Shown: positions 1 through 64,000, numbered from the stretch's first letter. The stretch is 64,000 bases of DNA from Geobacter sp. DSM 9736 (GCF_900187405.1 NZ_LT896716.1:3782753-3846752); one strand, 5' to 3'. Made by a program: numbers and translations. Notes: a model not told the origin generated them from the sequence alone.

Positions 1-522
1 GAACTTTTTGTGCAGGACCTCCTTCAGTTCCCTGAAGGTGAGGCCGGTAACACCGAAAACTCCCGCCTTCGGAAGGCTGATATTGCCGTCGTTATCCACC
101 ACGACGTTCCAGCTCCCTTCGATCTTCCCCCATATCTCGATCTTGATGGCGTCGCCCGGACCGATCACATAGTCCGGCCCAACGGGTACATGCTGGCCTG
201 GGGCGAAAGAAGAGGGTGCCTTGTCGAAGAGATCGTATCCGAACTGCTTCAGGGCGTCAGGCGCGGCTGACGGGGATTTCCTGTGGTCTTCGGCTGCCGG
301 TTTTTCTTCTGCTCCGGGAGCTTGAACGGCGGCTGGTTTCATCTGGGGAGAAGCCGGCTGCTGGATCGAGGAGGGCAAGCGGTCCGGCCTGTGCTGAGAC
401 GCCTCCGGCTGCTGCGCCGGTCCTCCAAACGGTAGAGGCGCTTCCTGCCCGCGGACGGGTATCGAGAAGGTTGCAAGGAGGACGAGGGATACGAGGAAAT
501 ACCACAAGCACTTCTGTTTCAT
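1..522 (-). CDS. Polysaccharide export protein, N-terminal part (cut by window edge)
   Basis: The reading frame runs open from an ATG at 522 to the window edge, giving the first 174 residues. It starts MKQKCLWYFLVSLVLLATFS, a typical signal peptide. A Pro/Gln/Ala-rich low-complexity linker follows to about residue 100. The stretch YVIGPGDAIKIEIWG (about residues 124-138) and then NISLPKAGVFGVTGLTF match the start of the Wza-type polysaccharide export domain, a periplasmic/outer-membrane channel component for capsule or exopolysaccharide; SLBB domains would be expected in the missing part. The start follows AGAGGTC (523-529 region on the minus strand). It is the last gene of the leftward secretome cluster. 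Family assignment is fairly secure; the polysaccharide exported is unknown. Confidence 0.75.
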   Translation of the reverse strand, partial: MKQKCLWYFLVSLVLLATFSIPVRGQEAPLPFGGPAQQPEASQHRPDRLPSSIQQPASPQMKPAAVQAPGAEEKPAAEDHRKSPSAAPDALKQFGYDLFDKAPSSFAPGQHVPVGPDYVIGPGDAIKIEIWGKIEGSWNVVVDNDGNISLPKAGVFGVTGLTFRELKEVLHKKF

Positions 523-728
523 GTGACCTCTTTCGACTACGATCCGTCCCCCCCCGGCTGACCGGGGCCTCCATCGGACGGACCAGCACTGCAGTCAATT
601 CATTAAATGTGAAGATAAACTATCGCCAGGTGGGTTTTAACTATACTACGCTAATTATAAAAATCTAGTATAGCGCGAAAAATTTATCCAGGGAGGGGGG
701 AAGGCTTGTAGCGGGTCAGGTTGGTGTT

Positions 729-758
729 GGGCGGCTGCCCTGATCGAAGCAGCCGCCC
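729..758 (-). terminator. Strong hairpin downstream of the truncated HAF gene
   Basis: A perfect 10-bp inverted repeat (GGGCGGCTGC / GCAGCCGCCC) with a 10-nt loop lies 15 bp after the stop of the gene at 774-1967. No clear U-tract follows, so it may be a weak terminator or an mRNA 3-prime stabiliser. The rest of 523-773 is AT-rich (about 596-680) and may hold the promoter of the polysaccharide-export gene. Confidence 0.5.
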
Positions 759-773
759 GGATGTATGTGAAGA

Positions 774-1967
774 TTAATTTACCAGCTTCCTAACGGGCAG
801 ATCCCCTGGTATGCCGAAACCAGGTACTACCGCGGCACTAGTCATATTCCGGGGCGTCCAGAGTATGGCGATCTCCCCATTGGTACCGGCTACCTGTCCG
901 GAGGCGTTTATGGCTGCTGCTGTTGTGCTCCCCCCGAAAAGGGATGGAAGATACGACATCGTTCCCTCTTTCCAGATGAAAGCACGCAAGGGCGCAGTCG
1001 TACGGGGAATGAAGAGATCGCCGACGATGGTGCCACTGTTGTTCATGTCCTCAGTTGTGCTGGCTGTATAATTGTCGAGGGTGCCGAGATAGGTCGTAAT
1101 ACCATTCTGCCATTGATATGCATATGGACCTCCCGGATCAGCGTAGTTGCCCGCGGTCTGCCCGAGTGCGTTAAATGCCGTGGGACAATTGGCGTCACCC
1201 CCTGGTCGGTCAGCAGCGTCGTAAGTGTCGATCCACAGGCCGTTTTTCAGCACGTAGCCGTGCCTCACGCGGGGGAAGGGTTGATGGCCGCATCCTGCGA
1301 CGTCTCCCTGCTCGTTGATTAAAACATCGATCCAGTATCCCCAAGCATCGGAGTTGAAGAAGTTGGGCACATAGCCCAGGTCGGTAATCCGATTGTTCTG
1401 CCAGAGGAAGATGCGGCTCCCGCCGGTGCTGGTGCTGGTGCTGATGCCTGCTATCCGGCCTGAGTTGTTGATGTCGTAGGCGCTGCTGACACTGTGTCCT
1501 GCGAGCGTGCCCAAGTCTGCCATTACTCCGTTCTTCCAGAGGAAAGCGTGTTTCACGCCGGCGGCAGTCTCACTCTCTCCGACCACTTCTCCCGAGTCGT
1601 TCAAGGCGCGGGCCGAAGCCGTGCGGCCGCCGAGTGTTCCCAGATCGGTCAATACGCCGTTGTCCCAGATATAGGAGCGCCCTTCCTGAGTACCGATTAC
1701 CTGGTCGGCGTTGTTTATCGCGACGATATCGAATATTCCCATGTCGGTCATCATGCCGTTCCTCCATAAGAATGCATGCATTTCCTCGGCTGCAGTGCCG
1801 CTCTGGCCTGCCACAGTACCGGCATCGTTCATGGCGACCGCTTCACTCCACGAGCCGCCGAGAGTGCCGAGGCCGGTAACGCTGAAGAGATCTGCGGTGT
1901 AGGCGTCCGGCGCCAACAACGAGGTAAAGAGGCATATCAATAGAGATAATCTCAACCGCTCCGCCAT
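774..1967 (-). CDS. HAF-repeat secreted protein with a frameshifted remnant of the C-terminal cassette
   Basis: A 397-residue exported protein. Start ATG 1967 is chosen because GGAGGTGGAG precedes it and a signal peptide follows (MAERLRLSLLICLFTSLLAP...A); an upstream in-frame ATG at 2102 would run into the preceding gene. The body is made of HAF extracellular repeats (units such as TDLGTLGGRTASARALNDSG and HAFLWKNGVMADLG), probably beta-propeller-like; no catalytic function is known. It is homologous to the two larger proteins upstream but lacks their Ig-like and LamG/DUF1349-like domains. After the HAF region it jumps to GFGIPGDLPVRKLVN, the tail of the five-repeat cassette, with most of the cassette deleted and the last residues frameshifted. 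A (GGTGCT)n tract near 1425-1445 encodes an STSTST run. Confidence 0.8.
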   Translation of the reverse strand: MAERLRLSLLICLFTSLLAPDAYTADLFSVTGLGTLGGSWSEAVAMNDAGTVAGQSGTAAEEMHAFLWRNGMMTDMGIFDIVAINNADQVIGTQEGRSYIWDNGVLTDLGTLGGRTASARALNDSGEVVGESETAAGVKHAFLWKNGVMADLGTLAGHSVSSAYDINNSGRIAGISTSTSTGGSRIFLWQNNRITDLGYVPNFFNSDAWGYWIDVLINEQGDVAGCGHQPFPRVRHGYVLKNGLWIDTYDAADRPGGDANCPTAFNALGQTAGNYADPGGPYAYQWQNGITTYLGTLDNYTASTTEDMNNSGTIVGDLFIPRTTAPLRAFIWKEGTMSYLPSLFGGSTTAAAINASGQVAGTNGEIAILWTPRNMTSAAVVPGFGIPGDLPVRKLVN

Positions 1968-2031
1968 TGGCTCCACCTCCACGGAAGTTTTGACTCCCAT
2001 CACCGCATCAGGTCTTAGTAAGTATATCCAA

Positions 2032-4818
2032 TTACCAGTCTCCCGTAACCGGCACATCGCCCGGAATTCCGAATCCGGATACAACCGCGTCCACGCCGTC
2101 ATCCCATGCTCCGTTACCGTTTGTATCCAGGAACCATGTATTGCCGCGGATAACGCCGATCTTGGTGGCTCCGCTGCCGTTCCAGTCGCCGGTCACCGGC
2201 ACGTCGTCCGGGTTCCCGAAGGTGTAGGCTGCATCGATGCCGTCGTCCCAGGTGCCGTTTCTGTTCATGTCCAGATACCACGTGTTCCCCCGCACTACGC
2301 CGATCCTGGTTATGCCGCTCCCGGTCCAGTCGCCGGTTATCGGTTTGTCGCCTGGAATGCCGAAGGAATATGAGGCGTCTCCTTCATCCCATCCCCCATT
2401 GCCGTTCATGTCCAGATGCCACGCGCCGTTCCTGAAGACGCCGATCTTTGTGGCCGATCCGCCGTTCCATTTTCCGGTGACGGGGATGTCGGTGGGGATA
2501 CCGAAGGAGTAGGCGGCATCGATGCCGTCGTCCCATGCGCCGTTGCCGTTGATGTCCAGGTACCACGCGCCGCTGCGGAAGACGCCGATTTGGGTGCCGG
2601 CGCCGGTCCAGCTTCCTACGACGGGGATGTCGCCCGGGATCCCGAACGAGGCGGTTGCGTCGGCTTCAGATTCCCACGCTCCACTGCCGTTTTTGTCGAG
2701 GAACCACTGGCCCTCTCTGAAAACGCCCACTTGTGCAGCTTGCTGGGGCCGCTGCGGTGTCCACAGCACTGCCCTCTCTCCGTCGGTGCCCGCTATCTGC
2801 CCGGAAGCGTTGATGTCTACTGCCTGACAATACCCCCCGAAAAGTGAGGGCAGATAAGAGATGGCGCCCTCTTTCCAGATGAATGCACGAGACTCTGGAA
2901 CAATCCAAAGTTGTTGCTGAACCGACGTGGGGTCAACATGCCCACCGTAGCCCAACCACAATGCTCCGATGATTTCTCCGGCATTGTTCATACCCGTAAC
3001 CGCGCCCACTGTATTGGGGGCGATGGTGCCGAGATAAGTCGTCGTTCCGTTATCCCACAGGAAGGGATACGTATTCGTATTATCAGTGTAGTTGCCTCCT
3101 ACCTGCCCCAGATTATTGAAAGCTGTGAGGCAATTACCCCTTCCATATATTGTGTTCGAGTGGGTGTTGACCCACTGACCGTCTTTCAGGACATAAGTAT
3201 GCTTCTCATACGCCCCGTAGGGCAATTCGCCGCATGCGGCGATATCCCCGTTCTCGTTTATGAATGCGCTGGTCCACCTGCCCCCCACCGGCGAAGAAAT
3301 GTCGGGCACTTTCCCCAGGTCTGACATAATGTCATTCGTCCAAAGGAATATGCGGCGCGAATTGGATATACCTATGATCTGACCCGAGTTATTGATGCCG
3401 TAAGCTCCGCTGACTGTATCTCCATCGAGTGCCCCAAGGTCAGTCATGACCCCTTTGGACCAGAGAAAGGCATGTATGAGGCCCGTCTCCGTGTCACTCT
3501 CGCCGACCACCGCACCGGAATCGTTGATGGCACGAGCGGTGGCTGTTAGCCCGCCCAGTGTGCCGAGATCGGTCAGCGTCCCCTTTTCCCAAAAGTAGGA
3601 GCGGCCCCCCCTTGTTCCGATGACCTGTCCGACCTCGTTGACCGCCACTACGTCGAAGGCCCCCATGTCGGTCATGACGCCATTTTTCCAGAAGAAGGCG
3701 TGATTCTCATTTGTGGCTGTTTTGCTCTGGCCAACTACAACTCCATTATCGTTGTTGGCAACCGCCAAACTCGTGTCCCCACCGAGGGTCCCAAGTTCTG
3801 TGACGGAATAGGCGAGACTTACATGGTCGAAGAGGGCCGTGGAGAGGGCGGCATCATCGTGGCTGGTCACCGCGAGTCCTATGTAGACGGTGCTCGCCAT
3901 GGCAAGGGTGTCGCTTCCCACCAGGACCCAGTTGACCCCGTCTGCCGAAGCATAGCCGCTGATGCTGTTTCCGCTTCGTACGAGCCTTACCCAGTGGGGC
4001 GCCTCGACGTACGGTCCGGAAGTGTAGATAGAGGGGGCGCCGGCGGCAAGGCGCCGCTGAAAGATCGCTGTCGAATAACCGGGCTTGATCTCCATCATTG
4101 CATTGGCTGAATCGGCCGCCAGGGTCTCGCGTATCATGACACCTGCCTTGGCGTACTCGTGTGTCGTATTCTGTAGCGATGCCACACGCGCGGTGATCTG
4201 GCCATCTCCCGTGAGCGTCTGGTAGACGTAACGGAATTCATCCGCGGTTTCCCAGATATCGGCACCCGATCCTTTTATGGTATAGGTGCCTCCGGCGAAA
4301 GCGGCGCTCCCCGGCATGCCGACGGAGCCGATGTCGCCTGATTGCCACGGGGGAGGCAGCAAGTTGAAGGTGATGGGGCTGGAGGTGGCGGCCCTGCCGG
4401 CCGAGTCGGTGGCTCTGGCGGTGAGCGTGTAGCTTCCTTCGGTAATGTATGGTTGGAAGGTATAGGTGAGGGTGCTGGATGTGCTGGTGGTGAGGAGCGT
4501 AGTGCCGTGGTACAGCTCCACCCTGGTAATGGCGGTTCCCGGTTCCGTTGTTGCGGTTGCTGTGACTATCGGAGCGGCGGGAGCGGTGAAAGTCGCGCCA
4601 TCGATGGGCCTGGTGATGGTTACCATTAGAGGCCCTGAGGGTTCTGCATGGACGGCAGGAGTGCCGAGGAGCAGGTTCAGTAGCAGCAGGATCACCAGCA
4701 CGGTTACGTGTCGGAGCCTCGACTTGCCGACTCCTGACCCGGACCAGGGGAAGGGCCCTCTGCCGTGAGGATGTTTCTTTACCTTCGGTTCACCACATGT
4801 TCCAGCAACTGGGTTCAT
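2032..4818 (-). CDS. Secreted HAF-repeat protein with Ig-like, DUF1349-like and five-repeat C-terminal cassette (copy 1)
   Basis: A 928-residue exported protein. Start 4818 follows AGGAGGTGGAGAG; the in-frame ATG 33 bp upstream has a poor ribosome site. A long basic N-region and hydrophobic core end at VHA/EP, a signal-peptidase-I-like site near residue 58. Next come a bacterial Ig-like domain (about 60-145), a concanavalin/DUF1349-like beta-sandwich (about 150-330, containing YAKAGVMIRETLAADSANAM), HAF repeats (about 335-680) and five ~47-residue repeats (about 690-928) ending PVTGDW at the stop. The repeats carry D-x-N-x-N-G-x-W-D loops that resemble calcium loops. It is nearly identical to the next gene upstream, so recently duplicated. 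It is probably a surface or matrix protein; function unknown. Confidence 0.85.
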   Translation of the reverse strand: MNPVAGTCGEPKVKKHPHGRGPFPWSGSGVGKSRLRHVTVLVILLLLNLLLGTPAVHAEPSGPLMVTITRPIDGATFTAPAAPIVTATATTEPGTAITRVELYHGTTLLTTSTSSTLTYTFQPYITEGSYTLTARATDSAGRAATSSPITFNLLPPPWQSGDIGSVGMPGSAAFAGGTYTIKGSGADIWETADEFRYVYQTLTGDGQITARVASLQNTTHEYAKAGVMIRETLAADSANAMMEIKPGYSTAIFQRRLAAGAPSIYTSGPYVEAPHWVRLVRSGNSISGYASADGVNWVLVGSDTLAMASTVYIGLAVTSHDDAALSTALFDHVSLAYSVTELGTLGGDTSLAVANNDNGVVVGQSKTATNENHAFFWKNGVMTDMGAFDVVAVNEVGQVIGTRGGRSYFWEKGTLTDLGTLGGLTATARAINDSGAVVGESDTETGLIHAFLWSKGVMTDLGALDGDTVSGAYGINNSGQIIGISNSRRIFLWTNDIMSDLGKVPDISSPVGGRWTSAFINENGDIAACGELPYGAYEKHTYVLKDGQWVNTHSNTIYGRGNCLTAFNNLGQVGGNYTDNTNTYPFLWDNGTTTYLGTIAPNTVGAVTGMNNAGEIIGALWLGYGGHVDPTSVQQQLWIVPESRAFIWKEGAISYLPSLFGGYCQAVDINASGQIAGTDGERAVLWTPQRPQQAAQVGVFREGQWFLDKNGSGAWESEADATASFGIPGDIPVVGSWTGAGTQIGVFRSGAWYLDINGNGAWDDGIDAAYSFGIPTDIPVTGKWNGGSATKIGVFRNGAWHLDMNGNGGWDEGDASYSFGIPGDKPITGDWTGSGITRIGVVRGNTWYLDMNRNGTWDDGIDAAYTFGNPDDVPVTGDWNGSGATKIGVIRGNTWFLDTNGNGAWDDGVDAVVSGFGIPGDVPVTGDW

Positions 4819-4896
4819 CTCTCCACCTCCTGAAGGTTTTGACGTGCCCATCCTGTTTCACATCATGGTGCGCTCTCTTCTTTTAATCAGGCTGCC

Positions 4897-7695
4897 TCAC
4901 CACGCTCCTGTCACCGGTACATCACCGTGAATGCCGAAGCCGGTGACAACCGCATCCGCCCCTTCATCCCAGAAGCCATTCCCGTTCATGTCGAGGAACC
5001 AGGTGCCGCCGCGGATAACGCCGATCTTGGTGGTTCCGCCGCCGTTCCAGTCGCCGGTCACCGGCACGTCATCCGGGTTGCCGAAGGAGTAGGCTGCATC
5101 GATGCCGTCGTCCCAGGTGCCGTTTCCATTCATGTCCAGATACCACGTGTTCCCCCGCACTACGCCGATCCTGGTTGTGCCGGTCCCGGTCCAGTCGCCG
5201 GTTATCGGTTTGTCGCCTGGAATGCCGAAGGAATATGAGGCGTCTCCTTCATCCCATCCCCCATTGCCGTTCATGTCCAGATGCCACGCGCCGTTCCTGA
5301 AGACGCCGATCTTTGTGGCCGATCCGCCGTTCCATTTTCCGGTGACGGGGATGTCGGTGGGGATACCGAAGGAGTAGGCGGCATCGATGCCGTCGTCCCA
5401 TGCGCCGTTGCCGTTGATGTCCAGGTACCACGCGCCGCTGCGGAAGACGCCGATTTGGGTGCTAGCGCCGGTCCAGTTACCGGTGACGGGAATGTCGGAG
5501 GGGTTTCCGAACGAGGCGGTGGCATCGGATTCGGATTCCCACGTTCCACTGCGGTTCTTGTCGAGGAACCACTCGCCCTCCCTGAAAACGCCCACGTGGG
5601 CAGCTTGCTGGGGCCGCTGCGGTGTCCACAGCACTGCCCTCTCTCCGTCGGTTCCCGCTATCTGTCCGGAAGCGTTGATGTCTATTGCATGATAATACCC
5701 CCCGAAAAGTGAGGGCAGATAAGAGATGGCGCCCTCTTTCCAGATGAATGCCCGAGACGTTAGAGAAATCCAAGGTTGTTGCCGAATCGACGTGGGGTCA
5801 ACATGTCCACCGTAGCCCAACGACAATGCTCCGATAATTTCTCCGGCATTGTTCATACCCGTAACCGCGCCCACCGTATTGGGGGCGATGGTGCCCAGAT
5901 AGGTCGTCGTTCCGTTGTCCCACAGGAAGGGATAGGTATTCGTAACATCAGTGTAGTTGCCTCCTACCTGCCCCAGATTATTGAAGGCTGTGAGGCAATT
6001 ACCCCTTCCACTTATTGTATCGCTATGGGTGTCGACCCACTGCCCCCCCCTCAGGACATAAGTACGCTCATGGTAAGGAAACGGCCATTTGCCGCACCCG
6101 GCGACATCCCCTCTCTCATTTATGAACACGCTGGTCCAATAGGGGTAAGGTAATGATTGGTGTGGAACGCGTCCCAAATCGGTCATCAAACCGTTAGCCC
6201 AGAGAAAAGAGCGATGTCCGTAGAGTGTATTGCTGTACGTTGTTGATGTACCTACGACCTGACCGGAATTGTTTATGTCGTAAGCTCCGCTGGCTGTATC
6301 TCCATCGAGTGTCTCAAGGTCAGTCATGACCCCTTTCGTCCAGAGAAAGGCATGTATCAGGCCCGTCTCCGTTTCACTCTCACCGACCACCGCCCCGGAG
6401 TCGTTGATGGCACGAGCGGTAGCCGTGGGACCGCCCAGGGTGCCGAGATCGGACAGCGCCCCCTTTTCCCAGAAGTAGGAGCGGCCCCCCCTTGTTCCGA
6501 TCACCTGCCCCGCCTCGTTGACCGCCACCACGTCGAAGGCCCCCATGTCGGTCATGACTCCGTCCTTCCAGAAGAAGGCATGATTCTCACCCGTGGCTGT
6601 GTCGCTCTGCCCTACCACGATCCCTGCGTCGTTGAGGGCGACGGCTGAACTCTTGTTGCCGCCGAGGGTGCCCAGTTCGGTGACGGCATAGGCGAGACTT
6701 ACGTGGTCGAAGAGTGCCGTGGAGAGGGCGGTGTTGTCGTGGCTGGTCACCGCAAGGCCGATGTAGACGGTGCTCGCCATGGTAAGGGTGTCGCTTCCCA
6801 CCAGGACCCAGTTGACCCCGTCTGCCGATGCATAGCCGCTGATGGTGTTTCCGCTTCGTACGAGCCTGACCCAGTGGGGCGCCTCGACGTATGGTCCGGA
6901 GGTGTAGATAGAGGGGGCGCCGGCGGCAAGCCGCCGCTGAAAGATCGCTGTCGAATAACCTGGCTTGATCTCCATCATAGCGTTGGCTGAATCGGCCGCC
7001 AGGGTCTCGCGTATCATGACCCCAGCCTTGGCGTACTCATGTGTCGTATTCTGCAGCGATGCCACTCGTGCGGTAATCTGGCCGTCTCCCGTGAGCGTCT
7101 GGTAGACGTAGCGAAATTCATCGGCGGTTCCCCAGATATCCGCTCCCGACCCTTTGACGGTATGGGTGCCGCCGGCGAAAGCGGCGCTCCCCGGCATGCC
7201 GACGGAGCCGATGTCGCCCGACTGCCACGGGGGAGGCAGGATGTTAAAGGTGACGGGACTGGAGGTAGCGACCCTTCCGGCCGAATCGGTGGCTTTGGCC
7301 GTGAGGGTGTAGCTTTCACTGATGTATGGCTCAAAGGTATAATTAAGTGTGCTGGATGTGCTGATGGTGACGAGCTTCGTGCCGTGGTAAAGCTCCACCC
7401 TGGTTATGGCGGTTCCCGGTTCCGTTGTTGCGGTTGCGGTGACTATCGGAGCGGCGGGAGCGGTGAAAGTCGCGCCATCGATGGGCCTGGTGATGGTTAC
7501 CGTTAGAGGCCCTGATGGTTCTGCATGGACGGGAGGAGTGCCGAGGAGCAGGTTCAGTAGCAGCAGGATCACCAGCACGGTCACGTGGCGGAGCCACGAC
7601 TTGCCGACTCCTGACCCCGACCAGGGGAAGGGCCCTCTGCCGTGAGGATGCTTCTTTACCTTCGGTTCACCACATGTTCCAGCAACTGGGTTCAT
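4897..7695 (-). CDS. Secreted HAF-repeat protein with Ig-like, DUF1349-like and five-repeat C-terminal cassette (copy 2)
   Basis: A 932-residue paralogue of the gene at 2032-4818 with the same architecture: signal peptide, Ig-like domain opening LTVTITRPIDGATFTAPAAP, DUF1349/LamG-like sandwich, HAF repeats and five C-terminal repeats ending GFGIHGDVPVTGAW. Start 7695 is set by AGGAGGTGGAGAG. The last ~260 bp (about 4897-5160) is almost base-for-base identical to the end of the neighbouring protease gene (7774-8040), so cassettes recombine between unrelated genes. The HAF region differs from copy 1 mainly between residues about 500 and 600. No enzymatic motif is visible; a structural or ligand-binding surface role is inferred. 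Confidence 0.85.
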   Translation of the reverse strand: MNPVAGTCGEPKVKKHPHGRGPFPWSGSGVGKSWLRHVTVLVILLLLNLLLGTPPVHAEPSGPLTVTITRPIDGATFTAPAAPIVTATATTEPGTAITRVELYHGTKLVTISTSSTLNYTFEPYISESYTLTAKATDSAGRVATSSPVTFNILPPPWQSGDIGSVGMPGSAAFAGGTHTVKGSGADIWGTADEFRYVYQTLTGDGQITARVASLQNTTHEYAKAGVMIRETLAADSANAMMEIKPGYSTAIFQRRLAAGAPSIYTSGPYVEAPHWVRLVRSGNTISGYASADGVNWVLVGSDTLTMASTVYIGLAVTSHDNTALSTALFDHVSLAYAVTELGTLGGNKSSAVALNDAGIVVGQSDTATGENHAFFWKDGVMTDMGAFDVVAVNEAGQVIGTRGGRSYFWEKGALSDLGTLGGPTATARAINDSGAVVGESETETGLIHAFLWTKGVMTDLETLDGDTASGAYDINNSGQVVGTSTTYSNTLYGHRSFLWANGLMTDLGRVPHQSLPYPYWTSVFINERGDVAGCGKWPFPYHERTYVLRGGQWVDTHSDTISGRGNCLTAFNNLGQVGGNYTDVTNTYPFLWDNGTTTYLGTIAPNTVGAVTGMNNAGEIIGALSLGYGGHVDPTSIRQQPWISLTSRAFIWKEGAISYLPSLFGGYYHAIDINASGQIAGTDGERAVLWTPQRPQQAAHVGVFREGEWFLDKNRSGTWESESDATASFGNPSDIPVTGNWTGASTQIGVFRSGAWYLDINGNGAWDDGIDAAYSFGIPTDIPVTGKWNGGSATKIGVFRNGAWHLDMNGNGGWDEGDASYSFGIPGDKPITGDWTGTGTTRIGVVRGNTWYLDMNGNGTWDDGIDAAYSFGNPDDVPVTGDWNGGGTTKIGVIRGGTWFLDMNGNGFWDEGADAVVTGFGIHGDVPVTGAW

Positions 7696-7773
7696 CTCTC
7701 CACCTCCTGAAGGTTTTGACGTGCCCATCCTGTTTCACATCATGGTGCGCTCTCTTCTTTTAATCAGGCTGCC

Positions 7774-9840
7774 TCACCACGCTCCTGTCACCGGTACATC
7801 ACCGTGAATGCCGAAGCCGGTGACAACCGCACCCGCCCCTTCATCCCAGAAGCCATTCCCGTTCATGTCGAGGAACCAGGTGCCGCCGCGGATAACGCCG
7901 ATCTTGGTGGTTCCGCCGCCGTTCCAGTCGCCGGTCACCGGCACGTCATCCGGGTTGCCGAAGGTGTAGGCTGCATCGATGCCGTCGTCCCAGCTGCCGT
8001 TTCCATTCATGTCCAGAAACCAGGTGTTGCCACGCACGACGCCGATTCTGGTCGTGCCGGTCCCGGTCCAGTCGCCGGTTACGGGCTTGTCGCCGGGGAT
8101 GCCGAAATAACGGGAGGCATCCTGAATGTCCCACGTGCCGTTGCCGTTCATGTCCAGGTACCACGCGCCGTTCCTGAAGACACCGATCTTTGTGGCCGAT
8201 CCGCCGTTCCATTTTCCGGTGACGGGGATGTCGGTGGGGATACCGAAGGAGTAGGCGTCGTCGATGCCGTCCTCCCACGCGCCGTTGCCGTTCATGTCGA
8301 GGTACCAGGCGCCGCTTCGGAAGACGCCGATCTGTGTGCCGGCGCCGGTCCAGCTTCCGGCGACGGGAATGTCTCCAGGGTTTCCGAACGAGAAGGATGA
8401 GTCAGCTCCGGCGTCCCATGTACGGGTTCCGTTCAGGTCAAGATGCCATCGACCTCCCCGGAAAACCCCGATCCGGTCGTTGGCGCGCAATCGGTTGTAG
8501 GCGGCGGGGACGTTCAGGCTACCGTATCCGTAGGCATTGTCGGGGCCGAAGACGCCGACATCGCCGGCGGAATCTCGAAAAGCGGCTTCTATCACTGATG
8601 CGTCGAGATCGGGAAACGCCTGAATGAGGAGAGCCATGGCTCCTGCGGCATGTGGGGCGGCGAAGGATGTGCCGGAAACGGTGGCGTAGGCTCCGGGTAT
8701 GCCGAAGTCAAGGTCTGTGGTGAGGATGTCCACTCCCGGTGCGACGACCACCGGCGAAATGCCGCCGCCGCATGCAGACGGGCCCCGGCTGCTGAAGCTC
8801 GCGACCGTGCCGGTGCTGTCGACGGCTCCGACCGAGAAGGCGGAGGAATAATCGGCGGGGCTGACGATGGTTGATGGAAATGGTCCGTCATTGCCCGCGG
8901 CGAAGGTCATGGCGATTCCGGCTGCCTTCAGGATTTCTATGTCCGGATGAAACTCCGTAATGCAGCCGTAGGTGTTTTCGATCCCCCAGGAGTTGTTGAC
9001 CACATCGGGAGCATCGTCGGTGTCTGGGTTGCCGTCCGGGTCGAGCAGCCATTGGAAACCGCGATGCACGGAGCTGTAGGAGGCGGCGCCGGCGTCGTTG
9101 AAGATCTTGACAGCTATCCACCTGGCGCCGGGAGCGACGCCGATGGAGCTTCCTCCCGCGTCTCCCCCCACCATGATCCCCATGGTCTTTGTCCCATGGC
9201 CGTCCCGATCGGCGGGGGAGTCGTGCTCCTGGTTCGGGTCGAACCAGCTGTTGGTGCCGCCGCGCCATCTGTCCCGCAAGTCCGGATGTGATGCATCCAC
9301 CCCCGAATCCATGTTGGCAACTACGACACCCTCGCCGGTATAGCCGAGATTCCACAGTTCGGGCGCTCCGACCGCCGCGATGTTCCATTCGGGAGATGCG
9401 GGATTGCTGTAGACCGTCTTCGGCATGGGGATCGAGGCATCGAGGATTATGCTTTCCACCTGGGGGAGCTGTGCGAGTTCCTGAATTAACTGGGCATTCG
9501 CGGTGAGTGCGACTCCGTTGACGAGCCAGAGTGGGCGGACCTTTCTTATCTTCTTCTTGTCCAGGAAGTTCCGTATCTCTCGCTGAGATGCGTCCGCAAC
9601 CCTCCTGAGAGCTCTGATGATCTTCGACCGGCGTGTACGCTTGTCTCGGTCACGGATGCTGTCTACCCGGGCCTTCCCCGTTGCCCTGACGATGATGGGA
9701 AATTCATGCTGCGATCCGGTTTCCATGACCTCCACGACCCGGGGGTCCAGATTGCCCGCTCCGGCAGGGCCGACTCCCGCCATGCAGAAGAGAATGACGA
9801 GGGGAAAGAATATTGGGTAGCGCTTTATCCTTCTCTTCAC
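7774..9840 (-). CDS. Subtilisin-family (S8) secreted serine protease with five-repeat C-terminal cassette
   Basis: A 688-residue exported protease. The GTG start at 9840 follows GGGGGAG and leads into a signal peptide (hydrophobic run FFPLVILFCMAGVGPAGAG). An inhibitor-I9-like propeptide spans about residues 35-140. The catalytic triad is visible: Asp in NMDSGVDASHPDL (about 175), His in DGHGTKTMGI (about 213) and Ser in SGTSFAAPHAAGAM (about 393), plus the oxyanion Asn in FAAGNDGP (about 317). Residues about 455-688 are the five-repeat cassette, ending PVTGAW. It lies between the HAF genes and a lipoprotein gene in the leftward cluster. A role in maturing or turning over the co-encoded surface proteins is plausible but inferred; specificity cannot be read from the sequence. 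Confidence 0.92.
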   Translation of the reverse strand: MKRRIKRYPIFFPLVILFCMAGVGPAGAGNLDPRVVEVMETGSQHEFPIIVRATGKARVDSIRDRDKRTRRSKIIRALRRVADASQREIRNFLDKKKIRKVRPLWLVNGVALTANAQLIQELAQLPQVESIILDASIPMPKTVYSNPASPEWNIAAVGAPELWNLGYTGEGVVVANMDSGVDASHPDLRDRWRGGTNSWFDPNQEHDSPADRDGHGTKTMGIMVGGDAGGSSIGVAPGARWIAVKIFNDAGAASYSSVHRGFQWLLDPDGNPDTDDAPDVVNNSWGIENTYGCITEFHPDIEILKAAGIAMTFAAGNDGPFPSTIVSPADYSSAFSVGAVDSTGTVASFSSRGPSACGGGISPVVVAPGVDILTTDLDFGIPGAYATVSGTSFAAPHAAGAMALLIQAFPDLDASVIEAAFRDSAGDVGVFGPDNAYGYGSLNVPAAYNRLRANDRIGVFRGGRWHLDLNGTRTWDAGADSSFSFGNPGDIPVAGSWTGAGTQIGVFRSGAWYLDMNGNGAWEDGIDDAYSFGIPTDIPVTGKWNGGSATKIGVFRNGAWYLDMNGNGTWDIQDASRYFGIPGDKPVTGDWTGTGTTRIGVVRGNTWFLDMNGNGSWDDGIDAAYTFGNPDDVPVTGDWNGGGTTKIGVIRGGTWFLDMNGNGFWDEGAGAVVTGFGIHGDVPVTGAW

Positions 9841-9870
9841 AACATTCTCCCCCCGGAAGTGTTGCGGCGG

Positions 9871-10323
9871 CTACTGCACGGTGATGTTCTCCGCCCTGAA
9901 GTCGCCGATGACCACCGAGACCTTGTTCCCCTTCTTCACGTAGCCTCCGGGGTTGGCGAACATGACGAAATAGTTGCGTTCTGGTTGGGGAGGGCGGGTG
10001 CTTCGCAGGGCGCCGACCTTCGGGGGCTCCGGAACGGCGAAGACGGCGCCGGTGGCCTCATCCACGAGGTAGGGTTTAAGCTTCCTGTCGAAGAGGGGCT
10101 TCGCTTTCTCCGGGTCGAGCACCCGGTAGCGGAAGTCGAGCATGTAGCCCCCCGCCGACTGCTTGAGGCTCAGCACTTTTACTCCCCACTTTTCCTCGAT
10201 GGATGATTCCTGCCGTGAGAGATCCGAGGAGGGAGGGGGGGCGGGTCGCGTCGTGGCGCAGCCCGTTGCCGAAGCGATGCATAATGCGAAGATGGAAATG
10301 GAAACGAACGATCTGTAAAACAT
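9871..10323 (-). CDS. Putative lipoprotein of unknown function
   Basis: A 150-residue protein whose N-terminus (MFYRSFVSISIFALCIASATGC) is a lipoprotein signal with Cys near residue 22. Gly follows Thr before the Cys (ATGC), which fits the lipobox loosely. GGAGAGG precedes the ATG. After a Pro-rich linker comes a mixed alpha/beta region containing EKWGVKVLSLKQSAGGYMLD and RNYFVMFANPGGYVKKGNKV, without a motif I can assign. It ends 30 bp before the protease start and is probably co-transcribed with it. It could be an envelope partner of the exported proteins; this is inference from position only. Confidence 0.75.
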   Translation of the reverse strand: MFYRSFVSISIFALCIASATGCATTRPAPPPSSDLSRQESSIEEKWGVKVLSLKQSAGGYMLDFRYRVLDPEKAKPLFDRKLKPYLVDEATGAVFAVPEPPKVGALRSTRPPQPERNYFVMFANPGGYVKKGNKVSVVIGDFRAENITVQ

Positions 10324-10410
10324 TCTTCAACCTCTCCTTGTCATGGCGGCAGAGGCGCGCGCTGAGCACGCGCCTCTGCCGGTTCGTTCAGGTCCAGGCG
10401 TTGAAAAGCC

Positions 10411-10528
10411 AGGTTGTTCAAAAACAGTCAGATCGTCGCACCCGCAGGAGCGACCGCGGAGGCATAGCAGCGCTACGCCGCACAAGGGAGCGACGAGACG
10501 GGGCGAGATGGCCGTTTTTCAATAACCT
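10411..10528 (-). repeat. ~120-bp structured 3-prime repeat, copy 1
   Basis: Bounded by AGGTTGTTCAAAAAC at one end and GTTTTTCAATAACC at the other, with an inner palindrome centred on GCGGAGGCATAGCAGCGCTACGCCGC. It starts 7 bp after the stop of the gene at 10536-12269. Read on that gene's strand it has the same orientation as the copies at 13758, 28291 and 28613. It probably folds into a long hairpin with an internal arm and may act as a transcription terminator. Confidence 0.8.
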
Positions 10529-10535
10529 GTCCCAG

Positions 10536-12269
10536 CTACCAGCGGCCGGCTACAGGAACGTCCGTCGGTATGCCGAATTCGGGAAACACGCCGTCGATCC
10601 CATCGTCCCAGGCGCCATTGCCGTTCAGGTCGAGAAACCAGGTGCTGCCGCGCACGACCCCGATCCTGGTGACGCCGGTGCCGGTCCAGTCGCCAGTGAC
10701 GGGTTTGTCTGACGGAATGCCAAAGGAATAGACGCCATCGACTCCCTCATCCCAATAACCATTGCCGTTCAGGTCGAGAAACCAGGTATTCCCGCGGATT
10801 ACGCCGATGTAGGTAGTTCCGCTGCCGGTCCAGTCGCCGGTAACCGGTTTATCGCCCGGATTACCGAACTGGGTGATAAAATCCGTTCCATCCTCCCAGA
10901 TTCCGTTGCCGTTCGTATCGAGAAGCCATTGTCCGGAGCGAAACACCCCTATCCTTGCCGTTCCTGCTCCGGTCCAGTCCCCGGCGACGGGAATGTCTCC
11001 TGTAGTCCCGAACGTATAGGCTGCATCGATTCCGGGGTCCCATTGCCTGTTACCGTTCACGTCAAGAAACCATTGATTTCCTCCCCGAACGATGCCGACT
11101 TTTTTGGTTCCGCTGCCGTTCCAGTCCCCGATGACTGGCTGGTCTCCTGTCAGACCGAACCAGAAACCGGTATCGCCTGCATCCCAAGCCCCGTTGCCGT
11201 TCACGTCAATGAACCACTCGCCGTTGCGGAATACGCCTATGGACTCGGCCGATTCCGGGGGCACAACGAGAGAGGCGATCAACCCGCCGGGATAACTTGC
11301 CCCGTTTGTCAATGAGAGCTTGCGGTCATACAGCGGATAGGTTCCGTAACGGGAGGATGTCATGAGAGCATCGCTGGTTTTTGCCGGAGGGAGAAGCACC
11401 GAATAACCTTTTCGGACATGGCCGTACGGACTGCCGTCCTCGGCGATTACCGACAGGTTAAGCCCCTGTACGAGCGGCACGTGTGTCTTGAGGCCAGCGT
11501 TCAGGAATCGCAACAGGGTCGTCTGACCTGGAATCCCAGCCGGTATCGGCGCATTCCCCGGATACGGCTGACCGTTTATCAAAAAATATTTCGGTTCATA
11601 GTCGATAGTACTGGTAATGCCCGCTGGTGGCTCCGTGCCGTATGTGCCGGCGGCTACGTGTCCGTGAAGCACCGGATCGATTTCGCTGAATACCAGGAGT
11701 GCTTCGGCATCAAAGGCACTGGCCGGCCCGTAGGCTTGGCCGGCCGCGGCGTTTTTGATGACAGCGCCGTACAGTCCCATCTGAACCTGGACGGCCGGAT
11801 GTGTGCCACTTTGGTAGAGGTAGGTGCCGGGCCTGAGACTGGGCCATGAATAGGTGTTGGTCGTACTGTTATCGGGTGGTGTCTCTGTAGTAAAGGACTT
11901 CACCCGTTGACGGCCTTCCCCGTCGGTAAACTTTACGGGAGCCATCGTGGCTCTTTGCCCGGGAATCACTATGGAAACAGGCTCGACCAAAGGCCCGGTC
12001 AATGCGTTCCTCAGATGAACCGTGAGGGCGGCATCGGTCGGCGGCACGGACAGCACCGGCCCCGGAGACGTTGGAGCGCCGCAACTGCTGTAGGTGCCGT
12101 CGGTGCACTGGGCGAAGCCCCACATGGTAACAACCGAGCTGTCCGGCATGGTCTTGGTGAATGTCTGCGCCCGTAACCAGTACTCGGCGCCAATTGAAAT
12201 CCCGCTTGATCCCAGCAAGGCGGCCACTCCCAAAAGGAAAGCCGGGACGGTCTTTTTCAGAGTGTTCAT
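10536..12269 (-). CDS. Cupredoxin-fold protein without copper ligands, with five-repeat C-terminal cassette
   Basis: A 577-residue exported protein. Start 12269 is preferred over the ATG two codons upstream because GGAGG lies 7 nt before it. A signal peptide ends near GISIGA/EY. Residues about 30-335 resemble two multicopper-oxidase cupredoxin domains (SPGPVLSVPPTDAALTVHLR; TYLYQSGTHPAVQVQMGLYG). The positions that normally hold HxHG and HxH copper ligands read VSIVIPG and YQSGTHP, so no trinuclear or type-1 site is evident. Residues about 340-577 are the five-repeat cassette, ending PVAGRW. It lies directly downstream of two ligand-bearing cupredoxin genes. It is likely a non-catalytic structural or partner subunit. 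Confidence 0.75.
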   Translation of the reverse strand: MNTLKKTVPAFLLGVAALLGSSGISIGAEYWLRAQTFTKTMPDSSVVTMWGFAQCTDGTYSSCGAPTSPGPVLSVPPTDAALTVHLRNALTGPLVEPVSIVIPGQRATMAPVKFTDGEGRQRVKSFTTETPPDNSTTNTYSWPSLRPGTYLYQSGTHPAVQVQMGLYGAVIKNAAAGQAYGPASAFDAEALLVFSEIDPVLHGHVAAGTYGTEPPAGITSTIDYEPKYFLINGQPYPGNAPIPAGIPGQTTLLRFLNAGLKTHVPLVQGLNLSVIAEDGSPYGHVRKGYSVLLPPAKTSDALMTSSRYGTYPLYDRKLSLTNGASYPGGLIASLVVPPESAESIGVFRNGEWFIDVNGNGAWDAGDTGFWFGLTGDQPVIGDWNGSGTKKVGIVRGGNQWFLDVNGNRQWDPGIDAAYTFGTTGDIPVAGDWTGAGTARIGVFRSGQWLLDTNGNGIWEDGTDFITQFGNPGDKPVTGDWTGSGTTYIGVIRGNTWFLDLNGNGYWDEGVDGVYSFGIPSDKPVTGDWTGTGVTRIGVVRGSTWFLDLNGNGAWDDGIDGVFPEFGIPTDVPVAGRW

Positions 12270-12352
12270 TGTCATTCCTCCTCACATTGGCACTTTGTCG
12301 CCCACTTTCAGGGACGGCGACGAATGGCTGTTTTCCAATGATTTGAAACCAA

Positions 12353-12371
12353 GGTTGTTTTTTCAACAACC
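12353..12371 (-). terminator. Short GGTTGTT/AACAACC hairpin after the second oxidase gene
   Basis: A perfect 7-bp stem (GGTTGTT / AACAACC) with a 5-nt loop lies 1 bp past the stop of the gene at 12373-13728. These are exactly the outer ends of the ~120-bp repeat with the middle missing, so it looks like a collapsed copy. A decayed half-copy may lie just beyond (about 12311-12340). Confidence 0.5.
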
Positions 12372-12372
12372 G

Positions 12373-13728
12373 CTAGTGCCCCATTAACATTACCCCTGGA
12401 GCCTCCACCACCATCATCGTCATCAGCCCGCCGGGAAAGATGTCGTTGTTGGTAATTTCCTTTTCCGCATGGGAATGCAACATGAAGAAAAAGCCGCCGT
12501 TCGGATTGAACCCACCCTGCCCCGGAGGGAGAGCGCCAAGCGCGCCGAGGAACGGGCTGCCGCCCCAGTGCTGGCCGAAGGTCAGTTCCTTTACATCCGG
12601 AAGTTCCACAGGGAAAGGTTTTCCATGATCGGGGCAGTACTCATGGGTGGCATCGTCGAAATTGTCGCCGTCCGTATCGTTGCATGTGGCGTCATGGCAG
12701 TGCATCGCCATCGCCATGCCGTCGGCCATGCCGTCGTTATCGGCATCCGTACAGTTGGTGTTGATCGGGCCATAGACGTCCCACCCCAGCTTCTCGCCCG
12801 TCCAGGTGAAGATTGCATCGGCAGTCTGTCCGGGTACCACGGTAGTGGTGAAAGCCCACTCGGCAAGATCAGCTCCTGCACCTGTCGAGAGAAGCCGCCC
12901 GTCTCTTGCGATGACCCTGTGGTGATTACCGTGGGTATGAAGGGGATGCAGGTCCCGTCCCGCTCCGATCATCCGCATCAGAGCCTTCTCGCCGGGGTGC
13001 GTCATCGGCATGCAGTTGTACGGCTGATGAGGCAGCAGCGGGTCGTAAGCCATGCTCATCGTATCCGGCGACGTACGGCCGTTGATGAACCAGTACACTG
13101 GAAAAAAAGTCGAGGTGTCGACCTCGGCCATTCTCCCGGCGGCAACCATTTCGTGGATCCGGGGATCCATTTCGGTAAGGAGGAACAAGTATTCCTGGTC
13201 ATAAGCGCTGCTCGGGTCGTTGTAGGCAATCCTGTTCATGTGCTCGTCGAACCCGGTGGGCCGCACGATCAACGCGCCGACCAGCCCCATCTCGATCTGA
13301 AGGTCCGAATTGGTTCCACTGTAATAGGTATAGGTTCCTGCTTCGGAAGCGGTAAACCGATACGTCACCTTTCCCCCTCCGGCGGCAGCCTCACGGGTAA
13401 GGACGCCGGGAACGCCACCCGATGCCACTACGCCGCTTTGACCGGGGAAGACGGCGGAGACGGGAACGGACAGGGTGTTGGTCAGAGTGACCGTTACCGT
13501 ATCACCCTGATTCACAATCAAGGTCGGTCCGGGATATTGCATGAGGCCATCGCCGTTGGCGTAGCCCCACATCAGATAATTGCCCCCTTCGCCGGTGCTG
13601 ATGTAGCCGGACTTGGCGGTAAGATTGAATGTGGGCCCGGTTATCCCGTCGACGGTGGCCAGTGCGGGAAAGCAGGCGCACAGAACCACCAGGGCGGATA
13701 GCAGTAATATGTGCATAATTTTTTTCAT
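12373..13728 (-). CDS. Multicopper-oxidase-like protein with only C-terminal-domain copper ligands
   Basis: A 451-residue exported cupredoxin protein starting MKKIMHILLLSALVVLCACF after TAGGGGGTAACT. The second domain has LHPLHTHGNHH (about residues 256-266), the HPxHxHG trinuclear motif. Near the C-terminus LHSHAEKEITNN (about 417-428) sits where oxidases have HCHxxxH; Ser replaces the type-1 Cys. The first domain lacks both HxH motifs (AVFPGQS and YTYYSGTNSDLQIEMG). An insertion at about 318-362 carries Asp/Asn-rich calcium-type loops (DADNDGMADG, NDTDGDNFDD). Alone it should not hold a complete copper cluster. The adjacent upstream gene has the opposite pattern. There is no five-repeat cassette. 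Confidence 0.82.
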   Translation of the reverse strand: MKKIMHILLLSALVVLCACFPALATVDGITGPTFNLTAKSGYISTGEGGNYLMWGYANGDGLMQYPGPTLIVNQGDTVTVTLTNTLSVPVSAVFPGQSGVVASGGVPGVLTREAAAGGGKVTYRFTASEAGTYTYYSGTNSDLQIEMGLVGALIVRPTGFDEHMNRIAYNDPSSAYDQEYLFLLTEMDPRIHEMVAAGRMAEVDTSTFFPVYWFINGRTSPDTMSMAYDPLLPHQPYNCMPMTHPGEKALMRMIGAGRDLHPLHTHGNHHRVIARDGRLLSTGAGADLAEWAFTTTVVPGQTADAIFTWTGEKLGWDVYGPINTNCTDADNDGMADGMAMAMHCHDATCNDTDGDNFDDATHEYCPDHGKPFPVELPDVKELTFGQHWGGSPFLGALGALPPGQGGFNPNGGFFFMLHSHAEKEITNNDIFPGGLMTMMVVEAPGVMLMGH

Positions 13729-13757
13729 AGTTACCCCCTAAAAAGTGCTCTGCCAAA

Positions 13758-13880
13758 AGGTTGTTCAAAAACATTCAGATCGTCGCACCCGCAGGAGTGC
13801 ACGCGGAGGCGTAGCAGCGCTACGCCGCACAAGCAAACGACGAAGACGGCGGCGAGATCGACCGTTTTTTCAACAACCGC
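13758..13880 (-). repeat. ~120-bp structured 3-prime repeat, copy 2
   Basis: Same element as at 10411-10528: outer arms AGGTTGTTCAAAAAC and TTTTTTCAACAACC, inner palindrome GGAGGCGTAGCAGCGCTACGCC. It begins 2 bp after the stop of the gene at 13882-15057 and has the same orientation relative to that gene as the other copies. Confidence 0.8.
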
Positions 13881-13881
13881 C

Positions 13882-15057
13882 TTAGAGAAGTTCGATTTCC
13901 GTCATCATTCCGCCATAATCCTCCTCATTGTTGCTCAGATTATGGATGTCGGTGGCGTACAGGAAGTATGTCCCCGGTGCGATCCCTGCTGTATCGAGAA
14001 TGACGTCGCAAGCCTGACCTCCGCCAAGGGTGACGGAATTGGTCGTGTAGGAAAGATTCTCGCCGGCCGTGCTGCGCAAAATACGCGCGTCTTTACCGAC
14101 GACCTTCATCGGAATACCAAGAACGGACAAGGTATAGAAATCAACCGTCGCCAGGCTGGAGAGGCGCAGCAGTATCTTCTGGCCCCGCACCGCGGTTATT
14201 TTCGACGAAACCCTCTGCGAAACCTTGCCGCCGTTTTCCGCAGGCGCAGGCAGCGGGGCCGGGTTTACCGTGTCAGGGTACCCACGGCCGTTCAGCATGG
14301 GATAATTGTCTTTCATCATGGCGAACGGAAGCGGCTGAACGGCGATGTGCTTGTCATGGAAATTGGAATCGAAACCATGGATCTGGATGGGAAAGTCTAC
14401 GTCGTAGCAGGTTGAGCCGTCTCCGTCGTTATAGGCATACTTACGTGAGGCGCACCCGCCGACCAATGTGCCGTCCTGCAGCGGCGTAACGTACAGGTTG
14501 CCCAGCATACCCATCTGCATGTGCTCGGTTGCTTCCACGTGACAGTGATACAGGTAGGTGCCCGGTTCAGGGGCGCGGTAATAGTAGGTCAGGCTGGACC
14601 CCATATTGATGGCTATGGAGCCCATCGGTTCGCCGTCGAATACGGGAGCCGCGTTGGCAAAACCGTGCCAGTGGACCGTATGTGGATCGAACAGGTCCGG
14701 ACGCATCATCATCCCCACATTGGTAAGCGTCAGGTAGACAATGTTCCCCTCCCGGACCTTGATTGTAGGCGCGGGAAATTCCCCAGCCAGCATGCCATGC
14801 ATCATGACCATGTCTTCCGGCAATCCGGTAACGTTCGAGAAACCGAACATGTACTGTGGATGTCCGTCCGCCATGGTTATGAAACCGTCCCCCGCCGCCA
14901 GATGGATGCAATCCGTATTGGGAGGCCGTACCTCGGACCCGGTCCACTGGGCGTCTCCGTTGGTATCCCCCGGGCACTGGACTTTGACCGATGCATGGGA
15001 CACGGAGTAGAGCAGCATGGATATGAAAAGAAATATGTTGATGACCTTGAATCGCAT
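13882..15057 (-). CDS. Two-domain multicopper-oxidase-like protein with only N-terminal-domain copper ligands
   Basis: A 391-residue exported protein with signal peptide MRFKVINIFLFISMLLYSVS, preceded by AGAGGTG. Domain 1 has HTVHWHGF (about residues 125-132) and YHCHVEATEHMQMGM (about 168-183). These supply two trinuclear His pairs plus type-1 Cys, His and Met, as in two-domain oxidases whose type-1 copper is in the first domain. Domain 2 (about 200-391) lacks the expected HPxHxHG and HxH; the C-terminal region reads ATDIHNLSNNEEDYGG. A mature trinuclear centre would need ligands from another chain. The next gene downstream encodes the missing half-set. No five-repeat cassette is present. 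Export and cupredoxin fold are secure; activity is uncertain. Confidence 0.85.
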   Translation of the reverse strand: MRFKVINIFLFISMLLYSVSHASVKVQCPGDTNGDAQWTGSEVRPPNTDCIHLAAGDGFITMADGHPQYMFGFSNVTGLPEDMVMMHGMLAGEFPAPTIKVREGNIVYLTLTNVGMMMRPDLFDPHTVHWHGFANAAPVFDGEPMGSIAINMGSSLTYYYRAPEPGTYLYHCHVEATEHMQMGMLGNLYVTPLQDGTLVGGCASRKYAYNDGDGSTCYDVDFPIQIHGFDSNFHDKHIAVQPLPFAMMKDNYPMLNGRGYPDTVNPAPLPAPAENGGKVSQRVSSKITAVRGQKILLRLSSLATVDFYTLSVLGIPMKVVGKDARILRSTAGENLSYTTNSVTLGGGQACDVILDTAGIAPGTYFLYATDIHNLSNNEEDYGGMMTEIELL

Positions 15058-15143
15058 AAGGCACCTCTTTCGTTATAGTAAGGACCGCTATGCCAGGATG
15101 ACGCAGGCGACCGACTGACCGGCCGCTTGCGCCTGATTAATCA

Positions 15144-18100
15144 CTACCACTTGCCCGTAACGGGAAGGTCTCCCGGGATACCGAATCCGGATATCGTCTG
15201 GTCGGTTCCGTCCCACCCGCCGTTGCCGTTCATGTCCAGGAACCAGGTGCCGCCGCCACGGACGACGCCAATCTTGCTTATGCCGTTTCCGGTCCAGTCG
15301 CCGGTAACCGGCACGTCACCCGGAATACCGAATGAATATGCCGCATCGATGCTGTTATCCCAGACGCCGTTGCCGTTCATGTCGAGGAACCATGTGTTGC
15401 CGCGGACAACGCCGATCTTCGTCGTACCGTTGCCGGTCCAGTCTCCGGTGATCGGCTTGTCGCTCGGAATGCCAAAAGAGTAAACAGCATCTACACCCTG
15501 GTCCCAGGCTCCGTTGCCGTTCATGTCGAGGAACCAGGTATTGCCGCGGACAACGCCGATCTTCGTCGTGCCGCCGCCGTTCCAATCGCCGGTCACCGGC
15601 CTGTCGCCGGCAACGCCGAAGGAGAAGGTGCTGTCGGTACCTGCATCGAGGAAGCCGTTATTGTTGCTGTCCAGGTACCAGGTGCCGTTCCTGAAGACTC
15701 CGGCCTTGAAGGTCCCGCTGCCGGTCCAGTCCCCGGAAACGGGCTGGTCGCCCGGCATGCCGAAGACAAAGGTTCTGTCGCCGGCGTCCCAGGTACCGTT
15801 CTTGTTCTGATCGAGGAACCATTCTGCGTTACGGACCGCACCGATTCCCGTAACCGGGCCGGCAGGTACCGTAGCCGTGTACATCTCGTCGGCACCTATG
15901 TCGGGTCCCGCTCCATTCGGGCGATTTTCTCCGTCGTAATCCGTTGCCGGCGCCGCTGCGGCGCTAGCCGCGTCAACGGCGGAGGATGCAGCCCTGATAT
16001 GGTAGTCTCCCGCCGTCTCGGTCAGTGGCGTGAAACGGACCGTGATGGCATTGCCCCCTTCGTCGATGACGGCGGCAATAACTATCTGGTTGAAATAACT
16101 GTTGACGAATGCCGGGTTGCCGGCGGTGTTACCGTTACCCGTGTAGTTTGCGCCATCGCCAGGGGTGAGGCTGGTAAGCAGGCAGTTGCTCGGATTCAAA
16201 AAAGTCGGGACACCCGTAACGCTGAGGTCCCACACCGGCATGGCCGGGTTCGGCAGCAGGCCGCCGACGCCATTGTTGGTGGTGTAGAAGGAGCGGTTGT
16301 TACGCACGATGTTGTTAACCAGCACGGGATCCGAGAATGTCTGGCCGCTGGCCGCAGCGATACCGGTCGCCCCGGTGCTGTGGGCATTGGAGACTATTCC
16401 CGCCCCTTGCGGGGTCGAGGTCGTAGCTCCCGCCCCGAATGCGTTTGCCGCCGTCGCCGTGCTGTCGTTGTCGGCGATCGTGTTGTTGACGATCCGTACC
16501 CTTGCCGCATCCTGCAGGCCAATGCCGCCTGCTGCGAATCCGGCCACATTGTTGACGATCATGTTGTTTTCGATGATAAGCTGATACCAGGCTGCCGGGT
16601 TGCCGGGCGCTGCGAGTACATCCTGCCCGTTCACCGCAAAGGCTCTGATGCCGCCCCCTGTACCGACGCCCGCCAGGTTGCCCTGGATCAGGTTTGAACG
16701 AATGGCGACGTTGCCGGCCCCGGCCGACGCTGCGCCCGGAACCTGCTCACCGCCGACAAATATGCCGGCGCCTTCGCCAAATGCCGCGCCACCGAAGGCG
16801 ACCTCGTTGAACGTGATCCTGTTGTCGGCGATGAGGCCGTTGTTGCTGAGACCCGTGTGGGCAACGCCGCCGCCGTTGAAGCGCGAAAAGTTGCCGCTGA
16901 TGAGGTTGTCCGTTACGGCATACCCGGTTGAACCGGAATAGATGGCAATACCGCCGCCACCCTGAACGCCGCCGTTCTTGGTTATTTCGTTGTTGCGAAT
17001 GGTGATGTTCGGGTTGTTCGAAACTCGCTGGGGCATGCCGATGGCGATGCCGCCGCCGAAATTCCCCTGGTTGCCCGTCAACCTGTTATTGCTGATGGTC
17101 AGCCCGGTTACGTTGTCATCCACGTAGATGCCGCCACCCATAATGGCGCCGAAAACCTTGAAGCCGTCGATAAGAGTGGGATTGCTGAAGCCGGGAGCGG
17201 TCCCCAACACCATTATTCCCGGAGCTTCATTGGCCAGGAAGGGGTCGGTCCCCAGGATGCTCAGGATCTTGTCATGCCATGCGCTGAGCTTGTTGGCCGG
17301 AGATGGATTTGCGTAAATGATGGTCGAACCGGCTCCGCTCCCCTGAAGCTTGACGTTTTTGTACAGAATGACGTTCTCGCTGTACGTGCCGGGAGGTACG
17401 ATGATCAGATCGCCGCTTGCAGCCGTATCCACCGTGTTCTGGATTGCATTGGGCGAACCCGGGACGACTTGTCTCACGCCGGTACAGCTGGCCACAACAT
17501 GAAGTGTCACCCCTATCTCAGTGGCATTCCCGTTATCACCACGGACAACGATGAGCGTTCCGGTCGCAAGGCCTGCGGGGACCGTGGCGCTGATGGAGGC
17601 ATCACTCCAGGCGGTAACCGGAAGCGGCACACCGTTCAGGGTCACCGAGCCCTGTACCGAGCCGAAACCGTAATCCCTGGTAACCGTTGCTGGACTGCCC
17701 GGAATGTTCGGATCGAAGTCGGGATTCGGCACTGCAGTCAATCCCAACGACGTGATGGTGATGTTGCGCGTGCTGCCGCAGACTACTGGGCCGGTGAGAG
17801 ATCCGGTCACACTGGCTATGACGGGAACCAGCGTGGCAGGCTCGACATCTGGTCCTGCCTGCGGGAAACCGGTAAAGGAAGCAACCGGGACGAGAGGCGT
17901 ATCCAGGTACGTAGTCTTCCCTGACCAGTAATCGAAGGTCCACGGAGTGACGCTGTAGCGGGGATCGTAGAACGGGTCGATGGTGCCGTCCGGCATGATC
18001 GGGTGATTGAGTACGGCGGTGATCATGTTAGGAGACATGCCGGCGGGAATTGCCGCGTTCGCCGTGAATGTCGAGGGTAGCAGCGCGTTGTAGGAACCCC

Positions 18101-20687
18101 ACTCGTCCGTATAGACACGCGCCACTTCGTTACCCTGCCAATCCTGCATAGATACGGGAAGCCACGCAGGAGACGTTTTCTCGCCGAAAACCGGGCTGCC
18201 GGCATTGAATTCTGCCGCCAGGTCATTATTGCAGAAACCGACCACACGGGCAGCTTTGGGCACCTCGGTAAACATGAAGAAATCGGCAGCAGTATTCTGT
18301 GTCGGCTGAACGGTTACCTGCTTCATGGAGCAGAGCGGTGTCACCGACCCGGCAAGGGGAGGATCGATCGCAACCTGCTGGTCGAACAGGGTAAGCCAGT
18401 TGGGAACGACATGGTCAAACCCGGTATTTTCAATCGTGCCGACGCAGACGGCCGGGAGTAACAGCTGGCTCGGCCGGAACTCGTCGCCAAAATCAACGTT
18501 CTTGTCTTCCTCTTTTACGGTCTCGTATCCGGACGGTGTGACCGCTTCCACAATATACGTCCCCGGGTCAAGTGCACCGCCTGCCGGTGATCCGAAAGCG
18601 TAACCGCCATCGAACACACCAGGACGCACCTGGTTCCAGGTTCCATAGTTGTCGTAGCAGGGCTGCACGCCCGCTATCGGCGGCAGATCCTGAACGCAAC
18701 CGGTCGGTTTGTTGTCGTCCCAGCTGTCGGTGGTAGCCAGTTCGATGGCGTCTCCCAGACTGAAATTGGTGCCGTCACCGCTGCGAACTACGTCTTCAGG
18801 GCCTTTCGGGGCGGTATTGTCGGACCAGCCGAAAGGATAGTTGTCCACATCACATAGCTGCACTCCTGCTACGCCGTTCAGGTCATCTATGATCCCATTG
18901 GCATCGGTGTCCCTGTAGAGACAGACCTGGACCCTGGGGATGCCGGGGCACCAGGGCTCACCTGCTGCCATCCGGGGGTCATTTTCGGCACGGGTCACAT
19001 CATAGAACACGATGCCGCTGATACCGCCGTTCTCGTTCAGCTGGTAGTTGACCTTGCCCCAATCGATGACATTGGTCTGGTTGAGAAACAGGTGCATCGC
19101 CTGGGTCAGAACCGGTCCCGTTTCCGTGCGCGACAGATCGTTGCCCGTATTCGGGTTTACCATAACCTGGGGCTGAGGATTCAGGGCTCCGAAAGACGGA
19201 ACTATCCAGCCGCTTGCAGGAGGAATCTGCCCGCCGTAATCAACCGCAGCAGTCATGCCGGTCGGCTTGAACCGCAGATAATCGACCTCGGCAACAAGCC
19301 ATTTGAAAAAGGGAAAAACCTCTTCGAGGGAATATTCACCTCCCGGAACCGTCGTCGTAGCCTGGTACACCGAGCCGTCCCTGAACCGGAGGTTAACTGC
19401 CTGATTCGCTATTCCCTGCTCTCCTTCATCACGGAACCCGTTCTGATTCACATCGAAAAATACTGATCCCTTCAAAGTTCCGAACCACCGGAACGACATC
19501 ACGTTGCCGAGGTCGATCGTGCCAGCGCCAGCCGGAACGGTGACGGTGTTGAAGCCGAACAGGGCATCGAGAGGCCGGTCCCACGTCACGAGCTGGTAAG
19601 TTCCCGGAGGAACGTTCTCGATGGTGAAATTGCTCTCTCCGTCACAGGGCACGGCTATCAACCCTTTGTTGACGGCAGCGAGATTGTTTAGACCGACCCA
19701 GCAACCCGATACCGGCGGCCCCTCGAAAAACCCCTGATTCGTCGGAGGGCGACCGAAGTGATTGAAAATGTTGCGCCCCTTGATCGTCGCCCCTCCCGGG
19801 CCTTGTCCGGCCCATGGGAGCTCCTCCGGCTTTACGAATCCGATGAACACGTGATTGAAGCCGGTGCCGAACCCCTCGATGAAAAGGGGTGGTTCATTCG
19901 CCTTAACCCATGCGTCGATGCCTGGGGTCCCTTCGATGGTGGAGGTCTGGGTCCACCCCGCAGCGTCCCCCGGTGGCACAGCCCTGATGCCGTACTTGCC
20001 GGGAACAAGATTTTTGATGAAGGCCTGACCATTGGCATCGGTGAGAATGACGCCGGTTCCCATTACATCCACACTGGAGCAATCGCTGGCGCTATAGGTT
20101 GTCCCGAGGGGATTGCCGCACGCATCCTGGGACATCTGCCCGCCAAGGTCGAAAATCTTGATTGAAGCGCCTGCAATCCCTTCTTCTCCCGCATCGGGGG
20201 TGTTGTTGATCGGGTTATGGTCCTTGAATATGAAGATGGAGACCTGGGCGGTCGGCAGAGGGTTCTGGTGGACTTTGACCGTAACTGCCGAGGCACCTGC
20301 TCCAACCATTGTCCCGCTTATGCTGAAGCCGGCGTCAGGGAGGACAGAGAGGAAGTAGCGCTTATTTGAGTCAGGCACGGTTATGCTTGTGCTTCCTCCG
20401 GCTGCATTCCCCTTGGCGACGACTGGAGCATGGCTGTTATGGATGTCGAGGCCGATGCTGTCTCCCACCCGTACGCCCGGAGGCGACTGGTTAGTGTTAT
20501 CCTCTTCCAGCAGCCATCTGAAGCCGCTTACGGGGAGATTGCAGTTGTTGGCGGAGTCGCAACCGACCACATTCACCGTGAAGGCGTAGAGGTCGGTCTG
20601 TAGAGCGAGCCCCGCCAACAGCGTTACGCAGGTTGCAAAGAACCGGCGAAATCTGCTTCGAGAAGCCCTGCAGGTGTTTCTTCTCAT
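15144..20687 (-). CDS. Giant surface protein: SdrB/Cna-B-like, IPT/TIG and parallel beta-helix domains with five-repeat C-terminal cassette
   Basis: A 1,847-residue exported protein starting MRRNTCRASRSRFRRFFATC after GGAGGAG. Two or more SdrD-B/Cna-B-like modules lie at about 140-300 and 400-500 (GSVFFDVNQNGFRDEGEQG) and again near 565-700 (GISGIVFYDV, YRDTDANGIIDDL). An IPT/TIG-like Ig domain is at about 985-1085. From about 1095 to 1560 is a right-handed beta-helix (PNAIQNTVDTAASGDLIIVP, then many NNxIxxN rungs), as in pectate-lyase-like adhesins. Residues about 1612-1847 are the five-repeat cassette, ending PVTGKW. It is the first gene of the leftward cluster. Cys-rich loops in the middle may be disulphide-linked. 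It is probably a scaffold or adhesin; no catalytic motif was recognised. Confidence 0.88.
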   Translation of the reverse strand: MRRNTCRASRSRFRRFFATCVTLLAGLALQTDLYAFTVNVVGCDSANNCNLPVSGFRWLLEEDNTNQSPPGVRVGDSIGLDIHNSHAPVVAKGNAAGGSTSITVPDSNKRYFLSVLPDAGFSISGTMVGAGASAVTVKVHQNPLPTAQVSIFIFKDHNPINNTPDAGEEGIAGASIKIFDLGGQMSQDACGNPLGTTYSASDCSSVDVMGTGVILTDANGQAFIKNLVPGKYGIRAVPPGDAAGWTQTSTIEGTPGIDAWVKANEPPLFIEGFGTGFNHVFIGFVKPEELPWAGQGPGGATIKGRNIFNHFGRPPTNQGFFEGPPVSGCWVGLNNLAAVNKGLIAVPCDGESNFTIENVPPGTYQLVTWDRPLDALFGFNTVTVPAGAGTIDLGNVMSFRWFGTLKGSVFFDVNQNGFRDEGEQGIANQAVNLRFRDGSVYQATTTVPGGEYSLEEVFPFFKWLVAEVDYLRFKPTGMTAAVDYGGQIPPASGWIVPSFGALNPQPQVMVNPNTGNDLSRTETGPVLTQAMHLFLNQTNVIDWGKVNYQLNENGGISGIVFYDVTRAENDPRMAAGEPWCPGIPRVQVCLYRDTDANGIIDDLNGVAGVQLCDVDNYPFGWSDNTAPKGPEDVVRSGDGTNFSLGDAIELATTDSWDDNKPTGCVQDLPPIAGVQPCYDNYGTWNQVRPGVFDGGYAFGSPAGGALDPGTYIVEAVTPSGYETVKEEDKNVDFGDEFRPSQLLLPAVCVGTIENTGFDHVVPNWLTLFDQQVAIDPPLAGSVTPLCSMKQVTVQPTQNTAADFFMFTEVPKAARVVGFCNNDLAAEFNAGSPVFGEKTSPAWLPVSMQDWQGNEVARVYTDEWGSYNALLPSTFTANAAIPAGMSPNMITAVLNHPIMPDGTIDPFYDPRYSVTPWTFDYWSGKTTYLDTPLVPVASFTGFPQAGPDVEPATLVPVIASVTGSLTGPVVCGSTRNITITSLGLTAVPNPDFDPNIPGSPATVTRDYGFGSVQGSVTLNGVPLPVTAWSDASISATVPAGLATGTLIVVRGDNGNATEIGVTLHVVASCTGVRQVVPGSPNAIQNTVDTAASGDLIIVPPGTYSENVILYKNVKLQGSGAGSTIIYANPSPANKLSAWHDKILSILGTDPFLANEAPGIMVLGTAPGFSNPTLIDGFKVFGAIMGGGIYVDDNVTGLTISNNRLTGNQGNFGGGIAIGMPQRVSNNPNITIRNNEITKNGGVQGGGGIAIYSGSTGYAVTDNLISGNFSRFNGGGVAHTGLSNNGLIADNRITFNEVAFGGAAFGEGAGIFVGGEQVPGAASAGAGNVAIRSNLIQGNLAGVGTGGGIRAFAVNGQDVLAAPGNPAAWYQLIIENNMIVNNVAGFAAGGIGLQDAARVRIVNNTIADNDSTATAANAFGAGATTSTPQGAGIVSNAHSTGATGIAAASGQTFSDPVLVNNIVRNNRSFYTTNNGVGGLLPNPAMPVWDLSVTGVPTFLNPSNCLLTSLTPGDGANYTGNGNTAGNPAFVNSYFNQIVIAAVIDEGGNAITVRFTPLTETAGDYHIRAASSAVDAASAAAAPATDYDGENRPNGAGPDIGADEMYTATVPAGPVTGIGAVRNAEWFLDQNKNGTWDAGDRTFVFGMPGDQPVSGDWTGSGTFKAGVFRNGTWYLDSNNNGFLDAGTDSTFSFGVAGDRPVTGDWNGGGTTKIGVVRGNTWFLDMNGNGAWDQGVDAVYSFGIPSDKPITGDWTGNGTTKIGVVRGNTWFLDMNGNGVWDNSIDAAYSFGIPGDVPVTGDWTGNGISKIGVVRGGGTWFLDMNGNGGWDGTDQTISGFGIPGDLPVTGKW

Positions 20688-20768
20688 GTTCTCCTCCTTC
20701 CTGAAATGACGAACCTGTGCTGCCGGTCATTCACCACTCGCTTTGCGGTAAATAATTAGTTTTTGCCA

Positions 20769-20796
20769 ATTATAGACATGGTTGAGCCGGTGTCAA
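20769..20796 (-). promoter_or_regulatory. Consensus sigma-70 promoter for the leftward secretome cluster
   Basis: On the minus strand TTGACA (20796-20791) and TATAAT (20774-20769) are separated by 16 bp; both hexamers match consensus exactly. The predicted start near 20762 leaves a leader of about 75 nt before the ATG at 20687. The whole 20688-21071 interval is a divergent AT-rich control region and contains no convincing gene. Confidence 0.65.
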
Positions 20797-20983
20797 AGAC
20801 ACGAAATTCTTTTTTTTTCTAATTATAAAGAAGCTGCTTCCTGCGCGCATTTCCAGTGATACATTCATCATTTTCTGGAGAATTTCGGAGACCGCTCTCT
20901 CCCAGTCGGAATCAGCAATGTCTGCAACTGCAGTCCAGCCAACATTTTTTACTGTTTTCCCAAAAATAAATTTTGTACTGGAA

Positions 20984-21011
20984 TTGACAGCAAGGTCCGT
21001 ACTGCTAGAAT
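20984..21011 (+). promoter_or_regulatory. Sigma-70-like promoter for the rightward oxidase genes
   Basis: TTGACA (20984-20989) and TAGAAT (21006-21011) are spaced 16 bp, about 60 bp before the ATG at 21072. Together with the promoter at 20769-20796 it forms a divergent pair some 190 bp apart, so a shared regulator could bind between them. Confidence 0.5.
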
Positions 21012-21071
21012 TCATTAATTAAATTTTACGGGTTTGGTCAATATTGCATGAGCAGACGAGGGGGAGCTTTA

Positions 21072-21446
21072 ATGATGATGTTCGGCAGGGTGAAAACGTT
21101 TTCAGCACTGTTCATGGCGATAGTGTTTCAGGCCGCTTCCGGTTCGGCTGAAGAGGCTGGTCCCCTGAAGACTGAACGGGATCGGGTGAATTATGCAATC
21201 GGGGTCAATTTCGTGGGAAACATGAAGCGGCAGGGAGTCACCATCGACATCGACCTGGTGATGCTCGGCATGAGGGACGCTGCCGCGGGGGGAAAACTCC
21301 TGCTGTCGGATGAAATGATACGCAAAGGGGTCGAGCAGTACCATGCGGCAGTGAGGCAGAAACGTACGCAGGTGGTTACAAGGGAAGCGGAGGATAACAG
21401 GGGGAAGAGGGGGGACATGGCGAGCGGGGAAAGACCGGCTCGGTAG
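21072..21446 (+). CDS. Exported FKBP N-terminal-domain protein without the catalytic domain
   Basis: A 124-residue exported protein. Start 21072 is chosen because GGGGGAG lies 6 nt upstream. A signal peptide (FSALFMAIVFQAASGSA/EE) is followed by KTERDRVNYAIGVNFVGNMK and DIDLVMLGMRDAAAGGKLLL. These match the helical dimerisation domain at the N-terminus of Mip/FkpA-type FKBP prolyl isomerases. The FKBP catalytic domain is absent; the protein ends in a basic tail. The domain may still dimerise and act as a periplasmic chaperone. It is the first gene of the rightward group ending in the multicopper oxidase, which suggests help with its export or folding (inference). Confidence 0.75.
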   Translation: MMMFGRVKTFSALFMAIVFQAASGSAEEAGPLKTERDRVNYAIGVNFVGNMKRQGVTIDIDLVMLGMRDAAAGGKLLLSDEMIRKGVEQYHAAVRQKRTQVVTREAEDNRGKRGDMASGERPAR

Positions 21447-21526
21447 GGCTGACCAGACGCCGGCCTTCGATTTGGAATTCCGGGCGATCAGGTGATCGTC
21501 AAGGACATACAAGAGAGGAGGAGGGT

Positions 21527-21760
21527 ATGAAAAGGATGGGTGTAGTGGCGGCAGGGGGGATTCTGTCCATTTTTCTGGCTGCAACGGTGTATGCCGCTCC
21601 GAAAATTTCACACGGCAGCTCGCAGGCCGGTCAGGAGTCTGCTGGAAAAAGGGCCATGGCCGCCAAGCGTGAGCGGGAGAAGAAGGTCCAGGAAGTAAAG
21701 AAACGGGCGTTTGCCGCGAGACAGCAGGCACTGGGCGTGAGCAGCGGAGCCGGGAACTGA
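21527..21760 (+). CDS. Small basic exported protein of unknown function
   Basis: A 77-residue protein preceded by GAGGAGGAGGG. Residues 1-23 are a signal peptide ([20 protein letters not shown]...YA). The mature part is Lys/Arg/Ala-rich and predicted helical ([20 protein letters not shown]). I recognise no family. It sits between the FKBP-N gene and the multicopper oxidase, 34 bp before the latter's start, and is probably co-transcribed with both. Confidence 0.65.
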
Positions 21761-21794
21761 AGAAGACTTGAGTCAAATATTCCAAGGAGGAACT

Positions 21795-24700
21795 ATGTAC
21801 GGGCGAAATCTGTTGAAGAAGATGTTCCTGCTGACGACCGCCGTCCTTTCCTGTGGAACCGGCGCCGCCTTGGCAGCGACTCCGGTGCCGAATCCGGGAG
21901 GCACGCCTGATTACTTCGCCACACCGAACTGGGCGAACAGCCCTCCCCTCAGAAAATTCGTGGATACCCTTCCGGGGCTCGGGGTGGCAAATGCAAACAA
22001 CCTGGGTCAGTACATGCCGGTTGCGATCCCTGACAGGAGCACGTATCCGGGGTCGGATTATTACGAGATCGAGATCGGCGAATACAATGAGAAGATGCAT
22101 TCCGACCTCCCGCCGACCAGGCTTCGGGGATACCGTCAGACAAACACCAACAATGCATCAGTCAGGCAGTTCCGGTATCTGGGCCCCCTGATCATCGCCC
22201 GCAAGGACCGGCCGGTGCGCATCAAGTTCACCAACAGTCTTCCGACCGGTTCGGGTGGAGATCTCTTCGTCCCGACAGATACAACCGTTATGGGTTCGGG
22301 TGGGTTCGTGATCGATTATGATCCCGCGACGAAGCTCCCCATCCCCGAGATTTCAGGGATGTTCTCACAGAACCGCGCCACTCTACATCTCCATGGGGGG
22401 CACTCTCCCTGGATCAGCGATGGTACGCCGCATCAGTGGATTACTCCGAAGGGGGAAGATACCCCTTATCCGAAAGGGGTCAGTGTCGGATATGTGCCCG
22501 ATATGTGGTTCGATGCGAACGGGAATACGATAACCTCATGCGCCGGGCAGACTACCTGTGCCGTTCCGGGAGCGACCAACAATCCGGGCCCGGGAGCGCA
22601 AACCTACTACTGGAGCAATCAGCAGAGTTCGCGGCTCATGTTCTACCACGATCATTCCTGGGGAATCACGCGCCTCAACGTCTATGTGGGTGAGGCTGCG
22701 GGTTTTCTGCTTACTGACGACACCGAGCAGAGCCTGCTCTCAGCCGGGCTCATTCCAGCAGACCAGATTCCGCTCATCATCCAGGACAAGACCTATGTGG
22801 ACGAGACAACCCTTCCGGAGACCGATCCCACGTGGAATTGGGGTACCCAGCCGGGCTATGCCGTTACCGGCGATCTCTGGTGGCCCCATGTCTACATGCC
22901 TGCCCAGAACCCCTTCAATCCCAACATGAGCGGGATGAATGACTTCGGCCGGTGGCATTACGGCCCCTGGTTCTTTCCACCGACCCCTATTTGCGGGTCG
23001 AATCCCAATGCCGTAGTTCCCTATTGCATCACTCATGGGCCGGTGCCGAATCCCCTCTACGACCCAAATTGCGACCCGGCAACCGCCTCCAACGGGTTCT
23101 GCCAGCCCCCCGAGATGCCTGGTACCCCCAATCCCTCCTGGGGAGCTGAAGCATTTCTGGATACGATGATAGTCAATGGGACCGCGTATCCCTCAGTCAC
23201 CGTCAGTCCGAAGGCATACCGCCTGCGGGTACTGAACGCCGCCCACGACCGGTTCCTCAATCTTCAGATATACAAGGCGAGCCCGATTGTAAGCAGCGTC
23301 ACGCTTACCAACGGGGGGAGCGGCTACACCTCGGCTCCGACGGTCAGCATCACCGGTGGTGGCGGCAGGGGTGCTACCGCGGTGGCAACAGTGGACCTGA
23401 CTCCCGGCAGCCCCACATTCGGTCGGGTCACCGGTATCGATGTCACCAGCGTAGGAAGCGGCTATACCTCGAACCCGACGGTCAGCATCACCGGTGGCGG
23501 CGGCAGCGGTGCTTCTGCCACGGCAGCCATTTATACCGCACCGACGGAAGTAGGAATGGTTCCGGCTGCTCCAACTTCGGGGTTCCCAGAGCTCTGGCCG
23601 ACCGACGGCAGGGAAGGGGGAGTGCCCGATCCTGCCACGAGGGGCCCCGCCATGATCCAGATCGGGACGGAAGGCGGCTTCCTGCCCAAGCCCGTACTTC
23701 TCCCCAACCAGCCGGTCCAGTGGAATACAGATCCTACGATGTTCAACGTCGGCAACGTGCTCCAGCAGTCGGAGGGGGGCGGCACGCTCTTCCTCGGTCC
23801 GGCGGAGCGGGCGGACATCATAGTAGACTTCTCACAGTACGCCGGCCAGACTCTAATTCTCTACAATGACGCACCTACGGCGTTTCCCGCCCTAGACCCG
23901 CACTACGACTACTATACGGGCGCCCCCGACCGCCGCGACATCGGCGGGTATGGTCCGATTCCTCCCGGGGTAGGTCCTAACATCCGGACCGTCATGCAGA
24001 TAAGGGTAAGCGGAAGCGGGGGAGCCGCCCCGGTCGACGGCTACAGCCCGGCTACACTGGCCGCGCTGAACAGCGCATTTGCCTCGACATCCACCAGCCC
24101 CGGTGTATTCGCATCCGGACAGGATCCGATCATCGTCGGCCAGACCGCCTACAACTCCACTTACAACACCACGTTCCCTTCCACCTGGCCCAACTGGGGT
24201 ATCTCGCGGATCTCGGATACTGCCCTGAGCTTCAGGCAGCCCGATGGAACCCTCGTGAGCAATTTCCCGATGCTGACCAAGGCAATTCACGACGAAATGG
24301 GGGCGACCTTCGACGACTTCGGAAGGATGAGTGCCAAGCTTGGGCTCGAAGTACCATTCGTGAACGCGGCAAATCAGAACTTCATCCTCCAGAACTATGT
24401 CGATCCCCCCACTGAACTCGTCAAACCGGGCGAGTTCCAGATCTGGAAGATTACGCACAACGGCGTTGATACTCACCCCATCCACTTCCATCTCTTCGAG
24501 GTCCAACTGCTCAACCGCGTCGGATGGGATGGATTCATGAGATTGCCCGACCCGAACGAACTGGGGTGGAAGGAGACGATCAGGATTGCACCGCTGGAAG
24601 ATACCATTGTCGCACTCCGGCCCAAGCCGGCGGAAGTCCCCTTCAAGCTGCCCAACAGCATTCGTCCGCTGAATCCTTCGGCTCCTCTCGGCTCAATGAT

Positions 24701-25889
24701 GGGCTTCTCCCAGATCAACATCACCGATGGAGGCGCCCTGACCCCACCGGCCACTAACCAGATGACCAACTTCGGGTGGGAGTTCGTCTGGCACTGCCAT
24801 ATTCTGAGCCATGAAGAGAACGACATGATGCGGTCGCTTGCGCTGGCGATAGCTCCCGATGCGCCTTCGAACCTTGCCGCCATCATGTCCGGAGATCCGC
24901 TGCGGTCAAATCTGAGGTGGACGGACAATTCCAAGAATGAAACCCACTGGACAGTTCAGAGAGCACCTTCAACAGTCGGCCCCTGGACCACTATCGCCGT
25001 CGTGCCGTCTGCTACGGGAGCGACGACGGGGGGCATTGCGGCATACGCCGATACCACGATAGCCCCGGCTACCGGCTATTACTACCGGGTTATCGCCTCC
25101 AACATCGTCGGAAGCACCATCACCAGCTACTCCACTACCACTGCCGATTCGGCACCCAGCAACATCGCAGCCGCCGGACCACCGATCTCCGGTATCGGCG
25201 TCTTCCGCAGCGGCACCTGGCATCTCGACCTGAACAAGAACGGTTCCTGGGATGCGACCGACAGAACCTTCCTGTTCGGTGCCGCGGGTGACAGGCCTGT
25301 CACCGGAGATTGGAGCGGTGACGGTGCGTTCAAGGCCGGCTTCTTCCGTGCGGGCATCTGGACCCTGGATGCGAACAACAGCGGGATCTTCGATCAGGGA
25401 GACAGGACGTTCAGCTTCGGGATTGCAGGGGACAAGCCCGTAACAGGGGACTGGAACGGCACCGGAACGACGAAAGTCGGTACCGTACGCGGCAATACGT
25501 GGTTCCTCGACATGAACGGCAACGGTACGTGGGATGCCGGCGATGCCACATATTCTTTCGGTATACCGACAGACATTCCGGTGACCGGAGACTGGACCGG
25601 CAGCGGTACGACAAAAATCGGTGCCGTACGGGGCAATACGTGGTTCCTCGACATGAACGGCAACGGTACGTGGGATGCCGGTGATGCTACTTACTCTTTC
25701 GGCATACCGACAGATATTCCCGTGACCGGAGACTGGACCGGCACCGGACGGACCAGAATCGGCGTCGTTCGCGGCGGCTCCACCTGGTACCTGGATATTA
25801 ACGGCAACGGTGCCTGGGATAACAGCACCGATGCGGTGGTATCGGGTTTCGGTATCTCCGGAGATATTCCGGTGACCGGGGTCTGGTAG
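21795..25889 (+). CDS. Large multicopper oxidase with FN3 domain and five-repeat C-terminal cassette
   Basis: A 1,364-residue exported enzyme. Start 21795 follows AAGGAGGAACT. All four copper motifs are present: [13 protein letters not shown] (about residue 197), [11 protein letters not shown] (about 281), [11 protein letters not shown] (about 893) and [14 protein letters not shown] (about 997). Type-1, type-2 and type-3 sites should therefore be complete. The spacing and [14 protein letters not shown] are CotA/bilirubin-oxidase-like and also resemble outer-surface oxidases of Geobacter. Between motifs 2 and 3 (about 497-580) are two Gly-rich repeats ([19 protein letters not shown]). An FN3-like domain follows at about 1012-1125, then five cassette repeats to the end (PVTGVW). 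Likely substrates are Mn(II), Fe(II), Cu(I) or phenolics; the sequence cannot choose between them. Confidence 0.92.
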
Positions 25890-25977
25890 CGTTGCATTGC
25901 CGCGCCTCCAAGAGCGCGGCTTGATTTGATGTGCGGCGAATGTATCGCCGCTGATGGGAGGTAATGAGGCAATTGCG

Positions 25978-26012
25978 AGCGGGGAGGGGCAAGGTTCCTC
26001 CCCGCTTCTTCT
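25978..26012 (+). terminator. Rho-independent terminator after the multicopper oxidase
   Basis: A 10-bp stem AGCGGGGAGG / CCTCCCCGCT with a 9-nt loop is followed by TCTTCTTT. It lies about 90 bp after the oxidase stop and before the convergent SUI1-like gene. A second, smaller hairpin (GCGGCGA/TCGCCGC) lies at about 25933-25951. Confidence 0.65.
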
Positions 26013-26062
26013 TTGAAGCACGACCATACTGGTGGAGTGAATTTAAAAAAGAAGATGTCGAC

Positions 26063-26422
26063 TTATCCGCCGGCCGCCTTCACCCGAAATCCCCTTTTTT
26101 CGAGATCCGCCAGAAGAGTGTCCCGATGGTCCCCCTGGATTTCGATCACCCCGTCCTTGACTGTACCCCCCGTGCCGCAGCGGCGCTTGAGCTCGGTGCA
26201 GAGGGATCGCAGGTCGTCAGCGCTACCGGGAACTCCCGAGATGACTATGACCGTCTTTCCTCCGCGGCCGCTCTTCTCCCGCCGCACCCGCACGATGCCG
26301 TCCCCCCCCTCGGTGACTGATTTCTTACGACAGATGCACGAAGCAGTGGGCTTGCCGCAGCCAGTGCAGATCCTCCCATGTTCGGATGAGTAGACCAAAC
26401 GTGAGTCGTCCTTTTTTGCCAT
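26063..26422 (-). CDS. yciH: SUI1/eIF1-like translation factor (YciH family)
   Basis: A 119-residue protein. Start 26422 (MAKKDDSRLVYSSEHGRICT) with AGGAA upstream is preferred over ATGs further upstream, whose extension is not family-like. A Cys cluster ICTGCGKPTASCIC (about 18-31) precedes the SUI1 fold (GIVRVRREKSGRGGKTVIVI ... LKRRCGTGGTVKDGVIEIQGD). This family is bacterial homologues of eukaryotic eIF1 and is thought to influence start-codon selection or ribosome function. Length and motifs fit well. Confidence 0.88.
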   Translation of the reverse strand: MAKKDDSRLVYSSEHGRICTGCGKPTASCICRKKSVTEGGDGIVRVRREKSGRGGKTVIVISGVPGSADDLRSLCTELKRRCGTGGTVKDGVIEIQGDHRDTLLADLEKRGFRVKAAGG

Positions 26423-26664
26423 GACATCGTTCCTTTGCTTGTGATTCTGTGCCGGTGCGGCTGGCGGCGACATGCCTTTCGGCCGCATTGACAGCCCGTT
26501 GCGGAGTGTTATCATTTATCTGCGCTAATGCCGGCCCTTAAGTCGGAATGCAGAAGGGGCTGGAACGTGCGTCGCATCGTGAAAACGGCCCTGCGCCAGC
26601 CGCGGGGCTTCTTTTCGCGGTGCGAGCCCCCGCCCTTCCTCATATTCATCCTGTGGAGAACACC

Positions 26665-28290
26665 ATGTCGAGAGCATCGTCGATTCATGAAATCTTCCCC
26701 GCCGAGGCGGACATTCCCGCAGAAGCCAGGCTTTCTTCGCCGGTGTCACTTACCGAGTACCTCATCAACGGCGAGCTCCTTGTCTGGAACGGGCAGCTGG
26801 AGGAGGTGTACTCGCCGGTCTGCGTGAAGCGAGCGAGCGGACCTTCGCGGCAGCTGATCGGCGCGTTCCCCCTGATGACGGAGAAGAAGGCGCTGGAGGC
26901 TCTGGATGCGGCGGTGGCGGCCTACGACAGCGGCAGGGGACGGTGGCCGACGATGGCGGTGAAGGACCGGATCGCCTGCGTCCAGACATTCGCCTACGAG
27001 ATGAAGAAGCAGCGGCAGGAGGTGGTGCGGCTCCTCATGTGGGAGATCGGCAAGCCCCTGCGGGAAGCGGAGAAGGAGTTCGACCGGACGGTAGCCTACA
27101 TTGAAGATACCATCGATGCGGTGAAGGATCTCGACCGGGTTTCCTCCCGCTTCGTGATCGAGCAGGGGATCATCGGCCAGATCCGCCGTGCGCCGCTGGG
27201 CGTGGCACTATGCATGGGGCCGTTCAACTATCCCCTCAACGAGATGTTCACCACCCTCATTCCCGCGCTCATCATGGGTAACACCGTGCTCATGAAACCG
27301 CCGCGCCACGGCGTGCTTCTGTTTCAGCCGCTCCTGCCGGCATTCCGGGAGGCCTTCCCGCCGGGAGTCATCAATACCGTGTTCGGAGCCGGGAGGACCG
27401 TCGCCCCCCCGCTCATGGAGTCGGGGAGGATCGACGTCGTCGCGTTCATCGGGAGCAGCAGGGCCATCGGCCCCCTGCAGAAGGCCCACCCGAAACTGCA
27501 CCGGCTGAGGTCGGTACTGGGGCTTGAAGCGAAAAATCCCGCCATTGTCCTTCCCGATGCCGATCTGAAGCTCGCGGTGGAAGAGTGCGTAACCGGGACC
27601 CTCTCCTTTAACGGCCAGCGCTGCACCGCGCTCAAGATACTCTTCGTGCACCGGAAGGTGGTGGAGGAGTTCCTCGGCCTCTTCGTCAGGGCGCTGGACA
27701 CACTGCCCTGCGGGATGCCGTGGGAGCCGGGGGTGGTCGTCACGCCGCTTCCGGAAGCGGGGAAGCCCGAGTACCTGTCCCGGCTCGTGGAGGATGCAAG
27801 GCGCCACGGCGCGAAGGTCATGAACGAAGGGGGAGGGAGCGTCAACGCCACCTTCTTCTACCCCGCCCTAGTCTATCCAGTGAACGATCAGATGAAGCTT
27901 TGGACCGAGGAGCAGTTCGGGCCGGTGATCCCGGTGGTCCCCTTTGATGACGTGGAGATGCCCATCCGCTACATCGTGGAGTCGGACTACGGGCAGCAGG
28001 TTAGCATCTTCGGGAGGGACCCGGACAGCCTCGCCCACCTCATCGACCCCCTGGTGAACCAGGTGAGCAGAGTCAACATCAACAGCCAGTGCCAGCGGGG
28101 CCCCGACATCTTCCCATTTACCGGCCGGAAGGATTCGGCCGTGGGCACCCTCTCCGTCACCGATGCACTGCGGGCATTCTCGATCCGGACGCTTGTGGCG
28201 GCCAAGGAGACCGAGCTCAACAAGGAGCTGATTACGGCCATTGTCAGGGAGAGGCAGTCGAACTTCCTGTCCACCGACTTTATATTGTAA
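26665..28290 (+). CDS. gapN: Aldehyde dehydrogenase, probably non-phosphorylating glyceraldehyde-3-phosphate dehydrogenase (GapN-like)
   Basis: A 541-residue NAD(P)-dependent aldehyde dehydrogenase. Start 26665 follows GTGGAGAACACC; an upstream in-frame ATG at 26548 gives an unlikely extension. The cofactor-binding region has MGPFNYPLNEMFTTLIPALI and FIGSSRAIGPLQ. The general-base region reads LGLEAKNPAIVLPDADL, and the catalytic Cys is in SFNGQRCTALKILF. These features match the GapN branch, which oxidises glyceraldehyde-3-phosphate to 3-phosphoglycerate with NADP. Another aldehyde substrate cannot be excluded. The gene is followed at once by a ~120-bp 3-prime repeat. Confidence 0.78.
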   Translation: MSRASSIHEIFPAEADIPAEARLSSPVSLTEYLINGELLVWNGQLEEVYSPVCVKRASGPSRQLIGAFPLMTEKKALEALDAAVAAYDSGRGRWPTMAVKDRIACVQTFAYEMKKQRQEVVRLLMWEIGKPLREAEKEFDRTVAYIEDTIDAVKDLDRVSSRFVIEQGIIGQIRRAPLGVALCMGPFNYPLNEMFTTLIPALIMGNTVLMKPPRHGVLLFQPLLPAFREAFPPGVINTVFGAGRTVAPPLMESGRIDVVAFIGSSRAIGPLQKAHPKLHRLRSVLGLEAKNPAIVLPDADLKLAVEECVTGTLSFNGQRCTALKILFVHRKVVEEFLGLFVRALDTLPCGMPWEPGVVVTPLPEAGKPEYLSRLVEDARRHGAKVMNEGGGSVNATFFYPALVYPVNDQMKLWTEEQFGPVIPVVPFDDVEMPIRYIVESDYGQQVSIFGRDPDSLAHLIDPLVNQVSRVNINSQCQRGPDIFPFTGRKDSAVGTLSVTDALRAFSIRTLVAAKETELNKELITAIVRERQSNFLSTDFIL

Positions 28291-28412
28291 CGGTCGCTGA
28301 AAAACGGCCATCTCGTCGCCGTCCTCGAAAGCCCCTTTGTGCGGCGTAGCGCAGCTACGCCTCCGCGGGGGCTTTCTGCGGGTGCGACGATCTGACCATT
28401 TTTGAGCAACCT
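28291..28412 (+). repeat. ~120-bp structured 3-prime repeat, copy 3 (opposite strand orientation)
   Basis: It begins right after the TAA of the GapN-like gene: CGGTCGCTGAAAAACGG at one end, CCATTTTTGAGCAACCT at the other, and the inner palindrome GGCGTAGCGCAGCTACGCC. On the chromosome it is inverted relative to copies 1, 2 and 4, but relative to its upstream gene the orientation is the same. Confidence 0.8.
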
Positions 28413-28612
28413 CAGGTCTTTCCGGAGACTCAGACAGTTCATAAGAACCTGTCTTCCGCCGCCGGCTCCTCCTCCTGCTCCTCGACCTAGCGCTGTTTAT
28501 GCCCCAGAGGGTACTACGCCTGTGGGCCATCGTCGTCGCCGACGACGGAATCATCGCGAATCTGACGCCGCTGAATCCGGACTTTAGGCCTCAAGCGTAT
28601 TAAGTTCAACTC
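28413..28612. other. Gene-free spacer between two inverted repeat copies
   Basis: This 200-bp stretch lies between two ~120-bp repeats of opposite orientation. A short plus-strand frame encodes a Leu-rich peptide fragment (RRRLLLLLLDLALFMPQR...) ending in TAA near 28604. It has no ribosome-binding site and no recognisable family. It may be a remnant of a deleted gene or of whatever moved with the repeats. Confidence 0.3.
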
Positions 28613-28731
28613 AGGTTGTTCAAAAGCAGTCAGATCGTCGCACCCGCAGGAGCGACCGCGGAGGCGTAGCGGCGCTACGCCGCACAAGGAAGCGACGAGG
28701 ACGGGGGCGAGATGACTGCTTTTCAACAACC
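28613..28731 (-). repeat. ~120-bp structured 3-prime repeat, copy 4
   Basis: Outer arms AGGTTGTTCAAAAGC and GCTTTTCAACAACCT, inner palindrome GGAGGCGTAGCGGCGCTACGCC. It begins 4 bp after the stop of the acylphosphatase gene and has the orientation seen at the other sites relative to the upstream gene. Confidence 0.8.
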
Positions 28732-28735
28732 TCCT

Positions 28736-29011
28736 CTAGTGCCGCACCTCGAAGCCGACGAGTTCGCCAGTATACCTCTCATCCTCCACCTGCACTTCGT
28801 CCACCCGGGCTGCCGGTGGGCCGGTGCGGCACCAGTCGATGAGTGACCTTACCGCTTCCTCCTCACCTTCGAAGCACCCCTGTACGCTCCCGTCCGGGAG
28901 GTTTTTCACCCACCCCTGAACGCCGAGCCGGTCGGCGGTGTACCGGGTGTAGTAGCGGAAGCTCACTCCCTGGACCTGTCCCCGAATAGTAATCATGGTG
29001 CGGATCTTCAT
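28736..29011 (-). CDS. acyP: Acylphosphatase
   Basis: A 91-residue protein, the normal size for this family. Start 29011 (MKIRTMITIRGQVQGVSFRY) follows GGGGGTGA; a longer in-frame ATG at 29083 adds a non-homologous extension. The catalytic Arg is in GQVQGVSFRYYT (about residue 18) and the Asn in GWVKNLPDGSVQ (about 36). The enzyme hydrolyses carboxyl-phosphate bonds such as acetyl phosphate and 1,3-bisphosphoglycerate, which could link it to the neighbouring GapN-like gene (inference). Confidence 0.92.
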   Translation of the reverse strand: MKIRTMITIRGQVQGVSFRYYTRYTADRLGVQGWVKNLPDGSVQGCFEGEEEAVRSLIDWCRTGPPAARVDEVQVEDERYTGELVGFEVRH

Positions 29012-29129
29012 TTTTTCACCCCCCACGAAATAATTTGCCACAGAGGCCCGGAGACGCAGAGGAAGGGGAAAGAAACGTATCATTCAGTCTTGCATGACAT
29101 GTCACTGCATTCTCTGCGGTAGCTACCCT

Positions 29130-31456
<2,327 letters not shown>

Positions 31457-33490
31457 ATGCTAGATTTACGCACGCTCAATCCGCAGCAGCTGGCTGCGGT
31501 TAAACATACCGAAGGCCCCCTCCTCGTCCTGGCAGGCGCGGGGTCCGGTAAGACGAAGGTAATTACCTGCCGCATCGGCCATCTTCTTGAGAAGGGGGTT
31601 CCGGCCGACCGGATTCTGGCGGTTACATTCACTAACAAAGCCGCCAAGGAGATGCAGGAGAGGGTCCGGGAGCTCGTGGGGAAGGCGCGCTGCGAGGGTA
31701 TGATCATTGCCACCTTCCATTCCCTCTGCGTCCGCATCCTCCGCCGTGAAATCGGCCTTCTCGGCTACAAGAAGAACTTCTCCATCTACTCCACTTCCGA
31801 TCAGCTTGGGCTCGTCCGTCAGGCGATGCGGGATGCGGGGGTGGACGCCAAGAAGATCGACGGCGAGACGATCCTCTGGAAAATCTCGGCCGCGAAGAAT
31901 GCTCTCGTGCCGCCGGAGCGCTACCAGCCGGGAACGGGGGAGGAGCGGGGGGATGCCGTCGCCGCGGTTTACTCCCGCTACCAGTCCGCTCTCAAGGCAT
32001 GCAACGCGGTGGACTTCGACGACATCATCATGCTCACGGTGGAGATCCTCCGCCGCTTCCCCGAGGCGCTCAGCCGCTGGCAGGAGCACTTCCAGTACAT
32101 CATGGTGGACGAATACCAGGACACGAACCCATCCCAGTACCTCCTCATCCACCTCCTGGCGGAGAAGCACCGCAACCTCTGCGTGGTGGGGGACGACGAC
32201 CAGTCGATCTACGGCTGGCGCGGAGCGGATGTGGAGAAGATCCTCGCCTTCGAGCACGACTACACCGGATGCCGGGTGGTGAAGCTCGAACAGAACTACC
32301 GCTCCCTTGGGAACATCCTGGAAGCTGCCAACAGCGTTATCCGCAACAACGGGAAACGGAAGGAGAAGAGCCTCTGGACGTCGAGCGGATCGGGGAGGCT
32401 CATCGACCTGATCGTCACCCACGACGAGGAGGAAGAGGCCTCGACGGTCGTGGAGCGGATACAGGCCGAAGCCTTCAAGCACAACATGGAGTACGGCGAC
32501 TTCGCCATCCTCTACCGGACCAACGCCCAGAGCAGGGCCTTCGAAGAGCAGTTACGGTTCGAGTCGATCCCCTACATTCTCATCGGGGGGATGCAGTTCT
32601 TCGAGCGAAAGGAAGTGAAGGACACCATCTCCTACCTGAAGGTGCTCGACAACCCCCAGGACGAGCAGTCGCTCCTTCGCATCGTCAACTTCCCCCGGCG
32701 CGGCATCGGCGACTCCACCATCGTGAAGATCAACCAATGGTCGGCCCGGCAGGAGTGCACCCTTTTCGAGGCCCTGGGCCGGGCGGCGGAAGTTGAAGAT
32801 CTCGGGGAGCAGGCGCGGGAGAAGGTCCTTGGATTACACCGGTTCCTAACTGAGCAGGCGGCGCTCTTTTCCGACGGCGAAAATCTGGCTGAGAAGGCCC
32901 GCGATCTCTTGAAAAAGGTTGGGATCGAGGAGGAACTCTACCGGACGGTGGAAGACCGGAACACGGCGCGGCGAAAGGTTGAAAACGTCGAGCAGGTGGT
33001 AAATTCGTTCGCCGCTTACGAGGAGAGGAGCACGCGCCCGACTCTCTCCGGGTTTCTCGAGAAGGTTTCCCTAATGGACGAGGACCGCTTCTCAGGAAAG
33101 GACAAGAAGGAGCCGGAGCGGAACGCGGTGACCCTCATGTCGCTCCACTCCAGCAAGGGGCTTGAGTTCCCCTGCGTCTTCCTCGTGGGGCTCGAAGAGG
33201 AGATACTCCCCCACAAGAGGTCCATCGAGGTGGACTTCACCATCGATGAAGAGCGGCGCCTCTGCTACGTCGGCATCACCCGCGCCCGAAAGCACCTCGT
33301 GATTACCCGCTGCCTCCACCGCAAGAAGTACGGGAAGCTGGAGGAGCGGACCCCGAGCCGCTTTCTCGACGAGATCCCCGAGCACCTCCTGGCATGCAGC
33401 AAGGGCGCAGCCGCAGCTGCCGCAACGGAGGAGGAGGCGGACAAGATGGCAAACGACTTCTTCGCCAAGATGCGCGGGATGCTTGGATAG
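31457..33490 (+). CDS. UvrD/PcrA/Rep-type ATP-dependent DNA helicase
   Basis: A 677-residue superfamily-1 helicase. Motifs in order: LNPQQLAAVKHTEGP (Q-motif region), AGAGSGKTKV (Walker A, about 27-36), VTFTNKAAKEMQER (Ia), VDEYQDTNPSQY (Walker B, II), GDDDQSIYGWRGA (III), LEQNYRS (IV), VTLMSLHSSKGLEFPCVFLV (V) and YVGITRARKHLVI (VI). It unwinds DNA 3-prime to 5-prime in repair or replication restart. Whether it is orthologous to PcrA/UvrD or Rep cannot be decided by eye. It is divergent from ligA. Confidence 0.93.
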   Translation: MLDLRTLNPQQLAAVKHTEGPLLVLAGAGSGKTKVITCRIGHLLEKGVPADRILAVTFTNKAAKEMQERVRELVGKARCEGMIIATFHSLCVRILRREIGLLGYKKNFSIYSTSDQLGLVRQAMRDAGVDAKKIDGETILWKISAAKNALVPPERYQPGTGEERGDAVAAVYSRYQSALKACNAVDFDDIIMLTVEILRRFPEALSRWQEHFQYIMVDEYQDTNPSQYLLIHLLAEKHRNLCVVGDDDQSIYGWRGADVEKILAFEHDYTGCRVVKLEQNYRSLGNILEAANSVIRNNGKRKEKSLWTSSGSGRLIDLIVTHDEEEEASTVVERIQAEAFKHNMEYGDFAILYRTNAQSRAFEEQLRFESIPYILIGGMQFFERKEVKDTISYLKVLDNPQDEQSLLRIVNFPRRGIGDSTIVKINQWSARQECTLFEALGRAAEVEDLGEQAREKVLGLHRFLTEQAALFSDGENLAEKARDLLKKVGIEEELYRTVEDRNTARRKVENVEQVVNSFAAYEERSTRPTLSGFLEKVSLMDEDRFSGKDKKEPERNAVTLMSLHSSKGLEFPCVFLVGLEEEILPHKRSIEVDFTIDEERRLCYVGITRARKHLVITRCLHRKKYGKLEERTPSRFLDEIPEHLLACSKGAAAAAATEEEADKMANDFFAKMRGMLG

Positions 33491-33554
33491 AAGATTGGAT
33501 TGTACTGAGACATCTGCTATAGTTGCCTCGATTTTTCAGGAAGTTGGGAGAGAG

Positions 33555-33884
33555 ATGGGCGACGTGGACAAGAAAATCATAGAGGATCTGAAACGCCGCC
33601 TCCCCCCGGAGGTTTTGGGGCACATCCGGCAGATGATCATGTTCGGCTCCCGTGCCCGTGGAGACGCCGCGGAGGATTCGGACCTGGATCTGCTGGCCGT
33701 CGTAGACGAAAAAACTCCTGAACTGGAGCAGGCTCTCGACGATGCCGCGTACAGTGTCATGTGGGACTTTGACTTCAGGCCGACCATTTCTCTCAAGGTA
33801 ATTCCGGAAAGACGTTTCCAGCGGGGCATCGCGGCAGGGTTCTCGTTCTACCGGAACGTGGTGCGGGAAGGGATCAGGGTATGA
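33555..33884 (+). CDS. MNT-type nucleotidyltransferase (antitoxin of a HEPN/MNT module)
   Basis: A 109-residue minimal nucleotidyltransferase. Start 33555 follows GGGAGAG. The signature GSRARGDAAEDSDLDLL (about 34-50) has the G-S motif and paired Asp of the pol-beta-type fold. Proteins of this type AMPylate or otherwise neutralise the partner HEPN RNase. Its TGA overlaps the ATG of the HEPN frame by 4 bp (ATGA at 33881), the usual arrangement. The partner is frameshifted in this sequence. Confidence 0.88.
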   Translation: MGDVDKKIIEDLKRRLPPEVLGHIRQMIMFGSRARGDAAEDSDLDLLAVVDEKTPELEQALDDAAYSVMWDFDFRPTISLKVIPERRFQRGIAAGFSFYRNVVREGIRV

Positions 33885-34259
33885 CCGAGGAAGTGAGGTT
33901 GTTTCTTGAGAAGGCGGACCATGCTCTGAATGTTGCGGCTGAACTCCTTGTACGACGATATTCTCCCGATGCCGCCAGCAAAGTCTATTACAGCCATGTT
34001 TTATGCCGCCAAGGCGCTGCTCGCCTCAGAAGGAATTGATGTGGTCAAGCATTCAGCAGTGGAATCCGCCCTCGGCTTTCACTTTGCCAAAACGGGGAAG
34101 CTTGACCCCCGGTACCACCGGATGTTCATCAATGCCCGCAAGATACGGGAGATTGCTGATTACGATATCGACGAGGAGATCGTGGAGCCGGATGCAGCTT
34201 TGAAGCTGGAAGAAGGCCGGGAGTTTGTGGCAGCTGTGAAGCGGCTCCTGGTCGGTTGA
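33881..34259 (+). pseudogene. HEPN-domain gene with a single-base frameshift
   Basis: The frame from ATG 33881 encodes MTEEVRLFLEKADHALNVAA ... DAASKVYY, then runs into stop in the wrong frame. One base further, at about 33991-33993, the sequence continues as AMFYAAKALLASEGIDVVKH ... and ends at 34259. Joined, they give a standard HEPN protein of about 125 residues, including the conserved YY-x-MFYAAKALL helix. A single extra base near 33992 explains it: either a true inactivation of the toxin or a sequencing error. The downstream piece alone could start at ATG 33930 or 33996. Confidence 0.82.
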
Positions 34260-34641
34260 ACTTGAAACCTCCGTGACTTCAATCCAATCGCGGAGTTCCC
34301 TGAAGCCCGACATCTCTCCATTCTTTTATGAAGTCTCCTATATCCCCCTGACACGGCTTGTGCAGGGGGATATTTTTTAATCCAAGACAGGGCTCACTCG
34401 TGAACATGGTCAATAGTCAGAGATAGCTGGAACAGATCGATCCTGTGTGCGTCGGGTTTATCTGTCTTTCTTTCAGCTCATCAAGCTGAAGCCGGGGGCG
34501 CATACGCGATGATGGTCTTTACATTGTTGGGAGAGGGAATTATAGTGCGTCTTAATTGGAGGGCGTCTAGTTTCGGGGCCGTGCCAAGAAGGTGGGAGCA
34601 ATCAGGTGAGATGTGAATAGTATTTTCCGTATTGCGAGGGC
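34260..34641. other. Gene-free spacer after the HEPN/MNT module
   Basis: Apart from the terminator at 34340-34378 I see no gene, repeat or RNA in this 380-bp stretch. Short frames in it lack ribosome-binding sites. Confidence 0.5.
34340..34378 (+). terminator. Strong rho-independent terminator after the HEPN/MNT module
   Basis: An 11-bp perfect stem ATATCCCCCTG / CAGGGGGATAT with a 12-nt loop is followed by TTTTTTAA. It lies about 80 bp after the HEPN stop. Confidence 0.85.
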
Positions 34642-35003
34642 ATGATTAAGTCGCGATTGAACCTTAAGGCGGGCCAGAAGGGAACGAAGAAGCTCATGGA
34701 ATTGTACGGGGATCGTCTGCTCTATGTCCGGTACCGGTATGACGAGAGCCGTGGCGTCAGGATGAAACCGTTGAGCTTGTCGTCGAGGAGAAGGCGTGGC
34801 AACCTGCAGGGCCGCCACGGGACGAGGAGGTCGTGCCGGTGGCTGTGGGGTATAGGGAGAAGGACCTGCGGGAGCTGGTAAAGGCGGCGGGGGGAAGATG
34901 GAGCGCCGAACAGAGGCTCTGGTTTGTCCCCTATAGCCGGATTCGCGGCACTGAGCTGGAAGGAAGAGTTCCTCCCGATGTCTTTAAAATCAAGAGGAAG
35001 TAG
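34642..35003 (+). pseudogene. Frameshifted small conserved gene of Geobacter type
   Basis: The frame from ATG 34642 gives MIKSRLNLKAGQKGTKKLME LYGDRLLYVRYRYDESRGVR MK and then loses similarity. The coherent continuation is one base out of frame from about 34768: VELVVEEKAWQPAGPPRDEE ... GYREKDLRELVKAAGGRWSA ... LWFVPYSRIRGTELEGRV, ending at TAG 35003. A one-base deletion in the ATGAAACCG stretch explains it. I recall similar ~120-residue proteins as common in Geobacter accessory regions; their function is unknown. This is the second single-base frameshift within 800 bp. Confidence 0.7.
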
Positions 35004-35022
35004 CAAGTTTTTTTTGGAAAAA

Positions 35023-35118
35023 GCATCCTGTACAAGATGCAATAATGCCATTGTAGGCATCCTATTTAAGCTGCCGAAAAGCATCCTATATTAGATCTCA
35101 GTATCTTAAATAGGATGC
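35023..35118 (+). promoter_or_regulatory. Array of four GCATCCT operator-like sites before the DUF6236 gene
   Basis: GCATCCT occurs at 35023, 35057 and 35081 and inverted (AGGATGC) at 35112-35118. The copies at 35057-35070 (GCATCCTATTTAAG) and 35105-35118 (CTTAAATAGGATGC) form a perfect 14-bp inverted repeat. The first copy also forms a small dyad, GCATCctgtacaaGATGC. The array ends 50 bp before the start at 35169. It looks like the binding region of a repressor of the downstream accessory genes. Confidence 0.5.
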
Positions 35119-35168
35119 TTTAACTGGTCAATAAGTAGTTGAACAAGAAAACACAGGAAGGACGACGT

Positions 35169-36176
35169 ATGAAATCTTGTGCAATATACTACCCTTACAT
35201 CGAGGTGCCACGAAACAGTTGGTTTACGAGGGTTTTGCTATACTGGGATGAAGTGGGTGCGATTGTGCCGTCGGAATATATTTACGACCCGCAGCAGCTC
35301 GGAACATACATGCGTGAACTGGTTAAGGAACAGCTTGTCACGCAACTTGTCCCCGGAATGTACCTGTATAATTTACGGAATTTCGCCACTTCTTTCATTC
35401 AACATCTCGACAAAGTTTACCGACGACATCCCTTTCAGTACAGGATTCCCTGGGTGAAGGTCCACATGGAAAAATTAAGAGAAGTTGGTGACATGCTAGT
35501 TGAAAGGGATTTAGCGAGAGAAAATCCTGATGATTCAGGTGTGTGGTACGAGGTTGAACCTAGAACAGCAAATCTCTTTATGGCGTACCTAGCCGCAGTT
35601 TTAGGACAATTGGTCAGCGGAGATCGCTATTATCCGATCACAGAAAACGAGAGACTGCTTAATCCTTTCATTCCCCACGGTACGTTTAAGAAAGAAGCCA
35701 ACGTCGCTCGTAAAGTCATTCTGGAGGGAGTACTGCCATCGCCAACGAGCGCAATTCAGCCTGGGCGGCTAGCTGAATTTAAGGCTAAGTATGGTCGTGA
35801 ACTTAAAGCATTTCGACGAGAAATAGAAAAACAAGTCTCGGAAATCGCAACGATAGAAAATGAAGATGCTCGTATTTACCGACTCGATCACACTAAAGGT
35901 GATTTGCAAGAGATGGTAGAAGAGATTTCCTCCAGAATGACAGAAGAAAAGAAATGGCCAACTGTTACCTTCGGTGATTTTTGTGCAATAGCTGGATCGG
36001 CGGTGAGTGGCTATAAAGCTATCCTAGATAAAGATCTGGCTTTCGGTCTTGTGGCTGCTGGGTTTGGGCTTGCTCCGGCCGTATTCAATGCGTTTAAAGG
36101 ATCAAGTGTAACATTGGAAGATAAACCTTTGGCCTATGCTGCAATCGCTAGGCGGCAATTTGCAACGAAGTCTTGA
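35169..36176 (+). CDS. DUF6236-family protein of unknown function
   Basis: A 335-residue cytoplasmic protein. Start 35169 (MKSCAIYYPYIEVPRNSWFT) is preferred because AGGAAGG precedes it at proper distance. The opening YYPYIEVP-x-WFTRVLLYWDEVGAIVP is the hallmark of the DUF6236 family. A long charged helical part (about 200-270) follows, and a hydrophobic stretch near the C-terminus (DLAFGLVAAGFGLAPAVFNA, about 290-310) could contact membrane. Base composition is more AT-rich than the flanks, suggesting transfer. Its neighbours (HEPN/MNT upstream, DUF4062 protein downstream) point to an accessory, perhaps defensive, role; this is inference. Confidence 0.75.
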   Translation: MKSCAIYYPYIEVPRNSWFTRVLLYWDEVGAIVPSEYIYDPQQLGTYMRELVKEQLVTQLVPGMYLYNLRNFATSFIQHLDKVYRRHPFQYRIPWVKVHMEKLREVGDMLVERDLARENPDDSGVWYEVEPRTANLFMAYLAAVLGQLVSGDRYYPITENERLLNPFIPHGTFKKEANVARKVILEGVLPSPTSAIQPGRLAEFKAKYGRELKAFRREIEKQVSEIATIENEDARIYRLDHTKGDLQEMVEEISSRMTEEKKWPTVTFGDFCAIAGSAVSGYKAILDKDLAFGLVAAGFGLAPAVFNAFKGSSVTLEDKPLAYAAIARRQFATKS

Positions 36177-36286
36177 GAGTAAGTGAGTCGCGCCCCGACG
36201 AATATGTTCAACCAGCGCCACGACTGGACAAGCGCCGGTCAGGCTTGTGACGTTGATGAGAAGAGAAAAAAAGGAAAAAAGGACAT

Positions 36287-36346
36287 ATGCTAATTGTTGA
36301 TGAGTTTTCATTCAATTTTCAAGTTTCGGTACTCAGTCATGTTTAG
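36287..36346 (+). CDS. Possible 19-residue leader peptide overlapping the DUF4062 gene
   Basis: ATG 36287, preceded by AAGGAAAAAAGGACAT, opens the frame MLIVDEFSFNFQVSVLSHV and stops at TAG 36344-36346. The stop overlaps the preferred ATG (36339) of the next gene by 8 bp. That ATG has no ribosome site of its own, so the frame could serve translational coupling. It may equally be chance. Confidence 0.3.
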   Translation: MLIVDEFSFNFQVSVLSHV

Positions 36347-38831
36347 CACTCGTAAGATCATCCGAGCATTTCTGGCCTCTCCTGGCGACCTCCAAGAAGA
36401 GAGAAAAGCCATTCGAGAAGTTGTTGACGAATTCAACGAGTCTTGGGCGAATGAGCTTGGTTATCAAGTCGAACTGGTTGGTTGGGAAGAGACAGTTGCG
36501 GGATTCGGTCGCCCGCAGCATCTAATAAATCAAGATCTCGATCGGTGCGATTTATTTCTTGGAATGATCTGGAAAAGGTGGGGTACCCAGCCAGACCACG
36601 GCGGCGCATTCTCCTCTGGGTTCCATGAGGAATTCGAACGATCGGTGGCAAGGCGCGAGAAGACCGGGAGTCCAGAAATATCGCTCTTTTTCAAGCAGAT
36701 CCCAGACGAGTTCATGGTGGATCCAGGTCCTGACCTGAAGAAAGTAGTGGATTTTAGAGAAAAGATCATCGCTGGAAAGAAGATTCTATTCCAGAACTTT
36801 TTGACGGTACGTGATATGGAAATACTTGCCAGGAAATGCGTCACCACGTATGTGAATCGCATCAGGGCCGAACATGAATCATCCGAGCCAGACGAGCTGC
36901 GTGCGAAAAGTCCTTTGTCAGATACTGGGGAGGTAAGGGAGGGTTACAAAGGGCGCGAATCGTCGCCGCTGTCTGTTGAAGGCTTTGAATTTCTTGAGGG
37001 ACTTGTTGAAAGGTTAAAGCAGCCAGATTCTTTGGATTCGCTCAGTGCAAATGATATTGCGCGGTTTAGATTGCTGGCAAACTCAGTATCAAAACCGGGC
37101 AACGAGGTGATGAATCTAGGAGTCCATGATATTAATATCCTCTTTGCTGCACAAATCGAAGGAACGAAATTGGGTGAGAGAGAGACACGCTGCTTGGCTC
37201 GTTTGGGCTTTGAACATCTTGCTAACGAGAATGTACCCATGTGGTGCTGGTATTCTGCCCTAGCGGATTCAACGCTCAATCCCGCCATCGTCTCATCGTT
37301 TGTAGGAGCCAACGAGAACGAGCAGGTTGGAGCAATCACAGTTTTGAGCGTATTAGAACTTGATCTTTCGACGGATGACGACACGGTCAAAAGAGATTGG
37401 ATTATAGATGCCTGGTTCTCAGATAATGCATCGGCCAAAGTGCGGACAGCAGGGTTAGGATATCTTGCCAAATGCGGCACTGCGGGTGATCTGGTAATCG
37501 CGAAAAAGGAATACGATCGTAGCGACTATGGTACATCTCGTAACGCACTTGAGTGCATGGTTGCGATACTGCTTCGAACTGGGCAGACGAAGGCGGCTCA
37601 AAAGCTGGTCCTTGAATCACAGTTCGAAGCACTCAATGACAATCTGCTGAGGTCTGTGCTAGTGGATTTCGATGGAGTAGAAACTTCAGCTCTACTTCTT
37701 GGTCTTGAACATCGCAGCCCAAAGGTTCGACTGAGCGTAATGGAGGCGCTGCATGGCCGGGGTGCGCTGGATATTAGTATGGCGGAGCGACTATCTGGGG
37801 ATAGTGATGCTCTGGTGCGCAGGAAGGCAGTCGCGGTACTTTTGAATCTTGGCAAGCCTCTAACTGTGGAGGGAGTTAAGAAGATCCTCGTCCAGACACA
37901 AAAGCAACCTAGGCCTGGTCTTTTAGGGTTAGGCATTGTGACAGACACAGACAAGAGGGGAGAGAAGCTTTTCCAGCAATATCAGTTGGATGTATTGAAG
38001 AGACATTCTGAGGCGGAGTTGGAGAAGATTGTCGGCGCGTGCCTAATGTATGATGACGCTGCGTACTTCGCTCTTGCTGAGAGGTATTTCAGAAACCGTG
38101 CCGCTGAGCTTCGTCGCGACGTGGACGACAAGTTCAGTACATATTTCGAAAAGCAAATGCAACGGACGGAGTCTGCTTTTGGTGATAGTTCCGCCAGTAA
38201 GGATCTTGTCAAGAAGACGAGAGACTTGGAAGATTTTTTACGTAAAGAGCTCACAAGGCGAGGGTTGAATGTTCTGTGTGCGGCCCAAAAGCCAGAGGAT
38301 TTGCAGAGGATTAGAGCTAACCTCCGAGACGGCTATGCAGGAACGTCAAAGCTTGATGCAGAGTATTTGGGGAAGCATGGGGAGTGGACTGATATACCCA
38401 TGCTTGCAAACGCCGAGGGGCCAAAGATCGGTACAACACTGTTAACGATGTCGAGTGATGAGGAGTTTCAACTTGAAGTCGCGAGGGCCATAACTTCAAT
38501 CGGGAAGGGACACTCGATCTCAGATCTTCTTTCTCTTGAGATGCCAGCGGCTATTTTGAAGAAAACCATTGGACTATGTTCTGAATCACGGTTCTCGCAA
38601 ATATCGCGAGATGCCTTGCTCTCCCTGTTCAACAACGAGTCAGATGGGGTCCGTAAAGCCGCGGCTGTAATGGCTGTCCGGGCGTTCCCGGCTAAGCGAA
38701 TCAAGTCAATTCTTCGTGAATACGTCGGCAGCGAAAAGTATCGTTACTACAACATCATCCATTGGCTGGACCTTGGGGCGTCGATGCGTCGGGATGACGC
38801 CAGAAAGGTTGCGCGGTCGGCCTGCAGCTAG
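36339..38831 (+). CDS. DUF4062 protein with long HEAT-like helical C-terminus; candidate defence protein
   Basis: An 830-residue protein. ATG 36339 is chosen because DUF4062 domains begin at this point (MFSTRKIIRAFLASPGDLQE); an in-frame ATG at 36300 is the alternative. Residues about 5-190 match DUF4062 (SPGDLQEERKAIREVVDEFN; CDLFLGMIWKRWGTQ; FHEEFERSVARR), a domain often found before STAND NTPases and probably TIR-like in fold. No Walker A motif follows. Instead the rest (about 210-830) is helical with repeated HEAT-like units, for example HRSPKVRLSVMEALHGRGAL and SDALVRRKAVAVLLNLGKPL. Lower GC than the flanks. An antiphage or self/non-self sensing function is inferred from domain and context only. 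Confidence 0.72.
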   Translation: MFSTRKIIRAFLASPGDLQEERKAIREVVDEFNESWANELGYQVELVGWEETVAGFGRPQHLINQDLDRCDLFLGMIWKRWGTQPDHGGAFSSGFHEEFERSVARREKTGSPEISLFFKQIPDEFMVDPGPDLKKVVDFREKIIAGKKILFQNFLTVRDMEILARKCVTTYVNRIRAEHESSEPDELRAKSPLSDTGEVREGYKGRESSPLSVEGFEFLEGLVERLKQPDSLDSLSANDIARFRLLANSVSKPGNEVMNLGVHDINILFAAQIEGTKLGERETRCLARLGFEHLANENVPMWCWYSALADSTLNPAIVSSFVGANENEQVGAITVLSVLELDLSTDDDTVKRDWIIDAWFSDNASAKVRTAGLGYLAKCGTAGDLVIAKKEYDRSDYGTSRNALECMVAILLRTGQTKAAQKLVLESQFEALNDNLLRSVLVDFDGVETSALLLGLEHRSPKVRLSVMEALHGRGALDISMAERLSGDSDALVRRKAVAVLLNLGKPLTVEGVKKILVQTQKQPRPGLLGLGIVTDTDKRGEKLFQQYQLDVLKRHSEAELEKIVGACLMYDDAAYFALAERYFRNRAAELRRDVDDKFSTYFEKQMQRTESAFGDSSASKDLVKKTRDLEDFLRKELTRRGLNVLCAAQKPEDLQRIRANLRDGYAGTSKLDAEYLGKHGEWTDIPMLANAEGPKIGTTLLTMSSDEEFQLEVARAITSIGKGHSISDLLSLEMPAAILKKTIGLCSESRFSQISRDALLSLFNNESDGVRKAAAVMAVRAFPAKRIKSILREYVGSEKYRYYNIIHWLDLGASMRRDDARKVARSACS

Positions 38832-39120
38832 CGAATCACTAGAGGAAAGATAAAGGGTCTATCCATTTTCCATTTATGAAGAAATGGGATTTACAACCAC
38901 GTAAAGAGGAAGGCGTATGGGGAAGGCGTATGGGGTCAGACCTACACAATTGACAAGGAACCAGTCTTAGATACCACACTGTGTGAATATCACTGCGCGG
39001 GTGGGCTAAGGGGACATAGTTAATAAGTTGAGTAGGGTAGAGTAAGGGCCGGGTCGGTAGTGACCAGGTCCCGACATCAGATCTGGCATCCTGTATCGCG
39101 TAATCTGAGTAGTTTTAGTG
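38832..39120. mobile_element. Gene-free stretch with possible transposon-end remnants
   Basis: No gene is visible. Two motifs, GGGGTCAGACCTACACAATT (near 38933) and AAGGGGACATAGTTAATAAG (near 39008), resemble sequences often found beside IS200-like/REP-associated transposases. GGAAGGCGTATGG occurs twice in tandem near 38910-38932. They may be scars of a lost element marking the right edge of the accessory region. Confidence 0.3.
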
Positions 39121-39130
39121 TTAAATGTGA

Positions 39131-39165
39131 AAAGGGAGCCTCTCGGCTCCCTCGGCTCCCTTTTT
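39131..39165. terminator. Bidirectional terminator downstream of the DEAD-box helicase gene
   Basis: AAAAGGGAGCC, loop, GGCTCCC and a second GGCTCCC, followed by TTTTTC. The A- and T-tracts on either side allow termination in both directions: the leftward helicase transcript (stop at 39188) and any rightward read-through. Confidence 0.7.
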
Positions 39166-39187
39166 CATGTAACGGGGTTTGAAGCAC

Positions 39188-40525
39188 CTACTCCTGCTTC
39201 TGCCCCCCATCCCCCTGCTTCTCCCCATTCCCCGCCGGCTTCCTCTTCCGCGGCCGCCGCCGCTTCTTCTTAACCTCACCCGCCGCTTCTCCCGGCTTTG
39301 CGTGGGGGCGGTCGTGGGTCTTGCCGTGGGTTTTCGCTTCGGGCTTCGGTTTAGGCTTCGGCCTTGCCGTCCGTTTGTAGTCGTGGACGAACATGTCGTC
39401 TTCAGCCCATTCGGTGGGGACCTTCTGTTTGCTGAATTCTTCAATTGCCTCGATGAAGAACGCGCCGTCCTCGTCAGCCAGGGAAATCGCCTTCCCTTCC
39501 GCGCCCGCCCGTGCTGTGCGGCCGATGCGGTGGACGTAGTCCTCCGGGTCCTGGGGGAGGTCGTAGTTGATGACGTGGGAGACCCCCTCGATGTGTAGGC
39601 CGCGGGATGCAACATCGGTGGCGATGAGGATCGGGAGCTTTCCTTCCTTGAACTGTTCCAGAATCCGCAGCCGCTTCTTCTGCTCGACGTCACCCGAGAT
39701 GATCCGGCAGGGGAAGTCGTTGGCGTTGAGCCGGTCGTGGAGGAACTCCCCTTCACGCTTCGTGTTGACGAATATCATCGTCCGCTCCATTCCTTCCTTC
39801 CGGAGCAGCCCCAGCAGCAGGGGAAACTTTTCCTTCCTCGCCACATGGTAGAGAACCTGGTCGACCCGCTCGGCGGTCATCTTTTCAGGCGTTACCGAGA
39901 CTTTTTCCGGCAGGTTCATGAACTCGTAGGCGAGCTCCATCACGCGCGTGTTCAGGGTTGCCGAAAACATCAGGTTCTGCCGTGCGTCGAAGGGGGGGAG
40001 GCGCCGCAGGATGAAGCGCAGGTCGGCGATGAATCCCATGTCGAACATCCGGTCCGCCTCGTCGATGACGAGCACTTCGATGTGCTTGAGGGTGTAGACC
40101 TTCTGCTTCAGGTAGTCGATGAGCCGCCCTGGAGTGCCGATGACCACGTCGGCCCCTTCCTTGAGGGCGTTTTTCTGCTTCATGTAGTCGACGCCGCCGT
40201 AGATCGCCTGGATGGTCAATCCGGCGTGCTTCCCCAGGAGCTGCGCGTCCTGCTCGATCTGCACGACAAGTTCCCGTGTCGGGGCGAGGATGAGCGCTCG
40301 CGGGCGTTTCGCTGGGTCCTGCTTTTCTTCCTTGAGAAGCTTTGCAAAGAGAGCTATCAGGAAAGCGGCTGTCTTCCCCGTGCCCGTCTGGGCCTGCCCC
40401 GCCACGTCGCGCCCCGCAAGAGCCAACGGCAGGGTCTGCTCCTGGATGGGTGTACAGTCGGTGAAAGCGGCATCGGTGATCCCGCGCATAACAGGTTCAG
40501 GCAGGGGGAACTCGGTAAACTTCAT
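39188..40525 (-). CDS. DEAD-box ATP-dependent RNA helicase (RhlE/RhlB type)
   Basis: A 445-residue superfamily-2 RNA helicase. Motifs: CTPIQEQTLPLALAGRD (Q motif), AQTGTGKTAAF (Walker A), PTRELVVQI (Ia), TPGRLIDYL (Ib), VIDEADRMFDMGF (DEAD), FSATLN (SAT), ATDVASRGLHIEGV and HRIGRTARAGAEG (V, VI). The C-terminal tail (about 385-445) is Lys/Arg/Pro-rich (KKKRRRPRKRKP) and should bind RNA. It remodels RNA in ribosome assembly or decay. Confidence 0.95.
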   Translation of the reverse strand: MKFTEFPLPEPVMRGITDAAFTDCTPIQEQTLPLALAGRDVAGQAQTGTGKTAAFLIALFAKLLKEEKQDPAKRPRALILAPTRELVVQIEQDAQLLGKHAGLTIQAIYGGVDYMKQKNALKEGADVVIGTPGRLIDYLKQKVYTLKHIEVLVIDEADRMFDMGFIADLRFILRRLPPFDARQNLMFSATLNTRVMELAYEFMNLPEKVSVTPEKMTAERVDQVLYHVARKEKFPLLLGLLRKEGMERTMIFVNTKREGEFLHDRLNANDFPCRIISGDVEQKKRLRILEQFKEGKLPILIATDVASRGLHIEGVSHVINYDLPQDPEDYVHRIGRTARAGAEGKAISLADEDGAFFIEAIEEFSKQKVPTEWAEDDMFVHDYKRTARPKPKPKPEAKTHGKTHDRPHAKPGEAAGEVKKKRRRPRKRKPAGNGEKQGDGGQKQE

Positions 40526-40685
40526 CTTTAAAATCCTTATCTTATGAATTTCAGCCCTACGGCTATACCATACCTGTTCCCAAATGGCAATCCCAGGCCC
40601 CCCGAATGGCTTCCACCGTAGATTTGCCTTCTCTCGTGCGGTCGGGCTGTGATATGGTTACGCCCAAAAAAACCGGACCTTTCAC

Positions 40686-41306
40686 GTGCAATCATTCATT
40701 CACATAGATTCACCATACTACCTCAAGACGGAAAACATTGATTCTCCTGCCGACTGGCGGGAGATATTCGGAAACGATAACCCGCTGGCGCTGGAGATAG
40801 GCTGCGGGATCGGCGATTTCATCGTGAAGACGGCCCAGGATCGCCCCGATATCAATTTTATCGCCATCGACTACTACAACAAGGGGTGCTTCAAGACCTG
40901 CCGCCGTATCGAGCGGCACGGGGTAACGAACGTGCGGGTCGTGCGGGTAGAGGCGCGCGAGTTCATTGCCGAAAAGCTCACAAGGGGGTCGCTGGCGGCG
41001 GTCTACATCAACTGCCCCGATCCGTGGCCCAAGAAGCGGCATCGGAAGCGCCGCCTCGTCAACCGGCAGTTCGTAGAGCTTCTGCGGGAGTACCTTGCTC
41101 CCGGAGGGGAGTTCAACTTCGCCACCGACTTTGCCGACTACGGGATAGATGTTGCGGGGATGCTGCCGGGGGTGGAGGGGATGGAGAACCGGCTGGCGCC
41201 GGACCTGTACCGGCATGAAGTTGATGGGTATCACCTTTCGAAGTACATGCTCAAGTTCCTTGCGGAGGGTCATAAGATATACTTCATGCAATATAGGAAA
41301 GCTTGA
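40686..41306 (+). CDS. trmB: tRNA (guanine-N7-)-methyltransferase TrmB
   Basis: A 206-residue SAM-dependent enzyme that makes m7G46 in tRNA. The SAM site is [17 protein letters not shown] (about 36-52); the signature [17 protein letters not shown] (about 109-125) is diagnostic of TrmB. The start is GTG 40686 with a weak ribosome site. An intergenic inverted-repeat element separates it from truD. Confidence 0.93.
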
Positions 41307-41351
41307 TCTCTGGTTAGGTCAGAACCGTAGCTCCTCAATGTTTCGTTTCCA

Positions 41352-41786
41352 GGGGCGTTGCCCCTGACCCCACTTACTTTCTTTATGCGGATAAAGAAAG
41401 TAAGCAAAGAAAGCCGCCCCTGACGCCTTGGCCGCTTTCAGCGGCTTCCCTCGCTCCGTCGGCAGCTCGCGCGGCGGCACAATTCGCGGCGCTCAGGGTG
41501 CTGCCTTTTCCGCGAGCTGCCTTACTCACTCGGCTGCGGCGAAGGGGGTTAAAGACGAAAAAGCTTTTAGGCCGCGCGCCGCGGCCTCCTCATTACATTC
41601 CGCCGAGTGAGGAAGGCGGGCGGGAAGGGGGAGGCTGCCCAGGAGCGAAGCGACTTTGCAGCATCCCCCGCCCGGCAGACGAAGGAGGGCATCCCGAAGG
41701 GACGGAATGTTTAGGGCGGATCTTTCTTTGCGTACTTTCTTTGGAGCCGAGCCAAAGAAAGTACGTGGGGTACGGGGCAAAGCCCC
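41352..41786. repeat. ~430-bp intergenic element with long imperfect inverted-repeat arms
   Basis: The left arm (41352-41420: GGGGCGTTGCCCCTGACCCC, ACTTACTTTCTTT, AAAGAAAGTAAGCAAAGAAA) is an inverted match of the right arm (41714-41786: TCTTTCTTTGCGTACTTTCTT, then AAAGAAAGTACGTGGGGTAC, GGGGCAAAGCCCC). Each arm is itself palindromic. The GC-rich interior has no convincing gene but contains further short palindromes (GCGCGCCGCGGC). The same arm sequence recurs in Geobacter-type genomes to my knowledge. It may be a non-autonomous mobile element or a structured RNA; frames crossing it upstream of truD are not real. Confidence 0.6.
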
Positions 41787-41853
41787 GAAGAGGACATGCG
41801 GCGCAAGGGCAGGCAAGTCGAAGTCGAGCCAGCGAAGGTTAAGAACAGCACAC

Positions 41854-43077
41854 ATGCGTGATTACATTACCTCCCATATCCCCGGCACCGGCGGCGCTAT
41901 CAAGGAGATCCCCGAGGATTTCGTCGTGACCGAGGTCCCTTCCTACCTTCCGTGCGGGGAGGGGGAGCATGTCTATGTCGAGATCGAGAAGCGGGGGCTT
42001 ACGACATTCGAGGCAATCCGTCGCCTGGGTGCCGCCATGCAGGTTTCGGAGCGGGAGATCGGGTATGCCGGGTTGAAGGATGCCCGCGGCGTTACCCGGC
42101 AGACAATTTCGGTGCCGCGGGTGGCTCCGCAGCGCTTGCTGGAGCTTGAACTTTCCGGGATGAAGGTGCTGTCGGCCAGGCCGCACCGAAACAAGCTCAA
42201 ACCCGGGCACCTTGTCGGAAACCACTTTGCCCTCCGCGTTCGAGGCGTTTCGGAAGGTGCTCTCGATAATGCAACACGGGTTCTGGAAATACTGAAAACG
42301 CGCGGCGTCCCCAACTACTTCGGTGTTCAGCGCTACGGCAGCCAGGGGAATTCCCATGTCGTCGGTCGTGCTCTTCTGCTGGGGGACTGGAAGGGGGCGG
42401 TGGACGCACTCATCGGAGAGCCGGAGGCTGTAAGGGACGAGCGCTGGAGAAGCGCCGTCGAGGCGTACCGTCGTGGAGATCTGGATGAGAGCCTGCGGCT
42501 TTTCCCTGGACACTGCCGCACTGAACGGGACCTCGTCCGGCGCCTCCTGGAGCGTCCGGAGCGTTTCGACCGGGCCATCAAGGCTCTCAACCCGCGGCTG
42601 AAGAGTCTGTTCCTCTCCGCATGGCAATCTTCGCTTTTCGACCGGCTTCTGGACCGGCGGCTCGACCGTTACGATCAGGTGTTGACGGGTGATCTGGCTT
42701 TTCGTCACGACAACGGCGCCTGTTTCCTCGTCGAGGATGAGGCGGTTGAGGCGCCGCGGGCACTGCGGCTGGAGATATCTCCCAGCGGCCCCATGTTTGG
42801 CTCGCGCATGTCGCACCCCTCCGGCTTTCCGCGTGAGCTGGAAGATGGTCTCCTGAAGGAGGAAGGGTTCGGTGACGATGCCTTTCTCAGAGAGGGGGGG
42901 AGCCATCTCCAGGGGGAACGGCGTCCGCTGCGCGTGCCCCTCGGGGAGCCGCAGGTGGAGGCGGAAGAGGACTCCATCCTGCTCCGTTTTTTTCTACCTC
43001 GTGGTGCTTACGCCACGTCGGTGCTTCGGGAGGTCATGAAGCCGGTGGAGGACTCGACAATTGCAGCAGCGGGATAA
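41854..43077 (+). CDS. truD: tRNA pseudouridine(13) synthase TruD
   Basis: A 407-residue enzyme that makes pseudouridine 13 in tRNA. Start 41854 (MRDYITSHIPGTGGAIKEIP) fits the family; the longer frame from 41656 reads through repeat sequence. IGYAGLKDARGVTRQTISV (about 69-87) contains the catalytic Asp, and IPEDFVVTEVP near the N-terminus and VPNYFGVQRYGSQGN (about 152-166) are TruD signatures. Confidence 0.93.
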   Translation: MRDYITSHIPGTGGAIKEIPEDFVVTEVPSYLPCGEGEHVYVEIEKRGLTTFEAIRRLGAAMQVSEREIGYAGLKDARGVTRQTISVPRVAPQRLLELELSGMKVLSARPHRNKLKPGHLVGNHFALRVRGVSEGALDNATRVLEILKTRGVPNYFGVQRYGSQGNSHVVGRALLLGDWKGAVDALIGEPEAVRDERWRSAVEAYRRGDLDESLRLFPGHCRTERDLVRRLLERPERFDRAIKALNPRLKSLFLSAWQSSLFDRLLDRRLDRYDQVLTGDLAFRHDNGACFLVEDEAVEAPRALRLEISPSGPMFGSRMSHPSGFPRELEDGLLKEEGFGDDAFLREGGSHLQGERRPLRVPLGEPQVEAEEDSILLRFFLPRGAYATSVLREVMKPVEDSTIAAAG

Positions 43078-43112
43078 TCATTTTATAGTCATCTGAATGA
43101 GGGAGAGACCCC

Positions 43113-43436
43113 ATGACGGAGAAACCCTTTCGCGAGATAAATATACTACGGCCAAAGCAGGGGTACATGCAGGAAGAAGTGAAGATAATCTTCCTCATTC
43201 TGATCGCCTGGGCCATGATGACCTTCGGGTTCAAGCTCCTGTTGAGCCTGGTGGCGGAGACGCCGGCGGGCGAGAGCCTTCTCACAAGGCTCACCTTCTT
43301 CAACCTCCCGTTCAACTTCTGGTTTACCGGTCAGTTTCTCCCCCTCTGGTTCATCATCCTCTGCATAATCTTCAACCTCTACATAGACCGCCTCAGCGAG
43401 CGCCACAGCCGCAGGAGAGACAGATCCCATGATTGA
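43113..43436 (+). CDS. DUF4212 small subunit of a sodium/solute symporter
   Basis: A 107-residue membrane protein with two transmembrane helices (VKIIFLILIAWAMMTFGFKL at about 22-42 and FLPLWFIILCIIFNLYID at about 76-93) joined by PFNFWFTGQF, typical of DUF4212. It overlaps the start of the large symporter gene by 8 bp, so translation is probably coupled. Such pairs form a two-component SSS transporter. Confidence 0.88.
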   Translation: MTEKPFREINILRPKQGYMQEEVKIIFLILIAWAMMTFGFKLLLSLVAETPAGESLLTRLTFFNLPFNFWFTGQFLPLWFIILCIIFNLYIDRLSERHSRRRDRSHD

Positions 43437-44958
43437 GAATACAGTCAATCCATGGCCCATCATCATCGTTGCCGGGGTGCTGGGTTCCTTCATTATAGCC
43501 GGGCTTGCCTCCAAGTCCCGCGACACCTTCGACTACGGCGTCTCCGGCCGGTATACCGGCCGGATGGGGGGGGGAGCCGCAATCGCCAGCAACTGGATGA
43601 GCGCGGCAAGCTTTCTGGGGCTTGCCGGGATGCTGTACCTGAAGGGGTACTTCGCCCTCGCATTCGTGATCGGGTGGACGGGGGGATACGTGCTGCTGCT
43701 TGTGCTGATGGCGGGGCAGATCAGGCGCTTCGGCAAATATACCGCTCCGGATTTCGTGGGTGACAGGTATGCATCCGGAATAGCCAGGCTTCTGGCGGCT
43801 GTCATATCGGTCATGATCTCGGTGATCTATTCGGTAGCCCAGTTCAAAGGAATCGGCATGGTCTTCGCCTGGCTCTTCGGCCTCGATTACAGCCGTGGCC
43901 TTTTGCTCGGGGCTGTGGTGGCCATATCGTATGTGGTTCTCTGCGGCATGCTCGGAGTCGCCAGAAACCAGCAGCTGCATTACACTGTCATGATCATCTC
44001 CTTCATCCTGCCTCTCATGTTCCTCAACTACAAGCTCGGCTATTTCTGGCTGCTTCCCCAGTTCGGCTACGGAGCAGCCATCGAGGAGCTGGTGCGGGAT
44101 TTCAACATCAACCTTGCCGCCCCTTTCGCCTCAGGCTCTATTTTCGACTGGTCGGCCCTCTGCTTCACCCTCATGGTCGGCACTGCCGGCCTTCCCCACG
44201 TGCTCTCCCGCTTCTACACACAACCCAACATCCGCGATGCCCGCTGGAGCGTCGTGTGGGGCCTCTTCTTCATCGCTCTCATCTACTGGTCTGCCCCCGC
44301 CTATGCTGTTCTTGCGAAGCTGCTGGAAGCAAAGGGGGGATTCATGCCTTCTCCCGAAGTGGCCGCAAAGATGGCCGACATCATCGTCGTTCGTACAGCT
44401 GTTATAGCAAATCTGCCGATATGGCTCATCGGCATTCTGGCGGCGGGAGCGGTCAGTGCCGCTTTTTCCACCGTCGCAGGTCTTCTCATCACTGGTGCTG
44501 CTTCATTCTCCCATGATATCTACTACCGCCTCATAAACCCAAACGTCTCAGAGGCCAAGAAAATGGCGATCGCCAAGGTGTCGGTTCTGGTCCTGGCAAC
44601 TGTGGTTTATCTTCTGGCGGCAAAACCCTGGGGTCTTATCGCGGAGATAACTGCTATTGCGTTTGCCCTGGCCGGAAACACGATCTTTCCCGTGTTCCTG
44701 CTCGGCATATGGTGGAGCAGGACCAATCGCTACGGAGTGATCGCCGGCATGCTGCTCGGCATACTCATCACCTTCTCGGCGCCCCTTTTCGGTGGGGTGT
44801 TTCCTGTCATTGCCGAGCTCTTTCCGGTCACCTCGTCTGCTCTGTGCGGCGTGCCCATCGTACTGACGGTGATAATCATCGTGTCTCTTCTTACTCCACC
44901 ACCCCCAGCAGAGATTCGCCGTTTCCTCGTTGAAGAGGTTCACGGCCACATGGATTGA
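43429..44958 (+). CDS. Sodium/solute symporter (SSS family), possibly acetate permease
   Basis: A 509-residue integral membrane protein with about 13 hydrophobic helices. SSS features include RYTGRMGGGAAIASNWMSAA and SFLGLAGMLYLKGYFALAF near the N-terminus, TVAGLLITGAASFSHDIYYR (about 345-365) and GTAGLPHVLSRFYTQPN (about 250-267). Paired DUF4212 plus SSS genes in Geobacter have been linked to acetate uptake (the Apl transporters). The pairing here supports a monocarboxylate substrate; this is inference from the family. Confidence 0.88.
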   Translation: MIENTVNPWPIIIVAGVLGSFIIAGLASKSRDTFDYGVSGRYTGRMGGGAAIASNWMSAASFLGLAGMLYLKGYFALAFVIGWTGGYVLLLVLMAGQIRRFGKYTAPDFVGDRYASGIARLLAAVISVMISVIYSVAQFKGIGMVFAWLFGLDYSRGLLLGAVVAISYVVLCGMLGVARNQQLHYTVMIISFILPLMFLNYKLGYFWLLPQFGYGAAIEELVRDFNINLAAPFASGSIFDWSALCFTLMVGTAGLPHVLSRFYTQPNIRDARWSVVWGLFFIALIYWSAPAYAVLAKLLEAKGGFMPSPEVAAKMADIIVVRTAVIANLPIWLIGILAAGAVSAAFSTVAGLLITGAASFSHDIYYRLINPNVSEAKKMAIAKVSVLVLATVVYLLAAKPWGLIAEITAIAFALAGNTIFPVFLLGIWWSRTNRYGVIAGMLLGILITFSAPLFGGVFPVIAELFPVTSSALCGVPIVLTVIIIVSLLTPPPPAEIRRFLVEEVHGHMD

Positions 44959-45021
44959 GGTATGTGGAGGAGACGGATGTGTTGCGGATACCCCTGTGGT
45001 TCGGGGGAACGGAGGTAGTTC

Positions 45022-46233
45022 ATGGCTCTTTTCCTTGGGGGATCGGGAGAGGATATTCTATCCTGGCGAGCCGTAGCCGATCTGGTTAAGGACCTTGATG
45101 AAGTGCTGGCCAGGGAGCGGGCGGGAATGCTCGGAGGGGAAGAGGTTCCCCTGCTTGTGGAGCTGAGGCGCCGGTTGGCCGATGAACTTTCCTTCGAGAA
45201 AGAGTTTGCCTCAGATCTGAGTAAAGCTCTTGCTGCAGTAGACGAAGCGGAAGATCTGCTCTCCCAGTTGGAGGGGTTCGCGCTTTTCGCACGTTCCCAT
45301 TTCGAGCGCCGCAGGTCTGTTGTGGCTTTTCACGAGATATGCTCGGCCCTGCAGCGCCGCATCATTTGCAGGGTCCTCCGGCAGGCGGAGGAGTGGGTGG
45401 CGCAACATGGATTCGGCTCCCCACCGGGCCGCTACTGCTGGTTCGCAGTGGGTTCCGCTGGACGCGGGGAGGGAACTCTCTACAGCGGCTGTGACAGCCT
45501 GCTTGTCTATGACGGGAATCAGGGGGAGCGCAATTCCTTTTTTTCCGTTTTTGCACGTAAGGCAGAAGACCTCCTCGGGCAGTTGGGCCTCCAGAGCAGA
45601 ATGACGCCGTCCGACTTCTCATGGCAGGGGAGCATGGGGGAGTGGCGCACACGGGTCAGCGAGGGGATGGCGGGAGGGGGGAGAGGAGACGAACTGGCGG
45701 TATTCCTCGAACTGGCGGATCTCCACCCGCTGTGCGGGGACGCGGGGCTTGCCGAGGAGATGCTCACCCTGGTGAGGGGCATGCTTTCCTTCCACCTGGG
45801 TTCGCTGCGGCACGTTGCGCGCATTTTGTCCGAAATGCCCACAGGTCTCGACTTCTTCGGGAGGCTGAGGGTTGAAAAGTCGGGGGATCATCGCGGGCTG
45901 TTCAACGTGGAGCAGTATGCGGTGGTCCCTTTGGTGAGCAACGTGAGAGTGCTGGCCATCAGGTGCGGCGTGACAGCTACCAGCACGGTGGATCGGATCA
46001 AAGGGATAATGGAGAATGGCCCGGTATCCGTAGAGCTTGCCGAGCGCCTGCTGTTCGGCTTCCATGAACTGAACGCCCACCTCATCTCGCTGGAAAACCT
46101 GCATGGCGCCCATACCGTTTTCCTCGATCCCGAGCAGTTGTCAGAGTCCGAAGAACGTGCCCTGCGCGGCAGCCTTGACGCGCTGGTAAACCTGCAGAGG
46201 GTCGTCTACCAGACCTTCACGGAGCATGGATAG
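45022..46233 (+). CDS. DUF294-family putative nucleotidyltransferase without CBS domains
   Basis: A 403-residue soluble protein. The central region has FAVGSAGRGEGTLYSGCDSLLVYD (about 150-173), the GlnD-like nucleotidyltransferase motif; the usual TDQDN is altered to SGCDS. The C-terminal third (GLFNVEQYAVVPLVSNVRVL onward) matches the DUF294 C-terminal domain. N-terminal CBS domains, frequent in the family, are missing; a helical segment (about 1-110) replaces them. It lies 63 bp after the symporter gene, preceded by GGAGGTAG. Related proteins often accompany SSS transporters and may regulate them. Confidence 0.8.
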   Translation: MALFLGGSGEDILSWRAVADLVKDLDEVLARERAGMLGGEEVPLLVELRRRLADELSFEKEFASDLSKALAAVDEAEDLLSQLEGFALFARSHFERRRSVVAFHEICSALQRRIICRVLRQAEEWVAQHGFGSPPGRYCWFAVGSAGRGEGTLYSGCDSLLVYDGNQGERNSFFSVFARKAEDLLGQLGLQSRMTPSDFSWQGSMGEWRTRVSEGMAGGGRGDELAVFLELADLHPLCGDAGLAEEMLTLVRGMLSFHLGSLRHVARILSEMPTGLDFFGRLRVEKSGDHRGLFNVEQYAVVPLVSNVRVLAIRCGVTATSTVDRIKGIMENGPVSVELAERLLFGFHELNAHLISLENLHGAHTVFLDPEQLSESEERALRGSLDALVNLQRVVYQTFTEHG

Positions 46234-46236
46234 CGA

Positions 46237-47076
46237 ATGCGGTTTTCCCTCTCCACAGGAACGCTATTTACCTTCCCCTTGAAGAAAGCTTGCGCTATTG
46301 CCGCAGAGGCAGGCTTTGACGGAGTGGAGCTGATAATCAATGACGAGTTCCAGAAAGTCAGTTGTCGCCAGTTGATAGAGGAAGTCTGCAGTATACTTCC
46401 TGTCCTTTCAATTCATGCCCCCTTTATGCCACTGGACGGCTGGGGAAGCCCCGCCGACTCACTCAAGAGATGTGTTGAGCTTGCCGGTATATGCAACGTT
46501 CCCCTCGTCAATTTCCACCCTCCTTCATGGATGGGGCTCGAAATAAGGTTCATGCGGTGGTTTTACAGGATCTTCGATTTTCAGAAGGAGGTGGGGCAGG
46601 GGCAGGTTGCGGTTACCGTCGAGAACATGCCGTGGACGGGACGCTTCAAGATCAACCAGTATGTACTGTCTCAGACGGAGAAGATGATTGAATTTCTGGG
46701 GGAGCGCAATCTGTTTCTCACTTTCGATTGCACCCACATGGGTACCGGGAAAACGAACTTCATCAATGACTTCTATCTCTTTTACAATTCCGGCCGGATC
46801 AGGAACATCCATTTCTCCGACTTCGGCTATGGCCGGGAGCACCTGCTACCTGGCCGTGGGGTACTCCCGCTTACCCGTTTCCTTAATCATCTGCGCAATA
46901 CGGGCTACGACGAGACGCTGACGCTAGAACTCTCTCCCCATGAATTTCCCAATGACGAACTGATCATCGTCGAGACGCTGCGGGACATCCTCTACTATCT
47001 TCGCCAGGAAACAGACAGGACAGGACTGGATTCAGCTCCGGTTCAAGCGCAGTCCTCCTACCCCCTTACGATGTAG
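46237..47076 (+). CDS. Sugar-phosphate isomerase/epimerase-like TIM-barrel protein
   Basis: A 279-residue AP-endonuclease-2/xylose-isomerase-like protein. Features: FSLSTGTLFTFPLKKACAIA, GFDGVELIIND, LSIHAPF (His of the metal site, about 66), VTVENMPW (Glu), LTFDCTHMGTG (Asp/His) and IHFSDFGYGREHLLPGRG with a late His/Asp pair. Divalent metal ligands therefore look intact. It starts 3 bp after the DUF294 stop, so is in the same operon. Substrate unknown. Its 3-prime end overlaps the convergent stress-protein gene by 19 bp. Confidence 0.82.
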   Translation: MRFSLSTGTLFTFPLKKACAIAAEAGFDGVELIINDEFQKVSCRQLIEEVCSILPVLSIHAPFMPLDGWGSPADSLKRCVELAGICNVPLVNFHPPSWMGLEIRFMRWFYRIFDFQKEVGQGQVAVTVENMPWTGRFKINQYVLSQTEKMIEFLGERNLFLTFDCTHMGTGKTNFINDFYLFYNSGRIRNIHFSDFGYGREHLLPGRGVLPLTRFLNHLRNTGYDETLTLELSPHEFPNDELIIVETLRDILYYLRQETDRTGLDSAPVQAQSSYPLTM

Positions 47077-47513
47077 ACGGAGCAGCGGGCGTATGCCGCG
47101 ACTTTGCTGGAAACACTCCCCATCAGCTTCCTCTTCAGGAATCCCTTTCCCGAGCTCCCAATCACGATAACGTCGACTTTTTCCTTGTCGGCGAACTTCA
47201 TCAACTCGTCAGCAGGGTCCCCATAAACGATCTTGGTTTCAAGCGGGACTTCAGCTTCGCGAGCGTTTTTCTCGATGACGAAGAATATGCGGTCACGAAG
47301 TTCCTGCCATTCATCCGACTCCGTCACAACGGGTGCGGGCACGAAATCGGTGTACGTGTTGCGAGGGGCGTTCGGGAGGACCAGCATCGCATATATCTTG
47401 CTCCTGTAAGGACCTGGGGTGGCAGCAGCCATCCGGACAGCCTCCTCGGCGGCTTTGTCGGAGAGGGGGGAGCCGTCGATGGCGACGAGAATCTGCTTAC
47501 GAAGGTTGAGCAT
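47058..47513 (-). CDS. Universal stress protein (UspA family)
   Basis: A 151-residue cytoplasmic protein. ILVAIDGSPLSDKAAEEAV (about 8-26) and the ATP-binding loop VIGSSGKGFLKRKLMGSVSS (about 115-135, G-2x-G-9x-G-S) are intact, so it should bind ATP. A short insertion (PNAPRNTYTDFVPAPVVTES) sits after strand 2. It is convergent with the TIM-barrel gene and divergent from the IclR gene. Confidence 0.92.
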   Translation of the reverse strand: MLNLRKQILVAIDGSPLSDKAAEEAVRMAAATPGPYRSKIYAMLVLPNAPRNTYTDFVPAPVVTESDEWQELRDRIFFVIEKNAREAEVPLETKIVYGDPADELMKFADKEKVDVIVIGSSGKGFLKRKLMGSVSSKVAAYARCSVYIVRG

Positions 47514-47596
47514 TGATTTAGGTCCTCCCGCTGCTGTCCCTACCGCCTCGATAGCACCACTGATTCCGCATGGGTGCGCAAGGTAGTTAGTTTTAC

Positions 47597-47625
47597 TTGA
47601 CTCGCATAAAACATTATTCTATAAT
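47597..47625 (+). promoter_or_regulatory. Sigma-70 promoter upstream of the IclR gene
   Basis: TTGACT (47597-47602), 17-bp spacer, TATAAT (47620-47625). The predicted start near 47632 leaves a leader of about 218 nt before the ATG at 47850. The leader holds a short inverted repeat (TCAACTctcgaaAGTTGA near 47695-47712) and a second TTGACT at about 47783, so an additional promoter or autoregulatory site is possible. No gene is convincing in 47514-47849. Confidence 0.6.
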
Positions 47626-47849
47626 TTCACTGCATGGAAATGCTTGAGGTTTTGACGAATTGCCGCCATGATATCTTGAATTCTTCGAGTGGTCAACTCT
47701 CGAAAGTTGAGCAAGTAAAACGGAATGGGGCTGCATCCCCGGCTGAGCTTCCTTGGCTGCCTCCGGTGTACCGGAAAAAATTCTTGACTTCAGCCCTTAT
47801 CCAATATATGAGAAACCGTTTGTAACTTACTAAAGACAGGTGTCAGCCA

Positions 47850-48632
47850 ATGGCGAAAAAAGAGAAATCCGAGTATATAATTCAGGCGGTGGATCATGCT
47901 CTCGACCTCCTTGAGCAGTTTCATGATGATGTGGACGAGTTAGGTGTTACGGAGCTGAGCAAACGCCTCAAGCTTCATAAAAACAATGTTTTTAGGCTAC
48001 TTGCCACACTGGAGTCTCGAAATTATATAGAGCAGAACAAGGTTACTGAAAACTATCGGCTTGGGCTCAAGACGCTGGAACTCGGGCAGACCTTCATAAA
48101 GCAGATGGGGCTGCTTCGCCAGTCGCGCCCCGTTCTCGAATCGCTGGTGAAAGAATGCAATGAGACGACCTATGTAGCTATTCTCAAGGATTTCCACATC
48201 GTTTATCTGGATGTTGTTGAAACGGCTTTGACGGTACGTGTGGTTCCACGTGTTGGGGCAAGGCTGCCAGCCTACTGCACCGCGGCAGGGAAGATACAGC
48301 TCGCTTTCATGACGGAAGAGGAGTTGGAGCATTACCTGCCCGTAAAGGAGCTCAAACAGTTCACTCCCAGCACCATTACAGACCGTGACGAACTCAAGCG
48401 GCATCTGAAGCAGGTTAGTGAGCAGGGGTACGCCGTGGACAACGAAGAGCTGGATGTGGGAGTGAAGTGCGTCGGTGCGCCGATCCGGGATTATACCCGC
48501 CGTATTGTCGGCGCCGTCAGCATTTCGGGGCCGAGCATGCGGTTCTCTGATGAGCGGATGGATAAAGAGCTGATCCCCCTGGTAAAGAGGGCTGCCGAGG
48601 AAATCTCCCTCAAGCTCGGCTACCACAAGTAA
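47850..48632 (+). CDS. IclR-family transcriptional regulator
   Basis: A 260-residue regulator. The N-terminal winged helix-turn-helix (about 10-75) contains LGVTELSKRLKLHKNNVFRL and NYIEQNKVTENYRLG. The effector domain (about 85-255) includes LPAYCTAAGKIQLAF, GYAVDNEELDVGVKCVGAPI and GAVSISGPSMRF, all typical of IclR. Such proteins usually control catabolic or transport genes in response to small carboxylates or aromatics. The adjacent symporter operon or its own gene are plausible targets; effector unknown. Confidence 0.92.
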   Translation: MAKKEKSEYIIQAVDHALDLLEQFHDDVDELGVTELSKRLKLHKNNVFRLLATLESRNYIEQNKVTENYRLGLKTLELGQTFIKQMGLLRQSRPVLESLVKECNETTYVAILKDFHIVYLDVVETALTVRVVPRVGARLPAYCTAAGKIQLAFMTEEELEHYLPVKELKQFTPSTITDRDELKRHLKQVSEQGYAVDNEELDVGVKCVGAPIRDYTRRIVGAVSISGPSMRFSDERMDKELIPLVKRAAEEISLKLGYHK

Positions 48633-48648
48633 AACGTAAAGCTACGGT

Positions 48649-48694
48649 AGAGGCAAAGGCGGAGACGGGATCCAGCTTTTGCCTCTATCTTTTT
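48649..48694. terminator. Bidirectional terminator between the IclR gene and coaE
   Basis: TAGAGGCAAA (48649-48658) and TTTGCCTCTA (48678-48687) form a perfect 10-bp stem with a 19-nt loop, followed by TCTTTTT on the plus strand. It sits between convergent genes. Confidence 0.75.
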
Positions 48695-48706
48695 CCCCGC
48701 ATTAAT

Positions 48707-49309
48707 TTATTTCTCCATCGCCACTTCCCGCTCCCAGAGTCTACGGACCTGCAGTTCGGTTTCCTCACGTGTTCCGGAGTTGTCTATAACTGCCTTCCCA
48801 TAAGTGCGTTTTTCTTCCATCGGCATCTGTGCGCCTACTCTAAGCAGAGCTTCTTCCCTGGTAATTCCGTCCCTCGCCATCAGTCTGGTTATCTGCGTTT
48901 CCCGGTCCACGAATACTACCCATATCTCGTCGACCCGTGAAGCGGCACCAGCTTCTATCAGAAGTGGGGCCATGTAGATCACCAGTGGGACGGGGACCTC
49001 CCGCAGTTCGGCCAGTTTTTCTTCAGCAAGCTGCCGGATGGCGGGGTGTGTTATCTTTTCCAGCCGGGAGCGCGCTGCGGCGTCAGCAAATACTACGCAG
49101 CCTAGCGCCTTGCGGTCGATCGTTCCGTCAGCGCAGAGGACGGTGGGGCCGAACTCGGCTACGATTGCGTCGTAGGCTGGCCGGCCCGGCATCACCGCTT
49201 CCCGCGAGAGCTGGTCGGCATCGATGACGACAGCCCCGAGCTGCTCGAATATGCGTGCAACAGTGCTCTTCCCCGAGGCGATGCCTCCGGTAAGGCCGAT
49301 GATGCGCAT
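48707..49309 (-). CDS. coaE: Dephospho-CoA kinase CoaE
   Basis: A 200-residue P-loop kinase for the last step of coenzyme A synthesis. The Walker A is GLTGGIASGKSTVAR (residues 5-19); VIDADQLSREAVMPG, THPAIRQLAEEKL and PLLIEAGAASRVDEIWVV are family signatures. GGAGGTTCTTTC precedes the ATG. It is the last gene of the leftward M29-peptidase/FapA/coaE group. Confidence 0.95.
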   Translation of the reverse strand: MRIIGLTGGIASGKSTVARIFEQLGAVVIDADQLSREAVMPGRPAYDAIVAEFGPTVLCADGTIDRKALGCVVFADAAARSRLEKITHPAIRQLAEEKLAELREVPVPLVIYMAPLLIEAGAASRVDEIWVVFVDRETQITRLMARDGITREEALLRVGAQMPMEEKRTYGKAVIDNSGTREETELQVRRLWEREVAMEK

Positions 49310-49364
49310 GAAAGAACCTCCAATGCGGCGTAATTCGGAAATGAACAGGGGAGGGAAATGGTGT

Positions 49365-50942
49365 TCAGAACACTATGGTACCATTGTCCAGGGAAAAAGT
49401 TACCCCTTGAAGGTCATCATCGACCACTAGTGCCTGGTCGCCGATTACCACCTGTACTCCATAGTAGATGGTCTCTTGGACTTTTATGCGTGCGAAATCT
49501 ATTACTTCCAACCGTTTCTGGAGACGCTTCTTTTGTCCCGTAAGCTCCAGAACCTCCGCCTGCAGGTGCGACAGTTGCTGTTGCTTGGCTTTTTCCGCGT
49601 CTTCTCCGAACCGGGCCGGATTTTCCCTCATGTAGCTGAGTGATTTTGTCGCTTCTTCGGTCTGTTTCTGTTTTTCTTCGAGCTGATGCGTAACTGTTAC
49701 CAGCTTGGCTCGCGCCGTGGGATCCAGGCCGACTTCGACTTTGGTGGGAACTCCAGCGTGGGATCCGATTACCACCGCGTTGACGAGGGTTGAGGCGCGA
49801 CAGGTGCCGCCGATGAGCCGCCCCTTGGCCGTTCCCTCTTCTCCGACCATGATCTGGCCTCCGGCCGTTAGGTCGCTCTGCATGGAGAGCTCCCGCAGAT
49901 GAACGTCGGAACCTGCCGAGAAATGGGATTTTTCAGCAAAAAGCGCCGTTATCGATCCTTTTGCCTGGAGGCTCGAAAATATGACGCCTCCGTTGATTTC
50001 GATGTTCCCGCCCGCCTCGATGACTGCTGATTCGACCGTACCGCCAATGGAGATATCCCCTGCCGCTTTGACGACCATGCCGGAGGCGACATCCCCATCC
50101 ACTACGACGCTTCCTTCAAAGGAGATGTTGCCGGAAGAAAGATCGACGTTCTTTACCTTGAACACCGGCTCAACGACAACGCCGTTTGTCACCAGTACCG
50201 GTTGACCGGCTATCGCCGCGAGAAGCAGGTCGTTGTCATCGGGCGAAATCATGGTGCCGGGCAGGTTGGCGGCAAACTGGACATCCCTCCCTGGTGTAGG
50301 CGGAACGACCTCTCCCCTGACGTTTTTACCCGGCTCTCCTTCTGCAGGAGGGACCCTGCGCATCAGAGGGTCACCGGCCTTCACACTGACGATCCCCCCG
50401 ACCTCCCGATAATCAACGATGCTCTTGTCATCATCTTCAAACTGCGGACCGCGCTCCTTCATCTCGGGAATCAGGCTCAGGAGTTGGCCGTCGGCTCCCG
50501 GGGTCGGTGGTGTTCCGGTAGCGATTACTTTGTTCAGAGCCCTGCAACACGTTGCTGCCGCTTCGATTGTGTCCTCGAGAATGCCGGACTGGACTCCCTG
50601 CTCTTTCAGCCCCTGATGGATCTCTTCATTGGTGACGGCTTTCCCGCCGTATGGAGGGGTAAGGGTCAGTTGCGCTGTCATCCCGTCCGGCGAAACGGTA
50701 ATCGTATAGGTCCCGTCCCGTTTTTCCCCGATATCCATCGTGAAGGTGGAACTGGCGCTGTTGAACCTTTGGGCGAGTTCCGAGCATACATTGTTTTGGA
50801 GAAAGTATTCGGAAAAACCGCTGGCGGCCAGGGCGCGTTTTACATATCCCTCGTCAATCGGTTGCCGCGGTTCTGCAGCCGGATTACACACGGCCTGAAG
50901 TTTGCGGCCGTCGGCGCTGAGTTTGAATTCAAGCTTTTCCAT
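49365..50942 (-). CDS. FapA (DUF342) family protein
   Basis: A 525-residue soluble protein. Start 50942 (MEKLEFKLSADGRKLQAVCN) has GGAGGAATCA upstream; the ATG at 50981 is poorer. Residues about 170-400 form the DUF342/FapA beta-helix with regular Gly-rich turns (GDPLMRRVPPAEGEPGKNVR; GSVVVDGDVASGMVVKAAGD; GGTVESAVIEAGGNIEINGG). A coiled coil (about 415-480, THQLEEKQKQTEEATKSL) follows. The family is widespread; members have been linked to flagella or surface assembly, but the role is unclear. No flagellar gene lies nearby. Confidence 0.87.
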   Translation of the reverse strand: MEKLEFKLSADGRKLQAVCNPAAEPRQPIDEGYVKRALAASGFSEYFLQNNVCSELAQRFNSASSTFTMDIGEKRDGTYTITVSPDGMTAQLTLTPPYGGKAVTNEEIHQGLKEQGVQSGILEDTIEAAATCCRALNKVIATGTPPTPGADGQLLSLIPEMKERGPQFEDDDKSIVDYREVGGIVSVKAGDPLMRRVPPAEGEPGKNVRGEVVPPTPGRDVQFAANLPGTMISPDDNDLLLAAIAGQPVLVTNGVVVEPVFKVKNVDLSSGNISFEGSVVVDGDVASGMVVKAAGDISIGGTVESAVIEAGGNIEINGGVIFSSLQAKGSITALFAEKSHFSAGSDVHLRELSMQSDLTAGGQIMVGEEGTAKGRLIGGTCRASTLVNAVVIGSHAGVPTKVEVGLDPTARAKLVTVTHQLEEKQKQTEEATKSLSYMRENPARFGEDAEKAKQQQLSHLQAEVLELTGQKKRLQKRLEVIDFARIKVQETIYYGVQVVIGDQALVVDDDLQGVTFSLDNGTIVF

Positions 50943-51050
50943 TGATTCCTCCGGAGCTACCACGTGTAGAGGTGGAGCCAAGCTTCCATGCAGCCGGAAA
51001 AAAGGTCTGGTAGCTTTATCGGAGAATTTTCCGAGTTATTTAGCGGTATT

Positions 51051-52184
51051 TCACGAGATCAGCAGCTTTCCCCGGTCAAGGAGTCTCTTCCGCTTTTCGC
51101 CGGGAAGGATTACGGTGAGAGTTGGCTCATAGAATACGAAGTCTTCATGAAATGGCGTATTGACGGTGCCGCCGAAGCCCGAGTTGTCGCCGAGGGCAAT
51201 ATGGACGGTCCCTAGAATTTTTTCCGCCTCCAGGACATTATCGGGTCTCGTGGCCCTGTCATTGGTGCCGATGCCGAGTTCGGCAATGTTCCTGTTGTTT
51301 ACGTTTTCGGCGAACTTTTTTTCGAGAGTGTGGCGGTAGGGGTCATCGCCGTAGATATTCACTACGTTTCCCTGTCGCACGTCGAGACGTAGCGGTGAGT
51401 TCAGCTTTCTCGTGGGCGCGTATTCGATGACCATAACTCCTTCGCTGGTACCTTCAAGGGGTGCGAGGTAGACTTCCCCTGCGGGCAGATTCCCGAAGCT
51501 TCCCGGATCGGTGAGGAGACCGTCGTCTCCTTTGGCAGTCCGCCCCTGTGTTCCAAAGCGAATGCGGGTACCGTTCGGTGTCTCCAGAAGGATCTCTGAT
51601 CCTGCATTCACTTCCGCAGCAAGCCGGTTTGTACGGTCTGAGAGGATGTGCCAGTCCACCTGCATCGATGTAAAGAACATCTCAGGGTCGAAGTGGGGCA
51701 GGCTCGCAAAGCGCCCTCCTGCTTCGTTGACCAGCGAGCGGAACCTGGTGTGGCTGGTAGAATTGTTGGAAAGTGCAATGACGATGTCTGCCACGCTCTC
51801 TTTGAAAGAAAGTACGATTTTCTTTGCCCGGTCCAGATCGGAGGTGTCTGCTTCTTTGTTGAGTAACCGATATAGAAGTGCATCTTGAAGAAGCGCGTCT
51901 ACTGCAGCATTACCTAAGGTAGCGCGCCAGAGAGGTTCAGGAGGTTCCGCACCGGATGCTGCGGTTGCCGGAAAGGTGACGAATGTGGTATTGCCATAAG
52001 CGGCCTCGGCAAAATTGCTCGTTTGGCCTGCAACCGTCAAGAGTCGAAGGCGCCGGTCATGCTCTTCGGGTGAAACCTGTTCATCGGGTCTGAGGATGTC
52101 GCCGAACACCACAATCCGTTCCCTGGGCTTTATTCCCATGTTGACCTCAAAGAGGGAGTGTAGCGCCTGTTCGAGAGATTTCAT
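51051..52184 (-). CDS. M29-family metallo-aminopeptidase-like protein
   Basis: A 377-residue cytoplasmic protein resembling AmpS/AmpT-type (thermophilic) aminopeptidases. Visible candidate metal ligands: Glu in GVMVIEYAPTRKLNS, Glu in AELGIGTNDRA, His in GTVHIALGDNSGFGG, and His/Asp in NTPFHEDFVFYEP. The N-terminal sensing domain (MGIKPRERIVVFGDILRPDE) is also family-like. It cleaves N-terminal residues from peptides if active. It lies upstream of the FapA gene on the same strand. Confidence 0.82.
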   Translation of the reverse strand: MKSLEQALHSLFEVNMGIKPRERIVVFGDILRPDEQVSPEEHDRRLRLLTVAGQTSNFAEAAYGNTTFVTFPATAASGAEPPEPLWRATLGNAAVDALLQDALLYRLLNKEADTSDLDRAKKIVLSFKESVADIVIALSNNSTSHTRFRSLVNEAGGRFASLPHFDPEMFFTSMQVDWHILSDRTNRLAAEVNAGSEILLETPNGTRIRFGTQGRTAKGDDGLLTDPGSFGNLPAGEVYLAPLEGTSEGVMVIEYAPTRKLNSPLRLDVRQGNVVNIYGDDPYRHTLEKKFAENVNNRNIAELGIGTNDRATRPDNVLEAEKILGTVHIALGDNSGFGGTVNTPFHEDFVFYEPTLTVILPGEKRKRLLDRGKLLIS

Positions 52185-52278
52185 TCCGGCATCCTTTGGT
52201 AAAGTATTTTCTAATTAATCTAACAGAGGCCTTTCCTTTCCGCAACCGTCGAATAATCCCAATTATTTATTTTTTCGC

Positions 52279-52308
52279 TTGATTTATCGAAAGCGATTGT
52301 GGTAATAA
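52279..52308 (+). promoter_or_regulatory. Putative promoter of sfrBA
   Basis: TTGATT (52279-52284) and TAATAA (52303-52308) are spaced 18 bp, about 105 bp before the GTG at 52411. Each hexamer deviates from consensus, which fits a regulated promoter with the adjacent palindrome acting on it. Confidence 0.4.
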
Positions 52309-52310
52309 AC

Positions 52311-52327
52311 TTGCATACTGTATACAA
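52311..52327. promoter_or_regulatory. 17-bp palindromic operator candidate before sfrBA
   Basis: TTGCATACTGTATACAA is a dyad with a single mismatched pair. It lies just downstream of the putative -10 box, where a bound repressor would block initiation. The half-site (TTGTATAC) resembles GntR/FadR-type operators, so a metabolite-responsive regulator is a reasonable guess. Confidence 0.5.
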
Positions 52328-52410
52328 TCGCTCGCTAACGTTTTGTTTAATAAATGCAAGTACTTAGTGAGAGATATAGGGTAAATTAAAGGCTTTTTTC
52401 GGAGGCTGAA

Positions 52411-54510
52411 GTGGCACAGGTGGTTTTTTCCAGCTGGGGTAGGAATATTGTCGACAACCGGAAGGGGGGCGGGCAGGATGCCCAATTCCGACTGCCTACC
52501 ACTTATGATGGCGACCGCCCTCTTGCTGCATTCATAGGGTGGGACGGCATCATTCTTTATGACGAGAAGGTTGATGTTCCGCAGATGGTCGCCGAGTATA
52601 TGAAGCGTGTGCAGACGATGTACTGCTGCGGCAAGTGCACACCGGGTAAAAAGGGTACCCGCGTTCTCATGGACGTTCTTGCCGACATCATCGGCGGCAG
52701 GGGAAATGAAAGGTTGTTCGATACCATAGCCGACCTTTTCGAGCTGCTGAAGGGTTGCAAGTGCACCCTGTGCCAGAGTTCCACTGTCCCGGTTATGGAC
52801 GCCATCACTCATTTTCGCGACGACTTTCTAACCTATATGAACGGTTCGCGACCGGCGAGTGCTGGAACTCACCGCTTCGTCGAAAAGCTGACGGCTCCCT
52901 GTACCGACAAATGCCCTGCACACATCGACATACCCTCCTACATTGAGGCGATAAAGGAGTATGAATTCGGATTCTCTCTCGCGGCAGTTCGTGCAGCAAT
53001 GCCGCTTCCTTCCGTCTGCGGCCGGGTTTGCCCTCATCCCTGCGAGACTGCCTGTCGCCGAAAGAACGTGGATGAGTCAATCAATATCATGGTCCTGAAG
53101 CGGTCGGCTTCCGACTACGAATGGCAGCATGAGAATTCACCTCCGATGATTCCCGGGGCGCCAAATGAAGCGGGTGAGGTGTCTGAAGATTTCGACTTTG
53201 CGTATTACCGAAAGCATCTGCCGGCACAGCCCAAGCCGCGGAAAAATAAGACTGTGGCTATTGTCGGCGCAGGACCAGCAGGTCTTGCCGCAGCCTATTA
53301 CCTGGCGCTGGAAGGCTACCCCTGCACGATTTATGAAGCTCTTCCGGAGGGCTTCGGCGGTGGCATGATCGCCGTGGGCATTCCTCCCTACCGCCAGCCG
53401 CGCCATCTTCTTCAGCGTGATATCGATATAATCGCGGCGCTGGGCGTCACCATCATCTATAACACCCGCGTTGGCAAGGATATCTCACTGGCAGAGCTCA
53501 AGGAAAAGTACGATGCGGTTTTCCTGGCGCCTGGAGCCCATCGGTCTAAGCCGATGGGAGTCGAAGGAGAGGATAAAGGATACAAAGGCTTCCTCAAAGG
53601 GGGTATCGACTTCCTTCGCGAAGCATACATGGGGAAGGATACCGGGATGGGCAAGAAAGTCGTCGTCGTCGGCGGCGGCAACACTGCCATTGACTGCGTC
53701 CGCGTTGCCCTCCGGGAAGGGGCGGAGGAGTCGACGCTGCTCTATCGCCGGTCTCGGAAGGAGATGCCTGCCGATGTCTGGGAGGTGGATGGCGCCGATG
53801 AGGAAGGCGTAAAGTTTGAGTTCCAGGTTCTTCCGACAAGGATCATCGTTAACGAGAGTGAGCAGGTGACCGGCGTTGAATGCGTGCGGATGGCACTTGG
53901 AGAGCCTGATGCCTCCGGCCGCCGCCGCCCCGAGCCGGTCCCCGGGAGCGAATTCGTCGTAGAGTGTGATACGGTAATTCCGGCAATTGGTCAGGATCCC
54001 GATCTTTCCTTCATCCCTTCCGATCTCGGCATCGACATCACAAAGTGGAATACCGTAGTGACAAAGTACGTGCCTTACAAAGATGCTGCCGGTAAGGATC
54101 TGAAAGATGGTATGGGCAATTTTCAGACCCGTACACTTATTACCGACCATGAAGGAATCTTCGCCGGCGGTGACGCCGAAATCGGCCCGCTTACCGTCGT
54201 GGCCTGTGTCGGCAGCGGTCATCGTGCAGCAAAAGTTATCCAGCGTTGGCTCGAAGAGGGAAAAGCCTATCTGGTCGACGACGAGTATATGGAAGACATT
54301 CTCAATTATATGGGAGTGTACGACAAGAACGAGAAGGTGCAGTGGCTCGACTCAGCCCATCGGGAGCATCAGGCGGAGATCCACGGCAAGGAGCGGGCAA
54401 GCTACAAGAACTACTGCGAGGTCGAACTCGGCTTCACCAACAGCCAGGCGGTCCGCGAGGCCGAACGGTGTCTGCGCTGTTATCGCGTTGCAATGGTTGC
54501 AGTTGCCTGA
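52411..54510 (+). CDS. sfrB: SfrB: NADPH-oxidising small subunit of the soluble Fe(III)-reductase-type complex
   Basis: A 699-residue flavoprotein. The GTG start follows CGGAGGCTGAA. Residues about 65-125 are a NuoF-like 4Fe-4S domain (CCGKCTPGKKGTRVL; CKCTLCQSS). Next is a GltD-type part: two 4Fe-4S motifs (CTDKCPAHIDIPSYI; CGRVCPHPCETACRRKNVDE), FAD-binding VAIVGAGPAGLAAAYYLALE (about 285-304), NAD(P)-binding VVVVGGGNTAIDCVRVALRE (about 415-434) and a final FAD motif GIFAGGDAEIGPLTVV. Size and neighbour match SfrB of Geobacter, which with SfrA oxidises NADPH; it was described as a cytoplasmic Fe(III) reductase and probably serves NADPH/ferredoxin or quinone balance during acetate use. Confidence 0.92.
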   Translation: MAQVVFSSWGRNIVDNRKGGGQDAQFRLPTTYDGDRPLAAFIGWDGIILYDEKVDVPQMVAEYMKRVQTMYCCGKCTPGKKGTRVLMDVLADIIGGRGNERLFDTIADLFELLKGCKCTLCQSSTVPVMDAITHFRDDFLTYMNGSRPASAGTHRFVEKLTAPCTDKCPAHIDIPSYIEAIKEYEFGFSLAAVRAAMPLPSVCGRVCPHPCETACRRKNVDESINIMVLKRSASDYEWQHENSPPMIPGAPNEAGEVSEDFDFAYYRKHLPAQPKPRKNKTVAIVGAGPAGLAAAYYLALEGYPCTIYEALPEGFGGGMIAVGIPPYRQPRHLLQRDIDIIAALGVTIIYNTRVGKDISLAELKEKYDAVFLAPGAHRSKPMGVEGEDKGYKGFLKGGIDFLREAYMGKDTGMGKKVVVVGGGNTAIDCVRVALREGAEESTLLYRRSRKEMPADVWEVDGADEEGVKFEFQVLPTRIIVNESEQVTGVECVRMALGEPDASGRRRPEPVPGSEFVVECDTVIPAIGQDPDLSFIPSDLGIDITKWNTVVTKYVPYKDAAGKDLKDGMGNFQTRTLITDHEGIFAGGDAEIGPLTVVACVGSGHRAAKVIQRWLEEGKAYLVDDEYMEDILNYMGVYDKNEKVQWLDSAHREHQAEIHGKERASYKNYCEVELGFTNSQAVREAERCLRCYRVAMVAVA

Positions 54511-54556
54511 TCTACAGGCAATACATTCGGATCAGCCTGAACGCAAGGGGCAAGGG

Positions 54557-54585
54557 GGGCAGTCTCCTGCCCTTACCTTTTGTTT
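54557..54585 (+). terminator. Weak hairpin between sfrB and sfrA
   Basis: GGGCAG-tctc-CTGCCC (54557-54572) followed by TTACCTTTTG lies 47 bp after the sfrB stop. It may attenuate read-through into sfrA, set the subunit ratio, or merely stabilise the upstream message. Confidence 0.35.
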
Positions 54586-54608
54586 GAATATGATGAGGTG
54601 AAAATATT

Positions 54609-57089
54609 ATGGTCAGTCTCACAATCGACGGCAAAACGGCAACGGTAGCCGAAGGAACCACAATCCTCGACGCGGCCGCAACTGTCGGCATCACAATTCC
54701 CACACTGTGTTGGCTCCAAAAAGTTTCGCCGACCGGTGCGTGCCGCATATGCGCGGTGGAGATCGAGGGGATCGATCGTCCGGTTACAGCATGCAATACC
54801 CCGGTAAAGGAAGGGATAAACGTCACAACAGTATCGGAGAACCTCGATGCAGTTCGCCGCAAGGTCACCGAACTGCTGCTAGTGAACCATCCCCTCGACT
54901 GCCCGGTGTGTGACGCCGCTGGAGAGTGCGATCTGCAGGACACGTGCTACAACATGGAAGTAACAAAGCAAGAGTATTACACGGTTCTGGAACGCCGGAC
55001 AATTCGATATGACTGGCCACTCATCGAGAGCGACCCTAACCGATGCATTCTCTGCGAAAAATGCGTGAAGGTTGACCATGAAATCGTCGGGGCCGACGCG
55101 ATCGCAGTCACCAACTGCGGTGATGCCACCATCATCGAGACCGATGACGGTAAGGCACTCAAATGCGAATTCTGCGGAAATTGCGTAGCCGTATGCCCCA
55201 CCGGCACTCTCATCAGCAAGCCTTTCAAATTCAAGGGGCGTCCGTGGACTTACAACAAGGTAAGGAGTATCTGCGGGTTCTGTCCTGCGGGATGCCAGAT
55301 CGAATATCACGTCAAAGACGGTCGGATAGATCGTGTTACCAGTGACGATGCAACCACCTTCAACAGCGGCAACCTCTGCATCAACGGGCGTTTCGGCTAC
55401 AGCTACATCAATTCTACCGAGCGGCTGACTGCACCGCTCCTCAAGGCTCATGACAGGCAACTGGCGACCGATTGGGAGAAGGCGATGTCGTTTGCTGCGC
55501 GCAAACTACAGGAGATAGTGAAGGATAGCGGTCCTCAAGCCGTTGCCGGTATCGGGTCTCCCCGTCTTACAAACGAAGAGAGCTTTCTGTTCCAGAAGTT
55601 TATGACGACGGCTATCGGCACCGGTAACCTGGCTTCCGAGGTGTGTCAGGGTTATGGAGCCGCGGTTCGTGTACTTCAGGAGAAGCTTGGAATCAGCGGC
55701 GCCAGCGCCACCATAGACAAAATCGACGATGCAGAGGCTATCCTGGTCATCGGCACCGACCTCAACGCGGAAGCCACCGGGGTGGAGTACAGAGTCATCA
55801 AGGCTGCAACGAAGAATGATGCAAAGCTTATTCTGGCGAACATGCGCCCTGTGAAGCTGAAGAAGTTCGCCAACAAGCATCTCCAGTACCAGCCCGGCGG
55901 AGAACTTCCTCTTATCGGAGGTCTCATTAAAGCGGTTGTGGAACAAGGGGGCGAGGTCAACGGTCTTGACGCAGTCAAGCAAAGTGTTGCTTCCTCTTCG
56001 CTGTCTGAGCTTGCAGCCGCTGCGGGTGTTTTGGAAACCGATTTGAGAGAAGCCGCCCAGCTTGTCTCCGGTAAGAAAAGCGTCGCCATCATTTTCGGCT
56101 CTGACATTACCAAGAGTGCCGGTGCCGCCGAAAAGGTTGCAGCATTGGCGAATCTCGCCCTTGTGACCGGCGCTGTAGGTAAGGAAGCCGGGGGAGTATT
56201 CCCCATCGATGAAAAGAACAACGCTCAGGGTGTTCTTGATATGTCGGCCGCCTTGGGAGGTGGAAGTGGGAAAAGCATCGAGCAGCTAATAGAAGGGATA
56301 GAGCAGGGGGTTATAAAAGCTCTGTATGTCGTAGCTAGCGATCTGCTTGTTTCATTTCCCGACAGCGGCAAGATCAGAAAAGCTCTGGAAAAGCTGGATC
56401 TTCTCATTGTTCAGGATATTTTCCCCAGCGAGACGGTCAAGCTTGCAGATGTCGTCTTTGCAGGTTCTGCGGCCGCAGAAAAGGAAGGGACTTTTACAAC
56501 CATTGACAACAGGGTTCAGTCCCTCTCCAAGGCAGTTCGCCCCCCCGGCGATGCGCGATCCGATATTGAAATCCTCGCAGACCTGTACCGGAGGGTTTCC
56601 GGCACAGAACAATCGTCTGCTGCTTCGGATATCCTCTCGGAAATCAGTACCACCGTTCCGGGATACGCCACAGCTTGCGAAAGTGACGGCTGTTTCATCA
56701 AGAGTTCAAATTCCGGCGTTACGGCGTACTGTGGCCCGCTTGCATCCCTTTCCGACCGCCCGGTGGCGACTGCGCAGTACCCGTTGACCCTGCTTGCGGG
56801 ATCCATTCTCTACCATAACGGCACTACATCCACGTGGTCCGAGAATAATCTGGCAGTTGCCCCTCAAGGTTATGTCGAGCTCTCCGCTACCGATGCTTCA
56901 GCTCTCGGTATCGGGGAAGGTAGCGCAGTGAAGGTTTCCTCTGCTGTAGGAAGCATAACCGCGCCGGCACGCGTTAACGGTCTGCTTCAGCCGGGGCTTG
57001 TATTCGCGCCCATCCATTTCAGGGACGTGAATGTGAATGCTTTGCTGGAAAATGGTAACATGACGGCAGTCAAGGTGGAGAAGGCCTGA
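54609..57089 (+). CDS. sfrA: SfrA: NuoG/formate-dehydrogenase-like large subunit of the soluble Fe(III)-reductase-type complex
   Basis: An 826-residue iron-sulfur protein. N-terminal 2Fe-2S ferredoxin domain (CWLQKVSPTGACRICAVE ... ACNTPV); the His-Cys 4Fe-4S motif HPLDCPVCDAAGECDLQD (about 97-114); two 4Fe-4S motifs (CILCEKCVKVDHE; CEFCGNCVAVCPTGTL, about 145-202); then the molybdopterin-oxidoreductase fold with its own cluster CGFCPAGCQIEYHV (about 220-233) and a C-terminal dinucleotide-binding-like domain (LSATDASALGIGEGSAVKVS). No catalytic Cys/SeCys of formate dehydrogenases is evident, as in NuoG. It partners SfrB, 98 bp upstream. Confidence 0.92.
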   Translation: MVSLTIDGKTATVAEGTTILDAAATVGITIPTLCWLQKVSPTGACRICAVEIEGIDRPVTACNTPVKEGINVTTVSENLDAVRRKVTELLLVNHPLDCPVCDAAGECDLQDTCYNMEVTKQEYYTVLERRTIRYDWPLIESDPNRCILCEKCVKVDHEIVGADAIAVTNCGDATIIETDDGKALKCEFCGNCVAVCPTGTLISKPFKFKGRPWTYNKVRSICGFCPAGCQIEYHVKDGRIDRVTSDDATTFNSGNLCINGRFGYSYINSTERLTAPLLKAHDRQLATDWEKAMSFAARKLQEIVKDSGPQAVAGIGSPRLTNEESFLFQKFMTTAIGTGNLASEVCQGYGAAVRVLQEKLGISGASATIDKIDDAEAILVIGTDLNAEATGVEYRVIKAATKNDAKLILANMRPVKLKKFANKHLQYQPGGELPLIGGLIKAVVEQGGEVNGLDAVKQSVASSSLSELAAAAGVLETDLREAAQLVSGKKSVAIIFGSDITKSAGAAEKVAALANLALVTGAVGKEAGGVFPIDEKNNAQGVLDMSAALGGGSGKSIEQLIEGIEQGVIKALYVVASDLLVSFPDSGKIRKALEKLDLLIVQDIFPSETVKLADVVFAGSAAAEKEGTFTTIDNRVQSLSKAVRPPGDARSDIEILADLYRRVSGTEQSSAASDILSEISTTVPGYATACESDGCFIKSSNSGVTAYCGPLASLSDRPVATAQYPLTLLAGSILYHNGTTSTWSENNLAVAPQGYVELSATDASALGIGEGSAVKVSSAVGSITAPARVNGLLQPGLVFAPIHFRDVNVNALLENGNMTAVKVEKA

Positions 57090-57117
57090 TCTGCCGAAGA
57101 CTGCAATTGTTGCACGG

Positions 57118-57150
57118 AGCCCCGGGGTATACCGGGGCTTTTTCTATTTT
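57118..57150 (+). terminator. Rho-independent terminator after sfrA
   Basis: AGCCCCGG-ggtata-CCGGGGCT followed by TTTTCTATTTT, 29 bp after the sfrA stop. Its T-tract reaches the stop codon of the convergent thiamine-binding-type gene. Confidence 0.9.
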
Positions 57151-57457
57151 ATTGCTCTCCCTCCAGCTTCCGCTCCACCGCACGTACTTTTCCCGCCATA
57201 GTGTGTTGTTTATCCCGCCGGTCATCGATTTTGATCAAGGTTGAAACCCGGATTGCTCCCGCTGCAAAGGTAGCTTCCTGCATCTCCCTGATGAGCCCGA
57301 AGATCTGATCGAGCTCCCCTTCGAGTATGGTTCCCATAGGAGTAAGCTGGTGAGGAATTCCTGACTTCCGGACTATTTTCAGGCATCCAGCCACATACTG
57401 TGATACGCCTGTTGTGTCGGTGCCGAGAGGAGTGATACTAACTTCTACGATAGCCAT
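57149..57457 (-). CDS. Thiamine-binding (YqgV/MTH1187, DUF77) family protein
   Basis: A 102-residue ferredoxin-fold protein. Start 57457 (MAIVEVSITPLGTDTTGVSQ) has GGAGGTTGGC upstream. VSITPLGT, HQLTPMGTILEGE and AIRVSTLIKIDDRRDK are family signatures. Members bind thiamine or precursors and are thought to form tetramers. No thiamine gene lies nearby. Confidence 0.88.
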   Translation of the reverse strand: MAIVEVSITPLGTDTTGVSQYVAGCLKIVRKSGIPHQLTPMGTILEGELDQIFGLIREMQEATFAAGAIRVSTLIKIDDRRDKQHTMAGKVRAVERKLEGEQ

Positions 57458-57615
57458 GCCAACCTCCATTTCTTGTACGGATTCTCAATCGTGTTGCGTG
57501 TTCAAATCGGAAGATCCGGAAGAATCGAATACATATCGATCAATATATATCATCTTTGTGATGCGTTGATTGGAAAATCGTGTATACTTTAGCGGTCCAC
57601 TTTGGGGAGGGCTGC

Positions 57616-57810
57616 ATGCTGATCCGTGTCCTTTATGATGATGGCTCCTTCGGAATGGTCGACGGTATTGAACTTGACCGCCTGATCTTTAATGGCGGCG
57701 TAACTGCATTCCGACGCTCACAGGGATGGGTCAGGGTAGGGCACGATCCTGTAAGGCAGGGACGCCATGACCGGCGCAGGCGAGACGTAATCATCAATAC
57801 ATACGTGTAA
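57616..57810 (+). CDS. Small conserved protein of Geobacter type, unknown function
   Basis: A 64-residue protein. Start 57616 (MLIRVLYDDGSFGMVDGIEL) follows GGGGAGGGCTGC. The body, DRLIFNGGVTAFRRSQGWVRVGHDPVR, is a pattern I know from many short Geobacter proteins, typically with a basic C-terminal tail as here (RQGRHDRRRRD). It may be a small regulatory or signalling module; no function is established. Confidence 0.7.
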   Translation: MLIRVLYDDGSFGMVDGIELDRLIFNGGVTAFRRSQGWVRVGHDPVRQGRHDRRRRDVIINTYV

Positions 57811-57904
57811 CAGGTAGCATGTATTAAAAATACGAAAGCACTTATCCATTTACAGGCTTCAGTCGGGTTGCTGTTCCCCAGCAACTTGTTGCAGGAGTTT
57901 TCAG

Positions 57905-58339
57905 ATGCATCGTGATGTTAAGGCAAAACTCGAAATTTCCCTCCTTTACGCGGAGGATGAAGCAGTAACACGGGCAGTGTTCTGCGAAGTTCTGTCTACA
58001 AAGGTAAGAACCGTTTACCAAGCGGCCAACGGCAAAGAAGGTCTCGAAATCTTCCGGCAGTTCCGACCCGATGTCGTCATGGTAGATATAAACATGCCGG
58101 GAATGAACGGACTGGGGATGGCTGCGGCGATCAAGGCCATTGCCCCTGCGACTCCGATCATCATAGTCAGCGGCGACATCAAACGCGACGCTCTTTTGCA
58201 GATGGAGCAGATGCAACTTCATTGCATTAGGAAGCCTATCAGGATACTTCCCCTCCTCGATCTTCTTGCGAAGCTGACCACAAATCGTTGTGGGGCTGAC
58301 GTTGCCCTGCAGCGCCACAACCAAGTAAAACCTGCCTAA
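57905..58339 (+). CDS. Single-domain response regulator
   Basis: A 144-residue receiver (CheY-like) domain. Acidic pair in YAEDEAVTR (about 17-19), phospho-acceptor Asp in VVMVDINMPGMNG (about 62), Ser in IIIVSGD (about 89) and conserved Lys in CIRKPI (about 111) are all present. There is no output domain, and no histidine kinase is adjacent, so it is an orphan regulator. Confidence 0.9.
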   Translation: MHRDVKAKLEISLLYAEDEAVTRAVFCEVLSTKVRTVYQAANGKEGLEIFRQFRPDVVMVDINMPGMNGLGMAAAIKAIAPATPIIIVSGDIKRDALLQMEQMQLHCIRKPIRILPLLDLLAKLTTNRCGADVALQRHNQVKPA

Positions 58340-58372
58340 TTTCCAAAACTTTCCGCGCCACACATCCTTGGT

Positions 58373-58401
58373 TTGAAATTCATTTTCAATGTTGATATAA
58401 T
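58373..58401 (+). promoter_or_regulatory. Sigma-70 promoter of the Hsp20 gene
   Basis: TTGAAA (58373-58378), 17-bp spacer, TATAAT (58396-58401), ending 43 bp before the ATG at 58445. No CIRCE element was seen, so heat induction, if any, uses another route. Confidence 0.6.
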
Positions 58402-58444
58402 TCATTCAAAGGTGAATTTGGTGACAGAAAGGAGGGTATGCCGG

Positions 58445-58969
58445 ATGAGAACTCACTGCGAACGGGATGGCAGAGGCCCTAAGGGGGCTGCAAAGGTATC
58501 GGTAACAGGAATCATTCATCCAAAGCCGAACAGCAGCCTTACGACAGCTTTCGAAGAAATGGAGAAGCTGGTAGAGGAAACCCTTCATATGCCTGTTTTG
58601 GGCTGGCACCGCATGCCGTTGCAGAGGTTCTTCGAGGACGGTCCGGGAGAGTACGTCCCTGATCTTGACGTATATGATGAGGGGTCTGAAATAGTCGTGA
58701 AAGTCGATCTCCCTGGAATGAAGCGAGAGGAAATAGATGTTCAGCTTATCGATGGCACTCTGGTTATTTCGGGGGAAAAGAAGGGGGAGGACCGGTGCGT
58801 GCGAAGGGAGTACCTGCGTATGGAGAGGCGAAACGGGAATTTTCGACGTTCTCTTCGGCTGCCTGACTCGATTGATGGACAGCACGTTTCGGCATCTCTT
58901 AAAGATGGTGTATTGGAGGTACGTGTTCCCAAAGTTTACGCTACCGTTCTACGGGTCGACATAAGATAG
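58445..58969 (+). CDS. Small heat-shock protein (Hsp20/alpha-crystallin family)
   Basis: A 174-residue chaperone. Start 58445 lies 9 nt after GGAGG. The alpha-crystallin domain occupies about 75-165: YVPDLDVYDEGSEIVVKVDL, PGMKREEIDVQL, GTLVISGEKK, and the C-terminal LKDGVLEVRVPK. A flexible N-terminal arm precedes it. It holds unfolding proteins in a refoldable state. Confidence 0.92.
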   Translation: MRTHCERDGRGPKGAAKVSVTGIIHPKPNSSLTTAFEEMEKLVEETLHMPVLGWHRMPLQRFFEDGPGEYVPDLDVYDEGSEIVVKVDLPGMKREEIDVQLIDGTLVISGEKKGEDRCVRREYLRMERRNGNFRRSLRLPDSIDGQHVSASLKDGVLEVRVPKVYATVLRVDIR

Positions 58970-58990
58970 TCGTGCCACTGCAGCACACTT

Positions 58991-59020
58991 AGGAGAGGTC
59001 CTTGCGGTCTCTCCTTTTTG
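58991..59020 (+). terminator. Rho-independent terminator after the Hsp20 gene
   Basis: AGGAGAG, 11-nt loop, CTCTCCT, followed by TTTTG, 21 bp after the stop. Confidence 0.8.
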
Positions 59021-59045
59021 TAATCATGCTGTTCAGGGGGGCCAG

Positions 59046-59144
59046 CTAGGGCGCAGGAACGGCATGCCACCAGAAGATCCCTATTATCGCAAGAATGATG
59101 ATGACTATTAATAAGGCGATGGTCCAACCAGTCTGTCGTTCCAT
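59046..59144 (-). CDS. 32-residue single-pass membrane protein
   Basis: A short gene: ATG 59144, with AGGAGGACGTC just upstream, encodes MERQTGWTIALLIVIIILAI (first 20 residues) and ends in a Trp-Trp-His-Ala-Val-Pro-Ala-Pro tail before TAG. Residues 8-24 are an uninterrupted hydrophobic helix. The excellent ribosome site and clean helix make it likely real. Similar tiny membrane proteins often modulate larger membrane complexes; function unknown. Confidence 0.65.
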   Translation of the reverse strand: MERQTGWTIALLIVIIILAIIGIFWWHAVPAP

Positions 59145-59307
59145 GACGTCCTCCTGAACTCACCATAAAAATATTTAATTGTATGATACCTGCTGATCCC
59201 TGGTTGTCAATCTGCTCCGACTGCTCCTGATTTCCATGGTGTGGGTTGACAGCCGTTTCAGTCCCTGAATACTTTAAGGTAGGCAGTATTGCCAAGTGGG
59301 AGGTGAT

Positions 59308-59604
59308 ATGGTCTTAAGAGCGTTGGGCATGTCATTTATGGTCTGCCTGATGTCGGTTGCTTCTGCTATTGGGGTGACCGATTCGCCGCAGTCCCGGGAG
59401 CCATCGGAGCGTCAAGGAGAGGAGAGTACGCGCGAGAGAGAGGAGGCATGCGAGTGCTGCATGAAGTGCATGGCGGCATCACGCGCTGTGCGCGGAAAAG
59501 AGGAGGGACCTCCCCTTAAGGACGGATGCCGTGATTGTTGTCGCAAGTGCGGCACGACAGACCTACCGTCTCAGAAGAGTATGCCGCCGGAGATAATCAA
59601 ATAG
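59308..59604 (+). CDS. Small exported Cys-rich protein
   Basis: A 98-residue protein. Start 59308 follows GGGAGGTGAT. A signal peptide (MVLRALGMSFMVCLMSVASA) precedes an acidic Glu/Arg-rich linker, then two Cys clusters: CECCMKC (about 48-54) and CRDCCRKC (about 74-81). The eight Cys in a repeated C-x(1-2)-C-C-x-x-C pattern suggest metal binding or disulphide bonding in the periplasm. I recognise no family. Confidence 0.65.
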   Translation: MVLRALGMSFMVCLMSVASAIGVTDSPQSREPSERQGEESTREREEACECCMKCMAASRAVRGKEEGPPLKDGCRDCCRKCGTTDLPSQKSMPPEIIK

Positions 59605-59609
59605 GAGTG

Positions 59610-59741
59610 TTACCGCAATATTTTCTGATTATTCTTTCGCCGGGAAAGGATCGTCCAGTTTTTGGGCCATTTCTTCTGGTCCGATTCGAGGGCTAGGGCT
59701 TCTTCTTCGGTGAGTACTATCTTAAACCGCTTCCGATTCAT
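59610..59741 (-). CDS. Small basic protein of unknown function
   Basis: A 43-residue protein from ATG 59741 with GGGAG upstream: MNRKRFKIVLTEEEALALES, then a Lys/Trp-rich end (KKWPKNWTILSRRK). It is predicted helical and cytoplasmic. No family was recognised; gene status is uncertain because of its size. Confidence 0.45.
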   Translation of the reverse strand: MNRKRFKIVLTEEEALALESDQKKWPKNWTILSRRKNNQKILR

Positions 59742-59969
59742 GCTCGATACTCCCTTCATCGTCTGGACTTGGCTATATAAGCAGTACATCGACAAAATCT
59801 CCTGCGCGCTTTAGAAATATTCAGATGGACTCATCCCTGGCTTTTAGTACAAGCACCGGTATCTCTCTATCTGCCGCCGCTATTCCGGCAATGCGGGGAG
59901 GGGGGACGGGGGGAAAGAGCGCATGGTTGAACGGTAGCTTCAACACCGACTTCAAGAGAGGGGGGCGGC

Positions 59970-60581
59970 ATGCCGCTACACAGGTATATTCAGGCTTTTG
60001 CACTCTTTTTAATCTCCGCCGCGAATCCGGCATATGCCGACCTGGCGACTGAGGTTTTCAAGGAACTGAATCTTGCCCGTACCGCCCCAGTCGAATATGC
60101 ACAATTCATCGAAAAGTTCCGACGCAGTTTCCACGGAAAACGATACAAGTTGAACGGCGGGACATATGTTGCGACTGAGGAGGGAACCGCAGCTGTTGAC
60201 GAGGCGTCCCGGTTTCTGAAACGCCAAGATCCCCTTCCTGCTCTGTTCTGGTCCGACGGGCTAGCCAGGGCAGCGGCAGACCTGGTACGGGAGCAGTCCG
60301 GGAGTGGCAGCACAGGGCATGGAAGCAGGGGAGGTTTTCGCAGTCGCATTGAACGGCATGGGGACTGGACCGGGTATATAGGTGAAAATGTGGGCTACGG
60401 CCCGGACACGGCCCGGCTGATGGTCATGCAGCTCATAATAGACGATGGAGTCCCCGCCCGCGGACACCGACGCAACATCTTTAAGAGGGAATTCCGTGCC
60501 GCAGGTGTTGCCTGTGGTACGCACCCACAGTTCCGCACGATGTGCGCCATGGACTTCGCCACCGGATTCAGTAGCCGTTGA
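59970..60581 (+). CDS. Exported CAP/SCP-domain protein
   Basis: A 203-residue exported protein preceded by GAGGGGGGCGGC. The signal peptide ends near NPAYA/DL. The CAP domain (about 27-200) shows FKELNLARTAPVEYA, HGSRGG (His), YIGENVGYG (Glu) and GHRRNIF (His), the canonical cavity residues. CAP proteins are secreted, often metal- or lipid-binding; the bacterial role is little understood. Confidence 0.87.
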   Translation: MPLHRYIQAFALFLISAANPAYADLATEVFKELNLARTAPVEYAQFIEKFRRSFHGKRYKLNGGTYVATEEGTAAVDEASRFLKRQDPLPALFWSDGLARAAADLVREQSGSGSTGHGSRGGFRSRIERHGDWTGYIGENVGYGPDTARLMVMQLIIDDGVPARGHRRNIFKREFRAAGVACGTHPQFRTMCAMDFATGFSSR

Positions 60582-60674
60582 CAAACCGCTGCTGCACCAT
60601 ACACTAAAAATAATGCCTGATGGCGTTATGCCCATCCAACCTGTGCTGCGGACGAACCGAACTAAGGGGGCGCG

Positions 60675-61619
60675 ATGTTCTCATTCCGGAGGTATTTCAA
60701 TTTAGGCGACTTATCCTACAAAGAGATGGGGAAGAGGGTTGTAGCGAAGATTTCGGAAGACAGCTGTACAATCTATGCCGGAGCGATAGCCTACTACCTC
60801 CTGTTCGCCATGTTTCCGTTTTTCCTTTTTCTGACTACGCTCATTGGATACCTTCCCTTTCCGGGGCTACTCGAATCCATTCTCGACTTGATGAAGCGGG
60901 TGCTTCCCCAGGAGGCGTTCACTCTCCTTCAGGATAATATAAAGGCACTGTTCGGAAACAAGAAGGGGGGGCTGCTGTCACTCGGTTTTCTTCTGGCTCT
61001 CTGGTCATCATCAAGTGCCATCACCTCGATAATGGACATCATGAACCGTCTCTACCGGGTGAAAGAAGGGCGACCCTTCTGGAAAGTCCGCCTCTTCGCA
61101 ATCATGCTCGTCACGGTTCTGTCGCTTCTTTTCATACTGGCAATAGTGCTTCTTATCTTCGGACCCACAATCGGCGCACTCATCGCCAGGCTGGCGGTTC
61201 TGGGAGAAACCTTCCGGCTTGCCTGGAATATCCTCATATGGCCGGTGATTCTCTTCATGCTCGTTCTCGCACTTGCACTGACCTACTATATTACCCCTGA
61301 CGTAAAGCAGAATTGGAAATGGATCAGCCCGGGGGCGGTCATCGCCATACCGATCTGGCTGCTTGCTTCCTTCGCTTTCTCATACTACGTCAACAACTTC
61401 GGGTCCTATAACAAAACCTATGGGAGTATCGGGGCGGTCATAGTTCTCCTCCTCTGGCTATTCATCACCGGGTTCATCATGCTTGTGGGTGCAGAGATAA
61501 ACTCGGTGGTGGAGCATTCGTCTGAGGACGGCAAGGAGCCCGGAGAGAAAACGGAAGACGAGCGCGAACGGAACCCTGAAAAAGTCGAGCAGCAAAGTCG
61601 CCCGGCCGACAAGAAATGA
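60675..61619 (+). CDS. YihY/BrkB-family inner-membrane protein
   Basis: A 314-residue membrane protein with about six helices. SCTIYAGAIAYYLLFAMFPF and LWSSSSAITSIMDIMNRLY are family hallmarks. A charged cytoplasmic tail (EDGKEPGEKTEDERERNPEK) ends the protein. Once annotated as RNase BN, the family is now regarded as transporters or envelope proteins of unknown substrate. Confidence 0.9.
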   Translation: MFSFRRYFNLGDLSYKEMGKRVVAKISEDSCTIYAGAIAYYLLFAMFPFFLFLTTLIGYLPFPGLLESILDLMKRVLPQEAFTLLQDNIKALFGNKKGGLLSLGFLLALWSSSSAITSIMDIMNRLYRVKEGRPFWKVRLFAIMLVTVLSLLFILAIVLLIFGPTIGALIARLAVLGETFRLAWNILIWPVILFMLVLALALTYYITPDVKQNWKWISPGAVIAIPIWLLASFAFSYYVNNFGSYNKTYGSIGAVIVLLLWLFITGFIMLVGAEINSVVEHSSEDGKEPGEKTEDERERNPEKVEQQSRPADKK

Positions 61620-61628
61620 TAGTTGCAG

Positions 61629-63269
61629 TCACTCCAGCAGGAGCAGCAGCATCTGAACATACAGGATCTTGGTGATGGTAGCGATGGGATACACCGAAGC
61701 GAAGCCGATATTCGGGTAATCGTTTTTTGTCTGTTCCAGAGCATACCCTACTACCGCAGTCTGGGTTTGCAGTCCAGCAAGAATCCCCACCATTATGTTC
61801 ATCGGAATATTGAGAAGCCGGTAGCCCACCCAGAGCGCCAGAAATGCTGTAAAACAGGTTATGACCGCTCCTGTAGCGAAAACGACGAGTCCGCCTCCCT
61901 GAACCATGGTTGAGACGAAGCTGTAACCGGCACGGGTGCCGATGCCGGCCAAAAAGAGAACGAGTCCGATCTGGCGGAGTGTCAGATTGGCGCTGTAAGG
62001 GAGGTTCCACACCATCTTTCCCGTCCTGCCGAGAGTGCCCAGAAATAGCGCCATGACTAGAGGACCACCTGCAAACCCCAGCTTGAAGGTGATCCCCCCG
62101 GGAAGTGGAATCGGAATGCTTCCGAGGAGAAGGCCGAGGGCGAGTCCGAGGCTGAAGGTGAGGATATCGATTTCGCTCACGGCACGGTAGGAGTCCCCGA
62201 GGTATTTTGTTACTCCCTGCATATGCTCGCGATAAGCCAGTACCCGCACCCGGTCTCCAAGTTCGAGGACAAGGTCGCCGTTGGGCAAAAAGTCGTCATC
62301 GCCGCGCCGGACCCTTGTGATGACCGCCCCAAATTTCTTTCGAAGGTTGAGGTCCTTGAGCCGCCTCCCTGCGACCTGGGGGTTCGATACGAAAATTCTC
62401 CGGAAATCGAATTCGCTACGGTCCAGGTCGAGTTCCTCTTCGCTCTTTTCGCCGAAGTAATCGGCAACCCGCCGTATTTCCCCTGCCGTCCCCACTACTG
62501 TCAGCAGGTCCCCTACCTTCGGTTTCTCCTCCGGAAAGGCCATGATTACCTGGTCGCCCCGCTTGAGGCGACCGAACATCACCAGCCATCCCTCTTCGCG
62601 ACGGAGATCCTCGAGGTTTCTGGTGCAGCATCCCGGTCGGGTGACCCTGATAGTAAAATTCTTGAGCGGCTCGGTGGCCGCACCGAAAGAATGGAGCTGC
62701 TTTGCCTCCGCTGCATAGTCGATCCGCCAGAGCCGCTGTGCCACATTTATTGCCAGCACCATTCCAATGATTCCAACCGGATAGGTGATTGAGTAGCCGA
62801 GAACAGGTTCCGCCAGGAGCTGTTCGAGGTGTTCGCCTGCGAAGTGGTGCTTTATTGTGTCCAGGGCTCCGGCGAGGCCAGGAGTGTTGGTGAGGCTTCC
62901 GGCGAACATCCCGGCGGTGATACTTGGCTTGATGTGGAGGAGCTTTGCGGCCAGCGCGGTCAATCCGGCTGAAGTCGAGATGACCCCAAGAACCAGGAGG
63001 TTGTAGCGCAACCCCTGCCGCTTGAAGGAGGAGGTGAAGGTCAGCCCTCCGCTCAGGCCTATGGTGTAAATGAAAAGGCCCATTCCAAGCATGTAGATAA
63101 TCTCCGGGAGCTTCATCTCCGGGTCCAGGGCACCGAAGGCAAGCCCGACGAAGAGTACTGCGGAAACACCCAGTCTGCTACCGGCAATTTTGATGCCTCC
63201 GAGAGGGTAGCCGATGGCGGCAACAAGGAAAAGGAGGAGGAGCGGGTTGTCGAGAAGAAGTTGTATCAT
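61629..63269 (-). CDS. AspT/YidE/YbjL-type transporter with TrkA-C domains
   Basis: A 546-residue membrane protein. Start 63269 (MIQLLLDNPLLLLFLVAAIG) follows AAGGTGC. Two five-to-six-helix AspT/YidE repeats (about 5-180 and 375-546) flank two cytosolic TrkA-C (RCK_C) domains (about 195-365; VIMAFPEEKPKVGDLLTVVG; DLVLELGDRVRVLAYREHMQ). Members exchange carboxylates such as aspartate/alanine; the TrkA-C parts probably bind a regulatory ligand. Substrate unknown. It is convergent with the BrkB gene, 9 bp apart. Confidence 0.88.
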   Translation of the reverse strand: MIQLLLDNPLLLLFLVAAIGYPLGGIKIAGSRLGVSAVLFVGLAFGALDPEMKLPEIIYMLGMGLFIYTIGLSGGLTFTSSFKRQGLRYNLLVLGVISTSAGLTALAAKLLHIKPSITAGMFAGSLTNTPGLAGALDTIKHHFAGEHLEQLLAEPVLGYSITYPVGIIGMVLAINVAQRLWRIDYAAEAKQLHSFGAATEPLKNFTIRVTRPGCCTRNLEDLRREEGWLVMFGRLKRGDQVIMAFPEEKPKVGDLLTVVGTAGEIRRVADYFGEKSEEELDLDRSEFDFRRIFVSNPQVAGRRLKDLNLRKKFGAVITRVRRGDDDFLPNGDLVLELGDRVRVLAYREHMQGVTKYLGDSYRAVSEIDILTFSLGLALGLLLGSIPIPLPGGITFKLGFAGGPLVMALFLGTLGRTGKMVWNLPYSANLTLRQIGLVLFLAGIGTRAGYSFVSTMVQGGGLVVFATGAVITCFTAFLALWVGYRLLNIPMNIMVGILAGLQTQTAVVGYALEQTKNDYPNIGFASVYPIATITKILYVQMLLLLLE

Positions 63270-63413
63270 GAGCACCTTCTGCAGGCGGCGGAGGTGCTGG
63301 GAGCGCACTTCCCGGAAAAAGAGAGGGATATGAAGGGCGCATCCGGCGTCCTACATATCCCTGTCCTCATCGTCACAGATTCGGCTTTTGCCCTAGTGGA
63401 GGGGTTTCACTCC

Positions 63414-64000
63414 TCAGAACCGGAAACCAAGGTCTCCTGTAGCTGAATAACCGTCAAGCCTGATATCCCGTCCTCCGAATTCCGGCTCTGCCCAGAGATA
63501 GCGTGCTTCGGCACCGACGAAGAACCGTTCGGTTACGTCGAAGTTGATCCCGGCTCCGGCATGGAGGCCGTAGGTAAATTTAGTTGAGCTTGTGGCGTCG
63601 CTGGTGGTGACGTCGGCGTCGAAGTCGGTGAGATAAGCGCCGATGCCGCCAAGAATGTACGGTTCAACGGGACCGAGTTGAGCAAGCAGTTTCCCTGTAA
63701 GTACCACCGGCACCACGCGCAGCTTTACCGTTCCCGCCTGATTGGCGGCTGTTCCCTTGTTCTCGAAATAGCCGGCGCCGAGCTCGAGAGCAAAGACAGG
63801 AAGAAAGTAGTGGCCGATAGCAACTTCGCCGCTGAACCTGGTTTCGTTGTTGACATCCAGTCCATCCCCGCCTGCCCCACTGATGGTGAACCTGTTGCTG
63901 GGGTCGTAGGCACCGGCTTTGATCATCAAATAGTTTGCCGGTTTCTCTGCAAGCGCAGCAGCGGGCGCGAGGGCCAAGAGCATAGCGATAACGATCAATA
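63414..64000 (-). CDS. Outer-membrane beta-barrel protein (start beyond window edge)
   Basis: The frame is open to the window edge; about 194 residues are visible. The N-terminal hydrophobic part ends at AAALA/EK, a signal-peptide site. Alternating aromatic/hydrophobic strands follow (NYLMIKAGAYDPSNRF; GAGYFENKGT; EPYILGGIGAYLTDFD; FVGAEARYLWAEPEF) and the protein ends in Phe (GDLGFRF), the outer-membrane C-terminal signature. It resembles OmpW/OmpA-like porin-family barrels of eight strands. The true start may be just outside the window. Confidence 0.82.
   Translation of the reverse strand, partial: LIVIAMLLALAPAAALAEKPANYLMIKAGAYDPSNRFTISGAGGDGLDVNNETRFSGEVAIGHYFLPVFALELGAGYFENKGTAANQAGTVKLRVVPVVLTGKLLAQLGPVEPYILGGIGAYLTDFDADVTTSDATSSTKFTYGLHAGAGINFDVTERFFVGAEARYLWAEPEFGGRDIRLDGYSATGDLGFRF

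Follow-up and report, generated by a model that had tools for sequence, protein, structure and literature searches.

A C-terminal cassette of five repeats, predicted to form a β-propeller, on six proteins encoded beside an exopolysaccharide locus in Geobacter

PEP-CTERM is a C-terminal tag of many secreted proteins that is linked to exopolysaccharide loci, and it consists of a terminal motif together with a transmembrane helix and a basic tail. Another module of secreted multidomain proteins is the VCBS-like propeller (PF13517/PF01839; Pereira and Lupas 2021, PMC8023676), in which blades of four antiparallel strands close into a toroid and loop CD carries a conserved G and W. The VCBS supercluster includes the tachylectins and the integrins; a DxDxDG motif in loop AB is not universal among its propellers and is missing from tachylectin-like members (PMC8023676). 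VCBS propellers typically bind carbohydrates (PMC9218822). Tachylectin-2 (1tl2) and an ancestral tachylectin (5c2m) have five blades of about 47 residues. In the UmbA lectins of umbrella toxins, some families of which are five-bladed, a propeller domain of lectin type sits at the C-terminus of secreted proteins and binds cell-surface polysaccharide (PMC13274773). Secreted cytochromes are anchored by the exopolysaccharide of Geobacter (PMC9244359). How bacteria of the Geobacter type hold their secreted redox enzymes in this matrix is an open question, and in the literature on Geobacter matrix anchoring we found no polymer-binding domain named.

We analyzed a stretch of 64,000 nucleotides from Geobacter sp. 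DSM 9736 (“the window”; NZ_LT896716.1:3782753-3846752), in which six proteins end in the same cassette. Five of the cassettes are on the minus strand and belong to HAF/Ig protein 1 (ORF 2032-4851, cassette 2032-2730), HAF/Ig protein 2 (ORF 4897-7728, cassette 4897-5595), a Peptidase_S8 subtilase (ORF 7774-9840, cassette 7774-8472), a degenerate cupredoxin protein (ORF 10536-12275, cassette 10536-11240) and an SdrB/right-handed β-helix giant (ORF 15144-20687, cassette 15144-15845). The sixth, on the plus strand, ends a multicopper oxidase (ORF 21768-25889, cassette 25194-25889), for which the in-frame ATG at 21795 is the more likely start. Translation of the six ORFs and division at the beginning of the repeat gave, for each, exactly five terminal repeats with the stop codon directly after the final G-x-W, just as a first-pass annotation of this DNA had described. 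Units 1 to 4 are 47-49 residues long and the final unit 42-43; the cassettes align in register with about a hundred invariant columns common to all six, and NGNGxWD is present in most blades. The oxidase is complete, as had been claimed, with all four copper motifs (three HxH and one HCHxxxHxxxxM). Two other details needed adjustment: the extra residue before FG in the final unit had been assigned to five proteins, which indeed have SGFG or TGFG, but it is present in all six (PEFG in the cupredoxin protein), and the hosts, described as six unrelated proteins, are of only five kinds because HAF proteins 1 and 2 are a tandem duplication with 88% identity at the DNA level. All six hosts start with a hydrophobic, signal-peptide-like N-terminus. 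A profile search of the whole genome (3.96 Mb) returned the six window cassettes only, with E-values of 1e-120 to 1e-130, while Pfam and NCBIfam scans of the window proteins gave no model that covers the repeat. The six-protein pattern is far from chance.

Repeat identity inside the cassettes is high (0.54-0.58). Between the six cassettes, identity averages 60-90% for blades of equal index and is lower for blades that differ in index, which indicates that whole cassettes have been copied. The clearest case is the pair formed by HAF protein 2 and the subtilase, whose cassettes share 88% DNA identity and whose last blades are 98% identical in protein; outside the cassettes these two proteins are unrelated, and thus the exchange was recent. 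A seventh gene of HAF type (774-2102, minus strand) ends in a decayed remnant of the final cassette unit (VVPGFGIPGDLPVRKLVN); about 18 terminal residues of its cassette are left, and their frame is altered. Among the cassette genes, and likewise on the minus strand, are a small protein with a lipoprotein-like N-terminus and no Pfam match (9871-10323), which has copies of 54-59% identity beside cassette genes on three Nitrospirae contigs (L015, L016 and L025), and two proteins without a cassette that are kept in the same cluster elsewhere, one with a cupredoxin domain (Cu-oxidase_3; 12373-13728) and one of multicopper-oxidase type (13882-15057).

The structure of the cassette from ORF 15144-20687 was predicted with AlphaFold2 from a 34-row in-register alignment. 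As in the analogy drawn by the first-pass annotation, the model is a five-bladed propeller related to tachylectin-2, and it is highly ordered (mean pLDDT 96.7, pTM 0.92), with 20 strands, four per unit, in the order B-C-D, then four times A-B-C-D, then A. That the cassette folds as one closed five-bladed β-propeller is nearly certain on this model; strand order and the tachylectin-2 match suggest that the first strand pairs with the last. The chain would open with strand B of blade 1 and close with the strand A that completes the same blade, the usual velcro closure. Closure at strand A would account both for there being five units and for a stop codon right behind G-x-W, and the A-B loop is missing from the final unit since its strand A completes blade 1. 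The fixed repeat number had been taken as a pointer to a sorting role; because five blades close the ring, no sorting rule is needed to explain it. The best match among solved structures was ancestral tachylectin 5c2m (Z 12.9), followed by tachylectin-2 (1tl2; Z 12.5, with 211 residues aligned over a nearly identical fold span), the UmbA4 lectin (9oee; Z 11.2) and PVL (Z 9.9). Sequence identity to the tachylectins is 8-11% (11% to 1tl2), with no sequence match, and neither phmmer nor a profile search found a relative of the cassette among PDB sequences. Tachylectin-2 is a free lectin whereas the cassette is a fused bacterial module, and the likeness in fold does not imply GlcNAc binding. UmbA lectins, which combine a trypsin-like domain with the C-terminal lectin, go with UmbB/UmbC partners, and UmbA4 differs in having six blades and a trypsin-like partner domain, compared with the HAF, subtilase, cupredoxin, SdrB and oxidase hosts of the window.

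As to the family, 12 of the 34 aligned homologues match Pfam FG-GAP_3 (PF13517; best 1.2e-9), whereas the window proteins give no match at E 0.01. Together with the structure matches, this places the cassette family in the VCBS supercluster. The earlier description of an undescribed system is therefore too strong (PMC8023676): the VCBS propeller superfamily is known, and the cassette family forms an uncatalogued branch within it, sharing its four-stranded blades, toroid closure, loop CD with G and W, and secreted multidomain hosts. The window cassettes depart from VCBS-like propellers in escaping Pfam recognition and in having a DxNxNGxWD loop CD instead of DxDxDG in loop AB. Their loop AB is degenerate (DWTGSGTTK), and the D at position 5 of the metal motif is present in 4% of window loops versus 77% in other phyla, where the canonical DxDxDG is kept in the same alignment. 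Conversely, Dx[ND]x[ND] in loop CD occurs in 87% of window blades versus 13% elsewhere. Given the loss of the one motif and the enrichment of the other, Ca2+ binding by the DxNxNGxWD loop, which the annotation had proposed, is plausible from sequence as a site shifted from AB to CD; the metal-binding loop of a propeller thus seems to have moved. The GW motif of loop DA′, a VCBS pocket motif that is not universal, is absent, with FG-x-P-x-D in its place.

A scan of species genomes with two 8-residue peptide patterns, which do not impose a count of five, identified 77 loci in Nitrospirae, relatives of Geobacter, Acidobacteria, Planctomycetes, Actinobacteria, Chloroflexi and archaea, the archaeal ones being methanogenic or methanotrophic. 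The propeller family is thus spread over many bacterial and archaeal phyla. Of the arrays, 121 are not truncated at a contig end; 85 of these are five-bladed and two ten-bladed. Twelve three-blade arrays, counted by eye in the same 121, form the final portion of a 2+3 set that flanks an insert, and true six-blade arrays are rare. In Planctomycetes, blades 2 and 3 are separated by an insert of about 60 residues whose place does not vary (loci L033, L034, L038-L040, L044, L046, L048, L051, L056, L059 and L061). The ten-blade arrays are C-termini of Geobacter proteins (L020, 4789-7485; L028, 2-3397) and presumably form two five-bladed rings; an AlphaFold2 model of a 10-repeat array reached a pLDDT of 55, too poor to judge a 2 × 5 arrangement. 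Terminal position is a strong habit, 69 of the 85 five-blade arrays finishing within 20 residues of the stop, but not the rule that had been suggested, as the rest include N-terminal and internal arrays, such as those that precede a polysaccharide deacetylase or a glucose/sorbosone dehydrogenase. Subtilase, multicopper oxidase, RCC1, fn3/Ig and DUF5122 domains are also found fused to the arrays. Instead of the variable number, cytoplasmic hosts and disorder that would speak against a dedicated role, the number is nearly constant, the hosts examined look extracellular and the structure model is highly ordered. Viral contigs and plasmids contained no relatives of the cassette, so nothing points to carriage by phages or plasmids. 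Searches of the literature for the repeat motif strings found nothing.

The cassette cluster adjoins an exopolysaccharide locus, which is the new observation here. To the left of the cluster, the window opens with the 5′ part of a Poly_export/SLBB (Wza-like) exopolysaccharide export gene (1-522, minus strand; the whole gene spans genome positions 3781157-3783274), beyond which lie Wzz-like, flippase, Wzy-like and glycosyltransferase genes. The HAF gene with the decayed cassette sits between this exporter gene and the cluster, and the first intact cassette is 1.5 kb away. A close orthologue of the exporter (63-71% identity) was found in 9 of 141 Geobacterales genomes, and cassettes in 13, including all nine with the close exporter (P = 1.5e-11 by genome and 2e-4 by genus, uncorrected for shared ancestry). 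In the remaining four cassette genomes, one of which is 69% complete, the cassettes are divergent or partial. A cassette gene lies upstream of the exporter on the same strand in eight of the nine genomes; the gap is 0.2-1.5 kb for seven of these and 9.6 kb for the eighth; the ninth is a draft with cassette and exporter on different contigs. Further polysaccharide exporters are present in the same genomes, and in the eight genomes the cassette that is nearest the close exporter does not lie beside these others. One Nitrospirae contig has a cassette subtilase gene followed, 80 bases on, by the start of a Wzz-like gene. An exporter-cassette pairing across the rest of the sampled phylum was rejected: among the genomes sampled outside Geobacterales, 21 encode a similar exporter but no cassette, and two encode cassettes but not the exporter. 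In other phyla, most cassette loci have no polysaccharide genes within 6 kb.

The multicopper oxidase provides a control. Its core is present in 77 of the 141 Geobacterales genomes, and the exporter therefore follows the distribution of the cassette rather than that of the oxidase; an explanation of the exporter association by oxidase linkage alone was rejected on this ground. Three oxidase homologues without the cassette (genomes G020, G018 and G054) have in its position another module of five repeats, with 50-residue units, a different C-terminal propeller of FG-GAP type (L161, 152-4186; L162, 754-4539; L164, 164-4027). A scan of the G020 and G054 tails gave matches to FG-GAP and FG-GAP_3 above the cut-off, and in G020 and G018 the chain ends with the same strand as in the cassette. 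In four other oxidases (G003, G009, G029 and G030), fn3- or Ig-like arrays were seen by eye at the C-terminus. The numbers for neighbouring exporters are small: a different polysaccharide exporter lies about 15 kb away in two of the three oxidases with the FG-GAP-type propeller, and an exporter is near none of five others (the four with fn3/Ig tails and G046, whose tail was not read).

A lectin-related predicted ring beside polysaccharide genes suggests that the cassette tethers enzymes to the cell's own slime, and the idea of an anchoring or docking role in the first-pass annotation stands. We consider it probable that the cassette is an exchangeable propeller of lectin type that holds secreted enzymes in the co-encoded exopolysaccharide matrix, its ligand being inferred. 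The propeller would bind the polymer that the adjoining exopolysaccharide locus makes and exports, and the bound oxidases, protease and surface proteins would stay in the biofilm matrix. The cassette would spread between neighbouring genes as a unit and could be swapped for other binding modules. UmbA targets the surface polymer of other cells, whereas the polymer of the cassette is probably the cell's own. The most credible of the alternatives, though an unlikely one, is that the propeller docks onto another protein, either one of the outer membrane or S-layer or the SLBB exporter itself, and is no lectin. VCBS/FG-GAP propellers do mediate protein contacts as well, as in integrins (PMC8023676, PMC9218822), and the co-occurring partner is the exporter itself; however, the nearest structure matches are lectins, the exporter is present without cassettes in many other genomes, and the tails that stand in for the cassette are FG-GAP and fn3/Ig modules of a generic kind.

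The same exchange of tails bears on the view that the propeller is a structural cap or stabilizing spacer that has no specific ligand and owes its spread to duplication and gene conversion. The high identity of repeats within cassettes and the copying between neighbours would fit such an origin, but replacement by other binding modules and the tight co-occurrence with one particular type of exporter make it improbable. We give equally little credence to a domain recognized for secretion (by type II secretion, for example), with the exopolysaccharide link reflecting shared ecology only. While the window hosts always have signal-peptide-like N-termini and the cassette is mostly C-terminal, it is N-terminal or internal in the polysaccharide deacetylase and glucose/sorbosone dehydrogenase hosts, most oxidase homologues lack it, and no secretion genes were found next to it. 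With PEP-CTERM the cassette shares a C-terminal place on secreted proteins and a link to an exopolysaccharide locus, and the window exporter scores below the cut-off of the XrtA/PEP-CTERM export model. It differs in being a predicted folded ring with neither a transmembrane helix nor a basic tail; the proteins finish at strand A (G-x-W-stop) with no C-terminal sorting tail beyond, and an NCBIfam scan of the window proteins gave no PEP-CTERM match.

Under the matrix-tethering reading, the cassette is a concrete candidate for a polymer-binding domain whose likely ligand is encoded next door and for which natural domain swaps serve as controls. More tentatively, and with some doubt on our part, each type of exopolysaccharide locus may be paired with its own C-terminal five-bladed propeller as a form of address to the matrix. 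If so, exchanging the propeller would direct the same oxidases and proteases to another polymer. Outside the cluster, the window also encodes a protein with DUF4062 and HEAT repeats (36294-38831, plus strand).
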